A stretch of DNA of 64,000 nucleotides from assembly GCF_963675165.1 (NCBI RefSeq), contig NC_087386.1:4966169-5030168 (forward strand). Direction: 5' to 3'. The position numbers and the translations under genes are program-made. Below the pieces are notes generated by a model. The model searched no databases and was not told the DNA's origin. It worked only from the letters and a program-made list of their open reading frames with translations. This document shows positions 1-64,000 of this stretch, one piece after another. How positions within the stretch are numbered: the stretch's first letter is position 1; each line of letters begins with the position of its first letter. The DNA comes from Halichondria panicea. Lineage: Eukaryota; Porifera; Demospongiae; Suberitida; Halichondriidae.

Positions 1-131
1 ACTTGGAATTTCAAAGACATGTATATACTTATACAAGTAGTTTGTAAAATAATCTGTTCATATGTACACGTGGTTAACATCAAACTAATTAATAATACCA
101 AGTGACATAGTTACTATAAACCCACGGTTAC

Positions 132-194
132 CTTGCTCTCAGCCAGCTGTCGACACAGAATGATATTGACTACGTCCAAACAAGCTTCTAGCTC
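132..194 (-). other. VPS13: VPS13 copy A exon 15 (last exon in window)
   Basis: A 63-bp phase-0 exon flanked by CAG (195-197) and a GTAACC donor. It reads [20 protein letters not shown], matching the VPS13 segment just after the WSWKHIKEH motif. It continues in phase from the exon at 1293-1377. No further exon was recognised between 1 and 131. Confidence 0.8.
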
Positions 195-3100
195 CTGTTA
201 CACGAGATTAAAATAATGGTAGAAAAAGTGAACTGAATGTACTACAACGTTTTACTACTATTAAATTAAACATGAACTTTGCGAGTGCTAGCGGTGGCTT
301 CGCAGCAAAAACAAGATGATGACATCACGATCCTTACCAGATTGCACAAGTTAGATCGCAAATGTCAAAACTTCTGCTCATTCACAAAACATTGAAGTAA
401 TATACAGTATACAACATACATGTATCCTCATGCACATAGTATTTGAAAACTGTTGTGCTCAATGCCAGCAGAAAACGAGACATGAGTTAGACCATAGATA
501 GAGTAGAAGGGGATTGGAAACAGAAGTACCCTCGAAGTACCATCCGTGTATCTCTGCGGTTTTAATCGAGGCTTACTTTTAACATGAAGGCTAAACATGA
601 ATAAGTCATGAGAATTGTTTTACTGTCTGTAAAAAGTCCAAGAGCAGTTCTGCTGCTAAACATCAACTTTCATCTCATACTTGAGGCCACAGAACACTAT
701 TTAGTTAACACAGCCTTAGCAGGAACACAAGCATGAAAAAGCGCTCTGTGTACCTCTAGCTACTTCACAATCAAGATTATATTTTCTTCCTTTCCAATTG
801 ATACCTACCATCAGGGGGCATGTGATTCAGTAACGGGGGTAGCTCTGAGATGTATGCATAGGACACAATAATTTTCCCGGGATTTTGCAGGAGATACAAG
901 GATGCATGTTTCTGCAGAGCCACTACGTAGACTTCATTGTAAAAACATCACGTGAATCACTTCTGTTTCCAATCCCTCTTCTACTCTATCTATGGTTAGA
1001 CAAAAGTCGTCACACCTCACACAAATGACACCCACAACAGTAATATACATTTTTGGCAGGTTAATAAATAGAGGAATCCTACCAACAGTGGCTGTAAATA
1101 AGGAGATGGACAGTTTGAAAACACATGCTATGGATATTTTAGTTACATAAATAGAGGGGGACCAGTTTATAATGCTAGACACATTCTACTGCATGTACTC
1201 ACAAAACCACTAAGATCATGAGAGAATGCCCTCCATTATAGGTGGAGAAGGCAGAGCTCTCCACATGCAGAGTAGGCCATTGCTAAACTTACATCTAGTT
1301 CCCCCTGGAGCGTATCTGAGACCTTCTTAGCAAGCAGCTTCTCAACATACCGCTCTCTGTACCTCTTGCATCTTGCCCTGAGGGAGTGCATGAGAGGGGT
1401 GCAAGTTCACTATACATCTGAACACATGCACAGTCATACGAAGAACGTTAATTTACAGGTGCTCAAAGCTGCTATATAGCCAATAACTATAATAATTACA
1501 CATAAGCTTCAATGTATATTATAAGGCCACAGATTGACTACATGTATACAACTACATGTACAAGGAATTAGTATACTGCAGGGTTTCATTTAGGGGAATT
1601 GGCTGAATTGACTTCCATATAATTTATATGTGTGTTACTGACTTCCATAGTGGTTTCTCGCAAAACATTCTAGTAATACGGTAGATCTATGAACAGGAAA
1701 TAGGTCAGAAGCAATTGAGACGAAACCAGGAGGTCAAGAGTATGAAACCAGGAGGTCAAGAGTATGAAACCAGGAGGTCAAGAGTATGAAACCAGGAGGT
1801 CAAGAGTATGAAACCAGGAGGTCAAGAGTATGAAACCAGGAGGTCAAGAGTATGAAACCAGGAGGTCAAGAGTATGAAACCAGGAGGTCAAGAGTATGAA
1901 ACCATGCAAACACATGAACACAACACATAATTAGAAACACATATTGGCTTATGTCCTTCGGCAACCATGAGGGCGGGTAGTATGAAACCAAACACATGAA
2001 CCCCCAACCCATAATTATATTGGTCTTGTTTCCGTCTGCAACCATATGAAACCAAACACATGAACCTCCAATCCATATATTGGCTTGTTTCCTTCGGCAA
2101 CCAAGAGGGCGGGGAGTATGAAACCAAACACATGAACCTCCCAACACAAATATTGTGGGTTTTTTCCTCCTGGGGAGTATACCCACATCACTGTTAGCTC
2201 CATTGCCTGAATTTGTATTTGTACCAACACCTTGTATCAGCTGAGAGGCTTACATGTACTATAGCACAAAATTATGACATCCAGTACTATAACCAAACTT
2301 CACTAGCAAATTAACACCTAAGCATAATTTTTATATGAACAAAAGTCTAGATGATTCACAGCTGAAACTCCTCCCACCTATAGGTGTCATGTAGCCCTCC
2401 TCCCCATACTAGTCATAATTATAGGGAGAGTATACAAATGGATAGGTTTAATCGTCCTGTCATGTGCTAATTTTCACCTAAAAATTAAACTTGGTGGAAT
2501 AATTATAGATATATCAGACGTCCGATATACCTTATACATATATCAGATGTCGGATACACATATCTGACATAGGATATGATATCTGCTCAGAAAACTGGCT
2601 GTGGACAGTGTAAATTGTAATATTGACAGTGACTCATATGGCACCCCATATATAGGTACCTATATACCTATATATAATTATGTCTGGTGTTTGCACCATT
2701 GTTTAGTCTACTACCTTCCATTGTCTGCATGTGTTCAGGCCCTTGTTCCCCCTATAGCCAAGGCTACGACTACACACAGATACTATAGTCTCCATGGACA
2801 GGAAATTAGTCAGAGGCAGGTATTCCCCAACCAGGTCAAGGGTATAAAAAGGCTAACTTGCAACTCTGAAACTATACACATGCACAATCTGCTAAGGCTA
2901 AGCAAAAATGGCAAAATTAGCTGAGAGGATACAGTGCATAATACAGCAAGGGAGAGATGACAGAGTGAATGTGTACCCAGTGACCTCCTCTCTGAACCCT
3001 AACCCTAACCCTCCTTCCGTACAACAGTCGAAGGCGGCGACGCCAGTCTACTCACCTCCCTACAACTGGATCTGTCACTTGAACATCGACGACACATACG

Positions 3101-6100
3101 GTGCAACTGGCTTCAAGATCAATCTACCTCATGTCAACAACTACACCGTTGTTGTCACCGCTGCACACAACTTATGGATAGATGGTTCCTATGCCAATAA
3201 AGTCAAGTTGAAATATCCAGGAAAGGCTGAAGTAGTTGAAGCAATTGCAAAAAATTTGTATGTACCACCGGAATATAAGAACCCAAACGATACTCCGAAC
3301 TACGATTATGGCCTGATATTCTACCTGGATCATGAAAGCTGCAACGATGGATTCGGTTGGACGACTGAAATAAAAGACGAAGAACTACTTGGACGTATTG
3401 TAACCATTTGCGGGTATCCAGCCGATAAGCAGAACAGAAGTATGTGGATCACAGGAACAGATATAACGAAGGTTCACCCACTTCGTATCGAATACTTGAC
3501 CGACACAATGCCGGGGCAGAGTGGGAGCCCGATATACACCTGGTACCATGGCTGCCTGACAGTCGTTGGTGTTCACACTTACGGAGATGCCGAATACAAC
3601 TTTGGTCGACGCTTTGGGTTGCAAATGATCTCTAGATTCGTGAAAAAAATGAACTGCTTGAAAGCACTTCAATCAGTGGCATTTCCAAACGTTTATCTTC
3701 GTTGTTATAAAAGAAAAGAGTCGTTTGATGGGGAAAAAATCAATTGCCAATACCTTGAACCAGGTGATTTAGGGAAATTTTATATCTACCCCGTGTACAT
3801 GCCACCGTCCTCAGCCCACGCCGATATCCTTCCAAAATTTGTCATTGAAAGTGCAAATACTGAAGACTTGTTCCTTCGTCTGGAGATCGAGGGAATGACG
3901 CAAAATGATAAATACGTTGGGGGTGGCAAAGTGTATAGCAGTGTGTGCGAGGATAGCAAGGTCAATGAGACAGAAATGTTTTATCTGAGAAAAGAAACAA
4001 GAGAAGACGCTGTTTACTCATTTATAAGCGTGGCATACCCGACTTGCCGCATACGAGTAGACGGCAGAAATGTGAGAAGGAATGAGCCTAATGGTTCTGG
4101 AAAAGTCAACTGCCAGTACTACGCTCTAAACAAGAGCACAGGGCCGTATTTTGAAGGTTTGAAAAAAACTTACAAAAGTGCTGAAGATGAGGAACGGATT
4201 CGGATTCAGATGTTGATTAAGTGACTGTATACTACATGTACATGTGTATTCAGTATGATACTGTAGTTATACAACTTCTGTGTAGTATGCTGAAAGCATA
4301 TAAGCTTTGATATTGTCTATGTAATAATTATAGTTAGACACTGTTTAGGAAGTTTCTACATGATTTAGAAGCCCAAAGGGCTGGTTGTAGTATCCCGAAC
4401 GTAGTGAGGGTTCTACTAGCCCTGAGGATTTCTAAATCATGTGGAAACTATAGCAACCACGAGTCTCTAGCCAATCAGATTTAAATGTTCTAATCTAGTC
4501 TTTGTTACATGATTTTCTAAGTGAAGTATATGATTTTTTAAGTAAGTACATTTCTAAAAATGTCTGCTGATACCATTGTGTAGGTGAATGAATAAGCTAT
4601 AACATATCCAAAATGTTTCCATGAAAACACAAGGTAGTGGGTTTGTGGTGATTAATAAAACAGTAAACAATTGTTATAGTTGGTAATCGGTTAGGGAGAG
4701 AAAAGGCCAAAAGTTTCCGGCTAAGGTTTGGAACTCTGTCACAACATCTATAGATAGTTTGGCTATCTTATGAAAGGTTAGATGTTGCTTAAATATCTAC
4801 ACATCCTCCGCAGTGCTACTTTTTAGTGCCGTTTCGGTTAGGGAGAGATATGAAGAAGATCTCACGGCTAAGGTCCAAAAATTACACCGAGTAAGCTTGA
4901 ATAATAAAATAAATTGCCTAACTTTTGATAATGTGCAGAAATACTCTAAATCTTGAGATACATTTAAGTACAACTACTCCACCTATTTTTGTATTCTACT
5001 CTCTAGACTGGATGCACTGTAATCGAGGTTCCGGATAATCGAGGTTCTACTGTAGTAGGGATCCAGAGGAGAGTATTGTCTGATGGCCCATTCACAGAAT
5101 ACTGACATTGTTGTAGCTAAGGATACCCACAGATGTGCATGAGGAAGTTCATATAAGACCATTGGAGCGTTAATTCATGATGTGACTTTTGAATACTCCT
5201 TGTTCTTGCTATAGGACTAGAGTAATTGAACAATGAATCATAATGATTAGCAAATGATTAGCAATCAATAGTTTATAGTTACTTGTGCAATAAGGGACTC
5301 ATATCATAATAAGCACTGGCAAGGTAAATACGTAGCACTCGGCTTCGCTTCGTGCAAACAAGAGTATAATCAAGGGAGTATAAAAGAAGAGAGGGCATGC
5401 AACTCCACTATCAGCTAGTACACGTAGCTAGCAGAGTTCAAACGTGGGCGGAGGAATGTGTGCATTTGCATGAAGTGCTAAAAATATTTTTAGCATTTCA
5501 TGCACAGTCATACACATTCATCCGCCCACGTTTGAACTCTGCTCATTGGAGTTGCATGCCCTCTCTTCTTTTATACGCCCTTGGTATAATATTATCATTT
5601 GTAGCCTTGATAGTTTTGTGCATGGGAATACTTTAGTCACTTTGTGCCTTCATACAAATTATCGTTTGTGTAAATAATTGTGAATATTTGTAAACAATTG
5701 CTAATTAGTGGGGGTGGTTAGTTGCTAGGTTACCATGAAGGTGTCATGGCACCCCTGGGGTCTAGGTTACCTGTAGGAAATAGTTACAAGTGATTTCAAT
5801 CTATGGTTCACGTGAGACCGAGAAAAACATGCAAATATTCCGTTAAATTATAATAGCTGCATAGCAAAAGGTTAAATTAAATCAGGATTTCAAACAGTTA
5901 GTGTTTATATTCAGAAATTTATGTTTTTTGTTATTTACTTATTTATGTCTAGCACAGTAGTTGTAGGGGAGTACCTCGATACGAGTTAAAATACCCTTGT
6001 GCAATAAGTTTGTAGCAAAAAAGGGATGGGTGTATGTATTTTCAAGTTGCACGAGGGTACAGTGTGCAAATAATAGATTCACACATTCTGTGTAGCCTAC

Positions 6101-9100
6101 TGCGGAGGAAGAGAGTAGTACCTGCATGCAAAACTGTATCCCCATTTATTTGACAGTGCCGGAATTTGAATGCATACAAAAGTTTTTCTCCTAGCCAGGT
6201 TACCTCCCACCTCCCTATAATAATTATACGCAAATGCTAAAGTCTATTTGCATTGAGTTTGGCCCCGGAAGTTATGTGGTCAATTATGGCTTCATTTATG
6301 CTTTATGTGGTGGACAAGTGCCTGGAACTTCTACATGGAAAATGCTAACTTTTAACTGGTTGGAGGCTCTACAGCATATACGTACTAGATAGAAACGCTT
6401 TTTAACAAGGAATCCAATGGTATATGAAACTTTGAATTTCAGTGAAGGATGACAAAGTTATGACAACTTTGTGAAGGTCAAACTCAACATAAATATAGAC
6501 TTTAGTAAAGATCTATGAACAGAAAATGGGTCAGAAGCGATAGAGGCGAAACCAAGAGGTCAAGAGTATGAAACCATGCAAACACATGAACCCCCAACCA
6601 ATATATTGCCAATTTGGTCTTCTTTCCGTCTGCAACCAAGAGGGCGGGGGGTATGAAACCAAATACATGAAACTCCCCTAACCCATATATTGGTCTTCTT
6701 TCCGTCTGCAACTAAGAGTTCAAGAGTATGAAACCAAACACATGAACCTCCCAACACAAATATTGCTGGTTTTCTTTCCTCCTGAGAAGTATACCCACAT
6801 TTCTGTGGGTCACTATAATCAGCTCCATGACTGAATTTGTATACTAACACCTTCTATCAGCTGAGAGGCTTACATGTACTATAGCACTAAATTACGACAT
6901 TGAGCAAAATTTCACTAGCGACACCTAAGTATACATGAACAAAAGTCTAGATGATTCGCAGCTGAAACTTCTCCCACCTATACGAGTCACGTAGCCCCCC
7001 CCCCATACTAGTAATATAGTGAGAGTATATACAAATGGATGAGTCAATAATCGTCCTGTCCATGCATGTGCTAATTTTCACCTAATAATTAAACTTGGGG
7101 GAAAATGAACTAATATAGATATCAGACGTCGAATATGATATCTGCTCAGAAAACTTGCTGTGGACAGTGTAAATTGTAATCATATGGCACCCCATAGGTA
7201 CCTATACTATGTCTGGCGTTTGCACTATTAATTCCTTCCATTTTCTGCATGTGTTCAAGGCCTTTTTTCCCCCTAGCCAAGGTTACCCACTGATACATGA
7301 CTACCGACTATACACAGATACTATAGTCTTCATGGACAGGAAATTAGTCAGAGGCAGGTATTCCCCAACCAGGTCAGGGTATAAAAAGGCTAACTTGCAA
7401 CTCTGAAACTATACACATGCACAATCTGCTAAGGCTAAGCAAAAATGGCAGAATTAGCTGAGAAGATACAGCAAGGGAGAGATGACAGGGTGAAGGTGGA
7501 CCCAATGACCTTCCCTCCCTACAACTGGATCTGTCACTTGAACATCGACGACAAGTACGGTGCAACTGGCTTCAAGATCAATCTACCTCATGTCAACAAC
7601 TACACTGTTGTTGTCACCGCTGCACACAACTTATGGATAGATAATTCCTATCCCAACAAAGTCACGTTGAAATATCCAGGAAAGGATGAAGTAATTGAAG
7701 CAATTGCAGAAAATTTTTATATACCAAAGGAATATGACAACCCAGACGATACTCCGAACTACGATTATGGTCTGATATTCTATCTGGATCATGAAAGCTG
7801 CAACGATGGATTCGGTTGGACGACTGAAATAAAAGACGAAGAACTACTTGGACGTATTGTAACCATTTGCGGGTATCCAGGCGATAAACAGATCAGAAGT
7901 ATGTGGATCACAGGAACAGATATAACGAAGGTTCACCCACTTCGTATCGAATACTTGACCGATACATGGGCGGGGCAGAGTGGGAGCCCGATATACACCT
8001 GGTACCATGGCTACTGGACAGTCGTTGGTGTTCACACTTACGGAGGTGATGAATACAACTTTGGTCGACGCTTTGGGTTGCAAATGATCTCTAGATTCGT
8101 GAAAAAAATGAACTGCTTGAAAGCACTTCAATCAGTGGCATATCCAGACGCTTATCTTCGTTGTTATAAAAGAAAAGAGTCGTTTGATGGGGAAAAAATC
8201 AATTGCCAATACCTTGAACCAGGTGATTTAGGGAAATTTTATATCTACCCCGTGTATATGCCACCGTCCTTAGCCCACGCCGATATCCTTCCAAAATTTG
8301 TCATTGAAAGTGCAAATACTGAAGACTTGTTCCTTCGTCTGGAGATCGAGGGAATGACACAAAATGATAAATACGTTGGGGGTGGCAAAGTGTATAGCAG
8401 TGTGTGCGAGGATAGCAAGGTCAATGAGACAGAAATGTTTTATCTGAGAAAAGAAACAAGAGAAGACGCTGTTTACTCATTTATAAGCGTGGCATACCCG
8501 ACTTGCCGCATACGAGTAGATGGCAGAAATGTGAGAAGGAATGAGCCTAATGGTTCTGGAAAAGTCAACTGCCAGTACTACGCTCTAAACAAGAGCACAA
8601 AAAAGAGCACAGGGCCGTATTTTGAAGGTTTGAAAAAAGCTTACAGAAGTGCTAAAGATGAGGAACGGATTCAGATGTTGATTAAGTGACTGTATACTAC
8701 ATGTACATGTGTACATAGGTATGATACTGTAGTTATACAACTTCTGTGTAGTATGCTGAAAGCATATAATTATGTTTTTATTGCTTATAATTATAATCGT
8801 AATTTAACGAGCTGACACTAGCTATTACATGTACGCACAACAACACAAGCGTTGATTGTCTGCAGTGACGTAAGTGCCAGTGAGGATTATAACAGTCTGT
8901 CATCGGTCAAAAACCGACCAAATGGCTCAAATGACAGACCCACCATCAGCTTGAGCGGACACTATTGACGGACCAAATATGCTGAGCTGGCTAATCTAAA
9001 GAGCATGCGCACCATATAGAATATCAATTAATCTGCCACGTGTAAGAAAAGTTTAGCCAGTTATTAGTAAGGCTACTGGTACTACTGTAGCTTTTTTAGT

Positions 9101-12100
9101 GCTAGCTAGTACAAGAAGATAGTGACTACCTTCAAGCAGTGGCACTCTCAGATCTCTTTAAAGTGAATGTTGAATGACTTATTGAACTACAATAATATTA
9201 TTTTTTTGATAAGCCCAAAAAATCGATCAGCGACACAACTCGATGGTGTAGTACAGAGCTAGAAATTGAACACAATGAAAATTTTAGACCATTGGATTAA
9301 CAAACGTTTCTTACCGTTGTAATTTTTGAGTTACATGCTGACCTAGCATATAAAGTCAATGACCGATCATTTTGCAGCATGGTCTGACAAATGTCAGCTA
9401 GCAGAAAAAAATTTATAATCCTCACTGAGTGCTAAATTAGAGTACCGTATAGTGCGTATATTTGGCAAATGAAGCAATTGAAGTTTGGCAAGCCTCATCT
9501 TTATTCGACAAAATAATGGTCAAAATACGTGCCATACGGTATACAGTAGAACCTCGATTATCCGGACACCTTGGTTCCAGAAGCAGGCCGGATAAGTGAA
9601 TATGCCGGATAATCAAATAGATAAACCACGCCTTGATCCACCCACTTTATTGATGAACAGCAGTGCCACATGGTTGTCTGCGCATGCGCAAAAGAAAAGC
9701 AGGCATGTCTCCATGGTAAGAGCTGCAACGCGCATGCGCATTTTAGGGACACACCCATTTTCTGAATTATGCAATCTGATTAAAAAGAAAACTGCCAAGC
9801 CGGATAATCGAGGTTCCGGATAATCGAGGGCCGGATAATCGAGGTTCTACTGTACTAAAATAATTAATACAAACCCATTAAAAATTCAATGGGGACACCG
9901 TCTTTTTTTGCACAGTAACTGTATGAGTACTCGACATTAGCCAATTCCAAAACATTGTCAGTAGCAATACGGACTGTGTACAGTAGAACCTTGATTATCC
10001 AGACACCTTGGTTCTAGAACCAGGCCAGATAACTAAATATGCCGGAAAATCGAATGGATAAAGCACACCTTGATCCACCCACTTAATTGGTGCACGTGGG
10101 CGTCTGCGCATGTGCAGAAAATAAGCATTCCTGTCTCTATGGTAACAGTTGTAATGCTCATGCGCATATAAGAGACACGACCATTTTCTGATTAGTTGAG
10201 TTTTGACCCTATCATAGAGAAAATTGCCAAGCCGGATAATCGAGATTCTACTGTAGTAGGATCCAGAGGAGAGTATTATCTGATTGCCCATTCACAGAAT
10301 ACCGACATTGCCTTGTACTCAGGTACATTAAGGACTGGGACCAGCAATTATTGTTGATTCGCGAAAACGAAGCTCCGCCCACAATTTGTACTATCAGTAA
10401 AATGGAGTTTTGCTGCTCTAATCTTTAGCTCAAATTCCGGAGCGTAAAACCTTAGTTTAAGTGTTTACTTTTTAGTGCAGTAGTTAGTTCAAAGCTATAT
10501 ACAGGCACTACCGTTAGCGCCTAACAGTGGGATCAGCTAAAGGTGAGATTTTCTAAATAAAGTACTTTTTCAGCTTAATATTTTGCATGTAAAGGCTAAT
10601 AACTTACTTTTCATTGATCTCACTGTTAGGCGCTAACGGTAGTGCCTAGCTTTGAGTAGCTTTGCTGTAGCTTTGAACTAACTACTGCACTAAAAAGTAA
10701 ACACTTAAACTAAGGTTTTACGCTCCGGAATTTGAGCTAAAGATTAGAGCAGCAAAACTCCATTTTTACTGCACAATTGATAGTAAAAATCGTGGGCGGA
10801 GCTTCGTTTTCGCTGAATCAACAATAATTGCTGGTCCCAGTCCTTAATGTACCTGAGTAGTTAAGGGTACCCACAGATGTGCATGAGGAAGTTCATATAA
10901 GACCATTGGAGCGTTAATTCGAAAGCTCCTTGTAGAAATTGACAGGAGTGCATGAATAGTGAACAATGATTAGCAATATAATGGTTACTTGTGCAATAAG
11001 GCACTCATATCATAAGCACTGGCAAGGTAAATAGCACTCGGCTTCGCCTCGTGCAATTACATTGCTTGTTACACTTGTGCTATTAATCCTATATTATCTT
11101 AACCAACAATTAACGACGGTTGCCACACCTGTGCTCTTTGATGTGTTTCCATGACCACATCCTAGTCCTCCTCTTGACGTCCTCCTCCAACACGGCAGAA
11201 ATGGCGTACCTCCACCACGCCCTCAGGTCATCACTCACACCCCCGAGGGGCTTATACTTGAGGTACTTTTGGTTGATAGACATTCTATCAAATGACTCAA
11301 CCAGACTCATAACGTTACGATACTGCAAGAGACAAGAAATGATGCAACTAAATACATATAAGTATACATGTAACATTTATTGCTGGTAATAATATGAATC
11401 ACAGACTAACTGACCAGTGGGATAAGTCTATGCTAGTTGCTGTGTTATTATATAACTCGAGGGAACTATAACCGTAGATACTGAATGCACATTATAATCA
11501 TTACAGGGAACTATAGCTCATAGTTTCCTGTTAAACACTCTCAAGTGGGATCAGAGATTGACATGCATAAAAACAAGGCTTGAATCTGCAACAGTATCGT
11601 AGCAAAACATACAGTAAGCAGGGAAGTGTTTAATATAGAGGGCGGCTTACACTCGAAGAGCTACATGTAGCTTACCTGCTGTTTTCCTAGAGAGATGGCA
11701 ATGTGCTCTAGCACCACATTGACTAGTGCCTGAGGGATGGCCTCGTCCACCCCTGGCTTCATGGTCAGCTGCAACTTGGCCTTGGCACTGGTGGGACGCA
11801 GCACTACAGGGGGTAATGGAGGGGCAGCACAGAATTGGTGATTTGTAAAAATTCTCTTAATGGAAATTGTTGCTCTAGGATCAAAGTTGAAGTAGGGCTG
11901 TGATTATAAGGCAATTGAAAGCTATGTCTAACATCATCATCAGAGGTTCTATATAGTTAAACACAGTGTCTACGATACACACACACTTACGGAATTGCAT
12001 GTCCGATGATGTGTCATGTGACCTGGCAATCCGACTCTTAAGTGTTTCCTGGATTGCGAAATAATAGTTTTTTTAATTTATGGGACGCTCTAAATTAGTT

Positions 12101-15100
12101 TTCAAAACGACTCTAAATTGTGGGCACCTGAGGCACCTAACGGTCGTCAAAGAACAGCTGTTTCATTCCTACGAATCTGAATCCTTACAAGGTACAGTGA
12201 CTCACCGCCCAGTTGCTAGGCAACTTCCCGTCCAAGAGAAGACGAGCATCTGTGTTCCAGTAAAGGGACAAACAACTCATGTGCACAAGCTGTGGGGGGA
12301 CAATACTCGTTCTAGTATTATATTCTTGTACACGTTAAACTCTTGTAAAGTTCTACATCCTCTGAACATGATAATAATAATTTTATGCGTAAGAAAGCTC
12401 TGGTATTAATTTTGTGGTAAAATGGGAGTAATAATCAAGCGTGAGACGTGTTTTATGAAATGTACGGGCACAAGCGCGAATTATCACGACGACCCCTTTA
12501 CCAAATTATCTCTCTAGGCTACGGCGACCGTGTAATAAAAATGAAAGGGACGTACTGTATAACTTTTATTACACGCTTGTAAACTTGATGATGTGATACA
12601 AAAAGAACACAGTACCTGAATCACAAGCTCAGTAGTGACTTAGGCCCGAGGGCCGCAGAAGGAAACCACGGTGGTGTTACCGTGGAACCATGGTGGTATT
12701 ACCAAGGAGACCATGGTAATAATCACAAGCCAACACTCACTGTACCTTATAGATAAGCTGCGAGACAGGGTCGACATCCTGACCTCCAATCACATAGTTA
12801 CTATCTGTGCTCTGTTGTGAGGGGAAAATTCATAATCATGATGACTATCTCAATCCTCCATGGTCTTTAAAGTACATGTAATAGCTACCTCAAGCTGGAG
12901 CATAGCTAGACTAGCTGACTAGATGGACATGGCTATATAGCTAGAATTAGCTTGCCTAATTAATGGTCTATTACACGAGAAAGGACACATAATTCCATTA
13001 ATTATTGAAAAGCAACAGGTTTGGGGAAGTGTTCATTATAACACCACACCATTAAGCAGCTCACCTGGACAACCAGACTGTCCAGCGTAACGCCCACACT
13101 GAACGGATGGGAGGGGTCAGTCACCTAGGGTACAGAGAAATTATGTGAATGCGTATACATACATGTAAGGAAGCAAGACCAAACGCTTACCCCATCCTCA
13201 AACGTTACATGAATGTTTCTGACGGTCACCTATATTGTGTGTGTGAGTGTGTTTGTGGGTGTAGGTGTGAGAGTGTTGTGAGTGTGTGTGGGTGTGGGTG
13301 TGTGGGTGTGGGTGTGGGTGTGCGTAGGAGAATACAATGAGTTTCAGATGGTGTTACACAATATCTAGGTGCAAAAAATAAAGGTGAAAAAAAGCAAATG
13401 TAGGCAAACATTGTAAGCTGCACTACCTTGACCTCATTTAAGTCAGCACTTAGACGTCACCTCATGTAGGAACACCAAGTTGTACAATTCATTCGTTCTT
13501 GCTACATATTTATTACACAGGGAACATGCTATACATAGACTGATAAAAAATGGAGCTGTCACATACGTACATGTACTATTCTCCATCACTAGTACAAACA
13601 CTTCTCACTTGAACATTCCTGATGATCTGTGTCACCAGCTTCTCCACAAGGCCGGGGGCTTGGTTCTTCTTGTCTGCATGGTAACAATACACATTACACG
13701 CACTAATTACTAATACTATGTATCTGTACAATTAAGTGTTCAGCATTTTGAAAAAAAATTACCAATACCAGTACAACTACTCACTATCTCAAAAGAACTT
13801 TATATTAATTAGGCAAGCCGCTCACCATTCCCCAACCATTTCTATATAGCAGATGGACACTTCGATCTACCAAAAGTAATATTTTGCTACTTTACTCAAA
13901 CCTACATGTATAGTATACTGCCAACACAGTGAGGAGAAATATCACTGGTAACGAAAGTTATAAAAATGCAATGCCAAAAAACGGGCGCATGTACAATTTC
14001 TGGCATTTTATGAACAGTACCTTTTGTTTCCAAGGTCTTTTTTCTAGCGTCTTCGATTTTCTTCAACTGTCTGTCTTTGTTGTCCTTCTTCTCCCGAGCA
14101 TCTCTCTCTGCATCGTACTTGGCAGCTGCATGGGTGAAGCAAACAGTTGGCTGTTATAATTGTTGAATGTGAATAGTGGAGCCAAATGTGGGAAGGAATC
14201 TTAAATGCAAATTTGGGACAATTTCTCAGTTACAAATACATGATGTAATAGTTATTATGTTACCCCATTTCAAAGGTATTTCCTTAAACAAACTGTTTTA
14301 TCTGCCCATGTCACAGAATTGGTAAGGTCACAACACTCTGTATCTACAGTCGAGTGTTGTACTCAACGAAGTACAGGGAATTAACAAACCATGCATGCAA
14401 TATACAAGACACCCATCAGTTGTTACAGTAGTACACACATAATGTAAGTAGTACGTTGTACGCAATGTTACGAGCACGATCTACTAATTAAGGCCCACCA
14501 TCCCTCAGCTCTAGATATTATAGCAATTGATGCAACCATTTACCAGAGGCAGGCCCAGCTACCACAAAGAGGCCATCCACCTCAGCCACTACTGGAGCAC
14601 CGTACAAGTTAGACCAGGGGATCTTCAAGCGAAGTTTGTCTGCAATAGAAATAATATTAAGCATCAACTACACCACAACTGTGTGCATTTAGGAAAGTGC
14701 CAACATACAATACAAATCAGTACTTACCTAAATGTCCTCCAAATATCCTCACAGGCAAGTTGAGCTCATCCTGTAGATTATATAATTAATGTTTACTCAA
14801 TAATTGCTCTACACACGCACCAGTGCATTTTCCTTGAGGTCAAGTCTTTCCAAAAGCACATCACCTGAAATCAGCAACAGTTCTTTAACAGTAACAACCA
14901 TTAATAGTGTCAACCATTAATAGTATACACTAGGTATAATTTTGAGCGAAGCGAGGCTCTAATCGGGTCACGTTGAGATTTTGGAGAGAGAAAAAAGGAT
15001 GACGATAGACACTGCTGATCAATCGAGCTAGTGGCTCTGGTTGCTGCAGACTGTAACGGTTCTACTTCAAAGTTGGAGGACGTGTTAGTGATTGTACTAG

Positions 15101-16095
15101 GACAAATCAGCTCCATTGTACAGCTCAGAAAGTCCTCAAGCCTTTTGCTCATAGCTAGACAATAGTTCTTAAATCGATCATTGACCTACAATCATTCTAG
15201 CACCGCCCAGCTACCTAGCTGTTGATCAGAGTGATGATTATGCGTAGCGAGGTTGCACTCTAGTCTACGTGTATCCGTAGTTACATTTTATATTGAAGAG
15301 CCCCCTGAAAAGTCAACAAATTTGTGTTGTGCTATACGGAGGTGTTACTGGTGGTAGACAGTAACATTTAAAAAGGGTGGGGCTCGATTACGCGTAATAT
15401 CCCATATTAAAATTTTTTTTATAATTGTAGTCTCCACCCTTTATTTTTATCCCACAATTTCATATGTATAATCCGTATTCACCCGAATTACCGGGACACT
15501 CTATTCTAAGGGACACTTTGGACTTACGTAATTTTTTTCACTCTATATTGAGGAACAACAGGAAATGTAAATATTTTTAGACGTCCCGATCGAAAAAGAG
15601 CATGCCCCTAACGTCAGCTCAATAGAGACTCAAAACTCTTAGAAACTCTCTGGATTCTACTCTCTGGCACCGTAATACGTCACTGACGGTTGAAGACACC
15701 CCTTTGTAGACATGGACCCCGCGTACACAGCTTCTAAACTGCACGAAAGACATTTTAGCTGCAGAGCTAGCCTCGGCCTGGAATCGAGGCTGCGTACGTA
15801 CCTTAAATGAGGAAATATTCGTTCTAATTACTACGGGACACCCTATAATACAAGGACACTTCGACTTTAACATAATATTTGTTGCTCTATTCCAAGGGAC
15901 ACTGCAAGCCGTAATTATTTTTTTGTGTCCCAGTAATTCGGGTGAATACGGTAATTATTATGGTGCCAGAATCAAATTTATAGCTCAAAACCAACCTCCA
16001 AATATTCCAACTTTCAGCTGAGAAGCATCCAGATTTTTCACATATGAGCCTAGGAAACGGTTCAATAGGTCCACTAACACCCCTTCAAACACCAT
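132..16095 (-). CDS. VPS13: VPS13-like lipid-transfer protein, copy A, exons 1-15 (3' part outside window)
   Basis: VPS13 proteins are bridge-like lipid-transfer proteins at membrane contact sites; the N-terminus forms the chorein domain. Minus-strand exons: 15996-16095 (start codon), 14821-14864, 14728-14770, 14544-14639, 14021-14125, 13609-13673, 13191-13229, 13065-13124, 12746-12811, 12206-12289, 11991-12048, 11676-11803, 11129-11322, 1293-1377, 132-194. Every junction has GT/AG sites and matching phase, giving 410 open codons. Recognised motifs include [19 protein letters not shown] at the N-terminus, [47 protein letters not shown] and [14 protein letters not shown], which match VPS13A/C better than B or D. 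The intron between exons 13 and 14 is about 9.75 kb and contains two plus-strand protease genes and several transposons. Exon 9 boundaries are the least certain. The gene continues beyond the left edge. Confidence 0.9.
491..996. mobile_element. MITE-like element with ~37-bp terminal inverted repeats in a VPS13 intron
   Basis: Positions 491-527 and 959-996 are inverted copies (core accatagatagagtagaa) with a one-base length difference, separated by about 430 bp of non-coding sequence. A single related arm is at 18876-18912. No transposase is visible. It sits between VPS13 exons 14 and 15. Exact ends and target-site duplication are not clear. Confidence 0.6.
1293..1377 (-). other. VPS13: VPS13 copy A exon 14, downstream of the protease-bearing intron
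   Basis: An 85-bp exon entered in phase 2, reading [19 protein letters not shown] and then SDTLQGELD before a GTAAGT donor. It completes the split Arg codon left by exon 13 at 11129, so the 9.75-kb intron is supported by phase as well as by VPS13 family order. Confidence 0.8.
1722..1897. repeat. 22-bp minisatellite, 8 copies
   Basis: Eight complete head-to-tail copies of a 22-bp unit beginning gaaaccaggaggtcaagag, essentially identical to one another. Homologous positions upstream of proteases 2 and 4 (about 6549 and 24072) have only about one unit, so the array expanded locally. Confidence 0.95.
2843..2849 (+). promoter_or_regulatory. TATA box of protease gene 1
   Basis: TATAAAA lies 65 bp before the ATG at 2908, in a block conserved upstream of proteases 2 and 4. 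Confidence 0.75.
2908..4224 (+). CDS. S1B (V8-like) serine protease with C-terminal trefoil-like domain, paralog 1
   Basis: Intronless, 438 aa. The protease domain has the chymotrypsin-fold triad: His87 in TAAHN, Asp133 in YDYGL, Ser205 in GQSGSP, the pattern of staphylococcal V8-type glutamyl endopeptidases. GVHTYG after the serine resembles the substrate-binding histidine motif of that family, so Glu/acidic specificity is possible (inference). The C-terminal ~185 residues have spaced repeats of the type NCQY ([21 protein letters not shown]) and YLRCY, suggesting a beta-trefoil. No signal peptide or membrane segment is seen, so a cytosolic protein is expected. Relative to the other three paralogs it carries 26 extra N-terminal residues, partly encoded by telomere-like repeats (2995-3012). 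It lies antisense inside the large VPS13 intron. The ATG follows a TATA box by 65 bp. Confidence 0.85.
   Translation: MAKLAERIQCIIQQGRDDRVNVYPVTSSLNPNPNPPSVQQSKAATPVYSPPYNWICHLNIDDTYGATGFKINLPHVNNYTVVVTAAHNLWIDGSYANKVKLKYPGKAEVVEAIAKNLYVPPEYKNPNDTPNYDYGLIFYLDHESCNDGFGWTTEIKDEELLGRIVTICGYPADKQNRSMWITGTDITKVHPLRIEYLTDTMPGQSGSPIYTWYHGCLTVVGVHTYGDAEYNFGRRFGLQMISRFVKKMNCLKALQSVAFPNVYLRCYKRKESFDGEKINCQYLEPGDLGKFYIYPVYMPPSSAHADILPKFVIESANTEDLFLRLEIEGMTQNDKYVGGGKVYSSVCEDSKVNETEMFYLRKETREDAVYSFISVAYPTCRIRVDGRNVRRNEPNGSGKVNCQYYALNKSTGPYFEGLKKTYKSAEDEERIRIQMLIK
2995..3012 (+). repeat. Telomere-like AACCCT x3 inside the coding sequence of protease 1
   Basis: Three perfect AACCCT units, in frame, encode the NPNPNP part of the paralog-specific N-terminal insertion (insertion about 2990-3053). 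The other three paralogs lack the whole insertion. Confidence 0.9.
4225..5370. other. 3' flank of protease 1 with fragments of other repeats
   Basis: No gene seen. 4225-4900 is shared almost base for base with the 3' flank of protease 3 (21755 onward), and in part with protease 4. It holds the small inverted-repeat element at 4352-4448. 5021-5052 is the right end of a CAGTAGAACC-type element, and 5053-5360 resembles the sequence flanking the full element at 9981-10253, so this flank was assembled by unequal recombination between repeats. Confidence 0.65.
4352..4448. mobile_element. Small foldback element (97 bp)
   Basis: Arms 4352-4370 and 4430-4448 are inverted copies (gtttctacatgatttagaa) with one or two mismatches, around gtagtatcccgaacgtagtg. 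The same element is at 21888-21984 and 26332-26428 downstream of proteases 3 and 4. Confidence 0.7.
5371..5584. mobile_element. Long imperfect hairpin element, first copy
   Basis: About 214 bp folding on itself around gctaaaaatatttttagc (5477-5494). The arms share gtataaaagaagagagggc, gcatgcaactcca and gagttcaaacgtgggcgga. The 79-codon open frame at 5397-5636 is a by-product of the hairpin. Duplicated unchanged at 22895-23108. Confidence 0.8.
5585..7379. other. Intergenic sequence between proteases 1 and 2
   Basis: No gene seen. The region is nearly identical to 23109-24905. The part from about 6505 is the shared protease upstream module, including one minisatellite unit and a run of 10 C at 6995-7004. 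Short open frames here match nothing recognisable and are interrupted in related copies. Confidence 0.6.
7380..7386 (+). promoter_or_regulatory. TATA box of protease gene 2
   Basis: TATAAAA 65 bp before the ATG at 7445, in the same context as in paralogs 1 and 4. Confidence 0.75.
7445..8689 (+). CDS. S1B (V8-like) serine protease with C-terminal trefoil-like domain, paralog 2
   Basis: Intronless, 414 aa. Triad His61 (TAAHN), Asp107 (YDYGL) and Ser179 (GQSGSP) intact; protease domain about residues 26-225, trefoil-like C-terminus about 232-414 with the INCQY and VNCQY repeats. It starts at a [12 protein letters not shown]-terminus with TATA box and leader shared with paralogs 1 and 4. Odd points: the loop before the serine reads DTWAGQSG rather than DTMPGQSG, and a KKST duplication sits near the C-terminus. 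Its 3' flank differs from that of paralogs 1 and 3, and resembles the distal flank of paralog 4. Function and substrate are unknown; activity is expected from the intact triad. Confidence 0.85.
   Translation: MAELAEKIQQGRDDRVKVDPMTFPPYNWICHLNIDDKYGATGFKINLPHVNNYTVVVTAAHNLWIDNSYPNKVTLKYPGKDEVIEAIAENFYIPKEYDNPDDTPNYDYGLIFYLDHESCNDGFGWTTEIKDEELLGRIVTICGYPGDKQIRSMWITGTDITKVHPLRIEYLTDTWAGQSGSPIYTWYHGYWTVVGVHTYGGDEYNFGRRFGLQMISRFVKKMNCLKALQSVAYPDAYLRCYKRKESFDGEKINCQYLEPGDLGKFYIYPVYMPPSLAHADILPKFVIESANTEDLFLRLEIEGMTQNDKYVGGGKVYSSVCEDSKVNETEMFYLRKETREDAVYSFISVAYPTCRIRVDGRNVRRNEPNGSGKVNCQYYALNKSTKKSTGPYFEGLKKAYRSAKDEERIQMLIK
8879..9427. mobile_element. Putative TIR element shared by both copies, copy A
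   Basis: Bounded by a perfect 15-bp inverted repeat, cagtgaggattataa at 8879-8893 and its complement at 9413-9427. No coding sequence. The copy-B counterpart is 26760-27321. Target duplication not evident, so the element status is tentative. Confidence 0.5.
9544..9852. mobile_element. Tc1/mariner- or pogo-type MITE, insertion only in copy A
   Basis: 309 bp with TIRs beginning CAGTAGAACCTCGATTATCC, flanked by TA at 9542-9543 and 9853-9854. The equivalent place in copy B (about 28153-28156) reads straight through with a single TA, giving an empty site. Non-autonomous, no transposase. Confidence 0.88.
9981..10253. mobile_element. Pogo/Tc1-type MITE shared by both copies, copy A
   Basis: 273 bp, TIRs CAGTAGAACCTTGATTATCC and its near-complement, TA on both sides (9979-9980, 10254-10255). 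Present at the same site in copy B (28290-28562), so it predates the split of the copies. Same family as 9544-9852. Confidence 0.85.
10318..10857. mobile_element. 540-bp foldback (Tc1/mariner-type) MITE, insertion only in copy A
   Basis: Very long TIRs, over 200 bp, nearly perfect, starting CTCAGGTACATTAAGGACTG, with a short spacer near 10540-10615. Flanked by TA at 10316-10317 and 10858-10859. Copy B has the empty TA site at 28625-28626. No coding capacity. Confidence 0.92.
13233..13323. repeat. GT-rich microsatellite beside VPS13 exon 7, copy A
   Basis: Irregular (GT)n/(GGGTGT)n. On the minus strand it is a pyrimidine-rich CACACC tract immediately upstream of the exon 7 acceptor, so length changes could affect splicing. 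The copy-B counterpart at 30994-31094 differs in repeat number. Confidence 0.9.
15473..15951. mobile_element. 479-bp TIR element, insertion only in copy A (VPS13 intron 1)
   Basis: TIRs of 27 bp beginning CCGTATTCACCCGAATTAC with one mismatch, flanked by TAAT at 15469-15472 and 15952-15955. Copy B lacks the element at about 33185-33195. Internal sequence repeats ctctattc-aagggacact. No transposase seen; the superfamily is uncertain. Confidence 0.85.
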
Positions 16096-16494
16096 GCTTC
16101 AGCCCTAGCTAGCTAGCTTAGAGCTTTTATAGTGATCTCGTAGCTGCAATTCACATGCACAATCCCGTGCAGTTTTCAGACTCGATTGGCTGAAAGGTCA
16201 AAGTTCCAACAAAACGACCACCAGGAGACTTTACTTTATCGCCTTATCAGATCATAGTCACGATCCCCTTTCTCAATTGAGAGCGGCCTGGAATCGAGGC
16301 TATATATACATGTACATGTTAGGTCAATCAGCTAATGAACTCTTGCAGGAGAATCTTCATACACTCCTGACTCTTGGTACTGGTATTATGAAGAGAATAG
16401 TCATGTACATATAAACATGATCACAATGATAGCACACATATTAGCGCTAATCAGCTAGCTATGTCCATGTCCTTTTTAGTTCAGAGTTCTTGGT

Positions 16495-16788
<294 letters not shown>

Positions 16789-18060
16789 ATAATGAGATGG
16801 AGAGCTTATTAATGACATAATTATTATCGAGGAAATTTTAATGATAGGGTAAGGAACATCAAATTTAGCCTCTACACAGGCTCTCCTTTTTCTGTTCTTT
16901 ATCACAATTGTTCAATAAGATAAAATACTGTATTAATCGTTCAATGAGATAAATACGGTATTAATTGGAGGAATAAAGAAAGAAATAGGCGTAGAGTTAG
17001 GAAAAAGGAGAGCCTGTATCGGGAAGTTGCGTGAGGGTAGAAGGGTGGTAGAAGGGTGAAAATGAGCGTGGGCATGCTGAGCTAGAGATGTTGGACTGCC
17101 CACGCAGAGATCTATGACTAATAAAACTTTGCCTGCAGCAAGCTGGACATGGACTTGGAACTGGAAGTTTGCAAGCACTAGAGCTAGCTATACCTTAGGC
17201 TTAGCTAGATGATCTACTAGTCTAGATTGTGTGTTCAGATTCTATCCTATTCTATCAGACTACTATCACCTTTTCTTGTGTCTTTCTACATGCTATAGTC
17301 TATAGTATAGGTCAAGTCATCATTATCATATAGCAGGTAGCTACTGCCACCAGAGCTGGCCACGCTGGTTCTCTGATCTGACTTGCAGCACAGCTAGCTT
17401 GTCTCAGTATACAGTACAGTACAGTCTTATTGACTCTGAATGCGTGGGAGAATACCTTACGTCACGATTGTGGGCTACATATCGCCCACGTTCATAAAAA
17501 TCCTTGTGGATCACGCGATTTCCCAAACCAGGCCTTACTTTTCTTAACTGTACGCCCATTTATTTCTTTGCTGCCTCACTATGTCTTTCTATGATTTATG
17601 GATGAACAGTGACAACAGCAAGAAAAAGTAAGGCCTGGGAATAAGGCTACATCAAATTCACAAAAGACAACTATAATTATATCAAGGAAATTTATGATAT
17701 GGTAAGGAGCATCAAATGCACAAAAGACAAACTGGCAAGATTATGATATGGTAAGGAGCATCAAATGTACAAAAGACAAACTGGCAAGGAATTGTGATAT
17801 GGTAAGGAACACACATGCACAAAAGACAAACTGGCAAGGGATTATGATATGGTAAGGAGCATCAAATGTACAAAAGACAAACTGGCAAGGAATTGTGATA
17901 TGGTAAGGAACATCAACTTCACAATCAACTTCACAATCAAAAAGTTACAAAAAAAATTATACAACGACTATAAAACACCGGCCACCACACCAACACCAAC
18001 ACACCTTCCTAGTTGTATAGAGCCCTCCATCTTGTCCAAGAGAGCCTAGAAGGCACTCAC
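16789..18060. other. Junction region between copies A and B
   Basis: No gene seen. It contains an inverted pair, aggctctcctttttc near 16880 against its complement near 17005-17015, suggesting a small MITE, and a ~50-bp tandem repeat at 17694-17910. VPS13 similarity from the right ends at about 18061 and ubiquitin similarity from the left at about 16788, so the duplication boundary lies here. Confidence 0.6.
17694..17910. repeat. ~50-bp tandem repeat, about 4-5 units
   Basis: The word tatggtaaggagcatcaaat followed by acaaaagacaaactggcaag recurs at spacings of 49, 51, 50 and 51 bp (ggtaagg at 17701, 17750, 17801, 17851 and 17902). A degenerate extra unit starts near 17651. Confidence 0.85.
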
Positions 18061-18251
18061 AAACGAGCCCTTATCAAAATCCTCGGTCCCTTCAGAGATG
18101 CTGTCAGCGTGGAGGAAGTTGTTCTTCACCTTCAAGCGGCAGCAATGAAGGCGGCCTGACTGAGAGCACTGAGGGGTAACACTAGAACAGGGGCAAACAC
18201 GGTGATGTCTAGACCAACACGACTAGAGCTCTGCTCTCTTAGTGCCTCGGC
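18061..18251 (-). pseudogene. VPS13: Frameshifted VPS13 mid-region exon
   Basis: From the acceptor at 18252 the frame reads AEALREQSSSRVGLDITVFA then PVLVLPLSALSQAAF and reaches TGA. The expected continuation RLKVKNNFLHADSISEG is in another frame up to the donor at 18060. In VPS13 proteins these two blocks are contiguous, linked by a D-L-G-type turn, which is what is missing here. Confidence 0.75.
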
Positions 18252-19994
18252 CTGTGCAGGTGTGTGTATGAGAAGGTGGGTGATTTTACGAGCTTAAACT
18301 GAAAAAAAATGTTTGAACACAGATACATTGATGAAACCATAGTTCCCAATAGAATATTACTTCACTCGAATCGGAAGCAATGCTATTAGCTAACTTTATA
18401 CAATAATTATTGCTCACGGTTCTAGTGGCTGTCTTTGCAGCTGCCTCTTTTGCCAAGTCAATCGTTTTCTGGTCCAATTTAAGTTGTGTCAAAATCTCGT
18501 TTACAAATCCCTGCAATAGAAATTAAATGGACAAAATAAGTTGAGATAAGTAATTTGGAGAACCTGTACATGTACATGCAGCTGACACCTTGATCTTATT
18601 AAGGAGAATTGTGACCTTCAACCTTCGAACTTTGGCCTTGACGCTGAGGTTAGCTGTATTGAGGTCGGTCTTGGGAGCGTTCTTCAACAACCTGTGAATG
18701 CACAAAGCATTAATACAATATTGAACGTGAAATACATATTTATTACACTGTGGAGGTTTTGGGTCAATTACCGGCTTGTTTGCAGTATAAAGAGAGAGTG
18801 ACTACAACGAACTATTTTATCACTACAGTGGAGCTTATAAATGCAGGCTCCCTGATATAAGAATACCTCCATTCAACCATAGATAGAACAGTAGGAGGGA
18901 TTGGAAACGAAAATGTTTGCGTGAAACACTCTGCGTTATAGGGTGTGGCTAAAACTACAAAGGATTATTTTTATAGTCAGCATGCTCATTACCTGTCTTG
19001 ACTGCTCTACAATGTGCTGTGCATAGAAACAGTGAAATTGATCACTTTTAATGTTGATTTTTCTAAAAAGTCGACTAAGCCACTCAGCCACTATCACTAA
19101 ATCTATAAAAATCCTCACTTATCCTCACTCACTTGGTGAGTGCTCCATTCTCTGGTACTATCAGGTAGGGAGAGTGTAGAAGCACGTGACAGAATCTTGT
19201 ACGATAAGTATACGAATACACGCTTTGTGCAATATACAAACATGACTGTATGTGGACATACACATAAACATCAAAGGAAACCACATTTACTATCAGTACA
19301 AATTATCCCATACATACACCATATAATCTGGTTAATAAGCGCATGCACCTATAGAGGAAGGAGCAGACCTCTATGCACCGATGCGCTTATATAGAGATTA
19401 ACCACGCCCATGACGTTTCAATGACGCATGCATGTGCACTTTTCTATTAGCTGGATCGTTCGTTGTCTGCAAGAGGTCTATAGTCATATCAGTAGTAACA
19501 CACAACTAGTGAAGGAGATTTCTCATCTTAAAGAAGTGTGGAGACCTATAGTTGTTGGGCAGTGAACTGTGCTGAGAACCATGCGCCTTCTATTGAGGCT
19601 CTTGGTCTGTTAACCAGTATGCGCCTATTAGTTGATGTGCGCTTATTTACGATATACCTGCTGGCCAGAAGGGTCAGATCACATAAATGAAGTAAGTGCT
19701 TCAAGCACATGAAGTACCTTTTTTTGTCCGATAGAGTGTTCAAGTCCCGCCCTTCCATGTGTCTTGGCCTCCTCCAGTCTAGACGAGGCAGCTGCCGATA
19801 ATCTGTATGGGTAGGAGGTGGGGTTAATATAGCAACCTGCACGGGCTCCTATTAGATGTCATTTTGATTGTTTATTAACAGTTAAATACATATACATGTA
19901 GTTCCGAGTGCATTGAGCACATTACTGTGTTTTGCAAGTTGCTTGTCATTGTGCACAGTAAATGGGCGTTGTCTATAGTACTACTGTGGTTACT

Positions 19995-20177
19995 GTGTAG
20001 CAGGTGGTCTAACACCTCTTATTAGGTGGCGTGTAGCAGGTGGTCTAACACCTCTTATTAGTTTAGCAGTGCAAGCAGCCATTTACGGAACAGATGCTTG
20101 CACTGCTAAACTAATAAGAGGTGTTAGACCACCTGCTACACGCCACCTAATAAGAGGTGTTAGACCACCTGCTACAC
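19995..20177. repeat. Perfect palindrome, 82-bp arms, 19-nt spacer
   Basis: 19995-20076 is the exact reverse complement of 20096-20177, with 20077-20095 as loop. Each arm itself contains two direct copies of a ~39-bp unit (gtgttagaccacctgctaca core). Confidence 0.95.
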
Positions 20178-20459
20178 GCCACCTAGTCATACCCAGTGGT
20201 CCAAACGTGCAAGTAGTATTTGGTGATGCTACACTTCATTACTGCTAAACTAAACAGATGCTTGCACTGCTAAACTAATAAGAGGTGTTAGACCACCTGC
20301 TACACGCCACCTAATAAGAGGTGTTAGACCACCTGCTACACGCCACCTAGTCATACCCAGTGGTCCAAACGTGCAAGTAGTATTTGGTGATGCTACACTT
20401 CATTACCGTCAAGCCATTTACGGAACAGATGCTTGCACTGCTAAACTAATAAGAGGTGT
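20089..20459 (+). repeat. 164-bp direct repeats with an unidentified peptide-coding frame
   Basis: 20089-20242 recurs at 20253-20406, and a third partial copy is at 20415-20459. On the plus strand the unit reads through as VIPSGPNVQVVFGDATLHY, then (R)QAIYGTDACTAKLIRGVRPP and ATRHL, about 45 residues. The frame is open without an ATG from 20254 until a TGA just inside the protease 3 leader. I do not recognise the peptide; it may be a scrap of a transposon or host protein. Confidence 0.75.
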
Positions 20460-20515
20460 AATAACTTGCAACTCTGAAACTATACACATGCACAATCTGC
20501 TAAGGCTAAGCAAAA

Positions 20516-21754
20516 ATGGCAGAATTAGCTGAGAGGATACAGCAAGGGAGAGATGACAGGGTGAAGGTGTACCCAATGACCTCCCCTCCCTACAACTGGA
20601 TCTGTCACTTGAACATCGACGACAAGTACGGTGCAACTGGCTTCAAGATCAATCTACCTCATGTCAACAACTACACCGTTGTTGTCACCGCTGCACACAA
20701 CTTATGGATAGATAATTCCTATGCCAACAAAGTCAAGTTGAAATATCAAGGAAAGGATGAAGTAGTTGAAGCAATTGCAAAAAACTTGTATGTACCACCG
20801 GAATATAAGAACCCAAACGATACTCCAGACTACGATTATGGTCTGATATTCTACCTGGATCATGAAAGCTGCAACGATGGATTCGGTTGGACGACTGAAA
20901 TAAAAGACGAAGAACTACTTGGACGTATTGTAACCATTTGCGGGTATCCAGCCGATAAACAGAACAGAAGTATGTGGATCACAGGAACAGATATAACGAA
21001 GGTTCACCCACTTCGTATCGAATACTTGACCGACACAATGCCGGGGCAGAGTGGGAGCCCGATATACACCTGGTACCATGGCTACTGGACAGTCGTTGGT
21101 GTTCACACTTACGGAGATGCCGAATACAACTTTGGTCGATGCTTTGGGTTGCAAATGATCTCTAGATTTGTGAAAAAAATAAACTGCTTGAAAGCACTTC
21201 AATCAGTGGCATTTCCAGACGTTTATCTTCGTTGTTATAAAAGAAAAGAGTCGTTTGATGGGGAAAAAATCAATTGCCAATACCTTGAACCAGGTGATTT
21301 AGGGAAATTTTATATCTACCCCGTGTACATGCCACCGTCCTTAGCCCACGCTGATATCCTTCCCAAATTTGTCATTGAAAGTGCAAATACTGAAGACTTG
21401 TTCTTTCGTCTGGAGATCGAGGGAATGACGCAAAATGATAAATACGTTGGGGGTGCCAAAGTGTATAGCAGTGTGTGCGAGGATAGCAAGGTCAATGAGA
21501 CAGAAATGTTTTATCTGAGAAAAGAAACAAGAGAAGACGCTGTTTACTCATTTATAAGCGTGGCATACCCGACTTGCCGCATACGAGTAGACGGCAGAAA
21601 TGTGAGAAGGAATGAGCCTAATGGTTCTGGAAAAGTCAACTGCCAGTACTACGCTCTAAACAAGAGCACAGGGCCGTATTTTGAAGGTTTGAAAAAAACT
21701 TACAAAAGTGCTGAAGATGAGGAACGGATTCGGATTCAGATGTTGATTAAGTGA
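20516..21754 (+). CDS. S1B (V8-like) serine protease with C-terminal trefoil-like domain, paralog 3
   Basis: Intronless, 412 aa. Triad His61, Asp107 and Ser179 intact; GVHTYG (His197) follows the serine. The C-terminal half has the [12 protein letters not shown] and VNCQYYALN repeats. Nearest to paralog 1 in sequence and 3' flank, but without its N-terminal insertion. The coding start, MAELAERIQQG, keeps the ancestral leader for only ~50 bp; further upstream the TATA-bearing module is replaced by palindromic repeats. The protein is open but its expression is doubtful. Arg-to-Cys (GRCFG) and Met-to-Ile changes occur in conserved positions after the protease core. Confidence 0.82.
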   Translation: MAELAERIQQGRDDRVKVYPMTSPPYNWICHLNIDDKYGATGFKINLPHVNNYTVVVTAAHNLWIDNSYANKVKLKYQGKDEVVEAIAKNLYVPPEYKNPNDTPDYDYGLIFYLDHESCNDGFGWTTEIKDEELLGRIVTICGYPADKQNRSMWITGTDITKVHPLRIEYLTDTMPGQSGSPIYTWYHGYWTVVGVHTYGDAEYNFGRCFGLQMISRFVKKINCLKALQSVAFPDVYLRCYKRKESFDGEKINCQYLEPGDLGKFYIYPVYMPPSLAHADILPKFVIESANTEDLFFRLEIEGMTQNDKYVGGAKVYSSVCEDSKVNETEMFYLRKETREDAVYSFISVAYPTCRIRVDGRNVRRNEPNGSGKVNCQYYALNKSTGPYFEGLKKTYKSAEDEERIRIQMLIK

Positions 21755-21887
21755 CTGTATACTACATGTACATTTGTATTCAGTATGATACTGTAGTTAT
21801 ACCACTTCTGTGTAGTATGCTGAAAGCATAATATTATAAGCTTTGATATTGTCTATGTAATAATTATAGTTAGACACTGTTTAGGAA

Positions 21888-21984
21888 GTTTCTACATGAT
21901 TTAGAAGCCCAAAGGGCTGGTTGTAGTATCCCGAACGTAGTGAGGATTCTACTAGCCCTGAGGACTTCTAAATCATGTGGAAAC
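21888..21984. mobile_element. Small foldback element, second copy
   Basis: Same arms and core as 4352-4448; downstream of protease 3. Confidence 0.65.
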
Positions 21985-22894
21985 TATAGCAACCATGAGT
22001 CTCTAGCCAATCAGATTTAAATGTTCTAATCTAGTCTTTGTTACATGATTTTCTAAGTGAAGTATATGATTTTCTAAGTAAGTACATTTCTAAAAATGTC
22101 TGCTGATACCATTGTGTAGGTGAATGAATAAGCTACAACATATCCAAAATGTTTCCATGAAAACACAAGGTAGTGGGTTTGTGGTGATTAATAAAACAGT
22201 AAACAATTGTTATAGTTGGTAATCAGTTAGGGAGAGAAAAGGCCAAAAGTTTCCGGCTAAGGTTTGGAACTCTGTCACAACATCTATAGATAGTTTGGCT
22301 ATCTTATGAAAGGTTAGATGTTGCTTAAATATATACACATCCTCCGCAGTGCTACTTTTTAGTGCCGTTTCGGTTAGGGAGAGATATGAAGAAGATCTCA
22401 CGGCTAAGGTCCAAAAATTACACCGAGTAAGCTTGAATAAATTGCTTAACTTTTGATAATGTGCAGAAATACTCTAAATCTTGAGATACATTTAAGTACA
22501 ACTATACTCCACCTATTTTTGTATTCTACTCTCTAGACTGGATGCACTGTAATCGAGGTTCCGGATAATCGAGGTTCTACTGTAGTAGGGATCCAGAGGA
22601 GAGTATTATCTGATGGCCCATTCACAGAATACTGACATTGCCTTGTAGCTATAAGGATACCCATAGATGTGCATGAGGAAGTTCATATAAGACCATTGGA
22701 GCATTCAAATCATGATGTGACTTTTGAATACTCCTTGTTCTTGCTATAGGACTAGAGTAATTGAACAATGAATCATAATGATTAGCAATCAATAGTTTAT
22801 AGTTACTTGTGCAATAAGGGACTCATATCATAATAAGCACTGGCAAGGTAAATACGTAGCACTCGGCTTCGCTTCGTGCAAACAAGAGTATAAT

Positions 22895-23108
22895 CAAGGG
22901 AGTATAAAAGAAGAGAGGGCATGCAACTCCACTATCAGCTAGTACACGTAGCTAGCAGAGTTCAAACGTGGGCGGAGGAATGTGTGCATTTGCATGAAGT
23001 GCTAAAAATATTTTTAGCATTTCATGCACAGTCATACACATTCATCCGCCCACGTTTGAACTCTGCTCATTGGAGTTGCATGCCCTCTCTTCTTTTATAC
23101 GCCCTTGG
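22895..23108. mobile_element. Long imperfect hairpin element, second copy
   Basis: Copy of 5371-5584 with the same arms and centre; I saw no differences, consistent with recent block duplication. Confidence 0.8.
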
Positions 23109-24905
23109 TATAATATTATCATTTGTAGCCTTGATAGTTTTGTGCATGGGAATACTTTAGTCACTTTGTGCCTTCATACAAATTATCGTTTGTGTAAATA
23201 ATTGTGAATATTTGTAAACAATTGCTAATTAGTGGGGGTGGTTAGTTGCTAGGTTACCATGAAGGTGTCATGGCACCCCTGGGGTCTAGGTTACCTGTAG
23301 GAAATAGTTACAAGTGATTTCAATCTATGGTTCACGTGAGACCGAGAAAAACATGCAAATATTCCGTTAAATTATAATAGCTGCATAGCAAAAGGTTAAA
23401 TTAAATCAGGATTTCAAACAGTTAGTGTTTATATTCAGAAATTTATGTTTTTTGTTATTTACTTATTTATGTCTAGCACAGTAGTTGTAGGGGAGTACCT
23501 CGATACGAGTTAAAATACCCTTGTGCAATAAGTTTGTAGCAAAAAAGGGATGGGTGTATGTATTTTCAAGTTGCACGAGGGTACAGTGTGCAAATAATAG
23601 ATTCACACATTCTGTGTAGCCTACTGCGGAGGAAGAGAGTAGTACCTGCATGCAAAACTGTATCCCCATTTATTTGACAGTGCCGGAATTTGAATGCATA
23701 TAAAAGTTTTTCTCCTAGCCAGGTTACCTCCCACCTCCCTATAATAACTATACGCAAATGCTAAAGTCTATTTGCATTGAGTTTGGCCCTGGAAGTTATG
23801 TGGTCAATTATGGCTTCATTTATGCTTTATGTGGTGGACAAGTGCCTGGAACTTCTACATGGAAAATGCTAACTTTTAACTGGTTGGAGGCTCTACAGCA
23901 TATACGTACTAGATAGAAACGCTTTTTAACAAGGAATCCAATGGTATATGAAACTTTGAATTTCAGTGAAGGATGACAAAGTTATGACAACTTTGTGAAG
24001 GTCAAACTCAACATAAATATAGACTTTAGTAAAGATCTATGAACAGAAAATGGGTCAGAAGCGATAGAGGCGAAACCAAGAGGTCAAGAGTATGAAACCA
24101 TGCAAACACATGAACCCCCAACCAATATATTGCCAATTTGGTCTTCTTTCCGTCTGCAACCAAGAGGGCGGGGGGTATGAAACCAAATACATGAAACTCC
24201 CCTAACCCATATATTGGTCTTCTTTCCGTCTGCAACTAAGAATTCAAGAATATGAAACCAAACACATGAACCTCCCAACACAAATATTGCTGGTTTTCTT
24301 TCCTCCTGGGAAGTATACCCACATTTCTGTGGGTCACTATAATCAGCTCCATGACTGAATTTGTATACCAACACCTTCTATCAGCTGAGAGGCTTACATG
24401 TACTATAGCACTAAATTACGACATTGAGCAAAATTTCACTAGCGACACCTAAGTATACATGAACAAAAGTCTAGATGATTCACAGCTGAAACTTCTCCCA
24501 CCTATACGAGTCACGTAGCCCCCCCCCCCATACTAGTAATATAGTGAGAGTATATACAAATGGATGAGTCAATAATCGTCCTGTCCATGCATGTGCTAAT
24601 TTTCACCTAATAATTAAACTTGGGGGAAAATGAACTAATATAGATATCAGACGTCGAATATGATATCTGCTCAGAAAACTTGCTGTGGACAGTGTAAATT
24701 GTAATCATACGGCACCCCATAGGTACCTATACTATGTCTGGTGTTTGCACTATTAATTCCTTCCATTTTCTGCATGTGTTCAAGGCCTTTTTTCCCCCTA
24801 GCCAAGGTTACCCACTGATACACGACTACCGACTATACACAGATACTACAGTCTTCATGGACAGGAAATTAGTCAGAGGCAGGTATTCCCCAACCAGGTC
24901 AAGGG

Positions 24906-24912
24906 TATAAAA
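24906..24912 (+). promoter_or_regulatory. TATA box of protease gene 4
   Basis: TATAAAA about 60 bp before the position of the lost ancestral ATG and 81 bp before the used ATG at 24987. Confidence 0.7.
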
Positions 24913-24986
24913 AGGCTAACTTGCAACTCTGAAACTATACACATGCACAATCTGCTAAGGCTAAGCAAAAACGGCATAATTAGCTG

Positions 24987-26201
24987 ATGGGGATACAGCA
25001 AGGGAGAGATGACAGGGTGAAGTTGTACCCAATGACCTCCCCTCCCTACAACTGGATCTGTCACTTGAACATCGACAACAAGTACGGTGCAACTGGCTTC
25101 AAGATCAATCTACCGCATGTCAACAACTACACCGTTGTTGTCACCGCTGCACACAACTTATGGATAGATGGTTCCTATGCCAACAAAGTCAAGTTGAAAT
25201 ATCCAAGAAAGGCTGAAGTAGTTGAAGCAATTGCAAAAAACTTGTATGTACCACCGGAATATAAAAACCCAGACGATACTCCAGACTACGATTATGGCCT
25301 GATATTCTATCTGGATCATGAAAGCTGCAACGATGGATTCGGTTGGACGACTGAAATAAAAGACGAAGAACTACTTGGACGTATTGTGACCATTTGCGGG
25401 TATACAGGCGATAAACAGAACAGAAGTATGTGGATCACAGGAACAGAAATAACGAAGGTCCACCCATTTCGTATCGAATACTTGACCGACACAAAGGAAG
25501 GGCAGAGTGGGAGCCCGATATACACCTGGTACCATGGCTACTGGACAGTCGTTGGTGTTCACACTTACGGAGCTGTCGAATACAACTTTGGTCGACGCTT
25601 TGGCTTGCAAATGATCTCTAGATTCGTTAAAAAAATGAACTGCCTGAAAGCACTTCAATCCGTGGCATTTCCAGACGTTTATCTTCGTTGTTATAAAAGA
25701 AAAGAGTCGTTTGATGGGGAAAAAATCAATTGCCAATACCTTAAACCAGGTGATTTAGGGAAATTTTATATCTACCCCGTGTACATGCCACCGTCCTTAG
25801 CCCACGTCGATATCCTTCCAAAATGTGTCATTGAAAGTGCAAATACTGAAGACTTGTTCCTTCATCTGGAGAGCGAGGGAATGACGCAAAATGATAAATA
25901 CGTTGGGGGTGGCAAAGTGTATAGCAGTGTGTGCGAGGATAGCAAGGTCAATGAGACAGAAATGTTTTATCTGAGAAAAGAAACAAGAGAAGACGCTGTT
26001 TACTCATTCATAAGCGTGGCATACCCGACTTGCCGCATACGAGTAGACGGCAGAAATGTGAGAAATGAGCCTAATGGTTCTGGAAAAGTCAACTGCCAGT
26101 ACTACGCTCTAAACAAGAGCACAGGGCCGTATTTTGAAGGTTTGGAAACAACTTACAAAAGTGCTGAAGATGAGGAACGGATTCAGATGTTGATTAAGTG
26201 A
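24987..26201 (+). CDS. S1B (V8-like) serine protease with C-terminal trefoil-like domain, paralog 4 (new start)
   Basis: Intronless, 404 aa. Triad His56, Asp102 and Ser174 intact. The ancestral start is destroyed: the ATG of the other paralogs is ACG here, and the frame then meets TAA within three codons. A small change a few bases downstream created a new ATG at 24987 that restores the frame as [11 protein letters not shown], so only the extreme N-terminus is altered. The serine loop reads DTKEGQSG. One of two consecutive Arg codons in NVRRNEP is missing. The 3' flank is composite: first like paralogs 1/3, then like paralog 2. Possibly functional; translation depends on the new start. Confidence 0.78.
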   Translation: MGIQQGRDDRVKLYPMTSPPYNWICHLNIDNKYGATGFKINLPHVNNYTVVVTAAHNLWIDGSYANKVKLKYPRKAEVVEAIAKNLYVPPEYKNPDDTPDYDYGLIFYLDHESCNDGFGWTTEIKDEELLGRIVTICGYTGDKQNRSMWITGTEITKVHPFRIEYLTDTKEGQSGSPIYTWYHGYWTVVGVHTYGAVEYNFGRRFGLQMISRFVKKMNCLKALQSVAFPDVYLRCYKRKESFDGEKINCQYLKPGDLGKFYIYPVYMPPSLAHVDILPKCVIESANTEDLFLHLESEGMTQNDKYVGGGKVYSSVCEDSKVNETEMFYLRKETREDAVYSFISVAYPTCRIRVDGRNVRNEPNGSGKVNCQYYALNKSTGPYFEGLETTYKSAEDEERIQMLIK

Positions 26202-26331
26202 CTGTATACTACATGTACATGTGTACGTAGTATGATACTGTAGTTATACAACTTCTGTGTAGTATGCTGAAAGCATATTATAAGCTTTGATATTCTCTAC
26301 GTAATAATTATAGTTAGACACTGTTTAGAAA

Positions 26332-26428
26332 GTTTCTACATGATTTAGAAGCCCAAAGGGCTGGTTGTAGTATCCCGAACGTAGTGAGGGTTCTACTAGC
26401 CCTGAGGACTTCTAAATCATGTGTAAAC
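26332..26428. mobile_element. Small foldback element, third copy
   Basis: Same element as 4352-4448, with one change in the right arm (gtgtaaac). Confidence 0.6.
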
Positions 26429-26759
26429 TATAGCAACCATAAGTCTCTAGCCAATCAGATTTAAATGTTCTAATCTAGTCTTTGTTACATGATTTTCTAA
26501 GTGAAGTACATGATTTTCTAAGTAAGTACATTTCTAAAAATGTCTGCTGATACCATTGTGTAGGTGAATGAATAAGCTACAACATATTACATGTGTATGC
26601 AGTATGATACTGTAGTTATACAACTTCTGTGTCGTATGCTGAAAGCATATAATTATTGCTTATATAATCGTAATTTAACGAGCTGACACTAGCTATTACA
26701 TGTACGCACGCACGTATAGCAACAACACAAGCGTTGATTGTCTGCAGTGACATAAGTGC

Positions 26760-27321
26760 CAGTGAGGATTATAACAGTCTGTCATCGGTCAAAAACCGAC
26801 CAAATGGCTCAAATGACAGGCCCACCATCAGCTTGAGCGGACACTATTGACAGACCAAATATGCTGAGCTGGCTAGATAATCTAATCTAAAGAGCATGCG
26901 CACCATATAGAATATCAATTAATCTGCCACGTGTAAGAGAAGTTTAGCCAGTTATTAGTAAGGCTACTGGTACTATACTGTAGCTTTTTTAGTGCTAGCT
27001 AGTACAAGAAGACAGTGACTACCTTCAAGCAGTGGCACTCTCAGATCTCTTTAAAGTGAATGTTGAATGACTTATTGAACTATATTTTTTTGATAAGTCT
27101 AAAAAATCGATCAGCGACACAACTCGATGGTGTAGTACAGAGCTAGAAATTGAACACAATGAAAATTTAATTTTTGTTTAGACCATTGGATTAACAAACG
27201 TTTTTTACCGTTGTAATTGTTGAGTTACATGCTGACCTAGCATATATAAAGTCAATGACCGATCATTTTGCAGCATGGTCTGACAAATGTCAGCTAGCAG
27301 AAAAAATTATAATCCTCACTG
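26760..27321. mobile_element. Putative TIR element shared by both copies, copy B
   Basis: Counterpart of 8879-9427 with the same 15-bp inverted ends (26760-26774 and 27307-27321) and small internal indels. Confidence 0.5.
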
Positions 27322-27330
27322 AGTGCTAAA

Positions 27331-27951
27331 CTAGGGTTCAAGCTGGCGCTGTGCTAATGCCTCTCGCCATGTTTTTGCTTTCGCTCACAAGTATTAGAAA
27401 GGTTAATAATTTGCAATAATTATGATTTCAAATTGACAGAATAGGTGTTAGCAATTGATTAAACACAGTAACGAATAATATAAATTGAGTAATTATCAGA
27501 AAAGGTTGGTTTGTGGCTTACCTGGACCTCAACAAAGCTGATTCTCTGCAAAATGGATTCTCTTACACGTGGTATTGAGCGCGCATGCGCATTAGATCTA
27601 CATCCAGGAATAGGGGTGTGTCTGCAGTTCAATCAATAATGGCTACTAAAATAGCTAGCTTCTTTAGCAGCTCTTTCTAACTCTTGTAGCCAACAAAAAG
27701 CTAGCGCTTAAGTGCAAGGCTAACTCATAAGTTGAATAGAAAGTTTGTGCGAACAGATGATGCTATGAAAGATTCTGAAGAGACTGCAACAGCCTTCAAC
27801 GTGAGTCAAACTAGCCATAACTCGAGAAAGAAGCTTTAGTTTGCTAATCCACGAATCAAAATCCAAGAGAACGTGGCTAGAAGCCTATAGAAGCTGTTAG
27901 TTTTCATCGCATTGTAACCGTTGAGCAGTTATAGCTGGAATACACACACAC

Positions 27952-27994
<43 letters not shown>

Positions 27995-28044
27995 CACACA
28001 CAGTCAGCTTTACCGTATCCCTCGTGCGGCTACGCCTCGAGGCA
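27331..28044. mobile_element. ~714-bp insertion only in copy B, with CAGA microsatellite
   Basis: Copy A runs uninterrupted from gctaa to attagagtacc at 9431-9444; copy B has ~714 bp extra here, flanked by TAA-like ends. It contains (CAGA)n at 27953-27992 and ends in ctcgtgcggctacgcctcga. A related arrangement (cacagacagac near 60398, with gcgaagc-type palindromic words) is in the ANKEF1 intron, so it is probably a dispersed SINE-like family. No coding sequence. Confidence 0.65.
27953..27992. repeat. (CAGA)n microsatellite
   Basis: Uninterrupted tetranucleotide run inside the copy-B insertion, bordered by (CA)n on both sides. Confidence 0.9.
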
Positions 28045-28289
28045 TAATTAGAGTACCGTATAGTGCGTATATTTGGCAAATGAAGCAATTGAAGTTTGGC
28101 AAGCCTCATCTTGATTCGACAAAATAATGGTCAAAATACATATGCCATACGGTATACTAAATTAATTAATACAAACTCCATTAAAACTTCAATGGGGACA
28201 CCGTCTTTTTTTGCACAGTAACTATGAGTACTCGAAACATTAGCCAATTCCAAAACATTGTCGGTAGCAATACGGACTGTGTACATGTA

Positions 28290-28562
28290 CAGTAGAACCT
28301 TGATTATCCAGACAGCTTGGTTTCAGAAGCAGGCCAGATAACTAAATATGCCTGAAAATCGAATGGATAAAGCACGCCTTGATTCACCCACTTAATTGGT
28401 GCACGTGGGCGTCTGCGCATGTGCAGAAAATAAGCATTCCTGTCTCTATGGTAACAGTTGTAATGCTCATGCGCATATAAGAGACACGACCATTTTCTGA
28501 TTAGTTGAGTTTTGACCCTATCATAGAGAAAATTGCCAAGCCGGATAATCGAGGTTCTACTG
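28290..28562. mobile_element. Pogo/Tc1-type MITE shared by both copies, copy B
   Basis: Counterpart of 9981-10253, same TIRs and TA flanks. Confidence 0.82.
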
Positions 28563-30993
28563 TAGTAGGATCCAGAGGAGAGTAGTATCTGATTGCCCAT
28601 TCACAGAATACCGACATTGCCTTGTAGCTAAGGGTACCCACAGATGTGCATGAGGAAGTTCATATAAGACCATTGAAGCGTTAATTCATGACTTTTGAAA
28701 GCTCCTTGTAGAAATTGACAGGAGTGCATGAATATTGAACAATGGTTAGCACAATCAATATAATGGTTATTTGTGCAATAAGGGACTCATAATAAGCACT
28801 GGCAAGGTAAATAGCACTCGGCTTCGCCTCGTGCAATTACATTGCTTGTTACACTCGTGCTATTAATCCCATATTATCTTAACCAACAATTAACGACGGT
28901 TGCCACACCTGTGCTCTTTGATGTGTTTCCATGACCACATCCTAGTCCTCCTCTTGACGTCCTCCTCCAACACGGCAGAAATGGCGTACCTCCACCACGC
29001 CCTCAGGTCATCACTCACACCCCCGAGGGGCTTATACTTGAGGTACTTTTGGTTGATAGACATTCTATCAAATGACTCAACCAGACTCATAACGTTACGA
29101 TACTGCAAGAGACAAGAAATGATGCAACTAAATACATATAAGTATACATGTAACATTTATTGCTGGTAATAATATGAATCACAGACTAACTGACCAGTGG
29201 GATAAGTCTATACTAGTTGCTGTGTTATTATATAACTCGAGGGAACTATAACCATAGATACTGAATGCACATTATAATCATTACAGGGAACTATAGCTCA
29301 TAGAGATTGACACGCATAAAAAACAAAGCTTGAATCTGCAACAGTATCGTAGCAAAACATACAGTAAGCAGAGAAGTGTTTAATATAGAGGGCGGCTTAC
29401 ACTCGAAGAGCTACATGTAGCTTACCTGCTGTTTTCCTAGAGAGATGGCAATGTGCTCTAGCACCACGTTGACTAGTGCCTGAGGGATGGCCTCGTCCAC
29501 CCCTGGCTTCATGGTCAGCTGCAACTTGGCCTTGGCACTGGTGGGACGCAGCACTACAGGGGGTAATGGAGGGGCAGCACAGAATTGGTGATTTGTAAAA
29601 ATTCTCTTAATGGAAATTGTTGCTCTAGGATCAAAGTTGAAGTAGGGCTGTGATTATAAGGCAATTGAAAGCTATGTCTAACATCATCATCAGAGGTTCT
29701 ATATAGTTAAACACAGTGTCTACGATACACACACACTTACGGAATTGCATGTCCGATGATGTGTCATGTGACCTGGCAATCCGACTCTTAAGTGTTTCCT
29801 GGATTGCGAAATAATAGTTTTTTTAATTTATGGGACGCTCTAAATTAGTTTTCAAAACGACTCTAAATTGTGGGCACCTGAGGCACCTAACGGTCGTCAA
29901 AGAACAGCTGTTTCATTCCTACGAATCTGAATCCTTACAAGGTACAGTGACTCACCGCCCAGTTGCTAGGCAACTTCCCGTCCAAGAGAAGACGAGCATC
30001 TGTGTTCCAGTAAAGGGACAAACAACTCATGTGCACAAGCTGTGGGGGGACAATACTCGTTCTAGTATTATATTCTTGTACACGTTAAACTCTTGTAAAG
30101 TTCTACATCCTCGAACATGATAATAATAATTTTATGCGTAAGAAAGCTCTGGTATTAATTTTGTGGTAAAATGGGAGTAATAATCAAGCGTGAGACGTGT
30201 TTTATGAAATGTACGGGCACAAGCGCGAATTATCACGACGACCCCTTACCAAATTATCTCTCTAGGCTACGCGACCGTGTAATAAAAATGAAAGGGACGT
30301 ACTGTATAACTTTTATTACACGCTTGTAAACTTGATGATGTGATACAAAAAGAACACAGTACCTGAATCACAAGCTCAGTAGTGACTTAGGCCCGAGGGC
30401 CGCAGAAGGAAACCACGGTGGTGTTACCGTGGAACCATGGTGGTATTACCAAGGAGACCATGGTAATAATCACAAGCCAACACTCACTGTACCTTATAGA
30501 TAAGCTGCGAGACAGGGTCGACATCCTGACCTCCAATCACATAGTTACTATCTGTGCTCTGTTGTGAGGGGAAAATTCATAATCATGATGACTATCTCAA
30601 TCCTCCATGGTCTTTAAAGTACATGTAATAGCTACCTCAAGCTGGAGAATAGCTAGACTAGCTAACTAGATGGACATGGCTATAGCTAGAATTAGCTTGG
30701 TGTACGCACATAGGATGCCTAATTAATGGTCTATTACACGAGAAAGGACCATTAATGGAATAATTATTGAAAAGCAACAGGTTTGGGGAAGTGTTCATTA
30801 TAACACCACACCATTAAGCAGCTCACCTGGACAACCAGACTGTCCAGCGTAACGCCCACACTGAACGGATGGGAGGGGTCAGTCACCTAGGGTACAGAGA
30901 AATTATGTGAATGCGTATACATACATGTAAGGAAGCAAGACCAAACGCTTACCCCATCCTCAAACGTTACATGAATGTTTCTGACGGTCACCT

Positions 30994-31094
30994 ATATTGT
31001 GTGTGTGAGTGTGTTTGTGGGTGTAGGTGTGAGAGTGTTGTGAGTGTGTGTGGGTGTGGGTGTGTGGGTGTGTGGGTGTGGTGTGTGGGTGTGC
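30994..31094. repeat. GT-rich microsatellite beside VPS13 exon 7, copy B
   Basis: Same position as 13233-13323 with a different number of GGGTGT units. Confidence 0.88.
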
Positions 31095-33601
31095 GTAGGA
31101 GAATACAATGAGTTTCAGATGGTGTTACACAATATCTAGACCTGTGCAAAAAATAAAGGTGAAAAAAAGCAAATGTAGGCAAACATTGTAAGCTGCACTA
31201 CCTTGACCTCATTTAAGTCAGCACTTAGACGTCACCTCATGTAGGAACACCAAGTTGTACAATTCATTCGTTCTTGCTACATATTTATTACACAGGGAAC
31301 ATGCTATACATAGACTGATAAAAAATGGAGCTGTCACATACGTACATGTACTATTCTCCATCACTAGTACAAACACTTCTCACTTGAACATTCCTGATGA
31401 TCTGTGTCACCAGCTTCTCCACAAGGCCGGGGGCTTGGTTCTTCTTGTCTGCATGGTAACAATACACATTACACGCACTAATTACTAATACTATGTATCT
31501 GTACAATTAAGTGTTCAGCATTTTGAAAAAAAATTACCAATACCAGTACAACTACTCACTATCTCAAAAGAACTTTATATTAATTAGGCAAGCCGCTCAC
31601 CATTCCCCAATCATTTCTATATAGCAGATGGACATTTCGATCTACCAAAAGTAATATTTTGCTACTTTACTCAAACCTACATGTATAGTATACTGCCAAC
31701 ACAGTGAGGAGAAATATCACTGGTGACGAAAGTTATAAAAATGCAATGCCAAAAAACGGGCGCATGTACAATTTCTGGCATTTTATAAACAGTACCTTTT
31801 GTTTCCAAGGTCTTTTTTCTAGCGTCTTCGATTTTCTTCAACTGTCTGTCTTTGTTGTCCTTCTTCTCCCGAGCATCTCTCTCTGCATCGTACTTGGCAG
31901 CTGCATGGGTGAAGCAAACAGTTGGCTGTTATAATTGTTGAATGTGAATAGTGGAGCCAAATGTGGGAAGGAATCTTAAATGCAAATTTGGGACAATTTC
32001 TCAGTTACAAATACATGATGTAATAGTTATTATGTTACCCCATTTCAAAGGTATTTCCTTAAACAAACTGTTTTATCTGCCCATGTCACAGAATTGGTAA
32101 GGTCACAACACTCTGTATCTACAGTCGAGTGTTGTACTCAACGAAGTACAGGGAATTAACAAACCATGCATGCAATATACAAGACACCCATCAGTTGTTA
32201 CAGTAGTACACACATAATGTAAGTAGTACGTTGTACGCAATGTTACGAGCACGATCTACTAATTAAGGCCCACCATCCCTCAGCTCTAGATATTATAGCA
32301 ATTGATGCAACCATTTACCAGAGGCAGGCCCAGCTACCACAAAGAGGCCATCCACCTCAGCCACTACTGGAGCACCGTACAAGTTAGACCAGGGGATCTT
32401 CAAGCGAAGTTTGTCTGCAATAGAAATAATATTAAGCATCAACTACACCACAACTGTGTGCATTTAGGAAAGTGCCAACATACAATACAAATCAGTACTT
32501 ACCTAAATGTCCTCCAAATATCCTCACAGGCAAGTTGAGCTCATCCTGTAGATTATATAATTAATGTTTACTCAATAATTGCTCTACACACGCACCAGTG
32601 CATTTTCCTTGAGGTCAAGTCTTTCCAAAAGCACATCACCTGAAATCAGCAACAGTTCTTTAACAGTAACAACCATTAATAGTATACTACGTATAATTTC
32701 AAGCGAAGCAAGGCTCTAATCGGGTCACGTTGAGATTTTGGAGAGAGAAAAAAGGATGACGATGGACACTGCTCAATCGAGCTAGTGGCTCTGGTTGCTG
32801 CATCCTGTAACGGTTAGACTTTAAAATTGGAGGACGTGTTAGTGATTGTACTAGGACAAATCAGCTCCATTTTACAGCTCAGAAAGCCCTTGTTCAAGCG
32901 TTCTGCTCATATTATAAGCTAGACTATGGGTTCTTAAATCAATCGTTACCTAGCACCGCCCAGCTACCTGTTGATCAGAGTGATGGCGAGGTTGCACTCT
33001 AGTCTACGTGTAAGTCAATAAATTTGTGTTGTGCTATACGGAGGTGTTACTGGTGGTAGACAGTAACATTTAAAAAGGGTGGGGCTCGCGTACATGCACG
33101 TAATATCACATAATAATAAACAATTAATTTTAATAATTGTAGTCTCCACCCTTCATTTTTTATCCCACAATTTCATATGTATATAATTATTATTATGGTG
33201 CCAGAATCATTATAAATAAATTTATAGCTCAAAACCAACCTCCAAATATTCCAACTTTCAGCTGAGAAGCATCCAGATTTTTCACATATGAGCCTAGGAA
33301 ACGGTTCAATAGGTCCACTAACACCCCTTCAAACACCATGCTTCAGCCCTAGCAATTCACATGCACAATTAATTACAGTTTTTTCTAGATAGCTGAAAGG
33401 TCAAAGTTCAAACAAAACCACCACATGTACCGGAATCTCTTATATGTATGTACACATACCGTACATGTATAATTATACATGTTAGGTCAATCATTATAAG
33501 AAGAGAATAGTCATGTACATATAAACATGATCACAATGATAGCACACTTTATTAGCGCTAATCAGCTAGCTACGTCCATGTCCTTTTAGTTCAGAGTTGG
33601 T

Positions 33602-35023
<1,422 letters not shown>

Positions 35024-35058
35024 TTAGATAGAATAATGTGGCACTGAAAAATGGGCGA

Positions 35059-35066
35059 CTTTTATA
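35059..35066 (-). promoter_or_regulatory. TATA box of polyubiquitin
   Basis: TATAAAAG on the minus strand, 84-91 bp upstream of the ATG. The tektin-like gene starts 362 bp from the polyubiquitin ATG in the other direction, so this is a compact divergent promoter region. Confidence 0.7.
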
Positions 35067-35336
35067 CCTCTCTCTTTGTTGACGCTGCATGACCTCATCC
35101 AGAACCATTTATGGTTATAGGCGCCTAGACAAAAATAGTATCAGAATTACATCATCATGACGTCTCTATATTTTTATGTCTCACGAGGAGTTATTATCTT
35201 TGTTTGAAGAAAGCTGCGCATGCGCTATTTGTATGTAGGGTTGCCTTAGTAACATTGCCCTAGATATAATCAGGGAGGAGGTGTCATGTTAGCAGCACCG
35301 GCACCGGCACCGCAGGCAGAAAGGCTTTGAGCAACA

Positions 35337-37271
<1,935 letters not shown>

Positions 37272-37420
37272 TGACATTTGTAATAAATTATGATTCTTTG
37301 CACAAAGTGCATATAGTAAAGTTGAACACTTAGCTATAGGTAAATAATTATGTAATAGAAGGAATGATAAAGATATAATTATGTCTAACTTATTTGTGAT
37401 GATGGTAAGAGATGATATGG

Positions 37421-38795
37421 CTAAATAGGAGGAAGACATGTCCTATTATTAATCCAGAGTCTCAGCAGATCAGTTGTATACTTAGGAATCCAATCAGCAA
37501 TCAATCCAGTTTTCCTAGTACAACCAAGGTGCAATTGAAAACCATTTGTTCCACTGCCAGTGTGTGTTCCTGCTATAAGAACAGGTGTATTCATTTTGGC
37601 CATGAGATTGGAGCAATGACCATCACTCGTATGAAGTGTTGCTGTACCCGTTGCTATGAGTATTGGATCTTGCATTACACTACCTCTACATGTGTGTACA
37701 TCAAACGACTCGTGGACTTCTATTTGGTAAGTGTTGCAACCCGTCTGCTGAGTGATAGTTGCTTTAATAGCTGCAAGATTGAGTAACATCAATCATGTGC
37801 GCATTTAATGGCTAAAAAAACTCACCATACGAATATTTCATATTTCGGGTGAAACTTTTAGAATTAGTAGCATTTCTGATGTTGCATGTGTTGGTCTTTG
37901 GGGGGCATAGTGGGCATGAAGGACCTGGTTTGAAAATTAATAGACATGATAAACGTTACATTGAAACCCTATATAATAGATCAATTGAGAGGCTCAACAC
38001 TGCGTAGAAACAGATGTGCATTACAGGAAAATATTTTGATTGATTAGATCTAAGTATGCAACTTTGCCTGCAACATAATATGAGTCTTTATGACACAGTT
38101 TATCCGTTTATCGACATTTGCACTCCTGTTTGCTATGATTTAGTCTAAAATTTACCTTTCGTTGTGGGAGTTTCAGTTGGATTAGTAACCTCTGGCTTTG
38201 GTGTAGTTGATGCTGATGTTGTTACTTCTGGCATTGAGTCATTTGTTGAATTCGAAGGTCGTTGCACAGTGTAGTTTTTATTGATTGTAGCGCTCAGATT
38301 ACTACAAACTCCAGATGTAGGAAAATTCTTCTCAGTATCACAGTTGAGATGAGGTGGCCAACCTGTTCCAGTGGCCGCGTTCACATGTGTAGTACATGAT
38401 TCAGTTTCAGTAACAGCTACACAGGTTTCTTTGCAAGGCCTAGTTACAAATTTTGTATTGGATACGTCTTGCCCAGATGTACAGTTCAAGAAAGGGAAGT
38501 AATGAAAGCATAATAGTACTCCAACATGATCAGAACAAGGAGAATCAGTCAACAGAGGTTCAAAATGATTGAATTCACCAAGCACTTCCCCAACGGTTTC
38601 ATGTCCTCTAGCATTTGGAAGAACAGTGATGTTATAGCCACAGTAGTCACTCACTTCCTTTGGGAGTGCATGACACTTGTAGGTTTTATCAGCGATACTT
38701 CCTCTAATGCGGCACTGTCTTTTCAATACCGGACTTGCAGATGCAAGTGTGGTAGTGATAGCCAACAGGAGTGCAAATGTCGATAAACTGCACAT
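37421..38795 (-). CDS. sFRP-like secreted protein 1 (frizzled CRD + netrin-like domain)
   Basis: Exons 38156-38795, 37826-37924, 37421-37770; phases 1 and 1, 362 aa. Signal peptide at residues 1-21 (MCSLSTFALLLAITTTLASA). Frizzled-type cysteine-rich domain at about 40-165: CHALPKEVSDYCGYN, LPNARGHETVGE, LLTDSPCSDHVG, FHYFPFLNC, PCKETC, GWPPHLNC. Then a Thr/Pro linker (STTPKPEVTNPTETP), and a C-terminal domain with GTATLHTSDGHCS and MNTPVLIAGTHTG that resembles a netrin-like (NTR) module. CRD plus NTR is the architecture of secreted frizzled-related proteins, which bind Wnt or Frizzled outside the cell. No membrane segment. NTR assignment is less sure than CRD. A TATA box lies about 85 bp upstream. 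Confidence 0.82.
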
Positions 38796-38876
38796 GTTGG
38801 TTGGAGATTTTCTTGCGTTTGCTATGATGTGATTTTGTTGGTTTTGAGAGATAGTTGCAGCTTCTGCACATGCCAG

Positions 38877-38884
38877 TATTTATA
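38877..38884 (-). promoter_or_regulatory. TATA box of sFRP-like gene 1
   Basis: TATAAATA on the minus strand, 82-89 bp before the ATG, preceded and followed by sequence shared by all four sFRP-like promoters (cagcttctgcacatgccag on plus). Confidence 0.7.
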
Positions 38885-39038
38885 GCAACAAGAAGATACT
38901 TCCACAAGCTCATTGCATCATTTATTCCACTTCCTGATGGAACTATAGTTGTCTGACCAAATGGATATGGGGGATGTTATCTGTGTCAAAATTACTATAT
39001 ATGGGTAATTATGTCAGTGCATAACAATTTTATATAAT

Positions 39039-39241
39039 CGTATAGCAGGTAATTTTGGGGGACAAAATATTCGTGGTTCAGCAATATTGAGACATTTCTT
39101 GGGTAATATTTTCGTGGTTGGAGCTTGCACTGCAGGTAAAGATAGGCAAGGTCGCTTCATTCGTGGGTAATATATTCGTGGTCAGGCTTCCAAACACGAA
39201 ACCACAAATATTTTGCCCCACGAAAATTACACGCTATACGG
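39039..39241. mobile_element. MITE with ~40-bp TIRs
   Basis: Left end cgtatagcaggtaatttt and right end reading cgtatagcgtgtaatttt on the other strand; both continue into aaaatatt-gtggtt. No coding sequence. Exact ends uncertain by a few bases. Confidence 0.7.
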
Positions 39242-39491
39242 TATGTCAGTATACTGTGACACATTGCATAGTGAGCACATTGCACCACATGCACTATATG
39301 GCAATGTGCATAACAATTTTATATAGTGACCACGTTGACATATACCAGACCTGCCAACCTCTAATACTAAGTAAAATCAAAGATTGTGCTTGAAATTAGA
39401 TGTTTCTGCTTGATCAATTAAAAAACTCTTCCAATATAAAAAAAAGTCTGGTAGAGCTGACATTGTTATTGTTAATTCCCTGTTTATTTTG

Positions 39492-39583
39492 TGGGTTTTG
39501 TGCACATCCTGCCACGTGGCCAGAGCCGGGATACCGGCAATGAGGCACTAGCTGAACTTGTAGACCACCTCCTCTGCTTGGCA
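39492..39583 (+). other. Unassigned exon-like open stretch
   Basis: Reads FVHILPRGQSRDTGNEALAE then LVDHLLCLAG, ending at a GTATGA donor-like site. The Leu/Ala pattern is reminiscent of death-fold (CARD-like) helices but similarity is weak and no clear acceptor is visible. Could pair with 40428-40514. Not a confident gene. Confidence 0.25.
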
Positions 39584-40089
39584 GGTATGATATACACACA
39601 GTCTGTGCATGTGCATGTGCATATGTCAACTGCTCAATATGCAATGTGTTAATAAACCCCTTAATTGCAGTGGTGCAATTATAGATTATGTCATCGGAAT
39701 GTCATTGTAGATTATGTCATCGGAATGTCATTGTAGACTTTTACAGAGAATCATGCATGAAAAATGACTTAGACTGAAAACCACACACGGTCACCCCACT
39801 AATTCTAGGAAAGGGACTGGCCCAGAGGAGGTACGACATCCGCGAGGCGCAGGAAGTGTTTAATGCACATTATTTATTACCTCCAGGTCAAAATTCAATT
39901 GCGTATTACCTGCCAATGCACAAGCACTGAGCTATAATTATTAGCTGCCAAGAGCCTGTTTCGTGCACCGTTTGATCTAGGATATTGATATCGGCTTAAT
40001 CTAATACCGGTTTACTCATTAATTTTTATGCGCTATTGAACTTTGATCCAGAGAATAGGAACGTGGGGCGCGCATCAAGCACTTCTTAT

Positions 40090-40421
40090 TTAGAATGAGA
40101 GAGAGCAAAAATGTAGAGATCACAGGTTGATCAAATTATCATCCCTTAAATTAAGGGATGATAATTTGATCAACCTGTCAAGGCTTAATAGATGATTGTG
40201 CATAATGTATACGTATCGGTATATTGATTGTAGTCAAGCAGCCCTGTCATACACAAAGTATTACAATAATTATGTTACGAAAAAGGAAAAGAATGCTTCT
40301 GACACGTTTCAATATTTATAGCTATGTAAAACTGCAATTTTCAGAGTAAAAGTGGGCCACTCTCATGTGCACAAATGCATGCAGATCATTAGCACATTTT
40401 TGAGAAATTATGTCTCTCAAT
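40090..40421 (-). pseudogene. ANKEF1-like intron remnant, duplication unit 1
   Basis: Non-coding similarity to the intron between the Lys-rich and Pro-rich exons of the ANKEF1-like gene (compare 44838-45115 and 54780-55015): agatcacaggttgatcaaat, gattgtagtcaagca, cttctgacacg and ctctcatgtgcaca recur in order. Similarity stops at about 40421 where unrelated sequence begins. All coding exons are gone from this unit. Confidence 0.7.
40122..40178. repeat. 57-nt perfect palindrome
   Basis: Arms of 28 nt (40122-40149 and 40151-40178) around a single A. Only the left arm exists in the related sequence at 44838, so the right arm arose here by local inversion-duplication. Confidence 0.9.
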
Positions 40422-40427
40422 TACAAA

Positions 40428-40514
40428 AACAACGTAATGAGACAGTTGAACGCCACCTTCGTGAGCTCGGACACAGTAAACTCGTTGACAACCTGAGACC
40501 ACACCTCGACAAAG
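40428..40514 (+). other. Unassigned exon-like stretch inserted at a duplication junction
   Basis: Open frame with QRNETVERHLRELGHSKLVD then NLRPHLDKG, ending at a good GTAAGT donor (about 40515). It has no counterpart in the other three duplication units or in the tektin-like or ANKEF1-like genes. Helical, charged, weakly death-fold-like. Origin unknown. Confidence 0.3.
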
Positions 40515-40740
40515 GTAAGTATATAGTAGTTAGTAAGAGCTGTGGGTAGTAGTAGGTGGGTTGCTGTATTGGAAGTTATTCTTGCTATGAACAGGTTTGA
40601 TTCCAATAACAAAGCTTAGATCAGCATTTCTAGTAATGTGTTTCTATCCGAAATTTCGTTGTGACTATCATTTTTCTGCGTTGTACCATGCATGGACTAT
40701 ATCCATGTTGCTGATGCATGATTGATGCATGATTGGCTGA

Positions 40741-42530
40741 ACCCACTATGAGCACCAGTGCTACAGTTAGTAGTTAGTGTGTGTGGTGATACAACAGGAG
40801 CAGGTGGGTTATAAATTTGTTTTGTGCAGAGGACCAGATGTGTGTGTATAATACTGTGCATTCCATTCCTAACACCTCACAATGTCAGATAATTAGTTAT
40901 TTGTAGAAGTACGTTTTAAAATTTCTGTCTTTCTCTCTGTATGTAAGGTGCTGAGAAGCTCTATTAGGCCTACTTTTAAGTCTTGACGCACATAATGCAG
41001 ATATTATATTTGCAACAGTTAATCGTATTTGTAAGTCATACTGATCGCCTGCAGAACGCTGCACACTCTTCTGAAGGTCTTAAAGAAAATTGGCACAGAC
41101 AGTGACAAAAAGTTGACATTGTGTTATTGTTTTTTGTGTTGTTAATGATCTTTACCTAATGCTCAATATTTATATTGCCTGATATAAATGCACAACCACA
41201 CTTAACCAAACTGCTTAATATGTACACTGCATGACATTGGCTTAGCAAAAAGCTCACAATACCCAGGAGAGAGCAGTTGGCTATATATTTATAACTTTTT
41301 ACTGAGGCCGTCGATGAATAATTGTCTTGACAGGGTCCTGTTTTCTCTTCGGACGTCACAACAAGAGAACGTCTAGACCGACTACTCGTTAGGGTGTATC
41401 AGAGGCATGCTGAAACTAATCTACCTGTATCTTGTACAGGTGAGCAAATACCTAACAAATACGTATAAAACCTTCCTTGTGGGAAGCGAGCAAATTAAAT
41501 AGTCCTCATTGGTGGTACTTTCTCTTCCTGGATCAATGTCACATCTGGAGTCCCCTAAGGCTCCATCCTTGGTCCCCTTTTATTCATGTTATACATCAAT
41601 ATGACATTGGAGAAGGAATCTCATATACTAGCTATCAAACTCTTCACTGATCGATGACTGCATGTGCTATTTACCAAGAAGTAAGAACCACTAGTGATGT
41701 GTACGTCTACAGCAAGACCTATCCCGTCTGTCCACCTGGTTGCACAAATAGTTATTGAAGTTCAACATCTCAAAGTGCAAGGCAATGTCAATACCAAACA
41801 GAAAATCTCCTCTCATTTTTACCTACCATAATTATCGACAATACCCCCCTGGACTGGGTAACATCATTCAAGTATGCTCGTTGACAATGGACTGATCTCG
41901 TCAACCAAGTCTCAACCTCCTGAGACGTAATCTACACCCAATATCAGAACTTACATGTCACTCGTCCGTACAAGCTTAGAATACACCGCCCCAGTCTGAT
42001 CACCCCACCAGAAGCAACAAATCACTATAATCTGCAAAAGAGAGCTGCTAAATTGGACAAATCCACCTACACTTGGACAAGTGTTACATTAAAAGCCTGC
42101 AAGAACTAAACCTTTTGTCACCGGACCAATGCAGAGCGACCTTGCGAGTTGTCAAATTTTCAAGATTGTCAACTACATGCACGTTAACGATTTTATGCTT
42201 GCAACACAAGCCCTACAAGATCAAATAGTTATACTTTACTGTGCTTTTTGGTAATAGTTGTTTTTAGTGGGAATTTTATTCACAGTTCTGTGTGTATGCT
42301 GTAGTTTCCTCAGTAGTTTTGAAGTAGGGTTCAGATCTTACCTATAATTATGATGACCTGTTATGTTTAATTTTAGCCGTAGTTTTTAGTTTGTGTTGTT
42401 CGTGTTTCAGGGGAACACCAGCCCAGCCTTCTGTTACCCCTTTCCATTTGGATAAATATCATTCTATAAAGGCCAGAGGAATGTACTGTCATACTAGAGT
42501 ATAAAGTTTAATGTAGTATAAACTGATATA
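40741..42530 (+). pseudogene. Tektin-like 3' fragment, unit 2, split by a LINE
   Basis: Begins at the end of tektin-like exon 2 (gagcaccagtgctacag), continues through eroded intron and exon 3-5 sequence ([25 protein letters not shown]) to about 41455, then a LINE remnant, and a scrap of exon 6 (ggaatgtactgtcatactag, about 42472-42505). Many indels and stops. It marks the 3' side of the first duplication junction. Confidence 0.8.
41470..42468 (+). mobile_element. Degenerate non-LTR retrotransposon (LINE) fragment with reverse transcriptase motifs
   Basis: Broken frames contain SGVP-stop-GSILGPLLF followed by LYIN, LFTD, LSTWLHK, LKFNISKCKAMS and SLEYTAPV, the order expected in RT palm and thumb of jockey/L2/CR1-type elements. 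Stops and frameshifts show it is dead; the 3' end (…ggggaacaccagcccag… ggataaatatc) looks like a LINE tail. It inserted within the tektin-like intron 5 remnant. Confidence 0.8.
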
Positions 42531-42604
42531 ATTATACATGTCGTAGACAATGATTTAGACAAAAATAAAGAAGCTTGTTTCATGGTGGTAAGAGATGTTC
42601 ACCG

Positions 42605-43978
42605 TTAGAACTTAGGAGAAGGAGGAGGACATGTTCTTTTAGCAATCCAATCGATCAGCTTTTTAATAAACTTAGAAATCCAATCTGCAATCAATCCACT
42701 TTGCTTAGTACAACCAAGGTGCAATTCATAACCATTTCCAACTGTTTCAACGTGTGTTCCTGCTATAAGCACAGGCGTGTTCATCTTGGCCATAAGGTTG
42801 GAGCAATGACCATTAGTATGAAGTGTTGCTGTACCCGTTTCTATTGTAATTGAAGCTTGCCTTACAGGACCATTGCATGTGTGTACATCAAACGACTCGT
42901 GAACTGTCATTTGGTAAGTGTTACAATCCGTCTGCTCAGTGATAGTTGCTCTAATAGCTGCAAATGGAAGATTTGAACAGTGAGTAACATCGATCATGTG
43001 TGCAAGTAGAAAACTTACCGTAGGTATATATATTTCTGGTGAAACTATTAGCATTTGCAGAATTTCTGATGTTGCATTTGAGACATTTGCATGGAGCTGG
43101 TTTGAGAAAAGACACGATTATTAAAATCCTAGATTTTAGATAGAGGAATACGATAGATTAAATCTGCAAAATTAATGTGCTTGCAACATAATTATGACAT
43201 TATTATGTCACTGTAAACAGAAGATCACAATGGTGTACTCTAAAAATGTACCTTTCGTTGTGGGAGTTTCAGTTGGACTTGTAACCTTTGGCTTAGGTGT
43301 AGTTGATGAAGGTGGGGCTTCCGTTGTGGGAGCTTTAGTTGGACGTGTAACCTTTGGTTTAGGTGTAGATGATGCAGGTGGGACTACTTTCGTTGTTAGT
43401 ACTCTGAAGTTTTTTTTGATTGTAACAGAAGTGTTAGCGCACACTTTCTGTGTATAGTTTTCATTACGCATGGCCTCAGGAATATATGTTGGAAAACTCT
43501 TATTTTTATCACAGTCGAGATGATTAGCCCAGCCTGAGACCGGTGACGAGTTCACAAGAACAGTACATGATGCATCATGATCAGTTTTAGCAGCTATACA
43601 GGTGTCATTGCAAGGCAAAACTCTCTCTTCACATTCTACTGCTGTATCAGGCGTGCACTCCCAAAAAGGGAAGTAATGGAAGCATAGCAGTGGTCCAAGA
43701 TGATCGGAGCAAGGAGAATCCGTTAATAGTTGTGTGAAATCATCGAATTCACCGAGTGCTTGATCAATGGTTGTATGTCCTCTAGCATTTGGAAGTATAG
43801 TGGTGCTATGGCCACAGTAGTCACTCACTTCCTTTGGGAGTGCATGACACTTGCAAGCCGGGATCTCTCCTCCAATCCAAACATTCCTGCTTTTTCTTTT
43901 CGATACCGGACTTGCAGATGCAAGACTTAGTGTGGTAGTGATAGCCAACAGGAGTGCAAATGTCAATATACTGCACAT
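42605..43978 (-). CDS. sFRP-like secreted protein 2 (longest linker)
   Basis: Exons 43252-43978, 43019-43096, 42605-42957; 385 aa. Start chosen at MCSILTFALLL to match the other three paralogs, although the frame is open 23 codons further upstream. Signal peptide, frizzled CRD (CHALPKEVSDYCGHS, LLTDSPCSDHLGPLLC, FHYFPFWEC) and NTR-like C-terminus (MNTPVLIAGTH, LGCTKQSGLIADW). Its CRD has an extra stretch containing PEAMRNENYTQKVCAN. The Thr/Pro linker is duplicated (TPKPKVTRPTKAPTT then TPKPKVTSPTETPTT). Exon 2 is shorter (78 bp), with fewer residues between its cysteines. A TATA box lies 77 bp upstream. Confidence 0.82.
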
Positions 43979-44054
43979 GTTGGTTGGAGATTTTCTTGAG
44001 CTTGCAATGATTTTGTTAGTTGTGAGATATAGCTGCAGCTTCTGCACATGCCAG

Positions 44055-44062
44055 TATTTATA
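44055..44062 (-). promoter_or_regulatory. TATA box of sFRP-like gene 2
   Basis: TATAAATA on the minus strand, 77-84 bp before the ATG at 43978. Confidence 0.7.
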
Positions 44063-44229
44063 GCAATAGGCTCATTATCATTGACTACACTTCCTGTTAT
44101 AGGACTTATATTGTCCAATCAAAGATGTTATCTCTTAGCAACCACCACCCACACATGTAATACCTGGTCATCCACTAACAGATGTGTGAAATAAATTATG
44201 TGCAAACCAAAAACAGAGAAATAGTGCTA

Positions 44230-45905
44230 TCAAGCTTCAGTAACTTCAAGTGCTTTGTGCTCTAGCTAACAGTTGCAGTTGAAATGGTGAACACATCTCT
44301 CCATAATCAGTTCTCTCAATTCGATCCCTCTCTCTTCTCTTGCTTTATTCCTGCATCTCAATTTGGGTTTGCTAAAAATGAGGGAAAAGGAATTTTATTC
44401 ACTGTAATAATTGCAGCACAATAAAGTTATGCGCTTGAAATGAAAAAGCTTCAGATTCAGAAAATGGTCTTGTACACATAAAGGTGCTATACAGTACGGT
44501 ATCTCACCATTGAAGGGGGTCTTGATACCCATGCTGGTCTAGGCCTAGTTGGTTGAGGGTCTGATGAGAGTGGAACTCTGCATGCTTCCTACAGAGCACC
44601 TCCTCCTGGCAGACTCCACATACTCTGCCGGGGTGGGCAGTTGATTGTGGGAGGGCTGAAGAAGAGGACCCTGTATGTAGAGAATTAGTTTTATAGCCAG
44701 AAGTATTCTCAAATGAGATATTTCAGGGTAGAAAATAATTAGCTCACTATGTACATATACGTATACGTAGGACAAGTTTGGAATCAAAGAGAGAATGTAC
44801 CTGATTCACAGTTGACATGCTTGCCTAGCCCACGTAGAGATCACAGGTTGATCAAATTATCACCTTTAACAACAGTAGTAACAGATGTGCATAGTTCACA
44901 TAATTATATTGATTGTAGTCAAGCAACTCTGTCACACATAAACAAGTATTACGATTTGTTACAAATGCTTCTGACACGCGCTCTTTCACATACAATATTT
45001 TTTACAAACGTAGCTACGAATGGTATAAGATTGCAAATGATACACAGATGCTAAAATGGTCCACTCTCATGTGCACACATGCATGCAGGCCAATAGCACA
45101 TTTTTGAAGAATTATGTCTCTCAATTGCAAAGATAGACACAAAAACAAGATAGTTTACATTGTGGTGTAATTGAACTTAACCACAAACAGTGTATCCACC
45201 CACAAGACTTGACATTAGTTTATGGGAAAACTAGACAAAACCCATGAAATTAGCAATAGCTCTTGATGTGGCTGAACTCAAACAGGCTACACTGATGTGT
45301 ATATAGTCTAGGTTACATCAATTGACCTGCAATAAAAACAACAATTTAAACCCAAATTGAGAGACTGTTTACTGCATCTAATGTGAGATGCCTTGGGCAA
45401 TTATTTGTGGTATTCAACCAGCAGCTGGGTGTAATTTGAGCAGAGAAAACTGGAATTACTTTAAAGAGATGGGCTACAGCCAAGTTTTAGACCGAGGCCT
45501 TTCAATTAGTTACTTGCTCAAAGATCTAAAGCACCTACGTAACACACATGTGTATAGTATTTGCAGCATACCACAGTTTACCCTATACCTTTAATCTATC
45601 CACCTACACATAATTATTAGACACACGGTACTACCATGGACACACAGAGCATGTGAATTAGGCAGAATTACTGCCACCTACGTAGTTGAGCTACATACAT
45701 ACTAGCATGTACAGATACTCCCACAACCAATTAAATTATAGTGAACAATCGACCTCACGGAAATGAAAGTTAACCTCTACGTAATGGTGCAAGCTGTATA
45801 AAAACACCTGATATATACTACTCGTATCTTGGGCAGAGAGTCATCACTACTTCCTTTTCTTTCTTCTTATCGCCACATTTCTCCTTGCCTCCTTGCCTGC
45901 AGAGA
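44230..45905 (-). pseudogene. ANKEF1-like 3' fragment, unit 2 (three eroded exons)
   Basis: Contains the Lys-rich exon (about 45828-45905, shortened and out of frame), the Pro-rich exon (44508-44670, 163 bp instead of 171, hence frameshifted; still reading TPAEYVESARRRCSVGSMQS) and the last exon (44230-about 44372, with 1- and 5-base insertions). No upstream exons; joined at 46120 to a tektin-like fragment. Not coding. Confidence 0.85.
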
Positions 45906-46121
45906 GAGTAACAGTGGCTAAATTATATCTAAATGTGAGCGTGTTCTTGGTTAGACTAACAGTAGCAGTATAATTGAAATGCACTAATAATTATGGAGGC
46001 TGTAGGGCCTACGTACGTATATAACCAACCTGTATAATTATGAAGGGTGACCTGCTTATAATTATGTGACTACTATATAAACATGCTATAGATCTACCGA
46101 CATACCGCATGCTTCCTATGA

Positions 46122-47090
46122 CCTTCTCTGCCAATTAATGACTCCATCAAGTCAGCCAGCTATTTTCGACTTTGATGAGACCATAATTATTGCGCAAGAC
46201 ATGCATGCAGTCTTAGAATAGCAAGGGCCACAGTAGACACCCTTTAAGGAGTTCCTGGTTTCAGTCGGTCTTCAGTCATGGCTGCCAGTCTTCACGAGGA
46301 GGATCTAGTGCGACACGACTTAAGTCACTGTCTGCACTCACTGTGAGCACTAGTGGTACAGTGGGTATATAGTTATGGTTTGGGATCTACGACAGGAATA
46401 GGCGACTTAAAGTGAACATCATTATGAGCATCCAATAATAGTTAATTGTTTTGCTCCATATGTGCATAGCTATTGTGCATTCCAACATTCCATTTTTAAC
46501 ACCTTTACAATGATAAATAGGACAGACGAATTATGCGTAAATAATTGTAGCAGTATAGTTTTCAATTGCATGTTCTGTCCTTTCTCCACAGATGAAGCTC
46601 CAACTTCTGATGCACATCATGCAATTGAATGCTATAGAGGTACGTACTGCATGCAATGCCCAGGAGAAAGCACTTGGTTAATTACTTTTGGTAAGTATAA
46701 TTATTTTCTGAGGCCGTTGATGAATATTTGTTTGACAGGGTCCTATTTCCTCGTCGGACGTCACAACAAGAAAATACCAACCAGTGGTTCGGATGTATCA
46801 GAGGCACGCTGGAACTGATTTACCTGCATGAGGCTGCCCATCTTGTACAGGTGAGCAAAGTACCTAGTCTACTAACACACATACCCACACACATCCCGTA
46901 CAGGCCAGTGGAATGTACTATGCATGATTCTAAATCATCCGCAAGAATATAGCACTACTGAAGCTTGTAAGCAAGCCGCTTCGTGATGACACACGGACAC
47001 GGGCCCTAAAAGAAATGCATATATACCTTCTGAAACTCCCAACTATCATACTAAAGCATTGACAACTTTATAATAGTTCAAGATAACTAT
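46122..47090 (+). pseudogene. Tektin-like 3' fragment, unit 3
   Basis: Begins inside tektin-like exon 2 (ccttctctgcca, matching 35972 onward), and keeps eroded exon 3 (deletion after DAHH), exon 4 (NAQE), exon 5 ([12 protein letters not shown], then frameshift) and exon 6 scraps. Splice sites are partly preserved, the frame is not. Confidence 0.85.
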
Positions 47091-47222
47091 AGGATTCCAT
47101 GCATGTATATTTAACTGTTATAACGGTAATGTGTTACATGTATAGGTATACAAATGAATGTTTTGATAGAGAATGATGAGCATGTTGATGGTAAGAGACA
47201 TTATTGGCTATAATTAAAAGAG

Positions 47223-48474
47223 CTAGCATGTCCTTCTAGCAACCCAATTGTTTAGATTGTCATACTTTGAAATCCAATCAGCAATCAATCCAGTTTTCTT
47301 AGTACAACCAAGCTGTAGTTGATAATCTTCAGATTTTCCAGTGTGTGTTCCTGCTATAAGAACAGGTGTATTCATCTTGGCCTTGAGATCAGAGCAATGA
47401 CCATCACTCGTATGAAGTGTTGCTGTACCCGTTGCTATGGGTATTGGAGCTTGCATTACACCACCATTACATGTGTGTAAATTGAACGACTTGTGAACAG
47501 TCATTTGGTAAGTGGTGCAATCCGTCTGCCCAGTTATAGTTGCATTGATAGCTGCAAGATGGGGGGTTTGGACGGTGAGTAACATATCTATCACATACGC
47601 ATTAAATAGCAAAATTATAATAATAGATAATAAACTTACCATAGGAATATTTATTTCGGGTGCCGAAACTTTTTGAATTAGCAGCATTTCTGTTGTTGCA
47701 TGTTTTGGCCTTTTTGGGGCATATTGGGCATGAAGGACCTGAGAAAATACATTACCATAATAATTATTATAATTATAAAGAGTAATCTTAATAACCCTCT
47801 GAGGAAAGCTTAACACTGTGCATTACGGGGGGGGGGGGGGGGGACACGATTAATTGTGTGCAAATGTGCCTGCAATATAATTATGACACGTCAAGTTACT
47901 CTAAGCTTGTAAATGTACCTTTCGTTATGTAGTTTTTACTGATTGTAGCGTCAGTAGTACCACATACTCCACCTCTAGGGAAACTATCCTCATTTGTGCA
48001 GTTGAGATGAGGTGGCCAACCGGTTCCCGTGGTCGCATTCACATGTGTAGTACATGATTCAGTTTCAGTAACAGCAAAACAGGTGTCATTGCAAGGCTTA
48101 GTTAAATACGTTGTATCGGGTACGTTTTTCCCAGATATACAATTCAAGAAAGGGAAGTAATGCAAGCACAATAGTGGTCCAACATGATCAGAACAAGGAG
48201 AATCAGTCAACAGAGGTGCAAAATCCTCGAATTCACCTTGTGCTTCTTCAACAGTTTCATGCCCTCTAGCATTTGGAAGTACAGTGGTGCTATAGCCACA
48301 GTAGTCACTCACTTTCTTTGGGAGTGTATAACACTTGCAGGTTTTACCATAACATTCATCTGCGATCCTTCCTGCAGTCCATAAATTGCGGCTTGTTTGT
48401 CTTTTCGATACCGGACCTGCATATGCAAGTGTAGTGATAGCAAACAGCAGTACAAATGTCGATAAACTGCACAT
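47223..48474 (-). CDS. sFRP-like secreted protein 3 (linker lost)
   Basis: Exons 47919-48474, 47640-47738, 47223-47551; phases match, 327 aa. Signal peptide MCSLSTFVLLFAITTLAYA; frizzled CRD with YTLPKKVSDYCGYS, LLTDSPCSDHVGPLLC, HYFPFLNC, PCNDTC, GWPPHLNC; NTR-like domain with MNTPVLIAGTHTG and LGCTKKTGLIADW. Compared with its paralogs the Thr/Pro linker is absent: exon 1 goes straight from the CRD (NYITKGT) to the exon junction. Intron 1 carries a run of 17 G. A TATA box lies 71 bp upstream. Confidence 0.82.
47827..47843. repeat. Run of 17 G in sFRP-like gene 3 intron
   Basis: Homopolymer on the plus strand (C on the coding strand); a likely place for sequencing or assembly length error. 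Confidence 0.9.
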
Positions 48475-48544
48475 GTTGATTGGAGATTGTCTTGAGCTTA
48501 CAATGATAGTTTTGAGAGATAGTTGCAGCTTCTACACATGCCAA

Positions 48545-48552
48545 TATTTATA
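48545..48552 (-). promoter_or_regulatory. TATA box of sFRP-like gene 3
   Basis: TATAAATA on the minus strand, 71-78 bp before the ATG at 48474. Confidence 0.7.
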
Positions 48553-48744
48553 GCAATAAGAAGCTATAGAGCTCATTGCATCATTGACTACACTTCCTGT
48601 TATAGGACTAGTTGTCCAACCAATAAATGTTATATCTTAGCAACCACTCACCAACACATGTTTTATAAACATATCAGTCACTGACAGAGACTATAATTTT
48701 TTATGCGGAAGGTAATTAAAAACAAAAACAGAGAAATAGTGCTA

Positions 48745-51700
48745 TCAAGCGTCAGTAACTTCAAGTGCTTGTGCTCTAGCTAACAGTTGCAGTTGAAATG
48801 GTGAACGCATCTCCCCAAAATCAGTTCTCTCAATTCCTCTCTCTTCTCTTGCTTTACTCTGCACCTCGAAGTGGGTTTGCTGAAAATGAAGAAAAGAAAT
48901 TGTTATTCTCTGTAATAATTGCAGCACAATAAAAGCTTATTGTGCGTCAAAAAGATTCAAATTGCGAAAATGATTATACATGGCACATAAGGTGCTATAA
49001 TTATAGCCTATGGTATCTCACCATTGAAGGGGGTCTTGATACCCATGCTGGTCTAGGCCTATAGTTGGGTGAGGGTCTGATGAGAGTGGAGCTCTGCATG
49101 CTTCCTACAGAGCACCTCCTCCTGGCAGACTCCACATACTCTGCCGGGGTGGGAAGTCGAGGTGGAGGAGGGAGGGGCTCAAGAGGAGGACCCTGTATTG
49201 AGTAAAGAAATATAGTATATGAGCCAGCTAGCTAGTATCTCAAATGAGAGAGAGATTGTTAAAAATCTCACAACGATTATGTACGTCATGTGATGTAAGA
49301 CAAATTTGGATTCAAAGTACTTGATTCACAATTGACATGCTTGCCTAGCCCATGTAGAGATCACTCAAATTATCACCCTTAAAAGATGTGCACAGTTGCA
49401 CGTATTGATCGTAGTCAAGCAACCTTGTCACAAGTATTATGATCTGTTATGAAAAGGCAAAATTAAAATGCTTCTGACACGCGCTCTTTCACATGCAATA
49501 TTTACAAGCATAGCTACGTATAAAATTGTAAACGATACACAGTTGCCACTCTCATGTGCACACATGCATGCAGGCATTAGGACATTTTTGAGGAATTATC
49601 TTGCAAAGATAACCACAAAACCATACATTATGGTGTAATTGAATTTAACCACAAACGGTGTATCCACCCACAAAACTGATGAGAAACTAGACAAAACCAG
49701 GAGTGCATGACAAAACCCATGAAATTAGCAATAGCTCTTGATGTGGCTGAGCTCAAACAGGCTAACGCTGATGTGTATATCAGTCTAGGTTCAATTGACC
49801 TTTGCAATAAAAACAATTAACAATTTAAACCCAATATCAACATTGAGATTGACTGTTTACTGCATCTAATGTGAGATGCCTTGGGCTTTTATTGTGGTAT
49901 TCAACCCACACAGCTGGGTGTAATTTGAGCAAAGGAAACTAAAGAGATTGGAATTACATGATGGGCTATACAGCCAAGTTTTAGACAAAGACTTTCAACT
50001 AATTACTTGCTGAACGATCCAAAGCACCAACATAATTATTATTGCAGCATACCACAGTTTACCCTATACCTTTAATCTATCCACCTACACATATTAGACA
50101 CACGGCACTACCATGGACACACAGAGCATGTGAAATAAGCTGAATTACTGCCACCTACGTAGTTGAGTTGCAGCTACATACATACGTAGCATGCACAGAT
50201 ACTCCCACAACCAATCAAGCATAATGCAACATACACGACCTCAGGGAAATGAATTACTGTATAGAAGCACCTATACATGTAATAGTTGGACATACACATA
50301 CATGTGCCGGTAATATCTTGGGCAGAGAGTCATCGCTACTTCCTTTCTTGCATGCCTTTCTTTCCCTTATCCTTCCCCCCATCTTTCTTCTTACCACCAC
50401 CTTTCTCCTTGCCTGCAAAGAGGTTAAGAAAGTGGAAAGTCATTTTATGTGAGCGTGTTTTTGGTTAGACTTGTAACAGTGAGTAGTAATAAAAGTGCTC
50501 TACCAACTTATTGTATGGAGGTTGTGGGGCCTACGCACATACTGTATAACCAGGCTGTATAATAAAGGATGACCTGCTACCACACTTAATAGACACGCAG
50601 GTTCACTACAACGACATTCACATTCACCGCAAGCTTCCTATGATGTTCAACGATTCCCACAGCTTTTAAATTTCAATCAAATCCATGCCAACACATGTCA
50701 AGCTACCATGGCTACACACTATGCTATTAAAGGAATGACCGTGCATGTGCACAGGTACGTAGCTTGCTTGTGATGTAACAAACTCCCACAGGAGATGCGG
50801 ACAATGGTTGAGTGCACACACGCACTACTACTGGCAGCTGGGGTGCCTTTGATGGGGGAGCTAAATATACATCATAATTAATGAATTGCTAACGAGCTGT
50901 CAGCTTAAATATGTACATCCGAAGGAACACCTGAAACATCACAAACGGGAAAAAATCAAGTGTGTATCAAAGGTATACACTCAGTGACTCAGTGCTGCCA
51001 CTAATTTGGAAAATGGCAAGTTGATTACTACTTAGTCGGATTGCTCTTGATTTACAAATGGATAGGAGGAAAACACATACCAGGCTAATCAACGGCCAGC
51101 TAGCCTGGGAACCATTTTATGCTATTGGATACTTGTAATGCTTTCAAACAATTCAATCGGAAATTGTCGCGTCTAACGAGATGAATGAGTTAGAATTTCC
51201 CCTGATTAGGCTCTATTGTGCAGCTACCTTCCATGTTGTCACTGGGGTATAATTGCTACGTAGCATTGGAGAGATTCCAAGGAACAATGTCATGAGAAAT
51301 TATACACAGTGCCTGGACACAACAAGGTGTGGTAGGGGAGGAAGGTATAGATACAAGGATTCTAATGTGGTCAAGTATTTGTTTGTTTATCATACTTATG
51401 TTTTAGCAGGAAACTATGAGGTATAGTTCTAGATTGCTTGGATACACATGATATATGTTGCTAGCCAACAATCTAGATCATGTGCATTCGGTATCTACAT
51501 GTATGTGTTATAGTGTCCAAAGCCGGAGTTATGATCAAACAATGAACACTCTATTACCGTTCTACAAAATGTACTTGCCTGCTTATACAATCCTCTACCA
51601 CAAAAATTGTGTGTTAAATCCCAATCTGAATTGCCTCACCTTTTTTCTCCACTGGCGGTGGTAGGGAGGAACACTTGGCATATAGAGTATGGCATATAGA

Positions 51701-51752
51701 TGTACTCATCTCCCCAGTTTCTGGCCACCTCCAGAGCAGTGTGGCCATTCTT
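48745..51752 (-). pseudogene. ANKEF1-like 3' fragment, unit 3 (four exons, first one cut)
   Basis: Contains a truncated ankyrin exon (about 51631-51752, NGHTALEVARNWGDEY region, with small TA insertions), the Lys-rich exon (about 50313-50412, with an insertion that leads to TAG), an intact-length Pro-rich exon (49022-49192) and an intact-length last exon (48745-48879). The ankyrin exon stops abruptly at 51752, where tektin-like intron sequence begins. Best-preserved of the fragments but cannot make the normal protein. Confidence 0.85.
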
Positions 51753-52470
51753 TTCCTTGTTTTGCTCCATATGTGTACAGGTGAATATACTATTGTGCAT
51801 TCCAAAGTTCCATTCTTAACACCTCCACAATGGTGCAGGCACAAATGAATTATGTGTAAAAAAGCGTAGCAATAGTTTTCAATTGAACTGAATTTTCTCT
51901 ATACAGGTGAATTAAGCTCTAACTCCTGATGCACATCATGCAATTGAATGCTGGAGAAACTACTTTGGCTCCGTAAAAAGCTCGGTGGTATACTACAATT
52001 CCCAGGAGAGACCATGCACTTGGCTGTATATAAGTATAAAGCCTTTATTTTCAGAGGCTGTCATGAATAAGGTCCTGCTGCTTCCTCTTCGGACGTCACA
52101 ACATGAAGTGGTTAGGGTGTATCAGAGGCAAGCTGAAACTGATTTATCCGAGGCTGCCCATCTTGTATAGGTGAGTAAAGTACATACTAATATGTAGACA
52201 CACGTTCCTAGCCCCCTTCAGGCCAGTGGAACGTACTGTGATTCCATGGAAGCCACGCGCAAGAGAATGGCACTAAGCTTGCAAGCAACATGAGTGATAA
52301 AAAATACCGCTACGGATATACCCATTGATTCTGATGTTGTGGTACTCATGCAAGAGAATTAAGAACAAATCTGATCACAAATGGTCCTGAAAGGAAATGC
52401 ATACACTTTGAAACCCAGACTGCCATACAAGAGTTAGAACATTGACACCATCCACGTTAATTTAAGATTC
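51753..52470 (+). pseudogene. Tektin-like 3' fragment, unit 4
   Basis: Starts in tektin-like intron 2 (ttgttttgctccatatgtg) and retains eroded exons 3 to 6, including LNAGETTLA, SSDVTT-like and EAAHLV words and the exon 6 start (ccagtggaacgtactg, about 52223). Internal deletions and stops throughout; the exon 5 signature RP is lost. Confidence 0.85.
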
Positions 52471-52609
52471 CATGCCCACAAAGTGTCGTGTCCAATTGAA
52501 CACTGTTTATGTAATAGACAATTTTAATGATAGAGAATGATGTGAAAATAATTATGTAAGAAAAGAGCGTATGATGATAATTATAAGAGACGTTATTGGA
52601 ATATAAGAG

Positions 52610-53914
52610 CTAACATGTCCTTCTACTTATCCAACTTTCTAGATTTTCAGTAGTGTATTTATTATTCGAATTCCAATCGGCAATCAATCCTGTCCCTCTA
52701 GAACAACCAAGCTTTAATTTATAACCATCTCCAGATGTTCCAGTGTACGTTCCTGCTATAAGAACAGGTGTGTTCATATTGGCCATGATATCGGAGCTAT
52801 GACCATCCATAGCATAAAGTTTTGCTGTACCGGTTGGTACTGTTATTTCAGTTCTTACACCATTGACACAAGTGTGTAAATTGAACGACTCGTTAATGTT
52901 CATTTGGTAAATGTTGCAATCGTTCTCGTTCCGCCCAGTGATTGTTGCTCTAATAGCTGCAAGATGAAACACGTTTGAATGTGTACGCAATACATTTTTA
53001 TTAATAGAAACTCACCAAATGAATAATCATTTTGGGTAAAACTTCTACCACCAGCAGTACTCCTGATTTTGCATGCTTTGGCTTTGGGGCACTTCTTGGG
53101 CTTCTCTGTGGGAGGCTCAACACTAGCTTCCGTGGAAACAGCTTCTGTATTACGAGGGAAATGTAATATTCATGTGTGCTCAAGTCTATAACATAATTAT
53201 GACACAGTCACAAAGGGGTTTACTCTAAGCTTGTAAAATTAATGTACCTTTCGTTGTGGGAACTTCAGTTGGACTTGTAACCTCTGGATTCGGTGTAGTT
53301 GATGCAGGTGTGACTTTCGTTGTTACTACTGAAGATGTAGGTATCACAAATTTTTTCTTGATTGTGGCAGCAATGTTAACACACACGGTCTTTGTTGCAT
53401 TAGATTTAAGCTTATATATAGGAAAACTCTCCTTTTTAGTACAGTTGAGATGATCTGCCCAGCCTAATGACGGTGACGAGTTCACAAAAGCAGTACATGA
53501 TTCAGTTTTAGCAGCTTCACAGGTGTCACGGCAAGGTATAGCTCTGACACCATATTTGCAGGCTAAATTATTAGCTGTACAATTATACCCCAAAGGAAAG
53601 TAATGGTAGCATAGCAGTACTCCAAGATGATCGGAGCAAGGAGAATCAGTTAATAGTGGTGCGAAATCATCGAATTCACTGAGTGCTTCATCAACGGTTT
53701 CATGTCCTCTAGCATTTGGAAGTACAGTGATGTTATAGCCACAGTAGTCACTCACTTCCTTTGGGAGTGCATGACACTTAAGCTTGCAACTTTCAGCATC
53801 CTCGATCCTTCCTCCAGTCCAAACATTGCGTTTTTGTCTTTTCGATACTGGACTTGCAGATACAAGTGTGGTAGTGATAGCAAACAGGAGTGCAAATGTC
53901 GATAAACTGCACAT
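52610..53914 (-). CDS. sFRP-like secreted protein 4 (extended exon 2)
   Basis: Exons 53248-53914, 53016-53144, 52610-52956; 380 aa. Signal peptide MCSLSTFALLFAITTTLVSA; frizzled CRD (CHALPKEVSDYCGYN, LLTDSPCSDHLGVLLC, PCRDTC); linker TPASTTPNPEVTSPTEVP; NTR-like domain (MNTPVLIAGTYTG, LGCSRGTGLIADW). Exon 2 is 129 bp rather than 99, adding EAVSTEASVEPPTEKPK before the CPKAKACKI motif. CRD insertion relative to copies 1 and 3 is shared with copy 2 (YKLKSNATKTVCVN), pairing genes 2 and 4. It is the copy next to the intact ANKEF1-like gene. Confidence 0.82.
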
Positions 53915-53999
53915 GGTTGGTTGAAGATTAATATTGTGCTTGCTGTTAGTTTTGAGAGTATAGACCCTAATAATTATAGTTGCAGCTTCTGCACACCAG

Positions 54000-54006
54000 T
54001 TTTATA
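54000..54006 (-). promoter_or_regulatory. TATA box of sFRP-like gene 4
   Basis: TATAAAA on the minus strand, 86-92 bp before the ATG at 53914; slightly altered from the TATAAATA of the other three. Confidence 0.6.
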
Positions 54007-54204
54007 GCACTAGCTGCTAGCCTCTTACCTTGCATCATTGACTACACTTCCTGTTTAGGGGATTATACCGGTAAATTAATTGCCAACCCTTATCTCTTAG
54101 CAACCACCCACCCACACACGTTTTGTCATCATCCACTATAATTATAGAGTGTGAGATACTTTATCAAGTTTATGTGAAAAACATACTAGTACAAAAACAA
54201 CAAA

Positions 54205-57200
54205 CTAAGGATCAGTAACTTCAAGTGCTTGTGCTCTAGCTAACAGTTGCAGTTGAAATGGTGAACGCATCTCCCCAAAATCAGTTCTCTCGATTCCTCT
54301 CTCTTCTCTTGCTTTATTCTGCACCTCGAAGTGGGTTTGCTAAAAATGAAAAAAAAAAGTATTATTCTCTGCAGCACAATAAAAGCTTATTGTGCGTCAA
54401 AAAGCTTCAAACTGCGAAAATGGTCCTAATAATTATATATGGCACATAAGGTGTTATAATTATAGCCTTATGGTATCTCACCATTGAAGGGGGCCTTGAT
54501 ACCCATGCTGGTCTAGGCCTATAGTTGGGTGAGGGTCTGATGAGAGTGGAACTCTGCATGCTTCCTATAGAGCACCTCCTCCTGGCAGACTCCACATACT
54601 CTGCCGGGGTGGGCAGTCGAGGTGGAGGAGGGAGGGGCTCAAGAGGAGGACCCTGTATTGAGTAGAGAAATATAGTATATAAGCCAACTAGCTAGTATTC
54701 TCAAATAAGATATTTAAAGAGAGAGAGATTGTTAAAAATCTCACTGATGTAGGACAAGTTTGGAATCAAAGTACCTGATTCAGATGTGCACAGTGCACGT
54801 ATTGATCGTAGTCAAGCAACCTTGTCACAAGTATTATGATCTGTTACGAAAAGGCAAAACTAAAATTGCTTCTGACACGCACTCTTTCACATGCAATATT
54901 TACAAGCATAGCTACAAATTGTAAACGATACGCAGTTGCTAAAAGTGGTCCACTCTCCTGTGCACACATGCATGCAGGTCATTAGTACATTTTTAAAGAA
55001 TTATGTCTCTCAATTGCTAAGATCCACAAAACCGCACATTGTGGTGTAATTGAACTTAACCACAAACAGTGTATCCACCCACAAGACTTGACATTGATTT
55101 ATGGAAAACTAGACAAAACCCATGAAATTAGCAATAGCTCTTGATGTGGCTGAGCTCAAACAGGCTAACACTGATGTGTACGTATCAGTCTAGGTTCAAT
55201 TGACCTTTGCAATAAAAACAACAATTTAAACCCAATATCAATATCAACATTGAGATTGACTATTTACTGCATCTAATGTGAGATGCCTTGGGCTTTTATT
55301 TGTGGTATTCAACCCACACAGCTGGGTGTAATTTGAGCAAAGGAAACTGGAATTACATGATGGGCTATACAGCCAAGTTTTAGACTAAGACTTTCAACTA
55401 ATTACTTGCTGAACGATCCAAAGCACCAACATAATTATTATTGCAGCATACCACAGTTTACCCTATACCTTTAATCTATCCACCTACATATTAGACACAC
55501 GGCACTACCATGGACACACAGAGCATGTGAAATAAGCTGAATTACTGCCACCTACGTAGTTGAGTTGCAGCTACATACATACGTAGCATGCACAGATACT
55601 CCCACAACCAATCAATTAAGCATAATGCAACACACACGACCTCAGGGAAACGAATTAACCTCTATGTAATTGCAAGCTGTATAGAAACACCTAATAGTTG
55701 GACATACCGGTAATATCTTGGGCAGAGAGTCGTCACTACTTCCTTTCTTTCCTTTCTTTCCCTTACCCTTCCCCCCATCTTTCTTCTTACCACCTTTCTC
55801 CTTGCCTGCAAAGAGGGTAAAAAAGTGCTAAATTATATATGTGAGCGTGTTCTTGGTTAGACTAACAGTGAGCAGTAATAAAAGTGCTCTACCAAGTTAG
55901 TGTATGGAGGTTGTGGGGCCTACGCACGTACTGTATAACCAGGCTGTATAATAAAGGATGACCTGCTACCACACTTAATAGACATGCAGGTTCACTACAA
56001 CGACATTCACATTCACTGCAAGCTTCCTATGATGTTCAACGATTCCCACAGCTTTTAAATTTCAATCAAATCCATGCCAACACATGTCAAGCTACCATGG
56101 CTACACACTATGCTATTAAAGGAATGACCGTGCATGTGCATAGGTACGTAGCTTGCTTGTGATGTAACAAACTCCCACAGGAGATGCGGACAATGGTTGA
56201 GTGCACACACGCACTACCACTGGCAGCTGGGGTGCCTTTGATGGGGGAGCTAAATATACATCATAATTAATGAATTGCTAACGAGCTGTCAGCTTAAATA
56301 TGTACATCCGAAGGAACACCTGAAAAAACATCAAACGAGCAAAATCAAGTGTGTATCAATGGTACACTCAGTGACTCAGTGCTGCCATTAATTTGAAATG
56401 GCAATTTGATTACTACTTAGCCGGATTGCTCTTTATTTACAAACAGATAGGAGGAAAACACATACCAGACTAATCAACGGCCAGCTACGTAGTCTGGGAA
56501 CCATTTTATGCTATTGGATACTTGTAATGCTTTCAAACAATTCAATCGGAAATTGTTGCGTCTTTAACGAGTTAGAATTTCCCCTGATTAGGCTCTATTG
56601 TACAGCTACCTTCCATGTTGTCACTGGGGTATATTTGGTAGCATTGGAGAGGAGATTCCATTAGGAACAATGTCATGAGAAATTATACACAGTGCCTGGA
56701 CACAACAAGGTTTGGTAGGGGAGGAAGGTATAGTACTCTATACTAGGATTCTAATGTGGTCAAGTATTTGTTTGTTTATACATACTTATGTTTTAGCAGG
56801 AAACTATGAGGTATAGTTCTGGATTGCTTGGATACACATGATGTATGTTGCTAGCCAACAAGTTAGATCATGTGCATTCGGTATCTACATGTATGTGTTA
56901 TAGTGTCCAAAGCCGGAGTTATGATCAAACAATGAACTCTATTACCATTCAACAAAATGTACTTGCCTTATACAATCCTCTACCACAAAAATTGTGCGTT
57001 AAATCCCAATCCGAATTGCCTCACCTTTTTTCTCCACTGGCGGTGGTAGGGAGGAACACTTGGCATAGAGTATGGCATAGATGTACTCATCTCCCCAGTT
57101 CCTGGCCACCTCCAGAGCAGTGTGGCCATTCTTGTTCTCAAGAATCACCTTGGCACTGGAGGAGGGGGATACAACTTTCAATATAGTACATACCCATAAT

Positions 57201-60200
57201 GATAGTGCAGGAATAGGAGTTCCACTATCTATAATTATAGTCAATGTGTAGATATAGTTGGAATTTCGAAAGCATCCAATTGTGTAAAAGCTGGGTCATG
57301 CAGGGCACCAAGTACTGTCTGTGTGTACATAAGCAACCACAACCACTTGCATCAAGTGCTGAAGCATGCCCGGTATTTTCAACCACATCTATACACTCAA
57401 CTTGATAATTACATTATAGAAAGGACATTGGGCCCCTTTTTCACAGAATTATACAATCAGCATTGACCATAATGGTACAGAAGCTGTGTGATGACACATT
57501 ACAGGTCACCTAGACCACTGTAGTGGAACAGGAACATGTGGTTCCTTCCCTATCAGGAATCACTGTCAATGCCGACTACTTGATGTGGTTTGAACTAGGA
57601 AACACAACATAATTCAATGGTTTTGACTATACACACAACATGACTTCACGTATGTATTCATATGCTATTACGCCTTAACCGCAGGTAAAATTATAGGCTT
57701 ATGGGCCGTGCATTTTTCTCAATTGATACCTTAAATTTTTCTTAATCAATACCTTAAATTCTATTCGTGCAGAAACACCTAAAATAATGTACGTACATGG
57801 AAAAACATGTGTGCACATGCAGTGCAGCACTCACCCTCTCTCCATTAGCAGTTTGACCATGTCCCTCTGTGAGGTCTCTATGGCCCTCATGAGTGGAGTG
57901 CCTCCATTCACAGACTGGGCATCAATGTTGCCACCAGCATCTAGTAGGAGTCTCACCACATTCTCCTGTACAGTACGTAAGTACAGTAACAGCCAGGAGA
58001 TTTATTAGAGGATTGTCAAATTTCCTACACAACACTCATGTGTGCAGATCCCTATATTAAAGGTACACATACACTGGTACTCACACGAGGAATTAATATT
58101 TTTCTGGTATCTGTGTATACAGTTTAACATGTTCTGAAAGTAGAGCTGATAAAAAACAAACAATTATACGGCCATAAACAATTATCTCCTTGCCCAAAAC
58201 TGATCTCTTAATTGTTAACAATAATTGTTACATACTTTATGTAAGCTGATAGTAGTGCAACTGCGTGTACACAGATTGTTAGTATCGAATGGTATAGCTA
58301 GACTCAGTGACGACTGTAGCTATAGACCATGCACCCAATACGGGCTAAGAGGGATGTTTTAAAGTATTTCTCATTAAAGGACTTCGGCTTGTACGTACAA
58401 TAATAATCGTACAATAATAATCGTATTAACTACAGCAAGATGCTCAAAGCAACTTTTAGTCTGCACTACATACTACACCAACTCCTGTTATTGTAACAAT
58501 TATAATTATATAGGTACTGTACACAGGCTTGTCAAAGGACATAATGTGACCAAGGCACATCAAAACCTTTGTGTTGGTACAGCCAGTCAAAACATGTACA
58601 GCATCCCACAATGCCTTGGGGGCCAAAATAGCTTAATTGGTGTGTATCTTGATTTTCAAAGTGAGCTTTTCAAAGGACAGATGTTACAATAATTATAGTC
58701 CACTTACAGACACTAGTAATACTGTTAGCAATCTGGCATACACAAGTATGTATTACAGACTATTATGAAGAGTGCATACCACTGCTTTAAGAAGTGTTTC
58801 ATAGTCAAAAACACAGCGATTAATTTGTAAATTCAGACACAAGTGACCTCTTGAGATATCTAGAATACCATTATGGATGTGTATGCAATGTTTAATTGAT
58901 ACCAATTAGATTCGCATTAAGATCCTAGGGCTCAATGTCGGTTGATAAATTCTTGGCATAGAGCCCCAAATTTAACAATCACATTAGAGCATTCTTACCC
59001 ACGTCCCTGTCAGCATGCTATGTATCACATTATTGTACACATGACTATTAGTGTAATGCACAGTAGAGTGGCCGGGCACTTGTATACAGTGCAAATGAAG
59101 CAAGTACCAAATAGTGTTATATTCCCTTGCACGCATACACATGATTTCCATTGAGCAGACAACCAGTGGTTGCAATAAAGAGGTGGCTGCTAGCTAATAT
59201 ATGCCAAAACTTCCAGGACATACATACACCTAGCTAGGGCCTAGTGGCCACAATAGACATGTTCTTCACCAAATTACCATACTTGATTGAGTCTACACAT
59301 AATTCAATTTGTGCACCAGCATTATAAGAAATTAAGACAAGAATGCAATGCCCATGCATGTCACAGCATGTGCATGCTAGCTCCCCAGAGACCCTACATA
59401 TGACAATACTTGTGGCAGGAGGTATCACTCTTGCTTGCAATGCGTGGTATTTACCGGTGGGTGGCTACCATGGTGATCAAACATTGCAGCTGTGGGAATA
59501 TTCAACATGCATGGGAACTTCTATGGCAGTTTACACATCTCATACCCCAACGCAAATACCAGAGGAGAGTGGGGAAAACGCTACCTAATATGTACTGAGA
59601 AAAAAGGAGTTGCTGATTCACTGAAATGCTAAACCCTCGATCGGCAGTTCTATAGCATGTCTCACAACTAGGGGACTGTTGAAAAGCAGTAGTATATGCA
59701 TGAGAACATAAAGATGGAAGCTAGCCCATACATAGCGGCAACTACAGGGACAATCAGAAACTATAGGGATACTGAATTAAATTTACTGATAATCCAAAAG
59801 CTGTGGCAAGGCTATGAGAATTACACGTAGCATTGCTGCAGTACAAGTGGTAGGTCAGACATGCACTGTCCGTGAATATGATCACAGTACAGTCAGCAAA
59901 AAAGCCTGGAGCTCTCACATGGAGGGCTCACATGTACAGCTGCATTGATAGGCATTTTTAACTAGAATTGACACTAGCATTTTAGCATTTTACACGTATT
60001 TTCACATATGTTGCAAATCTCTGCAGGGAAGGATCAGAACTAGAAACTAGACATCACATAATATAATTATTGTACAGTCATTACTGCATAGATATTGACA
60101 TTTGAAAAGAAACACCAATACCGCATTCACCCTGTTTGAGTGACTAAGCTTTTCCTCAGTGTACAAGGATCATCATGAGATTATGCAATCAGCTTCCAAA

Positions 60201-63200
60201 CCGAACGAACACACGGGAGTTTTTCTCAGATTTGTGTGTATTAAACAATTTGTGCACAGCCGCGTTTAGCTATAGCTACCTCTATAGCTAACGTGGGTAC
60301 AAGCAATTTTGCTCGCAAAATGTTTCCTAAAATTTGTTGTGGCGAGGCTATCCTAAGCGAAGCCCTCTGGCAGCCGGGTGAGCATGCAGACTCAGAATAC
60401 ACAGACAGACGGGCAGACAGACAGACAAACTGACTACTATAACCCGCAGCAGCCACCTAAGGTGCCTCGAATTAACAATTCTTGGAACGGTCACACATCC
60501 GCTTCCAAAAATTTAACAACCAATAGTCACTTTACAAAACCACTTCGAAGGCCTTGCATAGAATTTAATATTGCCTTTCCTGCGAGTTAAATCATGGGTC
60601 ACCCCCCACTTAGTTGAAGAGACACAGCTAGTGCATGCAGCTAAATGTGTGTTTGTCTAAAAAATGGATTCCATTACGTACCAACATAAATAATACTAAG
60701 ACTAAAGACTAGTACAAAGGCTCTTCTCCTTATAATTCTTACTCATCACTCCATCAGCTACATGGTGATCGAGAGTGTGCATGCATTCAGTCTTACATTC
60801 CTGTGTGGGACACACAGTATAGCCCCTCGGCCCACAGTGCCACCCAAACCCTGAAACCTTATTATAAACAATTTATAGAAATTCATTTTCTAGAATTGCT
60901 GATATTAATTTATGGCCCTTGCAATAATCTTTACCCTCTAGACTCTGCTCTATGATGAATGATTAATGAATCCTGACTAATAATCGGTTTTTGGTTAACA
61001 GGTGTGTGGGTGTTATCCACACCTGTGCCCACTGTATGCAATAGTTACTGGAAATTGTCACACACTCTTCATTTGTTATTAGCCCCACTAGTGCAAAGTA
61101 CGTGACATCAGCTAACCACGTTCTGCCGGCAAGCGTGTGCTCCAGACTGCACTCTAGACACCCCAGGAGAATAGGGTTGGGGATAGGCTAATAAAGGTAT
61201 TCAACATCTGCTATATGAACGTGGGAGCATCCTGATAGGGAGAATCTTCCAATTCCTGTTTACTTATTTTAATGTACATGGCCTTGAAAATGAATTAAGG
61301 ACCTAGCCAATAATGCTGTGTTACAATGTAGCTATACACTGCAGCATAATTATACAATAATGTTAGACTTCAGAATGTTAATTAGTGATAGCACAGCTAA
61401 TTGCGTACAAAAACTCCCTGTATATATAATCGCATAGCTCCACGAATAGGTCTCGCTACAAAACTAAGTTTAGGCATTGAAATTTAATCCCATATTGATT
61501 GTGAGAAAATCTCTCACGGTAGGAAGGTGAGTGAATACAACGCACATACTAGACAATGGAATTGTTGTATTTTGTTCAATTTCTGGGAAATGATTTGAAA
61601 CAAATCATAACTATTAAGCAAAAATGTGGGTACAATTAGATCACACTGTATACACAATCAATCCTCAGATTGAAAAAGTGTGTATGCATGCATACCATGA
61701 GTATAACATTACGGATTCTGTCATAAATGTAGCACAACTAAGCATTTTTCACAATCTTAGAAAGTTCTTAGGAAGCTACTGGGATGATCTCAAAGACACA
61801 CCATACATAAAAATTAATGTCGATGGTTAATCGAGAATAATTTTGCAGGACAAAACAGTGGGTAAAGAAATTTTAGGTATGGTAAAGGCAATTTAACCAA
61901 AAGGTAGTAGGTAAGTAGGGTGTATGGTAAAGGGTCACTAAACGAAGAAGCTAAATTCACACTCACCTCTCCGGCATGACTTGCATGATGCAGAGCAGTC
62001 CACTGGAAATTGTCAAATGCATTCACATCAGCTCTGAGAAAAACAAACATTAACTTTTTACTTCTAGATTTCTGACGAATATTACAAAGGAAATAAAGGA
62101 CACTCTCTGAGCAGGGGACAACTGTAACCAGTATATTTTTATACTTTTACAGTGCTCCCATCATCAAAATCTCACTACTTTCATATTCAAGTATGGTGTA
62201 CAAAACCTTTTGGTAGAAACAATGTATCTAAAATTAAAGTGCAAAGTGTCCTCCTTCATTCAGAAGTGTCACTGCATCAGCTGAGACTGCCATACACAAG
62301 ACCTTGAAGTACACAACTCACCCTTTCTCTAGTAGGTACTTGATGACATCAATCCTGCCATGAGCGGCTGCCACCATGAGAGGGGTCTTGTTGTACTTGT
62401 CCCTGCAATCAACAGACAGGCCAGTACTGAGGGCACTCTGTAGTGACTCCAGGTTGCCATGGCGAACTGCCTCGTACAGTTGCATATACTGACGCTCTGC
62501 AAGGGGACGAAGATATAGTAACAGAGAACTCTTTTTGAACTTGTAAACAATAATTTTCCTTGTACTTATAACGGCATAAAATTATTCGCCTCTCCGTAAA
62601 GTTTCAAGGATGTGTTAAATGTATACAAATTAATGAGAGCCTTAACCGCATAGCCACTATAATTATGAGAGCCTGACTAGCTCTACATGTAGACAAACAA
62701 ACAGACATGATAGCAACCTACGTATAGCTACAGAGGTCACACATCAGGAAAAAAATTCTGAAACACATGCAGCAAGGACATGTAGCTATACAATGTAATG
62801 CAGTTAACAGGTATACCTGGATGAATAAGGTACCAGGGGGAGTCATCCAATAGTGTATGTGGGAGAGAGTAGTCTCTGGGAAAGCGTTGGACATCAGTCA
62901 CAAACTGTTCCCTCTCAATCACTCCCCCAGGCACTCCAGCTGTGGGAGCTCGCTCCTGCTCATAGTAGATGGGGAACAGAATCTTAGTCTTGCCACCACC
63001 CTAGGAAGATCAAGGGAAGCAATGTGCAATACCTTCAGTTGTTAGCACATGTAGCTAAGAACTTATTGAACTAACATAACGGTACAGCAAAATTAATGTT
63101 ATTGAAATTCGTACATGCAATACCAAGCAGGGGCAAGTGGATTAAACTCCAAAATTACAATAAACTAACGACTGACTAATCAAAACGCCTGACAGTTGTT

Positions 63201-63769
63201 GAATGTGTAGTTCAAGTTTCACAGTATGCATCTCATACCTTTCCTTTCTTTCCTCCTTTCTTTCCTTTCTTGCCCTTCTTCGCCTTCTTCTTTATATCGT
63301 CCCCAGGCTTGAGCTTGTATTGCTGGGAGAGTGTGCGTGTGTGATCAATGGATGAAAGGTCCACCACATACAGACTGCAAGCATGCTAATATTAGGTACC
63401 TAGCTATAAGTGAAACGTTGTTTTTTGAGTGGGGTTGAATAAGTGCAGCACTGTACTCCTTTGAACCTCTAGTGTATACAGACACTAGATTGTGTGTACT
63501 TGTGCATGCATGAAGGCAGAATTTCATAACAAACTCACAGCATGAATGAACTTCTGTTCTGTGAGGAAGTCTTCGTAGTTGAGTTTGCCCTCTCCCTTCT
63601 TGTCGTAGACTTTGAGGAGCTTATCAAACTCTTCTGATTGCAGAGGCACCCCTATCCCTTGTAGGACCTCCGTAAACTTGTCTGAGGGAATGACCCCTGA
63701 CCTCTCTTCATCTTGTCCTCTGAGCACATCCATCACAGCTATCTTATTCACCACCATCCAGTCATACAG
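54205..63769 (-). CDS. ANKEF1: ANKEF1 (ANKRD5)-like ankyrin/EF-hand protein, 3' part (5' end outside window)
   Basis: Ten exons: 63539-63769, 63239-63322, 62817-63000, 62322-62496, 61967-62033, 57835-57965, 57025-57155, 55708-55805, 54482-54652, 54205-54339; all phases agree, 468 residues. Order of parts: EF-hand region (DEERSGVIPSDKF, DKKGEGKLNYEDF), Lys-rich stretch, a segment with DDSPWYLIHP, ankyrin repeats (NKTPLMVAAAHGRIDVIKYL, ADVNAFDNFQWTALHHASHA, GGTPLMRAIETS, NGHTALEVARNWGDEY), a second Lys-rich exon, then a Pro-rich tail with PAEYVESARRRCS and a C-terminal helix. This order matches animal ANKEF1/ANKRD5, a sperm-flagellum/cilium-associated protein; N-terminal ankyrin repeats should lie to the right of the window. 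Exon 6 follows a ~4-kb intron. Confidence 0.88.
57156..57834. other. ANKEF1-like intron, nothing else seen
   Basis: Non-coding between the exons at 57025-57155 and 57835-57965. No repeat family recognised. Confidence 0.6.
57966..61966. other. Large ANKEF1-like intron (~4 kb)
   Basis: Single-copy non-coding sequence, not part of the duplicated unit. It contains a CAGA-rich repeat near 60398-60428 with gcgaagc-type palindromic words at about 60347-60365, related to the copy-B insertion at 27331-28044. A 68-codon open frame at 61624-61830 has no recognisable features. Confidence 0.6.
60240..60445. mobile_element. SINE-like dispersed repeat with CAGA tract (tentative)
   Basis: Layout resembles the end of the copy-B insertion: palindromic gcgaggc/gcgaagc words, then aatacacagacagac and a short unique tail. 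Boundaries not defined. Confidence 0.4.
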
Positions 63770-64000
63770 CTGGAGGGGGAGGGGGGTACACCAAGATATA
63801 TAGGAATCAGTAGGGTACAAACATTAAGTCAAAAATGAGTATATGCAGCATGTACAGTGTTACTGTACATTTCATCAGTTATCGGATAGAAACGTACAGT
63901 ATGCCGAGTTTGGAATGCACAGTTAAACTGTACAAACCACTAATTATACTCATGTCTTTCGTATGCGAAAACATGCAATTTGCAATCGAAAGAGCCTCGC
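63770..64000. other. Intron or 5' sequence of the ANKEF1-like gene at the window edge
   Basis: A pyrimidine-rich acceptor (complement of ctggagggggagggggg) directly precedes the exon at 63539-63769. No further exon recognised before the edge. Confidence 0.5.

What the first reader, a model, noticed from the sequence alone, without database searches (positions are those of the whole stretch)
2908..26201. Family of V8-like protease/trefoil fusions nested antisense in a VPS13 intron
Four intronless paralogs each join an S1B-type protease core (His in TAAHN, Asp in YDYGL, Ser in GQSGSP, all intact) to a ~185-residue C-terminal domain with trefoil-like NCQY repeats. No signal peptide is visible, which is unusual because V8-type glutamyl endopeptidases are mostly secreted bacterial enzymes. 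Intronless coding in an intron-rich genome, sequence near-identity and location inside a host gene's intron suggest recent arrival and local amplification. Transfer from bacteria or a role in intracellular defence are possibilities only.
Basis: partly seen in the sequence, partly recalled or inferred. Interest (0 to 1): 0.78.

Follow-up and report, generated by a model that had tools for sequence, protein, structure and literature searches.

The report
Sponge V8-type protease fused to beta-trefoil
A sponge carries a small family of protein-cutting enzymes, each joined to a fold of the sugar-binding kind that otherwise turned up here on bacterial proteins; copies made by local duplication differ most sharply beside the cutting site, as if their targets were changing.

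Summary
Four intact, intronless genes (2908-26201, + strand; 93-96% identical to the third) encode a protease of V8/glutamyl-endopeptidase type, without a visible leader, joined to a C-terminal domain modelled as a beta-trefoil (pLDDT 74.5; best Foldseek match CBM42). Two genes lie antisense in a 9.75-kb intron of a VPS13 gene; the other two lie beside a duplicated VPS13 5' fragment. A silicatein-like gene points to a demosponge. "Recent arrival" is not supported: a fifth intronless copy elsewhere is 47% identical (dS about 2); only the local 2x2 duplication is recent. Outside this genome the trefoil was found in bacteria, there also joined to Peptidase_C70 or MACPF domains; no bacterial V8-trefoil fusion was found. 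No animal collection was available, so transfer is untested. New here: of 404 aligned residues, only four show three states across the copies, two adjacent pairs beside the S1 pocket (191-192, 217-218; noticed first, tested after), and the coding sequences diverge more than the DNA between them. Best reading: a chimerolectin-like defence protease whose substrate preference is diversifying. Expression, activity and ligand are untested.

The parts
2908..4224 (+). gene 1: V8-like protease + beta-trefoil, 438 aa; carries an extra N-terminal insert of about 22 residues
7445..8689 (+). gene 2: same fusion, 414 aa
20516..21754 (+). gene 3: same fusion, 412 aa; its upstream DNA is replaced, no TATAAA in the 160 bases before the ATG
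24987..26201 (+). gene 4: same fusion, 404 aa; the ATG used by genes 1-3 reads ACG, a later ATG opens the frame
21173..21751 (+). C-terminal beta-trefoil domain of gene 3 (gene 2's domain, 8102-8686, was the one modelled)
21032..21055 (+). gene 3 residues 173-180: Thr174 (position 190), variable pair 175-176 (191-192) and catalytic Ser179
   Evidence: chymotrypsin numbering by counting from the Ser and His motifs, residue roles from passages of PMC5508998
21104..21121 (+). gene 3 residues 197-202: His197 (position 213) and variable pair 201-202 (217-218)
2843..2852 (+). TATAAAAAGG, 65 bases before the gene 1 ATG
7380..7389 (+). TATAAAAAGG, 65 bases before the gene 2 ATG
24906..24915 (+). TATAAAAAGG, 81 bases before the gene 4 ATG now in use
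1378..11128 (-). VPS13 intron (9,751 bases by splice consensus) that holds genes 1 and 2 on the opposite strand; about 117 and 200 bases between the matching segments in two VPS13 paralogs of this genome
   Evidence: boundaries read by eye from the consensus
11129..11325 (-). VPS13 exon upstream of the intron, copy A (profile 297-361)
1290..1377 (-). next VPS13 exon ([16 protein letters not shown]); similarity weak, 3' end not fixed
130..194 (-). following VPS13 exon ([21 protein letters not shown]), flanked by AG and GT
   Evidence: (E 0.022)
28908..29105 (-). duplicate of the 11129-11325 VPS13 exon, copy B; the two downstream exon motifs were not found after it
3051..16755 (.). duplicated unit, copy A (partner 20581-33863), in several pieces
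20581..33863 (.). duplicated unit, copy B

Best explanation
Each gene makes a leaderless two-domain protein. An N-terminal chymotrypsin-fold protease of the V8/glutamyl-endopeptidase type (predicted to cut after Glu or related residues) is joined to a C-terminal AbfB/CBM42-like beta-trefoil, which I infer to be a binding module that holds the enzyme on a glycan or other ligand of its target. I infer that it works like a proteolytic chimerolectin: stored in the cytosol and acting on invaders or consumers, or on material inside the cell. Tandem and segmental duplication, with sequence exchange or selection, is diversifying its substrate preference. Shown: domain make-up, intact catalytic residues, absence of a hydrophobic leader, trefoil fold (model), duplication history, three-state sites only beside S1. 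Inferred: proteolytic activity, ligand binding, cytosolic storage, defence role.
For: Triad and S1 residues Thr190 and His213 (Thr174, His197 of gene 3) are conserved in 4 of 4 copies; the C2 paralog has Ser190 and His213 (residue roles from passages of PMC5508998). Closest solved sequences are glutamyl endopeptidases (1p3c, E 1.4e-6). Trefoil: AF2 pLDDT 74.5, pTM 0.76, 12 strands; Foldseek top hit CBM42 3kmv E 5.7e-6; VIA-align Z 16.2 (rmsd 1.7, 123 aligned) to a designed beta-trefoil and Z 15.4 (rmsd 2.9, 153 aligned) to the lectin-protease MOA. In bacteria this trefoil family is joined to Peptidase_C70 (4 of the 8 proteins scanned: L046, L053, L056, L058) and MACPF (1 of 8: L061). No leader: highest mean hydropathy of 11 residues in the first 40 is at most 0.89 in the five fusion proteins, against 2.50 and 3.03 in two relatives of the same genome. 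dN/dS 0.25-0.30 against the C2 paralog. Three-state sites: 4 of 404 ungapped columns, all at 175-176 and 201-202. Genes 2 and 4 differ at 5.10% against 0.86% in the intergenic DNA of the same duplicate (Fisher P 1.7e-16). TATA boxes in 3 of 4 copies. PMC6272156 (passages) describes fungal defence lectins without signal sequence kept in the cytoplasm, a trefoil-protease chimerolectin (MOA), and intron-poor defence genes with bacterial homologues.
Against: No expression, activity or ligand data. The window proteins fall below Pfam's AbfB cut-off, and sugar-binding residues were not examined. The S1-rim set was chosen after I had seen the variable residues, so its Fisher P (1.3e-5) is post hoc; with sites of two or more states there is no significant enrichment (P 0.24). 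Pairwise dN/dS among the four copies is below 1 overall (0.41-0.86) and at most 0.998 in the protease half (genes 2 and 3). Silent sites of genes 2 and 4 are also raised (dS 0.077), which positive selection alone does not explain; their 3' flank is raised too (3.19%). Gene 3 lacks the TATA box and gene 4 lost the ancestral ATG. The C2 paralog has Lys where the window copies have the oxyanion-hole Gly193. Residues 161-195 of the trefoil model have pLDDT near 50-60, and the top CBM42 Foldseek match has rmsd 8.9. Leaderless proteins can leave the cell by other routes, so the cytosol is an inference.
Confidence: 0.38

Rival explanations
1. An old, vertically inherited sponge or animal gene, made intronless by retroposition, that serves as an ordinary intracellular processing or food-protein-degrading protease; the local copies are dosage duplicates.
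For: The C2 paralog is old (47% identity, dS about 2) and intronless. dN/dS against it is 0.25-0.30. Most differences between copies are two-state and scattered (47 of 51 variable columns). The window proteases are as close to the host's secreted C11 pair (27.5 and 27.6%) as to bacterial enzymes (24-29%).
Against: No intron-bearing relative and no other copy of this trefoil was found in the genome (5 of 5 matches at E <= 10 are the fusion genes, whose counts are lower bounds). The C11 pair has hydrophobic leaders and long N-terminal regions.
Confidence: 0.3
2. Transfer from bacteria of a ready-made fused gene, followed by amplification.
For: With the C2 paralog as query, the protease half has bacterial matches of E 7e-25 to 4e-21 at 37-39% identity; in one alignment it is 33-38% identical to six bacterial enzymes and 25-26% to the host's secreted pair. 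Trefoil half: 34 bacterial loci, best match of the C2 paralog E 1.7e-25 within those loci. Intronless; no other trefoil copy found in the host genome.
Against: No fused bacterial gene: none of the 34 trefoil loci gave a match over residues 20-150 of the query at E <= 0.01; no plasmid or phage record covered 80% of the query (0 of 12, 0 of 19, 0 of 5 matching records); in the four phylum samples (398, 386, 395, 396 genomes) no match spans both halves. The window copies are no closer to bacterial proteases than to the host's secreted pair. The tree puts the five sponge proteins in one clade (96/98) with weak placement among bacteria. No other animals could be sampled.
Confidence: 0.12
3. Two separate bacterial or ancient modules joined inside the sponge lineage (domain shuffling after one or two acquisitions).
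For: Each half has bacterial relatives without the other. The same trefoil is joined to unrelated domains in bacteria, so it is a mobile module.
Against: Negative evidence only; the sampled collections hold no animals, and how many marine symbiont genomes they hold was not examined.
Confidence: 0.15
4. Decaying duplicates with no function.
For: Gene 3 lost its promoter segment, gene 4 its first ATG; dN/dS between some copies is close to 1.
Against: All four frames are open with all catalytic residues kept; 3 of 4 keep the TATA box.
Confidence: 0.05

Closest known systems
Glutamyl endopeptidases, MEROPS S1B (V8, BIGEP 1p3c)
   Same: Triad, GYPxDK and G-x-SGS motifs, Thr/Ser190 and His213, DxR motif near the start; PDB match E 1.4e-6
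   Different: No hydrophobic leader or long propeptide; the chain starts about 2-15 residues before the DDR motif; C-terminal trefoil added
MOA-type fungal chimerolectins (trefoil + cysteine protease)
   Same: Beta-trefoil plus protease in one protein; fungal cytoplasmic defence lectins lack a signal sequence (PMC6272156 passages); VIA Z 15.4, rmsd 2.9, 153 aligned, for the trefoil
   Different: Serine, not cysteine, protease; opposite domain order; trefoil of AbfB rather than ricin-B type; sugar binding unknown here
Bacterial AbfB-like trefoil proteins (trefoil + Peptidase_C70; MACPF + trefoil)
   Same: Same trefoil family (tblastn of the window copy against the 34 loci, E down to 5e-12) joined to other domains
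   Different: Catalytic partner; host; none of those seen has a V8 protease
Lamassu LmuA and related defence proteases
   Same: Protease half matches the PADLOC LmuA profile, E 6.6e-9
   Different: Match covers profile 16-215 of 425 only; a eukaryote gene; PMC12799240 (abstract and passages) pairs the bacterial protease with a nuclease and finds cleavage after isoleucines in one system
CBM42 / AbfB domain (PF05270)
   Same: Fold; a bacterial relative of the domain passes the Pfam cut-off (26.1 against 22.8 bits)
   Different: Window proteins stay below the cut-off; not on a glycosidase

Membership tests
V8/glutamyl endopeptidase (S1B) | Catalytic His-Asp-Ser in chymotrypsin-fold motifs | tested here: met
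   4 of 4 copies and the C2 paralog
V8/glutamyl endopeptidase (S1B) | Sequence similarity to characterised members | tested here: met
   1p3c E 1.4e-6 and 8 further glutamyl endopeptidase or V8 sequences at E <= 1.3e-4; Pfam Trypsin_2 below its cut-off
V8/glutamyl endopeptidase (S1B) | S1 residues Thr/Ser190 and His213 | tested here: met
   alignment; roles from passages of PMC5508998
V8/glutamyl endopeptidase (S1B) | Secretion signal and propeptide, typical of the characterised bacterial enzymes (recalled) | tested here: not met
   hydropathy (no dedicated signal-peptide program was run); chain begins next to the DDR motif. Typical, not definitional, for the family
V8/glutamyl endopeptidase (S1B) | Cleavage after Glu | not testable with these tools
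   needs assay
Beta-trefoil | Pseudo-threefold fold of 12 strands | tested here: met
   pLDDT 74.5, residues 161-195 near 50-60
CBM42/AbfB | Passes the Pfam PF05270 gathering score | tested here: not met
   E 0.095 and 0.068, below cut-off
CBM42/AbfB | Carbohydrate binding | not testable with these tools
   none
Proteolytic chimerolectin | Lectin domain and protease in one chain | tested here: inconclusive
   fold and protease yes; sugar binding unknown
Proteolytic chimerolectin | No signal sequence (feature of the fungal cytoplasmic defence lectins) | tested here: met
   hydropathy only
Lamassu LmuA | Protease plus LmuA effector region | tested here: not met
   profile match covers 16-215 of 425 only
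Trefoil factor (TFF, P domain) | Short three-disulfide P domain (recalled) | tested here: not met
   the domain models as a 12-strand beta-trefoil; no P-domain hit in Pfam

The most novel reading that the evidence does not exclude
An animal has its own chimerolectin-protease: a leaderless V8-type serine protease guided by a trefoil module otherwise seen here on bacterial proteins, put together in or near the sponge lineage and now diversified at its substrate-reading residues by tandem copies nested in a VPS13 intron.
Probability: 0.3. Interest if true: 0.75.

Novelty: new variant of a known kind. Interest (0 to 1): 0.52.

Why it matters
Proteases guided by lectin modules are described as fungal defence proteins. 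An animal version with a serine protease and with variability focused on specificity positions would be a testable example of an innate effector in one of the earliest animal lineages, and would tie modules found on bacterial proteins to sponge biology.

Tried and rejected
AlphaFold on the full protein with only the four window copies failed (pLDDT 27) and was not used; so the protease half rests on sequence alone. Sequence search of the C-terminal domain in PDB gave nothing, and of its Embleya relative nothing convincing (best E 0.021, an unrelated enzyme; CBM42 at 0.63). The own-genome fascin gene is not a visible relative (hhalign probability 1.3 and 4.7). NCBIfam gave nothing useful. First scans of genome contigs and viral contigs with the whole family found no relative, nor did a viral scan with the trefoil; phage records gave only protease matches (5 records). 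L066 carries a region before its trefoil that looked to me like a PI-PLC-type domain, but Pfam gave no match, so it is not counted. A 'fully inside VPS13' reading for genes 3 and 4 was dropped. Gapped columns, including gene 1's insert, were left out of the 404-column count. Paper searches for AbfB with horizontal gene transfer and sponge, for sponge horizontal-transfer proteases, and for Trypsin_2 in sponge immunity returned 0 papers; searches joining trefoil, V8 or glutamyl endopeptidase and sponge or chimerolectin showed no paper on this fusion among the rows listed (15 of 77, 10 of 645, 10 of 14; listings only). Searches for this assembly by size found none, and sponge genome papers were seen as a listing only; the species was not identified. 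The chimerolectin review PMC12355970 (passages) has no hit for sponge or CBM42. The protease tree has 17 rows, no other animals, and long branches that meet; it was not used for origin. The site-pattern and divergence tests are descriptive. On rechecking, the odds of a ready-made bacterial transfer went from 0.15 to 0.12 and of the vertical rival from 0.27 to 0.30, because one search shows the window copies equally far from bacterial and from host secreted proteases.
Full report
What is there. Four open, intronless frames at 2908-4224, 7445-8689, 20516-21754 and 24987-26201 (+) encode proteins of 438, 414, 412 and 404 residues, 93-96% identical to the third copy. The only Pfam signals are below cut-off: Trypsin_2 in 4 of 4, plus weak AbfB and Peptidase_S39 matches in one copy each. 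By sequence the nearest solved structures are glutamyl endopeptidases (1p3c E 1.4e-6, followed by V8-type entries). His61, Asp107 and Ser179 of gene 3 carry the triad motifs, and Thr174 and His197 stand where glutamyl endopeptidases have Thr/Ser190 and His213 (roles from passages of PMC5508998).

The C-terminal domain. In the C2 paralog three repeats of about 50-70 residues align to one another better than every one of 1000 shuffles; in the 20516 copy only repeats 1 and 3 remain similar, because repeat 2 is worn. A tblastn search of plasmid records found a stand-alone three-repeat relative in Embleya (E 2e-11), which passes the Pfam AbfB cut-off. A scan with it and the C2 paralog found 34 bacterial loci, 29 of them actinobacterial. 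With 32 of these 34 domains (L063 and L065, partial, were left out) and the four window copies as alignment, AlphaFold gave pLDDT 74.5 and pTM 0.76 for the gene 2 domain. Foldseek ranks CBM42 first (E 5.7e-6, though with rmsd 8.9) and VIA-align gives Z 16.2 (rmsd 1.7, 123 aligned) to a designed beta-trefoil and 15.4 (rmsd 2.9, 153 aligned) to the lectin-protease MOA. So it is a beta-trefoil, not a TFF-type trefoil domain. Pfam shows that bacterial members carry Peptidase_C70 (4 of 8 scanned) or MACPF (1 of 8) on the same chain.

The genome. The window lies in a 131-Mb assembly. A gene with the motif CGASYAF, which I recall as the silicatein active site, marks a demosponge. Besides the four copies there is one full-length paralog on contig C2 (47% identity, one open frame) and two remote matches on C11 with hydrophobic leaders. 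The trefoil was found only in the five fusion genes (5 of 5 matches at E <= 10). dS to the C2 paralog is about 2 and dN/dS 0.25-0.30: the family is old and constrained, the local array young.

The VPS13 setting. VPS13_N exons lie on the - strand in two copies. In copy A the exon ending near 11129 is followed, across an intron of 9,751 bases, by exons near 1377 and 194. These two rest on weak similarity (E 1.6 and 0.022) plus splice consensus; colinear exons with E 2e-3 to 2e-7 continue left of the window. The same intron measures about 117 and 200 bases in two VPS13 paralogs. Genes 1 and 2 are inside this intron, antisense. In copy B the downstream exon motifs were not found, so genes 3 and 4 lie downstream of a fragment. 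TATAAAAAGG stands 65 bases before the ATG of genes 1 and 2 and upstream of gene 4; gene 3 lacks it.

Variation between copies. Of 404 ungapped residue columns 51 vary; only four have three states and these are residues 175-176 (MP, WA, MP, KE in genes 1-4) and 201-202 (DA, GD, DA, AV), next to Ser195 and just after His213. The enrichment test (P 1.3e-5) used a residue set chosen after seeing this; with sites of two or more states there is no significant enrichment (P 0.24). Between the two large duplicates the intergenic DNA differs at 0.86% (27 of 3136), while genes 2 and 4 differ at 5.10% (62 of 1215), their 3' flank at 3.19% (23 of 721), and genes 1 and 3 at 2.13% (25 of 1174). Silent sites are raised too, so exchange with another sequence or retention of old alleles is needed as well as, or in place of, selection.

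Relatives of the protease. The protease half matches the LmuA defence profile (E 6.6e-9). With the C2 paralog as query, matches at E <= 1e-5 occurred in 5 of 398, 2 of 386, 4 of 395 and 7 of 396 genomes of four bacterial phyla, seed genomes included, the best proteases at 37-39% identity; no match spans both halves. In one alignment the C2 paralog is 33-38% identical to six bacterial enzymes and 25-26% to the host's secreted pair, but gene 3 is 24-29% identical to the bacterial rows and 27.5-27.6% to the secreted pair. A 17-row tree places the five sponge proteins together (96/98), away from that pair, but does not settle origin.

Reading. The anatomy resembles fungal chimerolectins such as MOA: trefoil plus protease, with fungal defence lectins described as lacking a signal sequence and often introns, and having bacterial relatives (passages of PMC6272156). 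I therefore favour a lectin-guided defence protease, with an ordinary processing or digestive protease as main rival. Activity, ligand, location and expression are untested.

Noticed in passing
window 33602-35020 (-) and 16495-16785 (-): Six-unit intronless polyubiquitin frame, with a degenerate ubiquitin copy at the matching end of the other duplicate: the duplication seems to have reached into this gene.
   Followed up: partly
window 38145-38879, 43208-44071, 53225-54001 (-): Tandem array with at least three Frizzled-type cysteine-rich domain frames (Pfam Fz, 3 of 3 scanned), repeated at DNA level over about 36-57 kb. Neighbouring frames look to me like netrin-type domains, but the one tested had no Pfam match.
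   Followed up: partly
window 19995-20459: Repeats of 154-207 bases and an inverted repeat stand where genes 1, 2 and 4 have their promoter region.
   Followed up: partly
window 7460-9440 against 24987-27334: Genes 2 and 4 and their 3' flank are more diverged (5.1%, 3.2%) than the intergenic DNA of the same duplicate (0.86%); cause unknown.
   Followed up: partly
G000 contigs C3, C9, C10: VPS13_N matches at several loci besides the window, including two on C10 near 3.98 and 4.16 Mb.
   Followed up: partly
L006, L007 (contig C11): Two neighbouring leader-bearing V8-like proteases with long N-terminal regions, distant relatives of the window family.
   Followed up: partly
L061:1502-3001: Bacteroidota protein with a MACPF domain followed by the same trefoil.
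   Followed up: no
L066:22-1812, L070:811-1986: Pseudomonadota-sample proteins with the trefoil beside regions that match no Pfam family at E <= 0.01.
   Followed up: no
window 35331-35723 (+): Tektin-like frame, below the Pfam cut-off.
   Followed up: no
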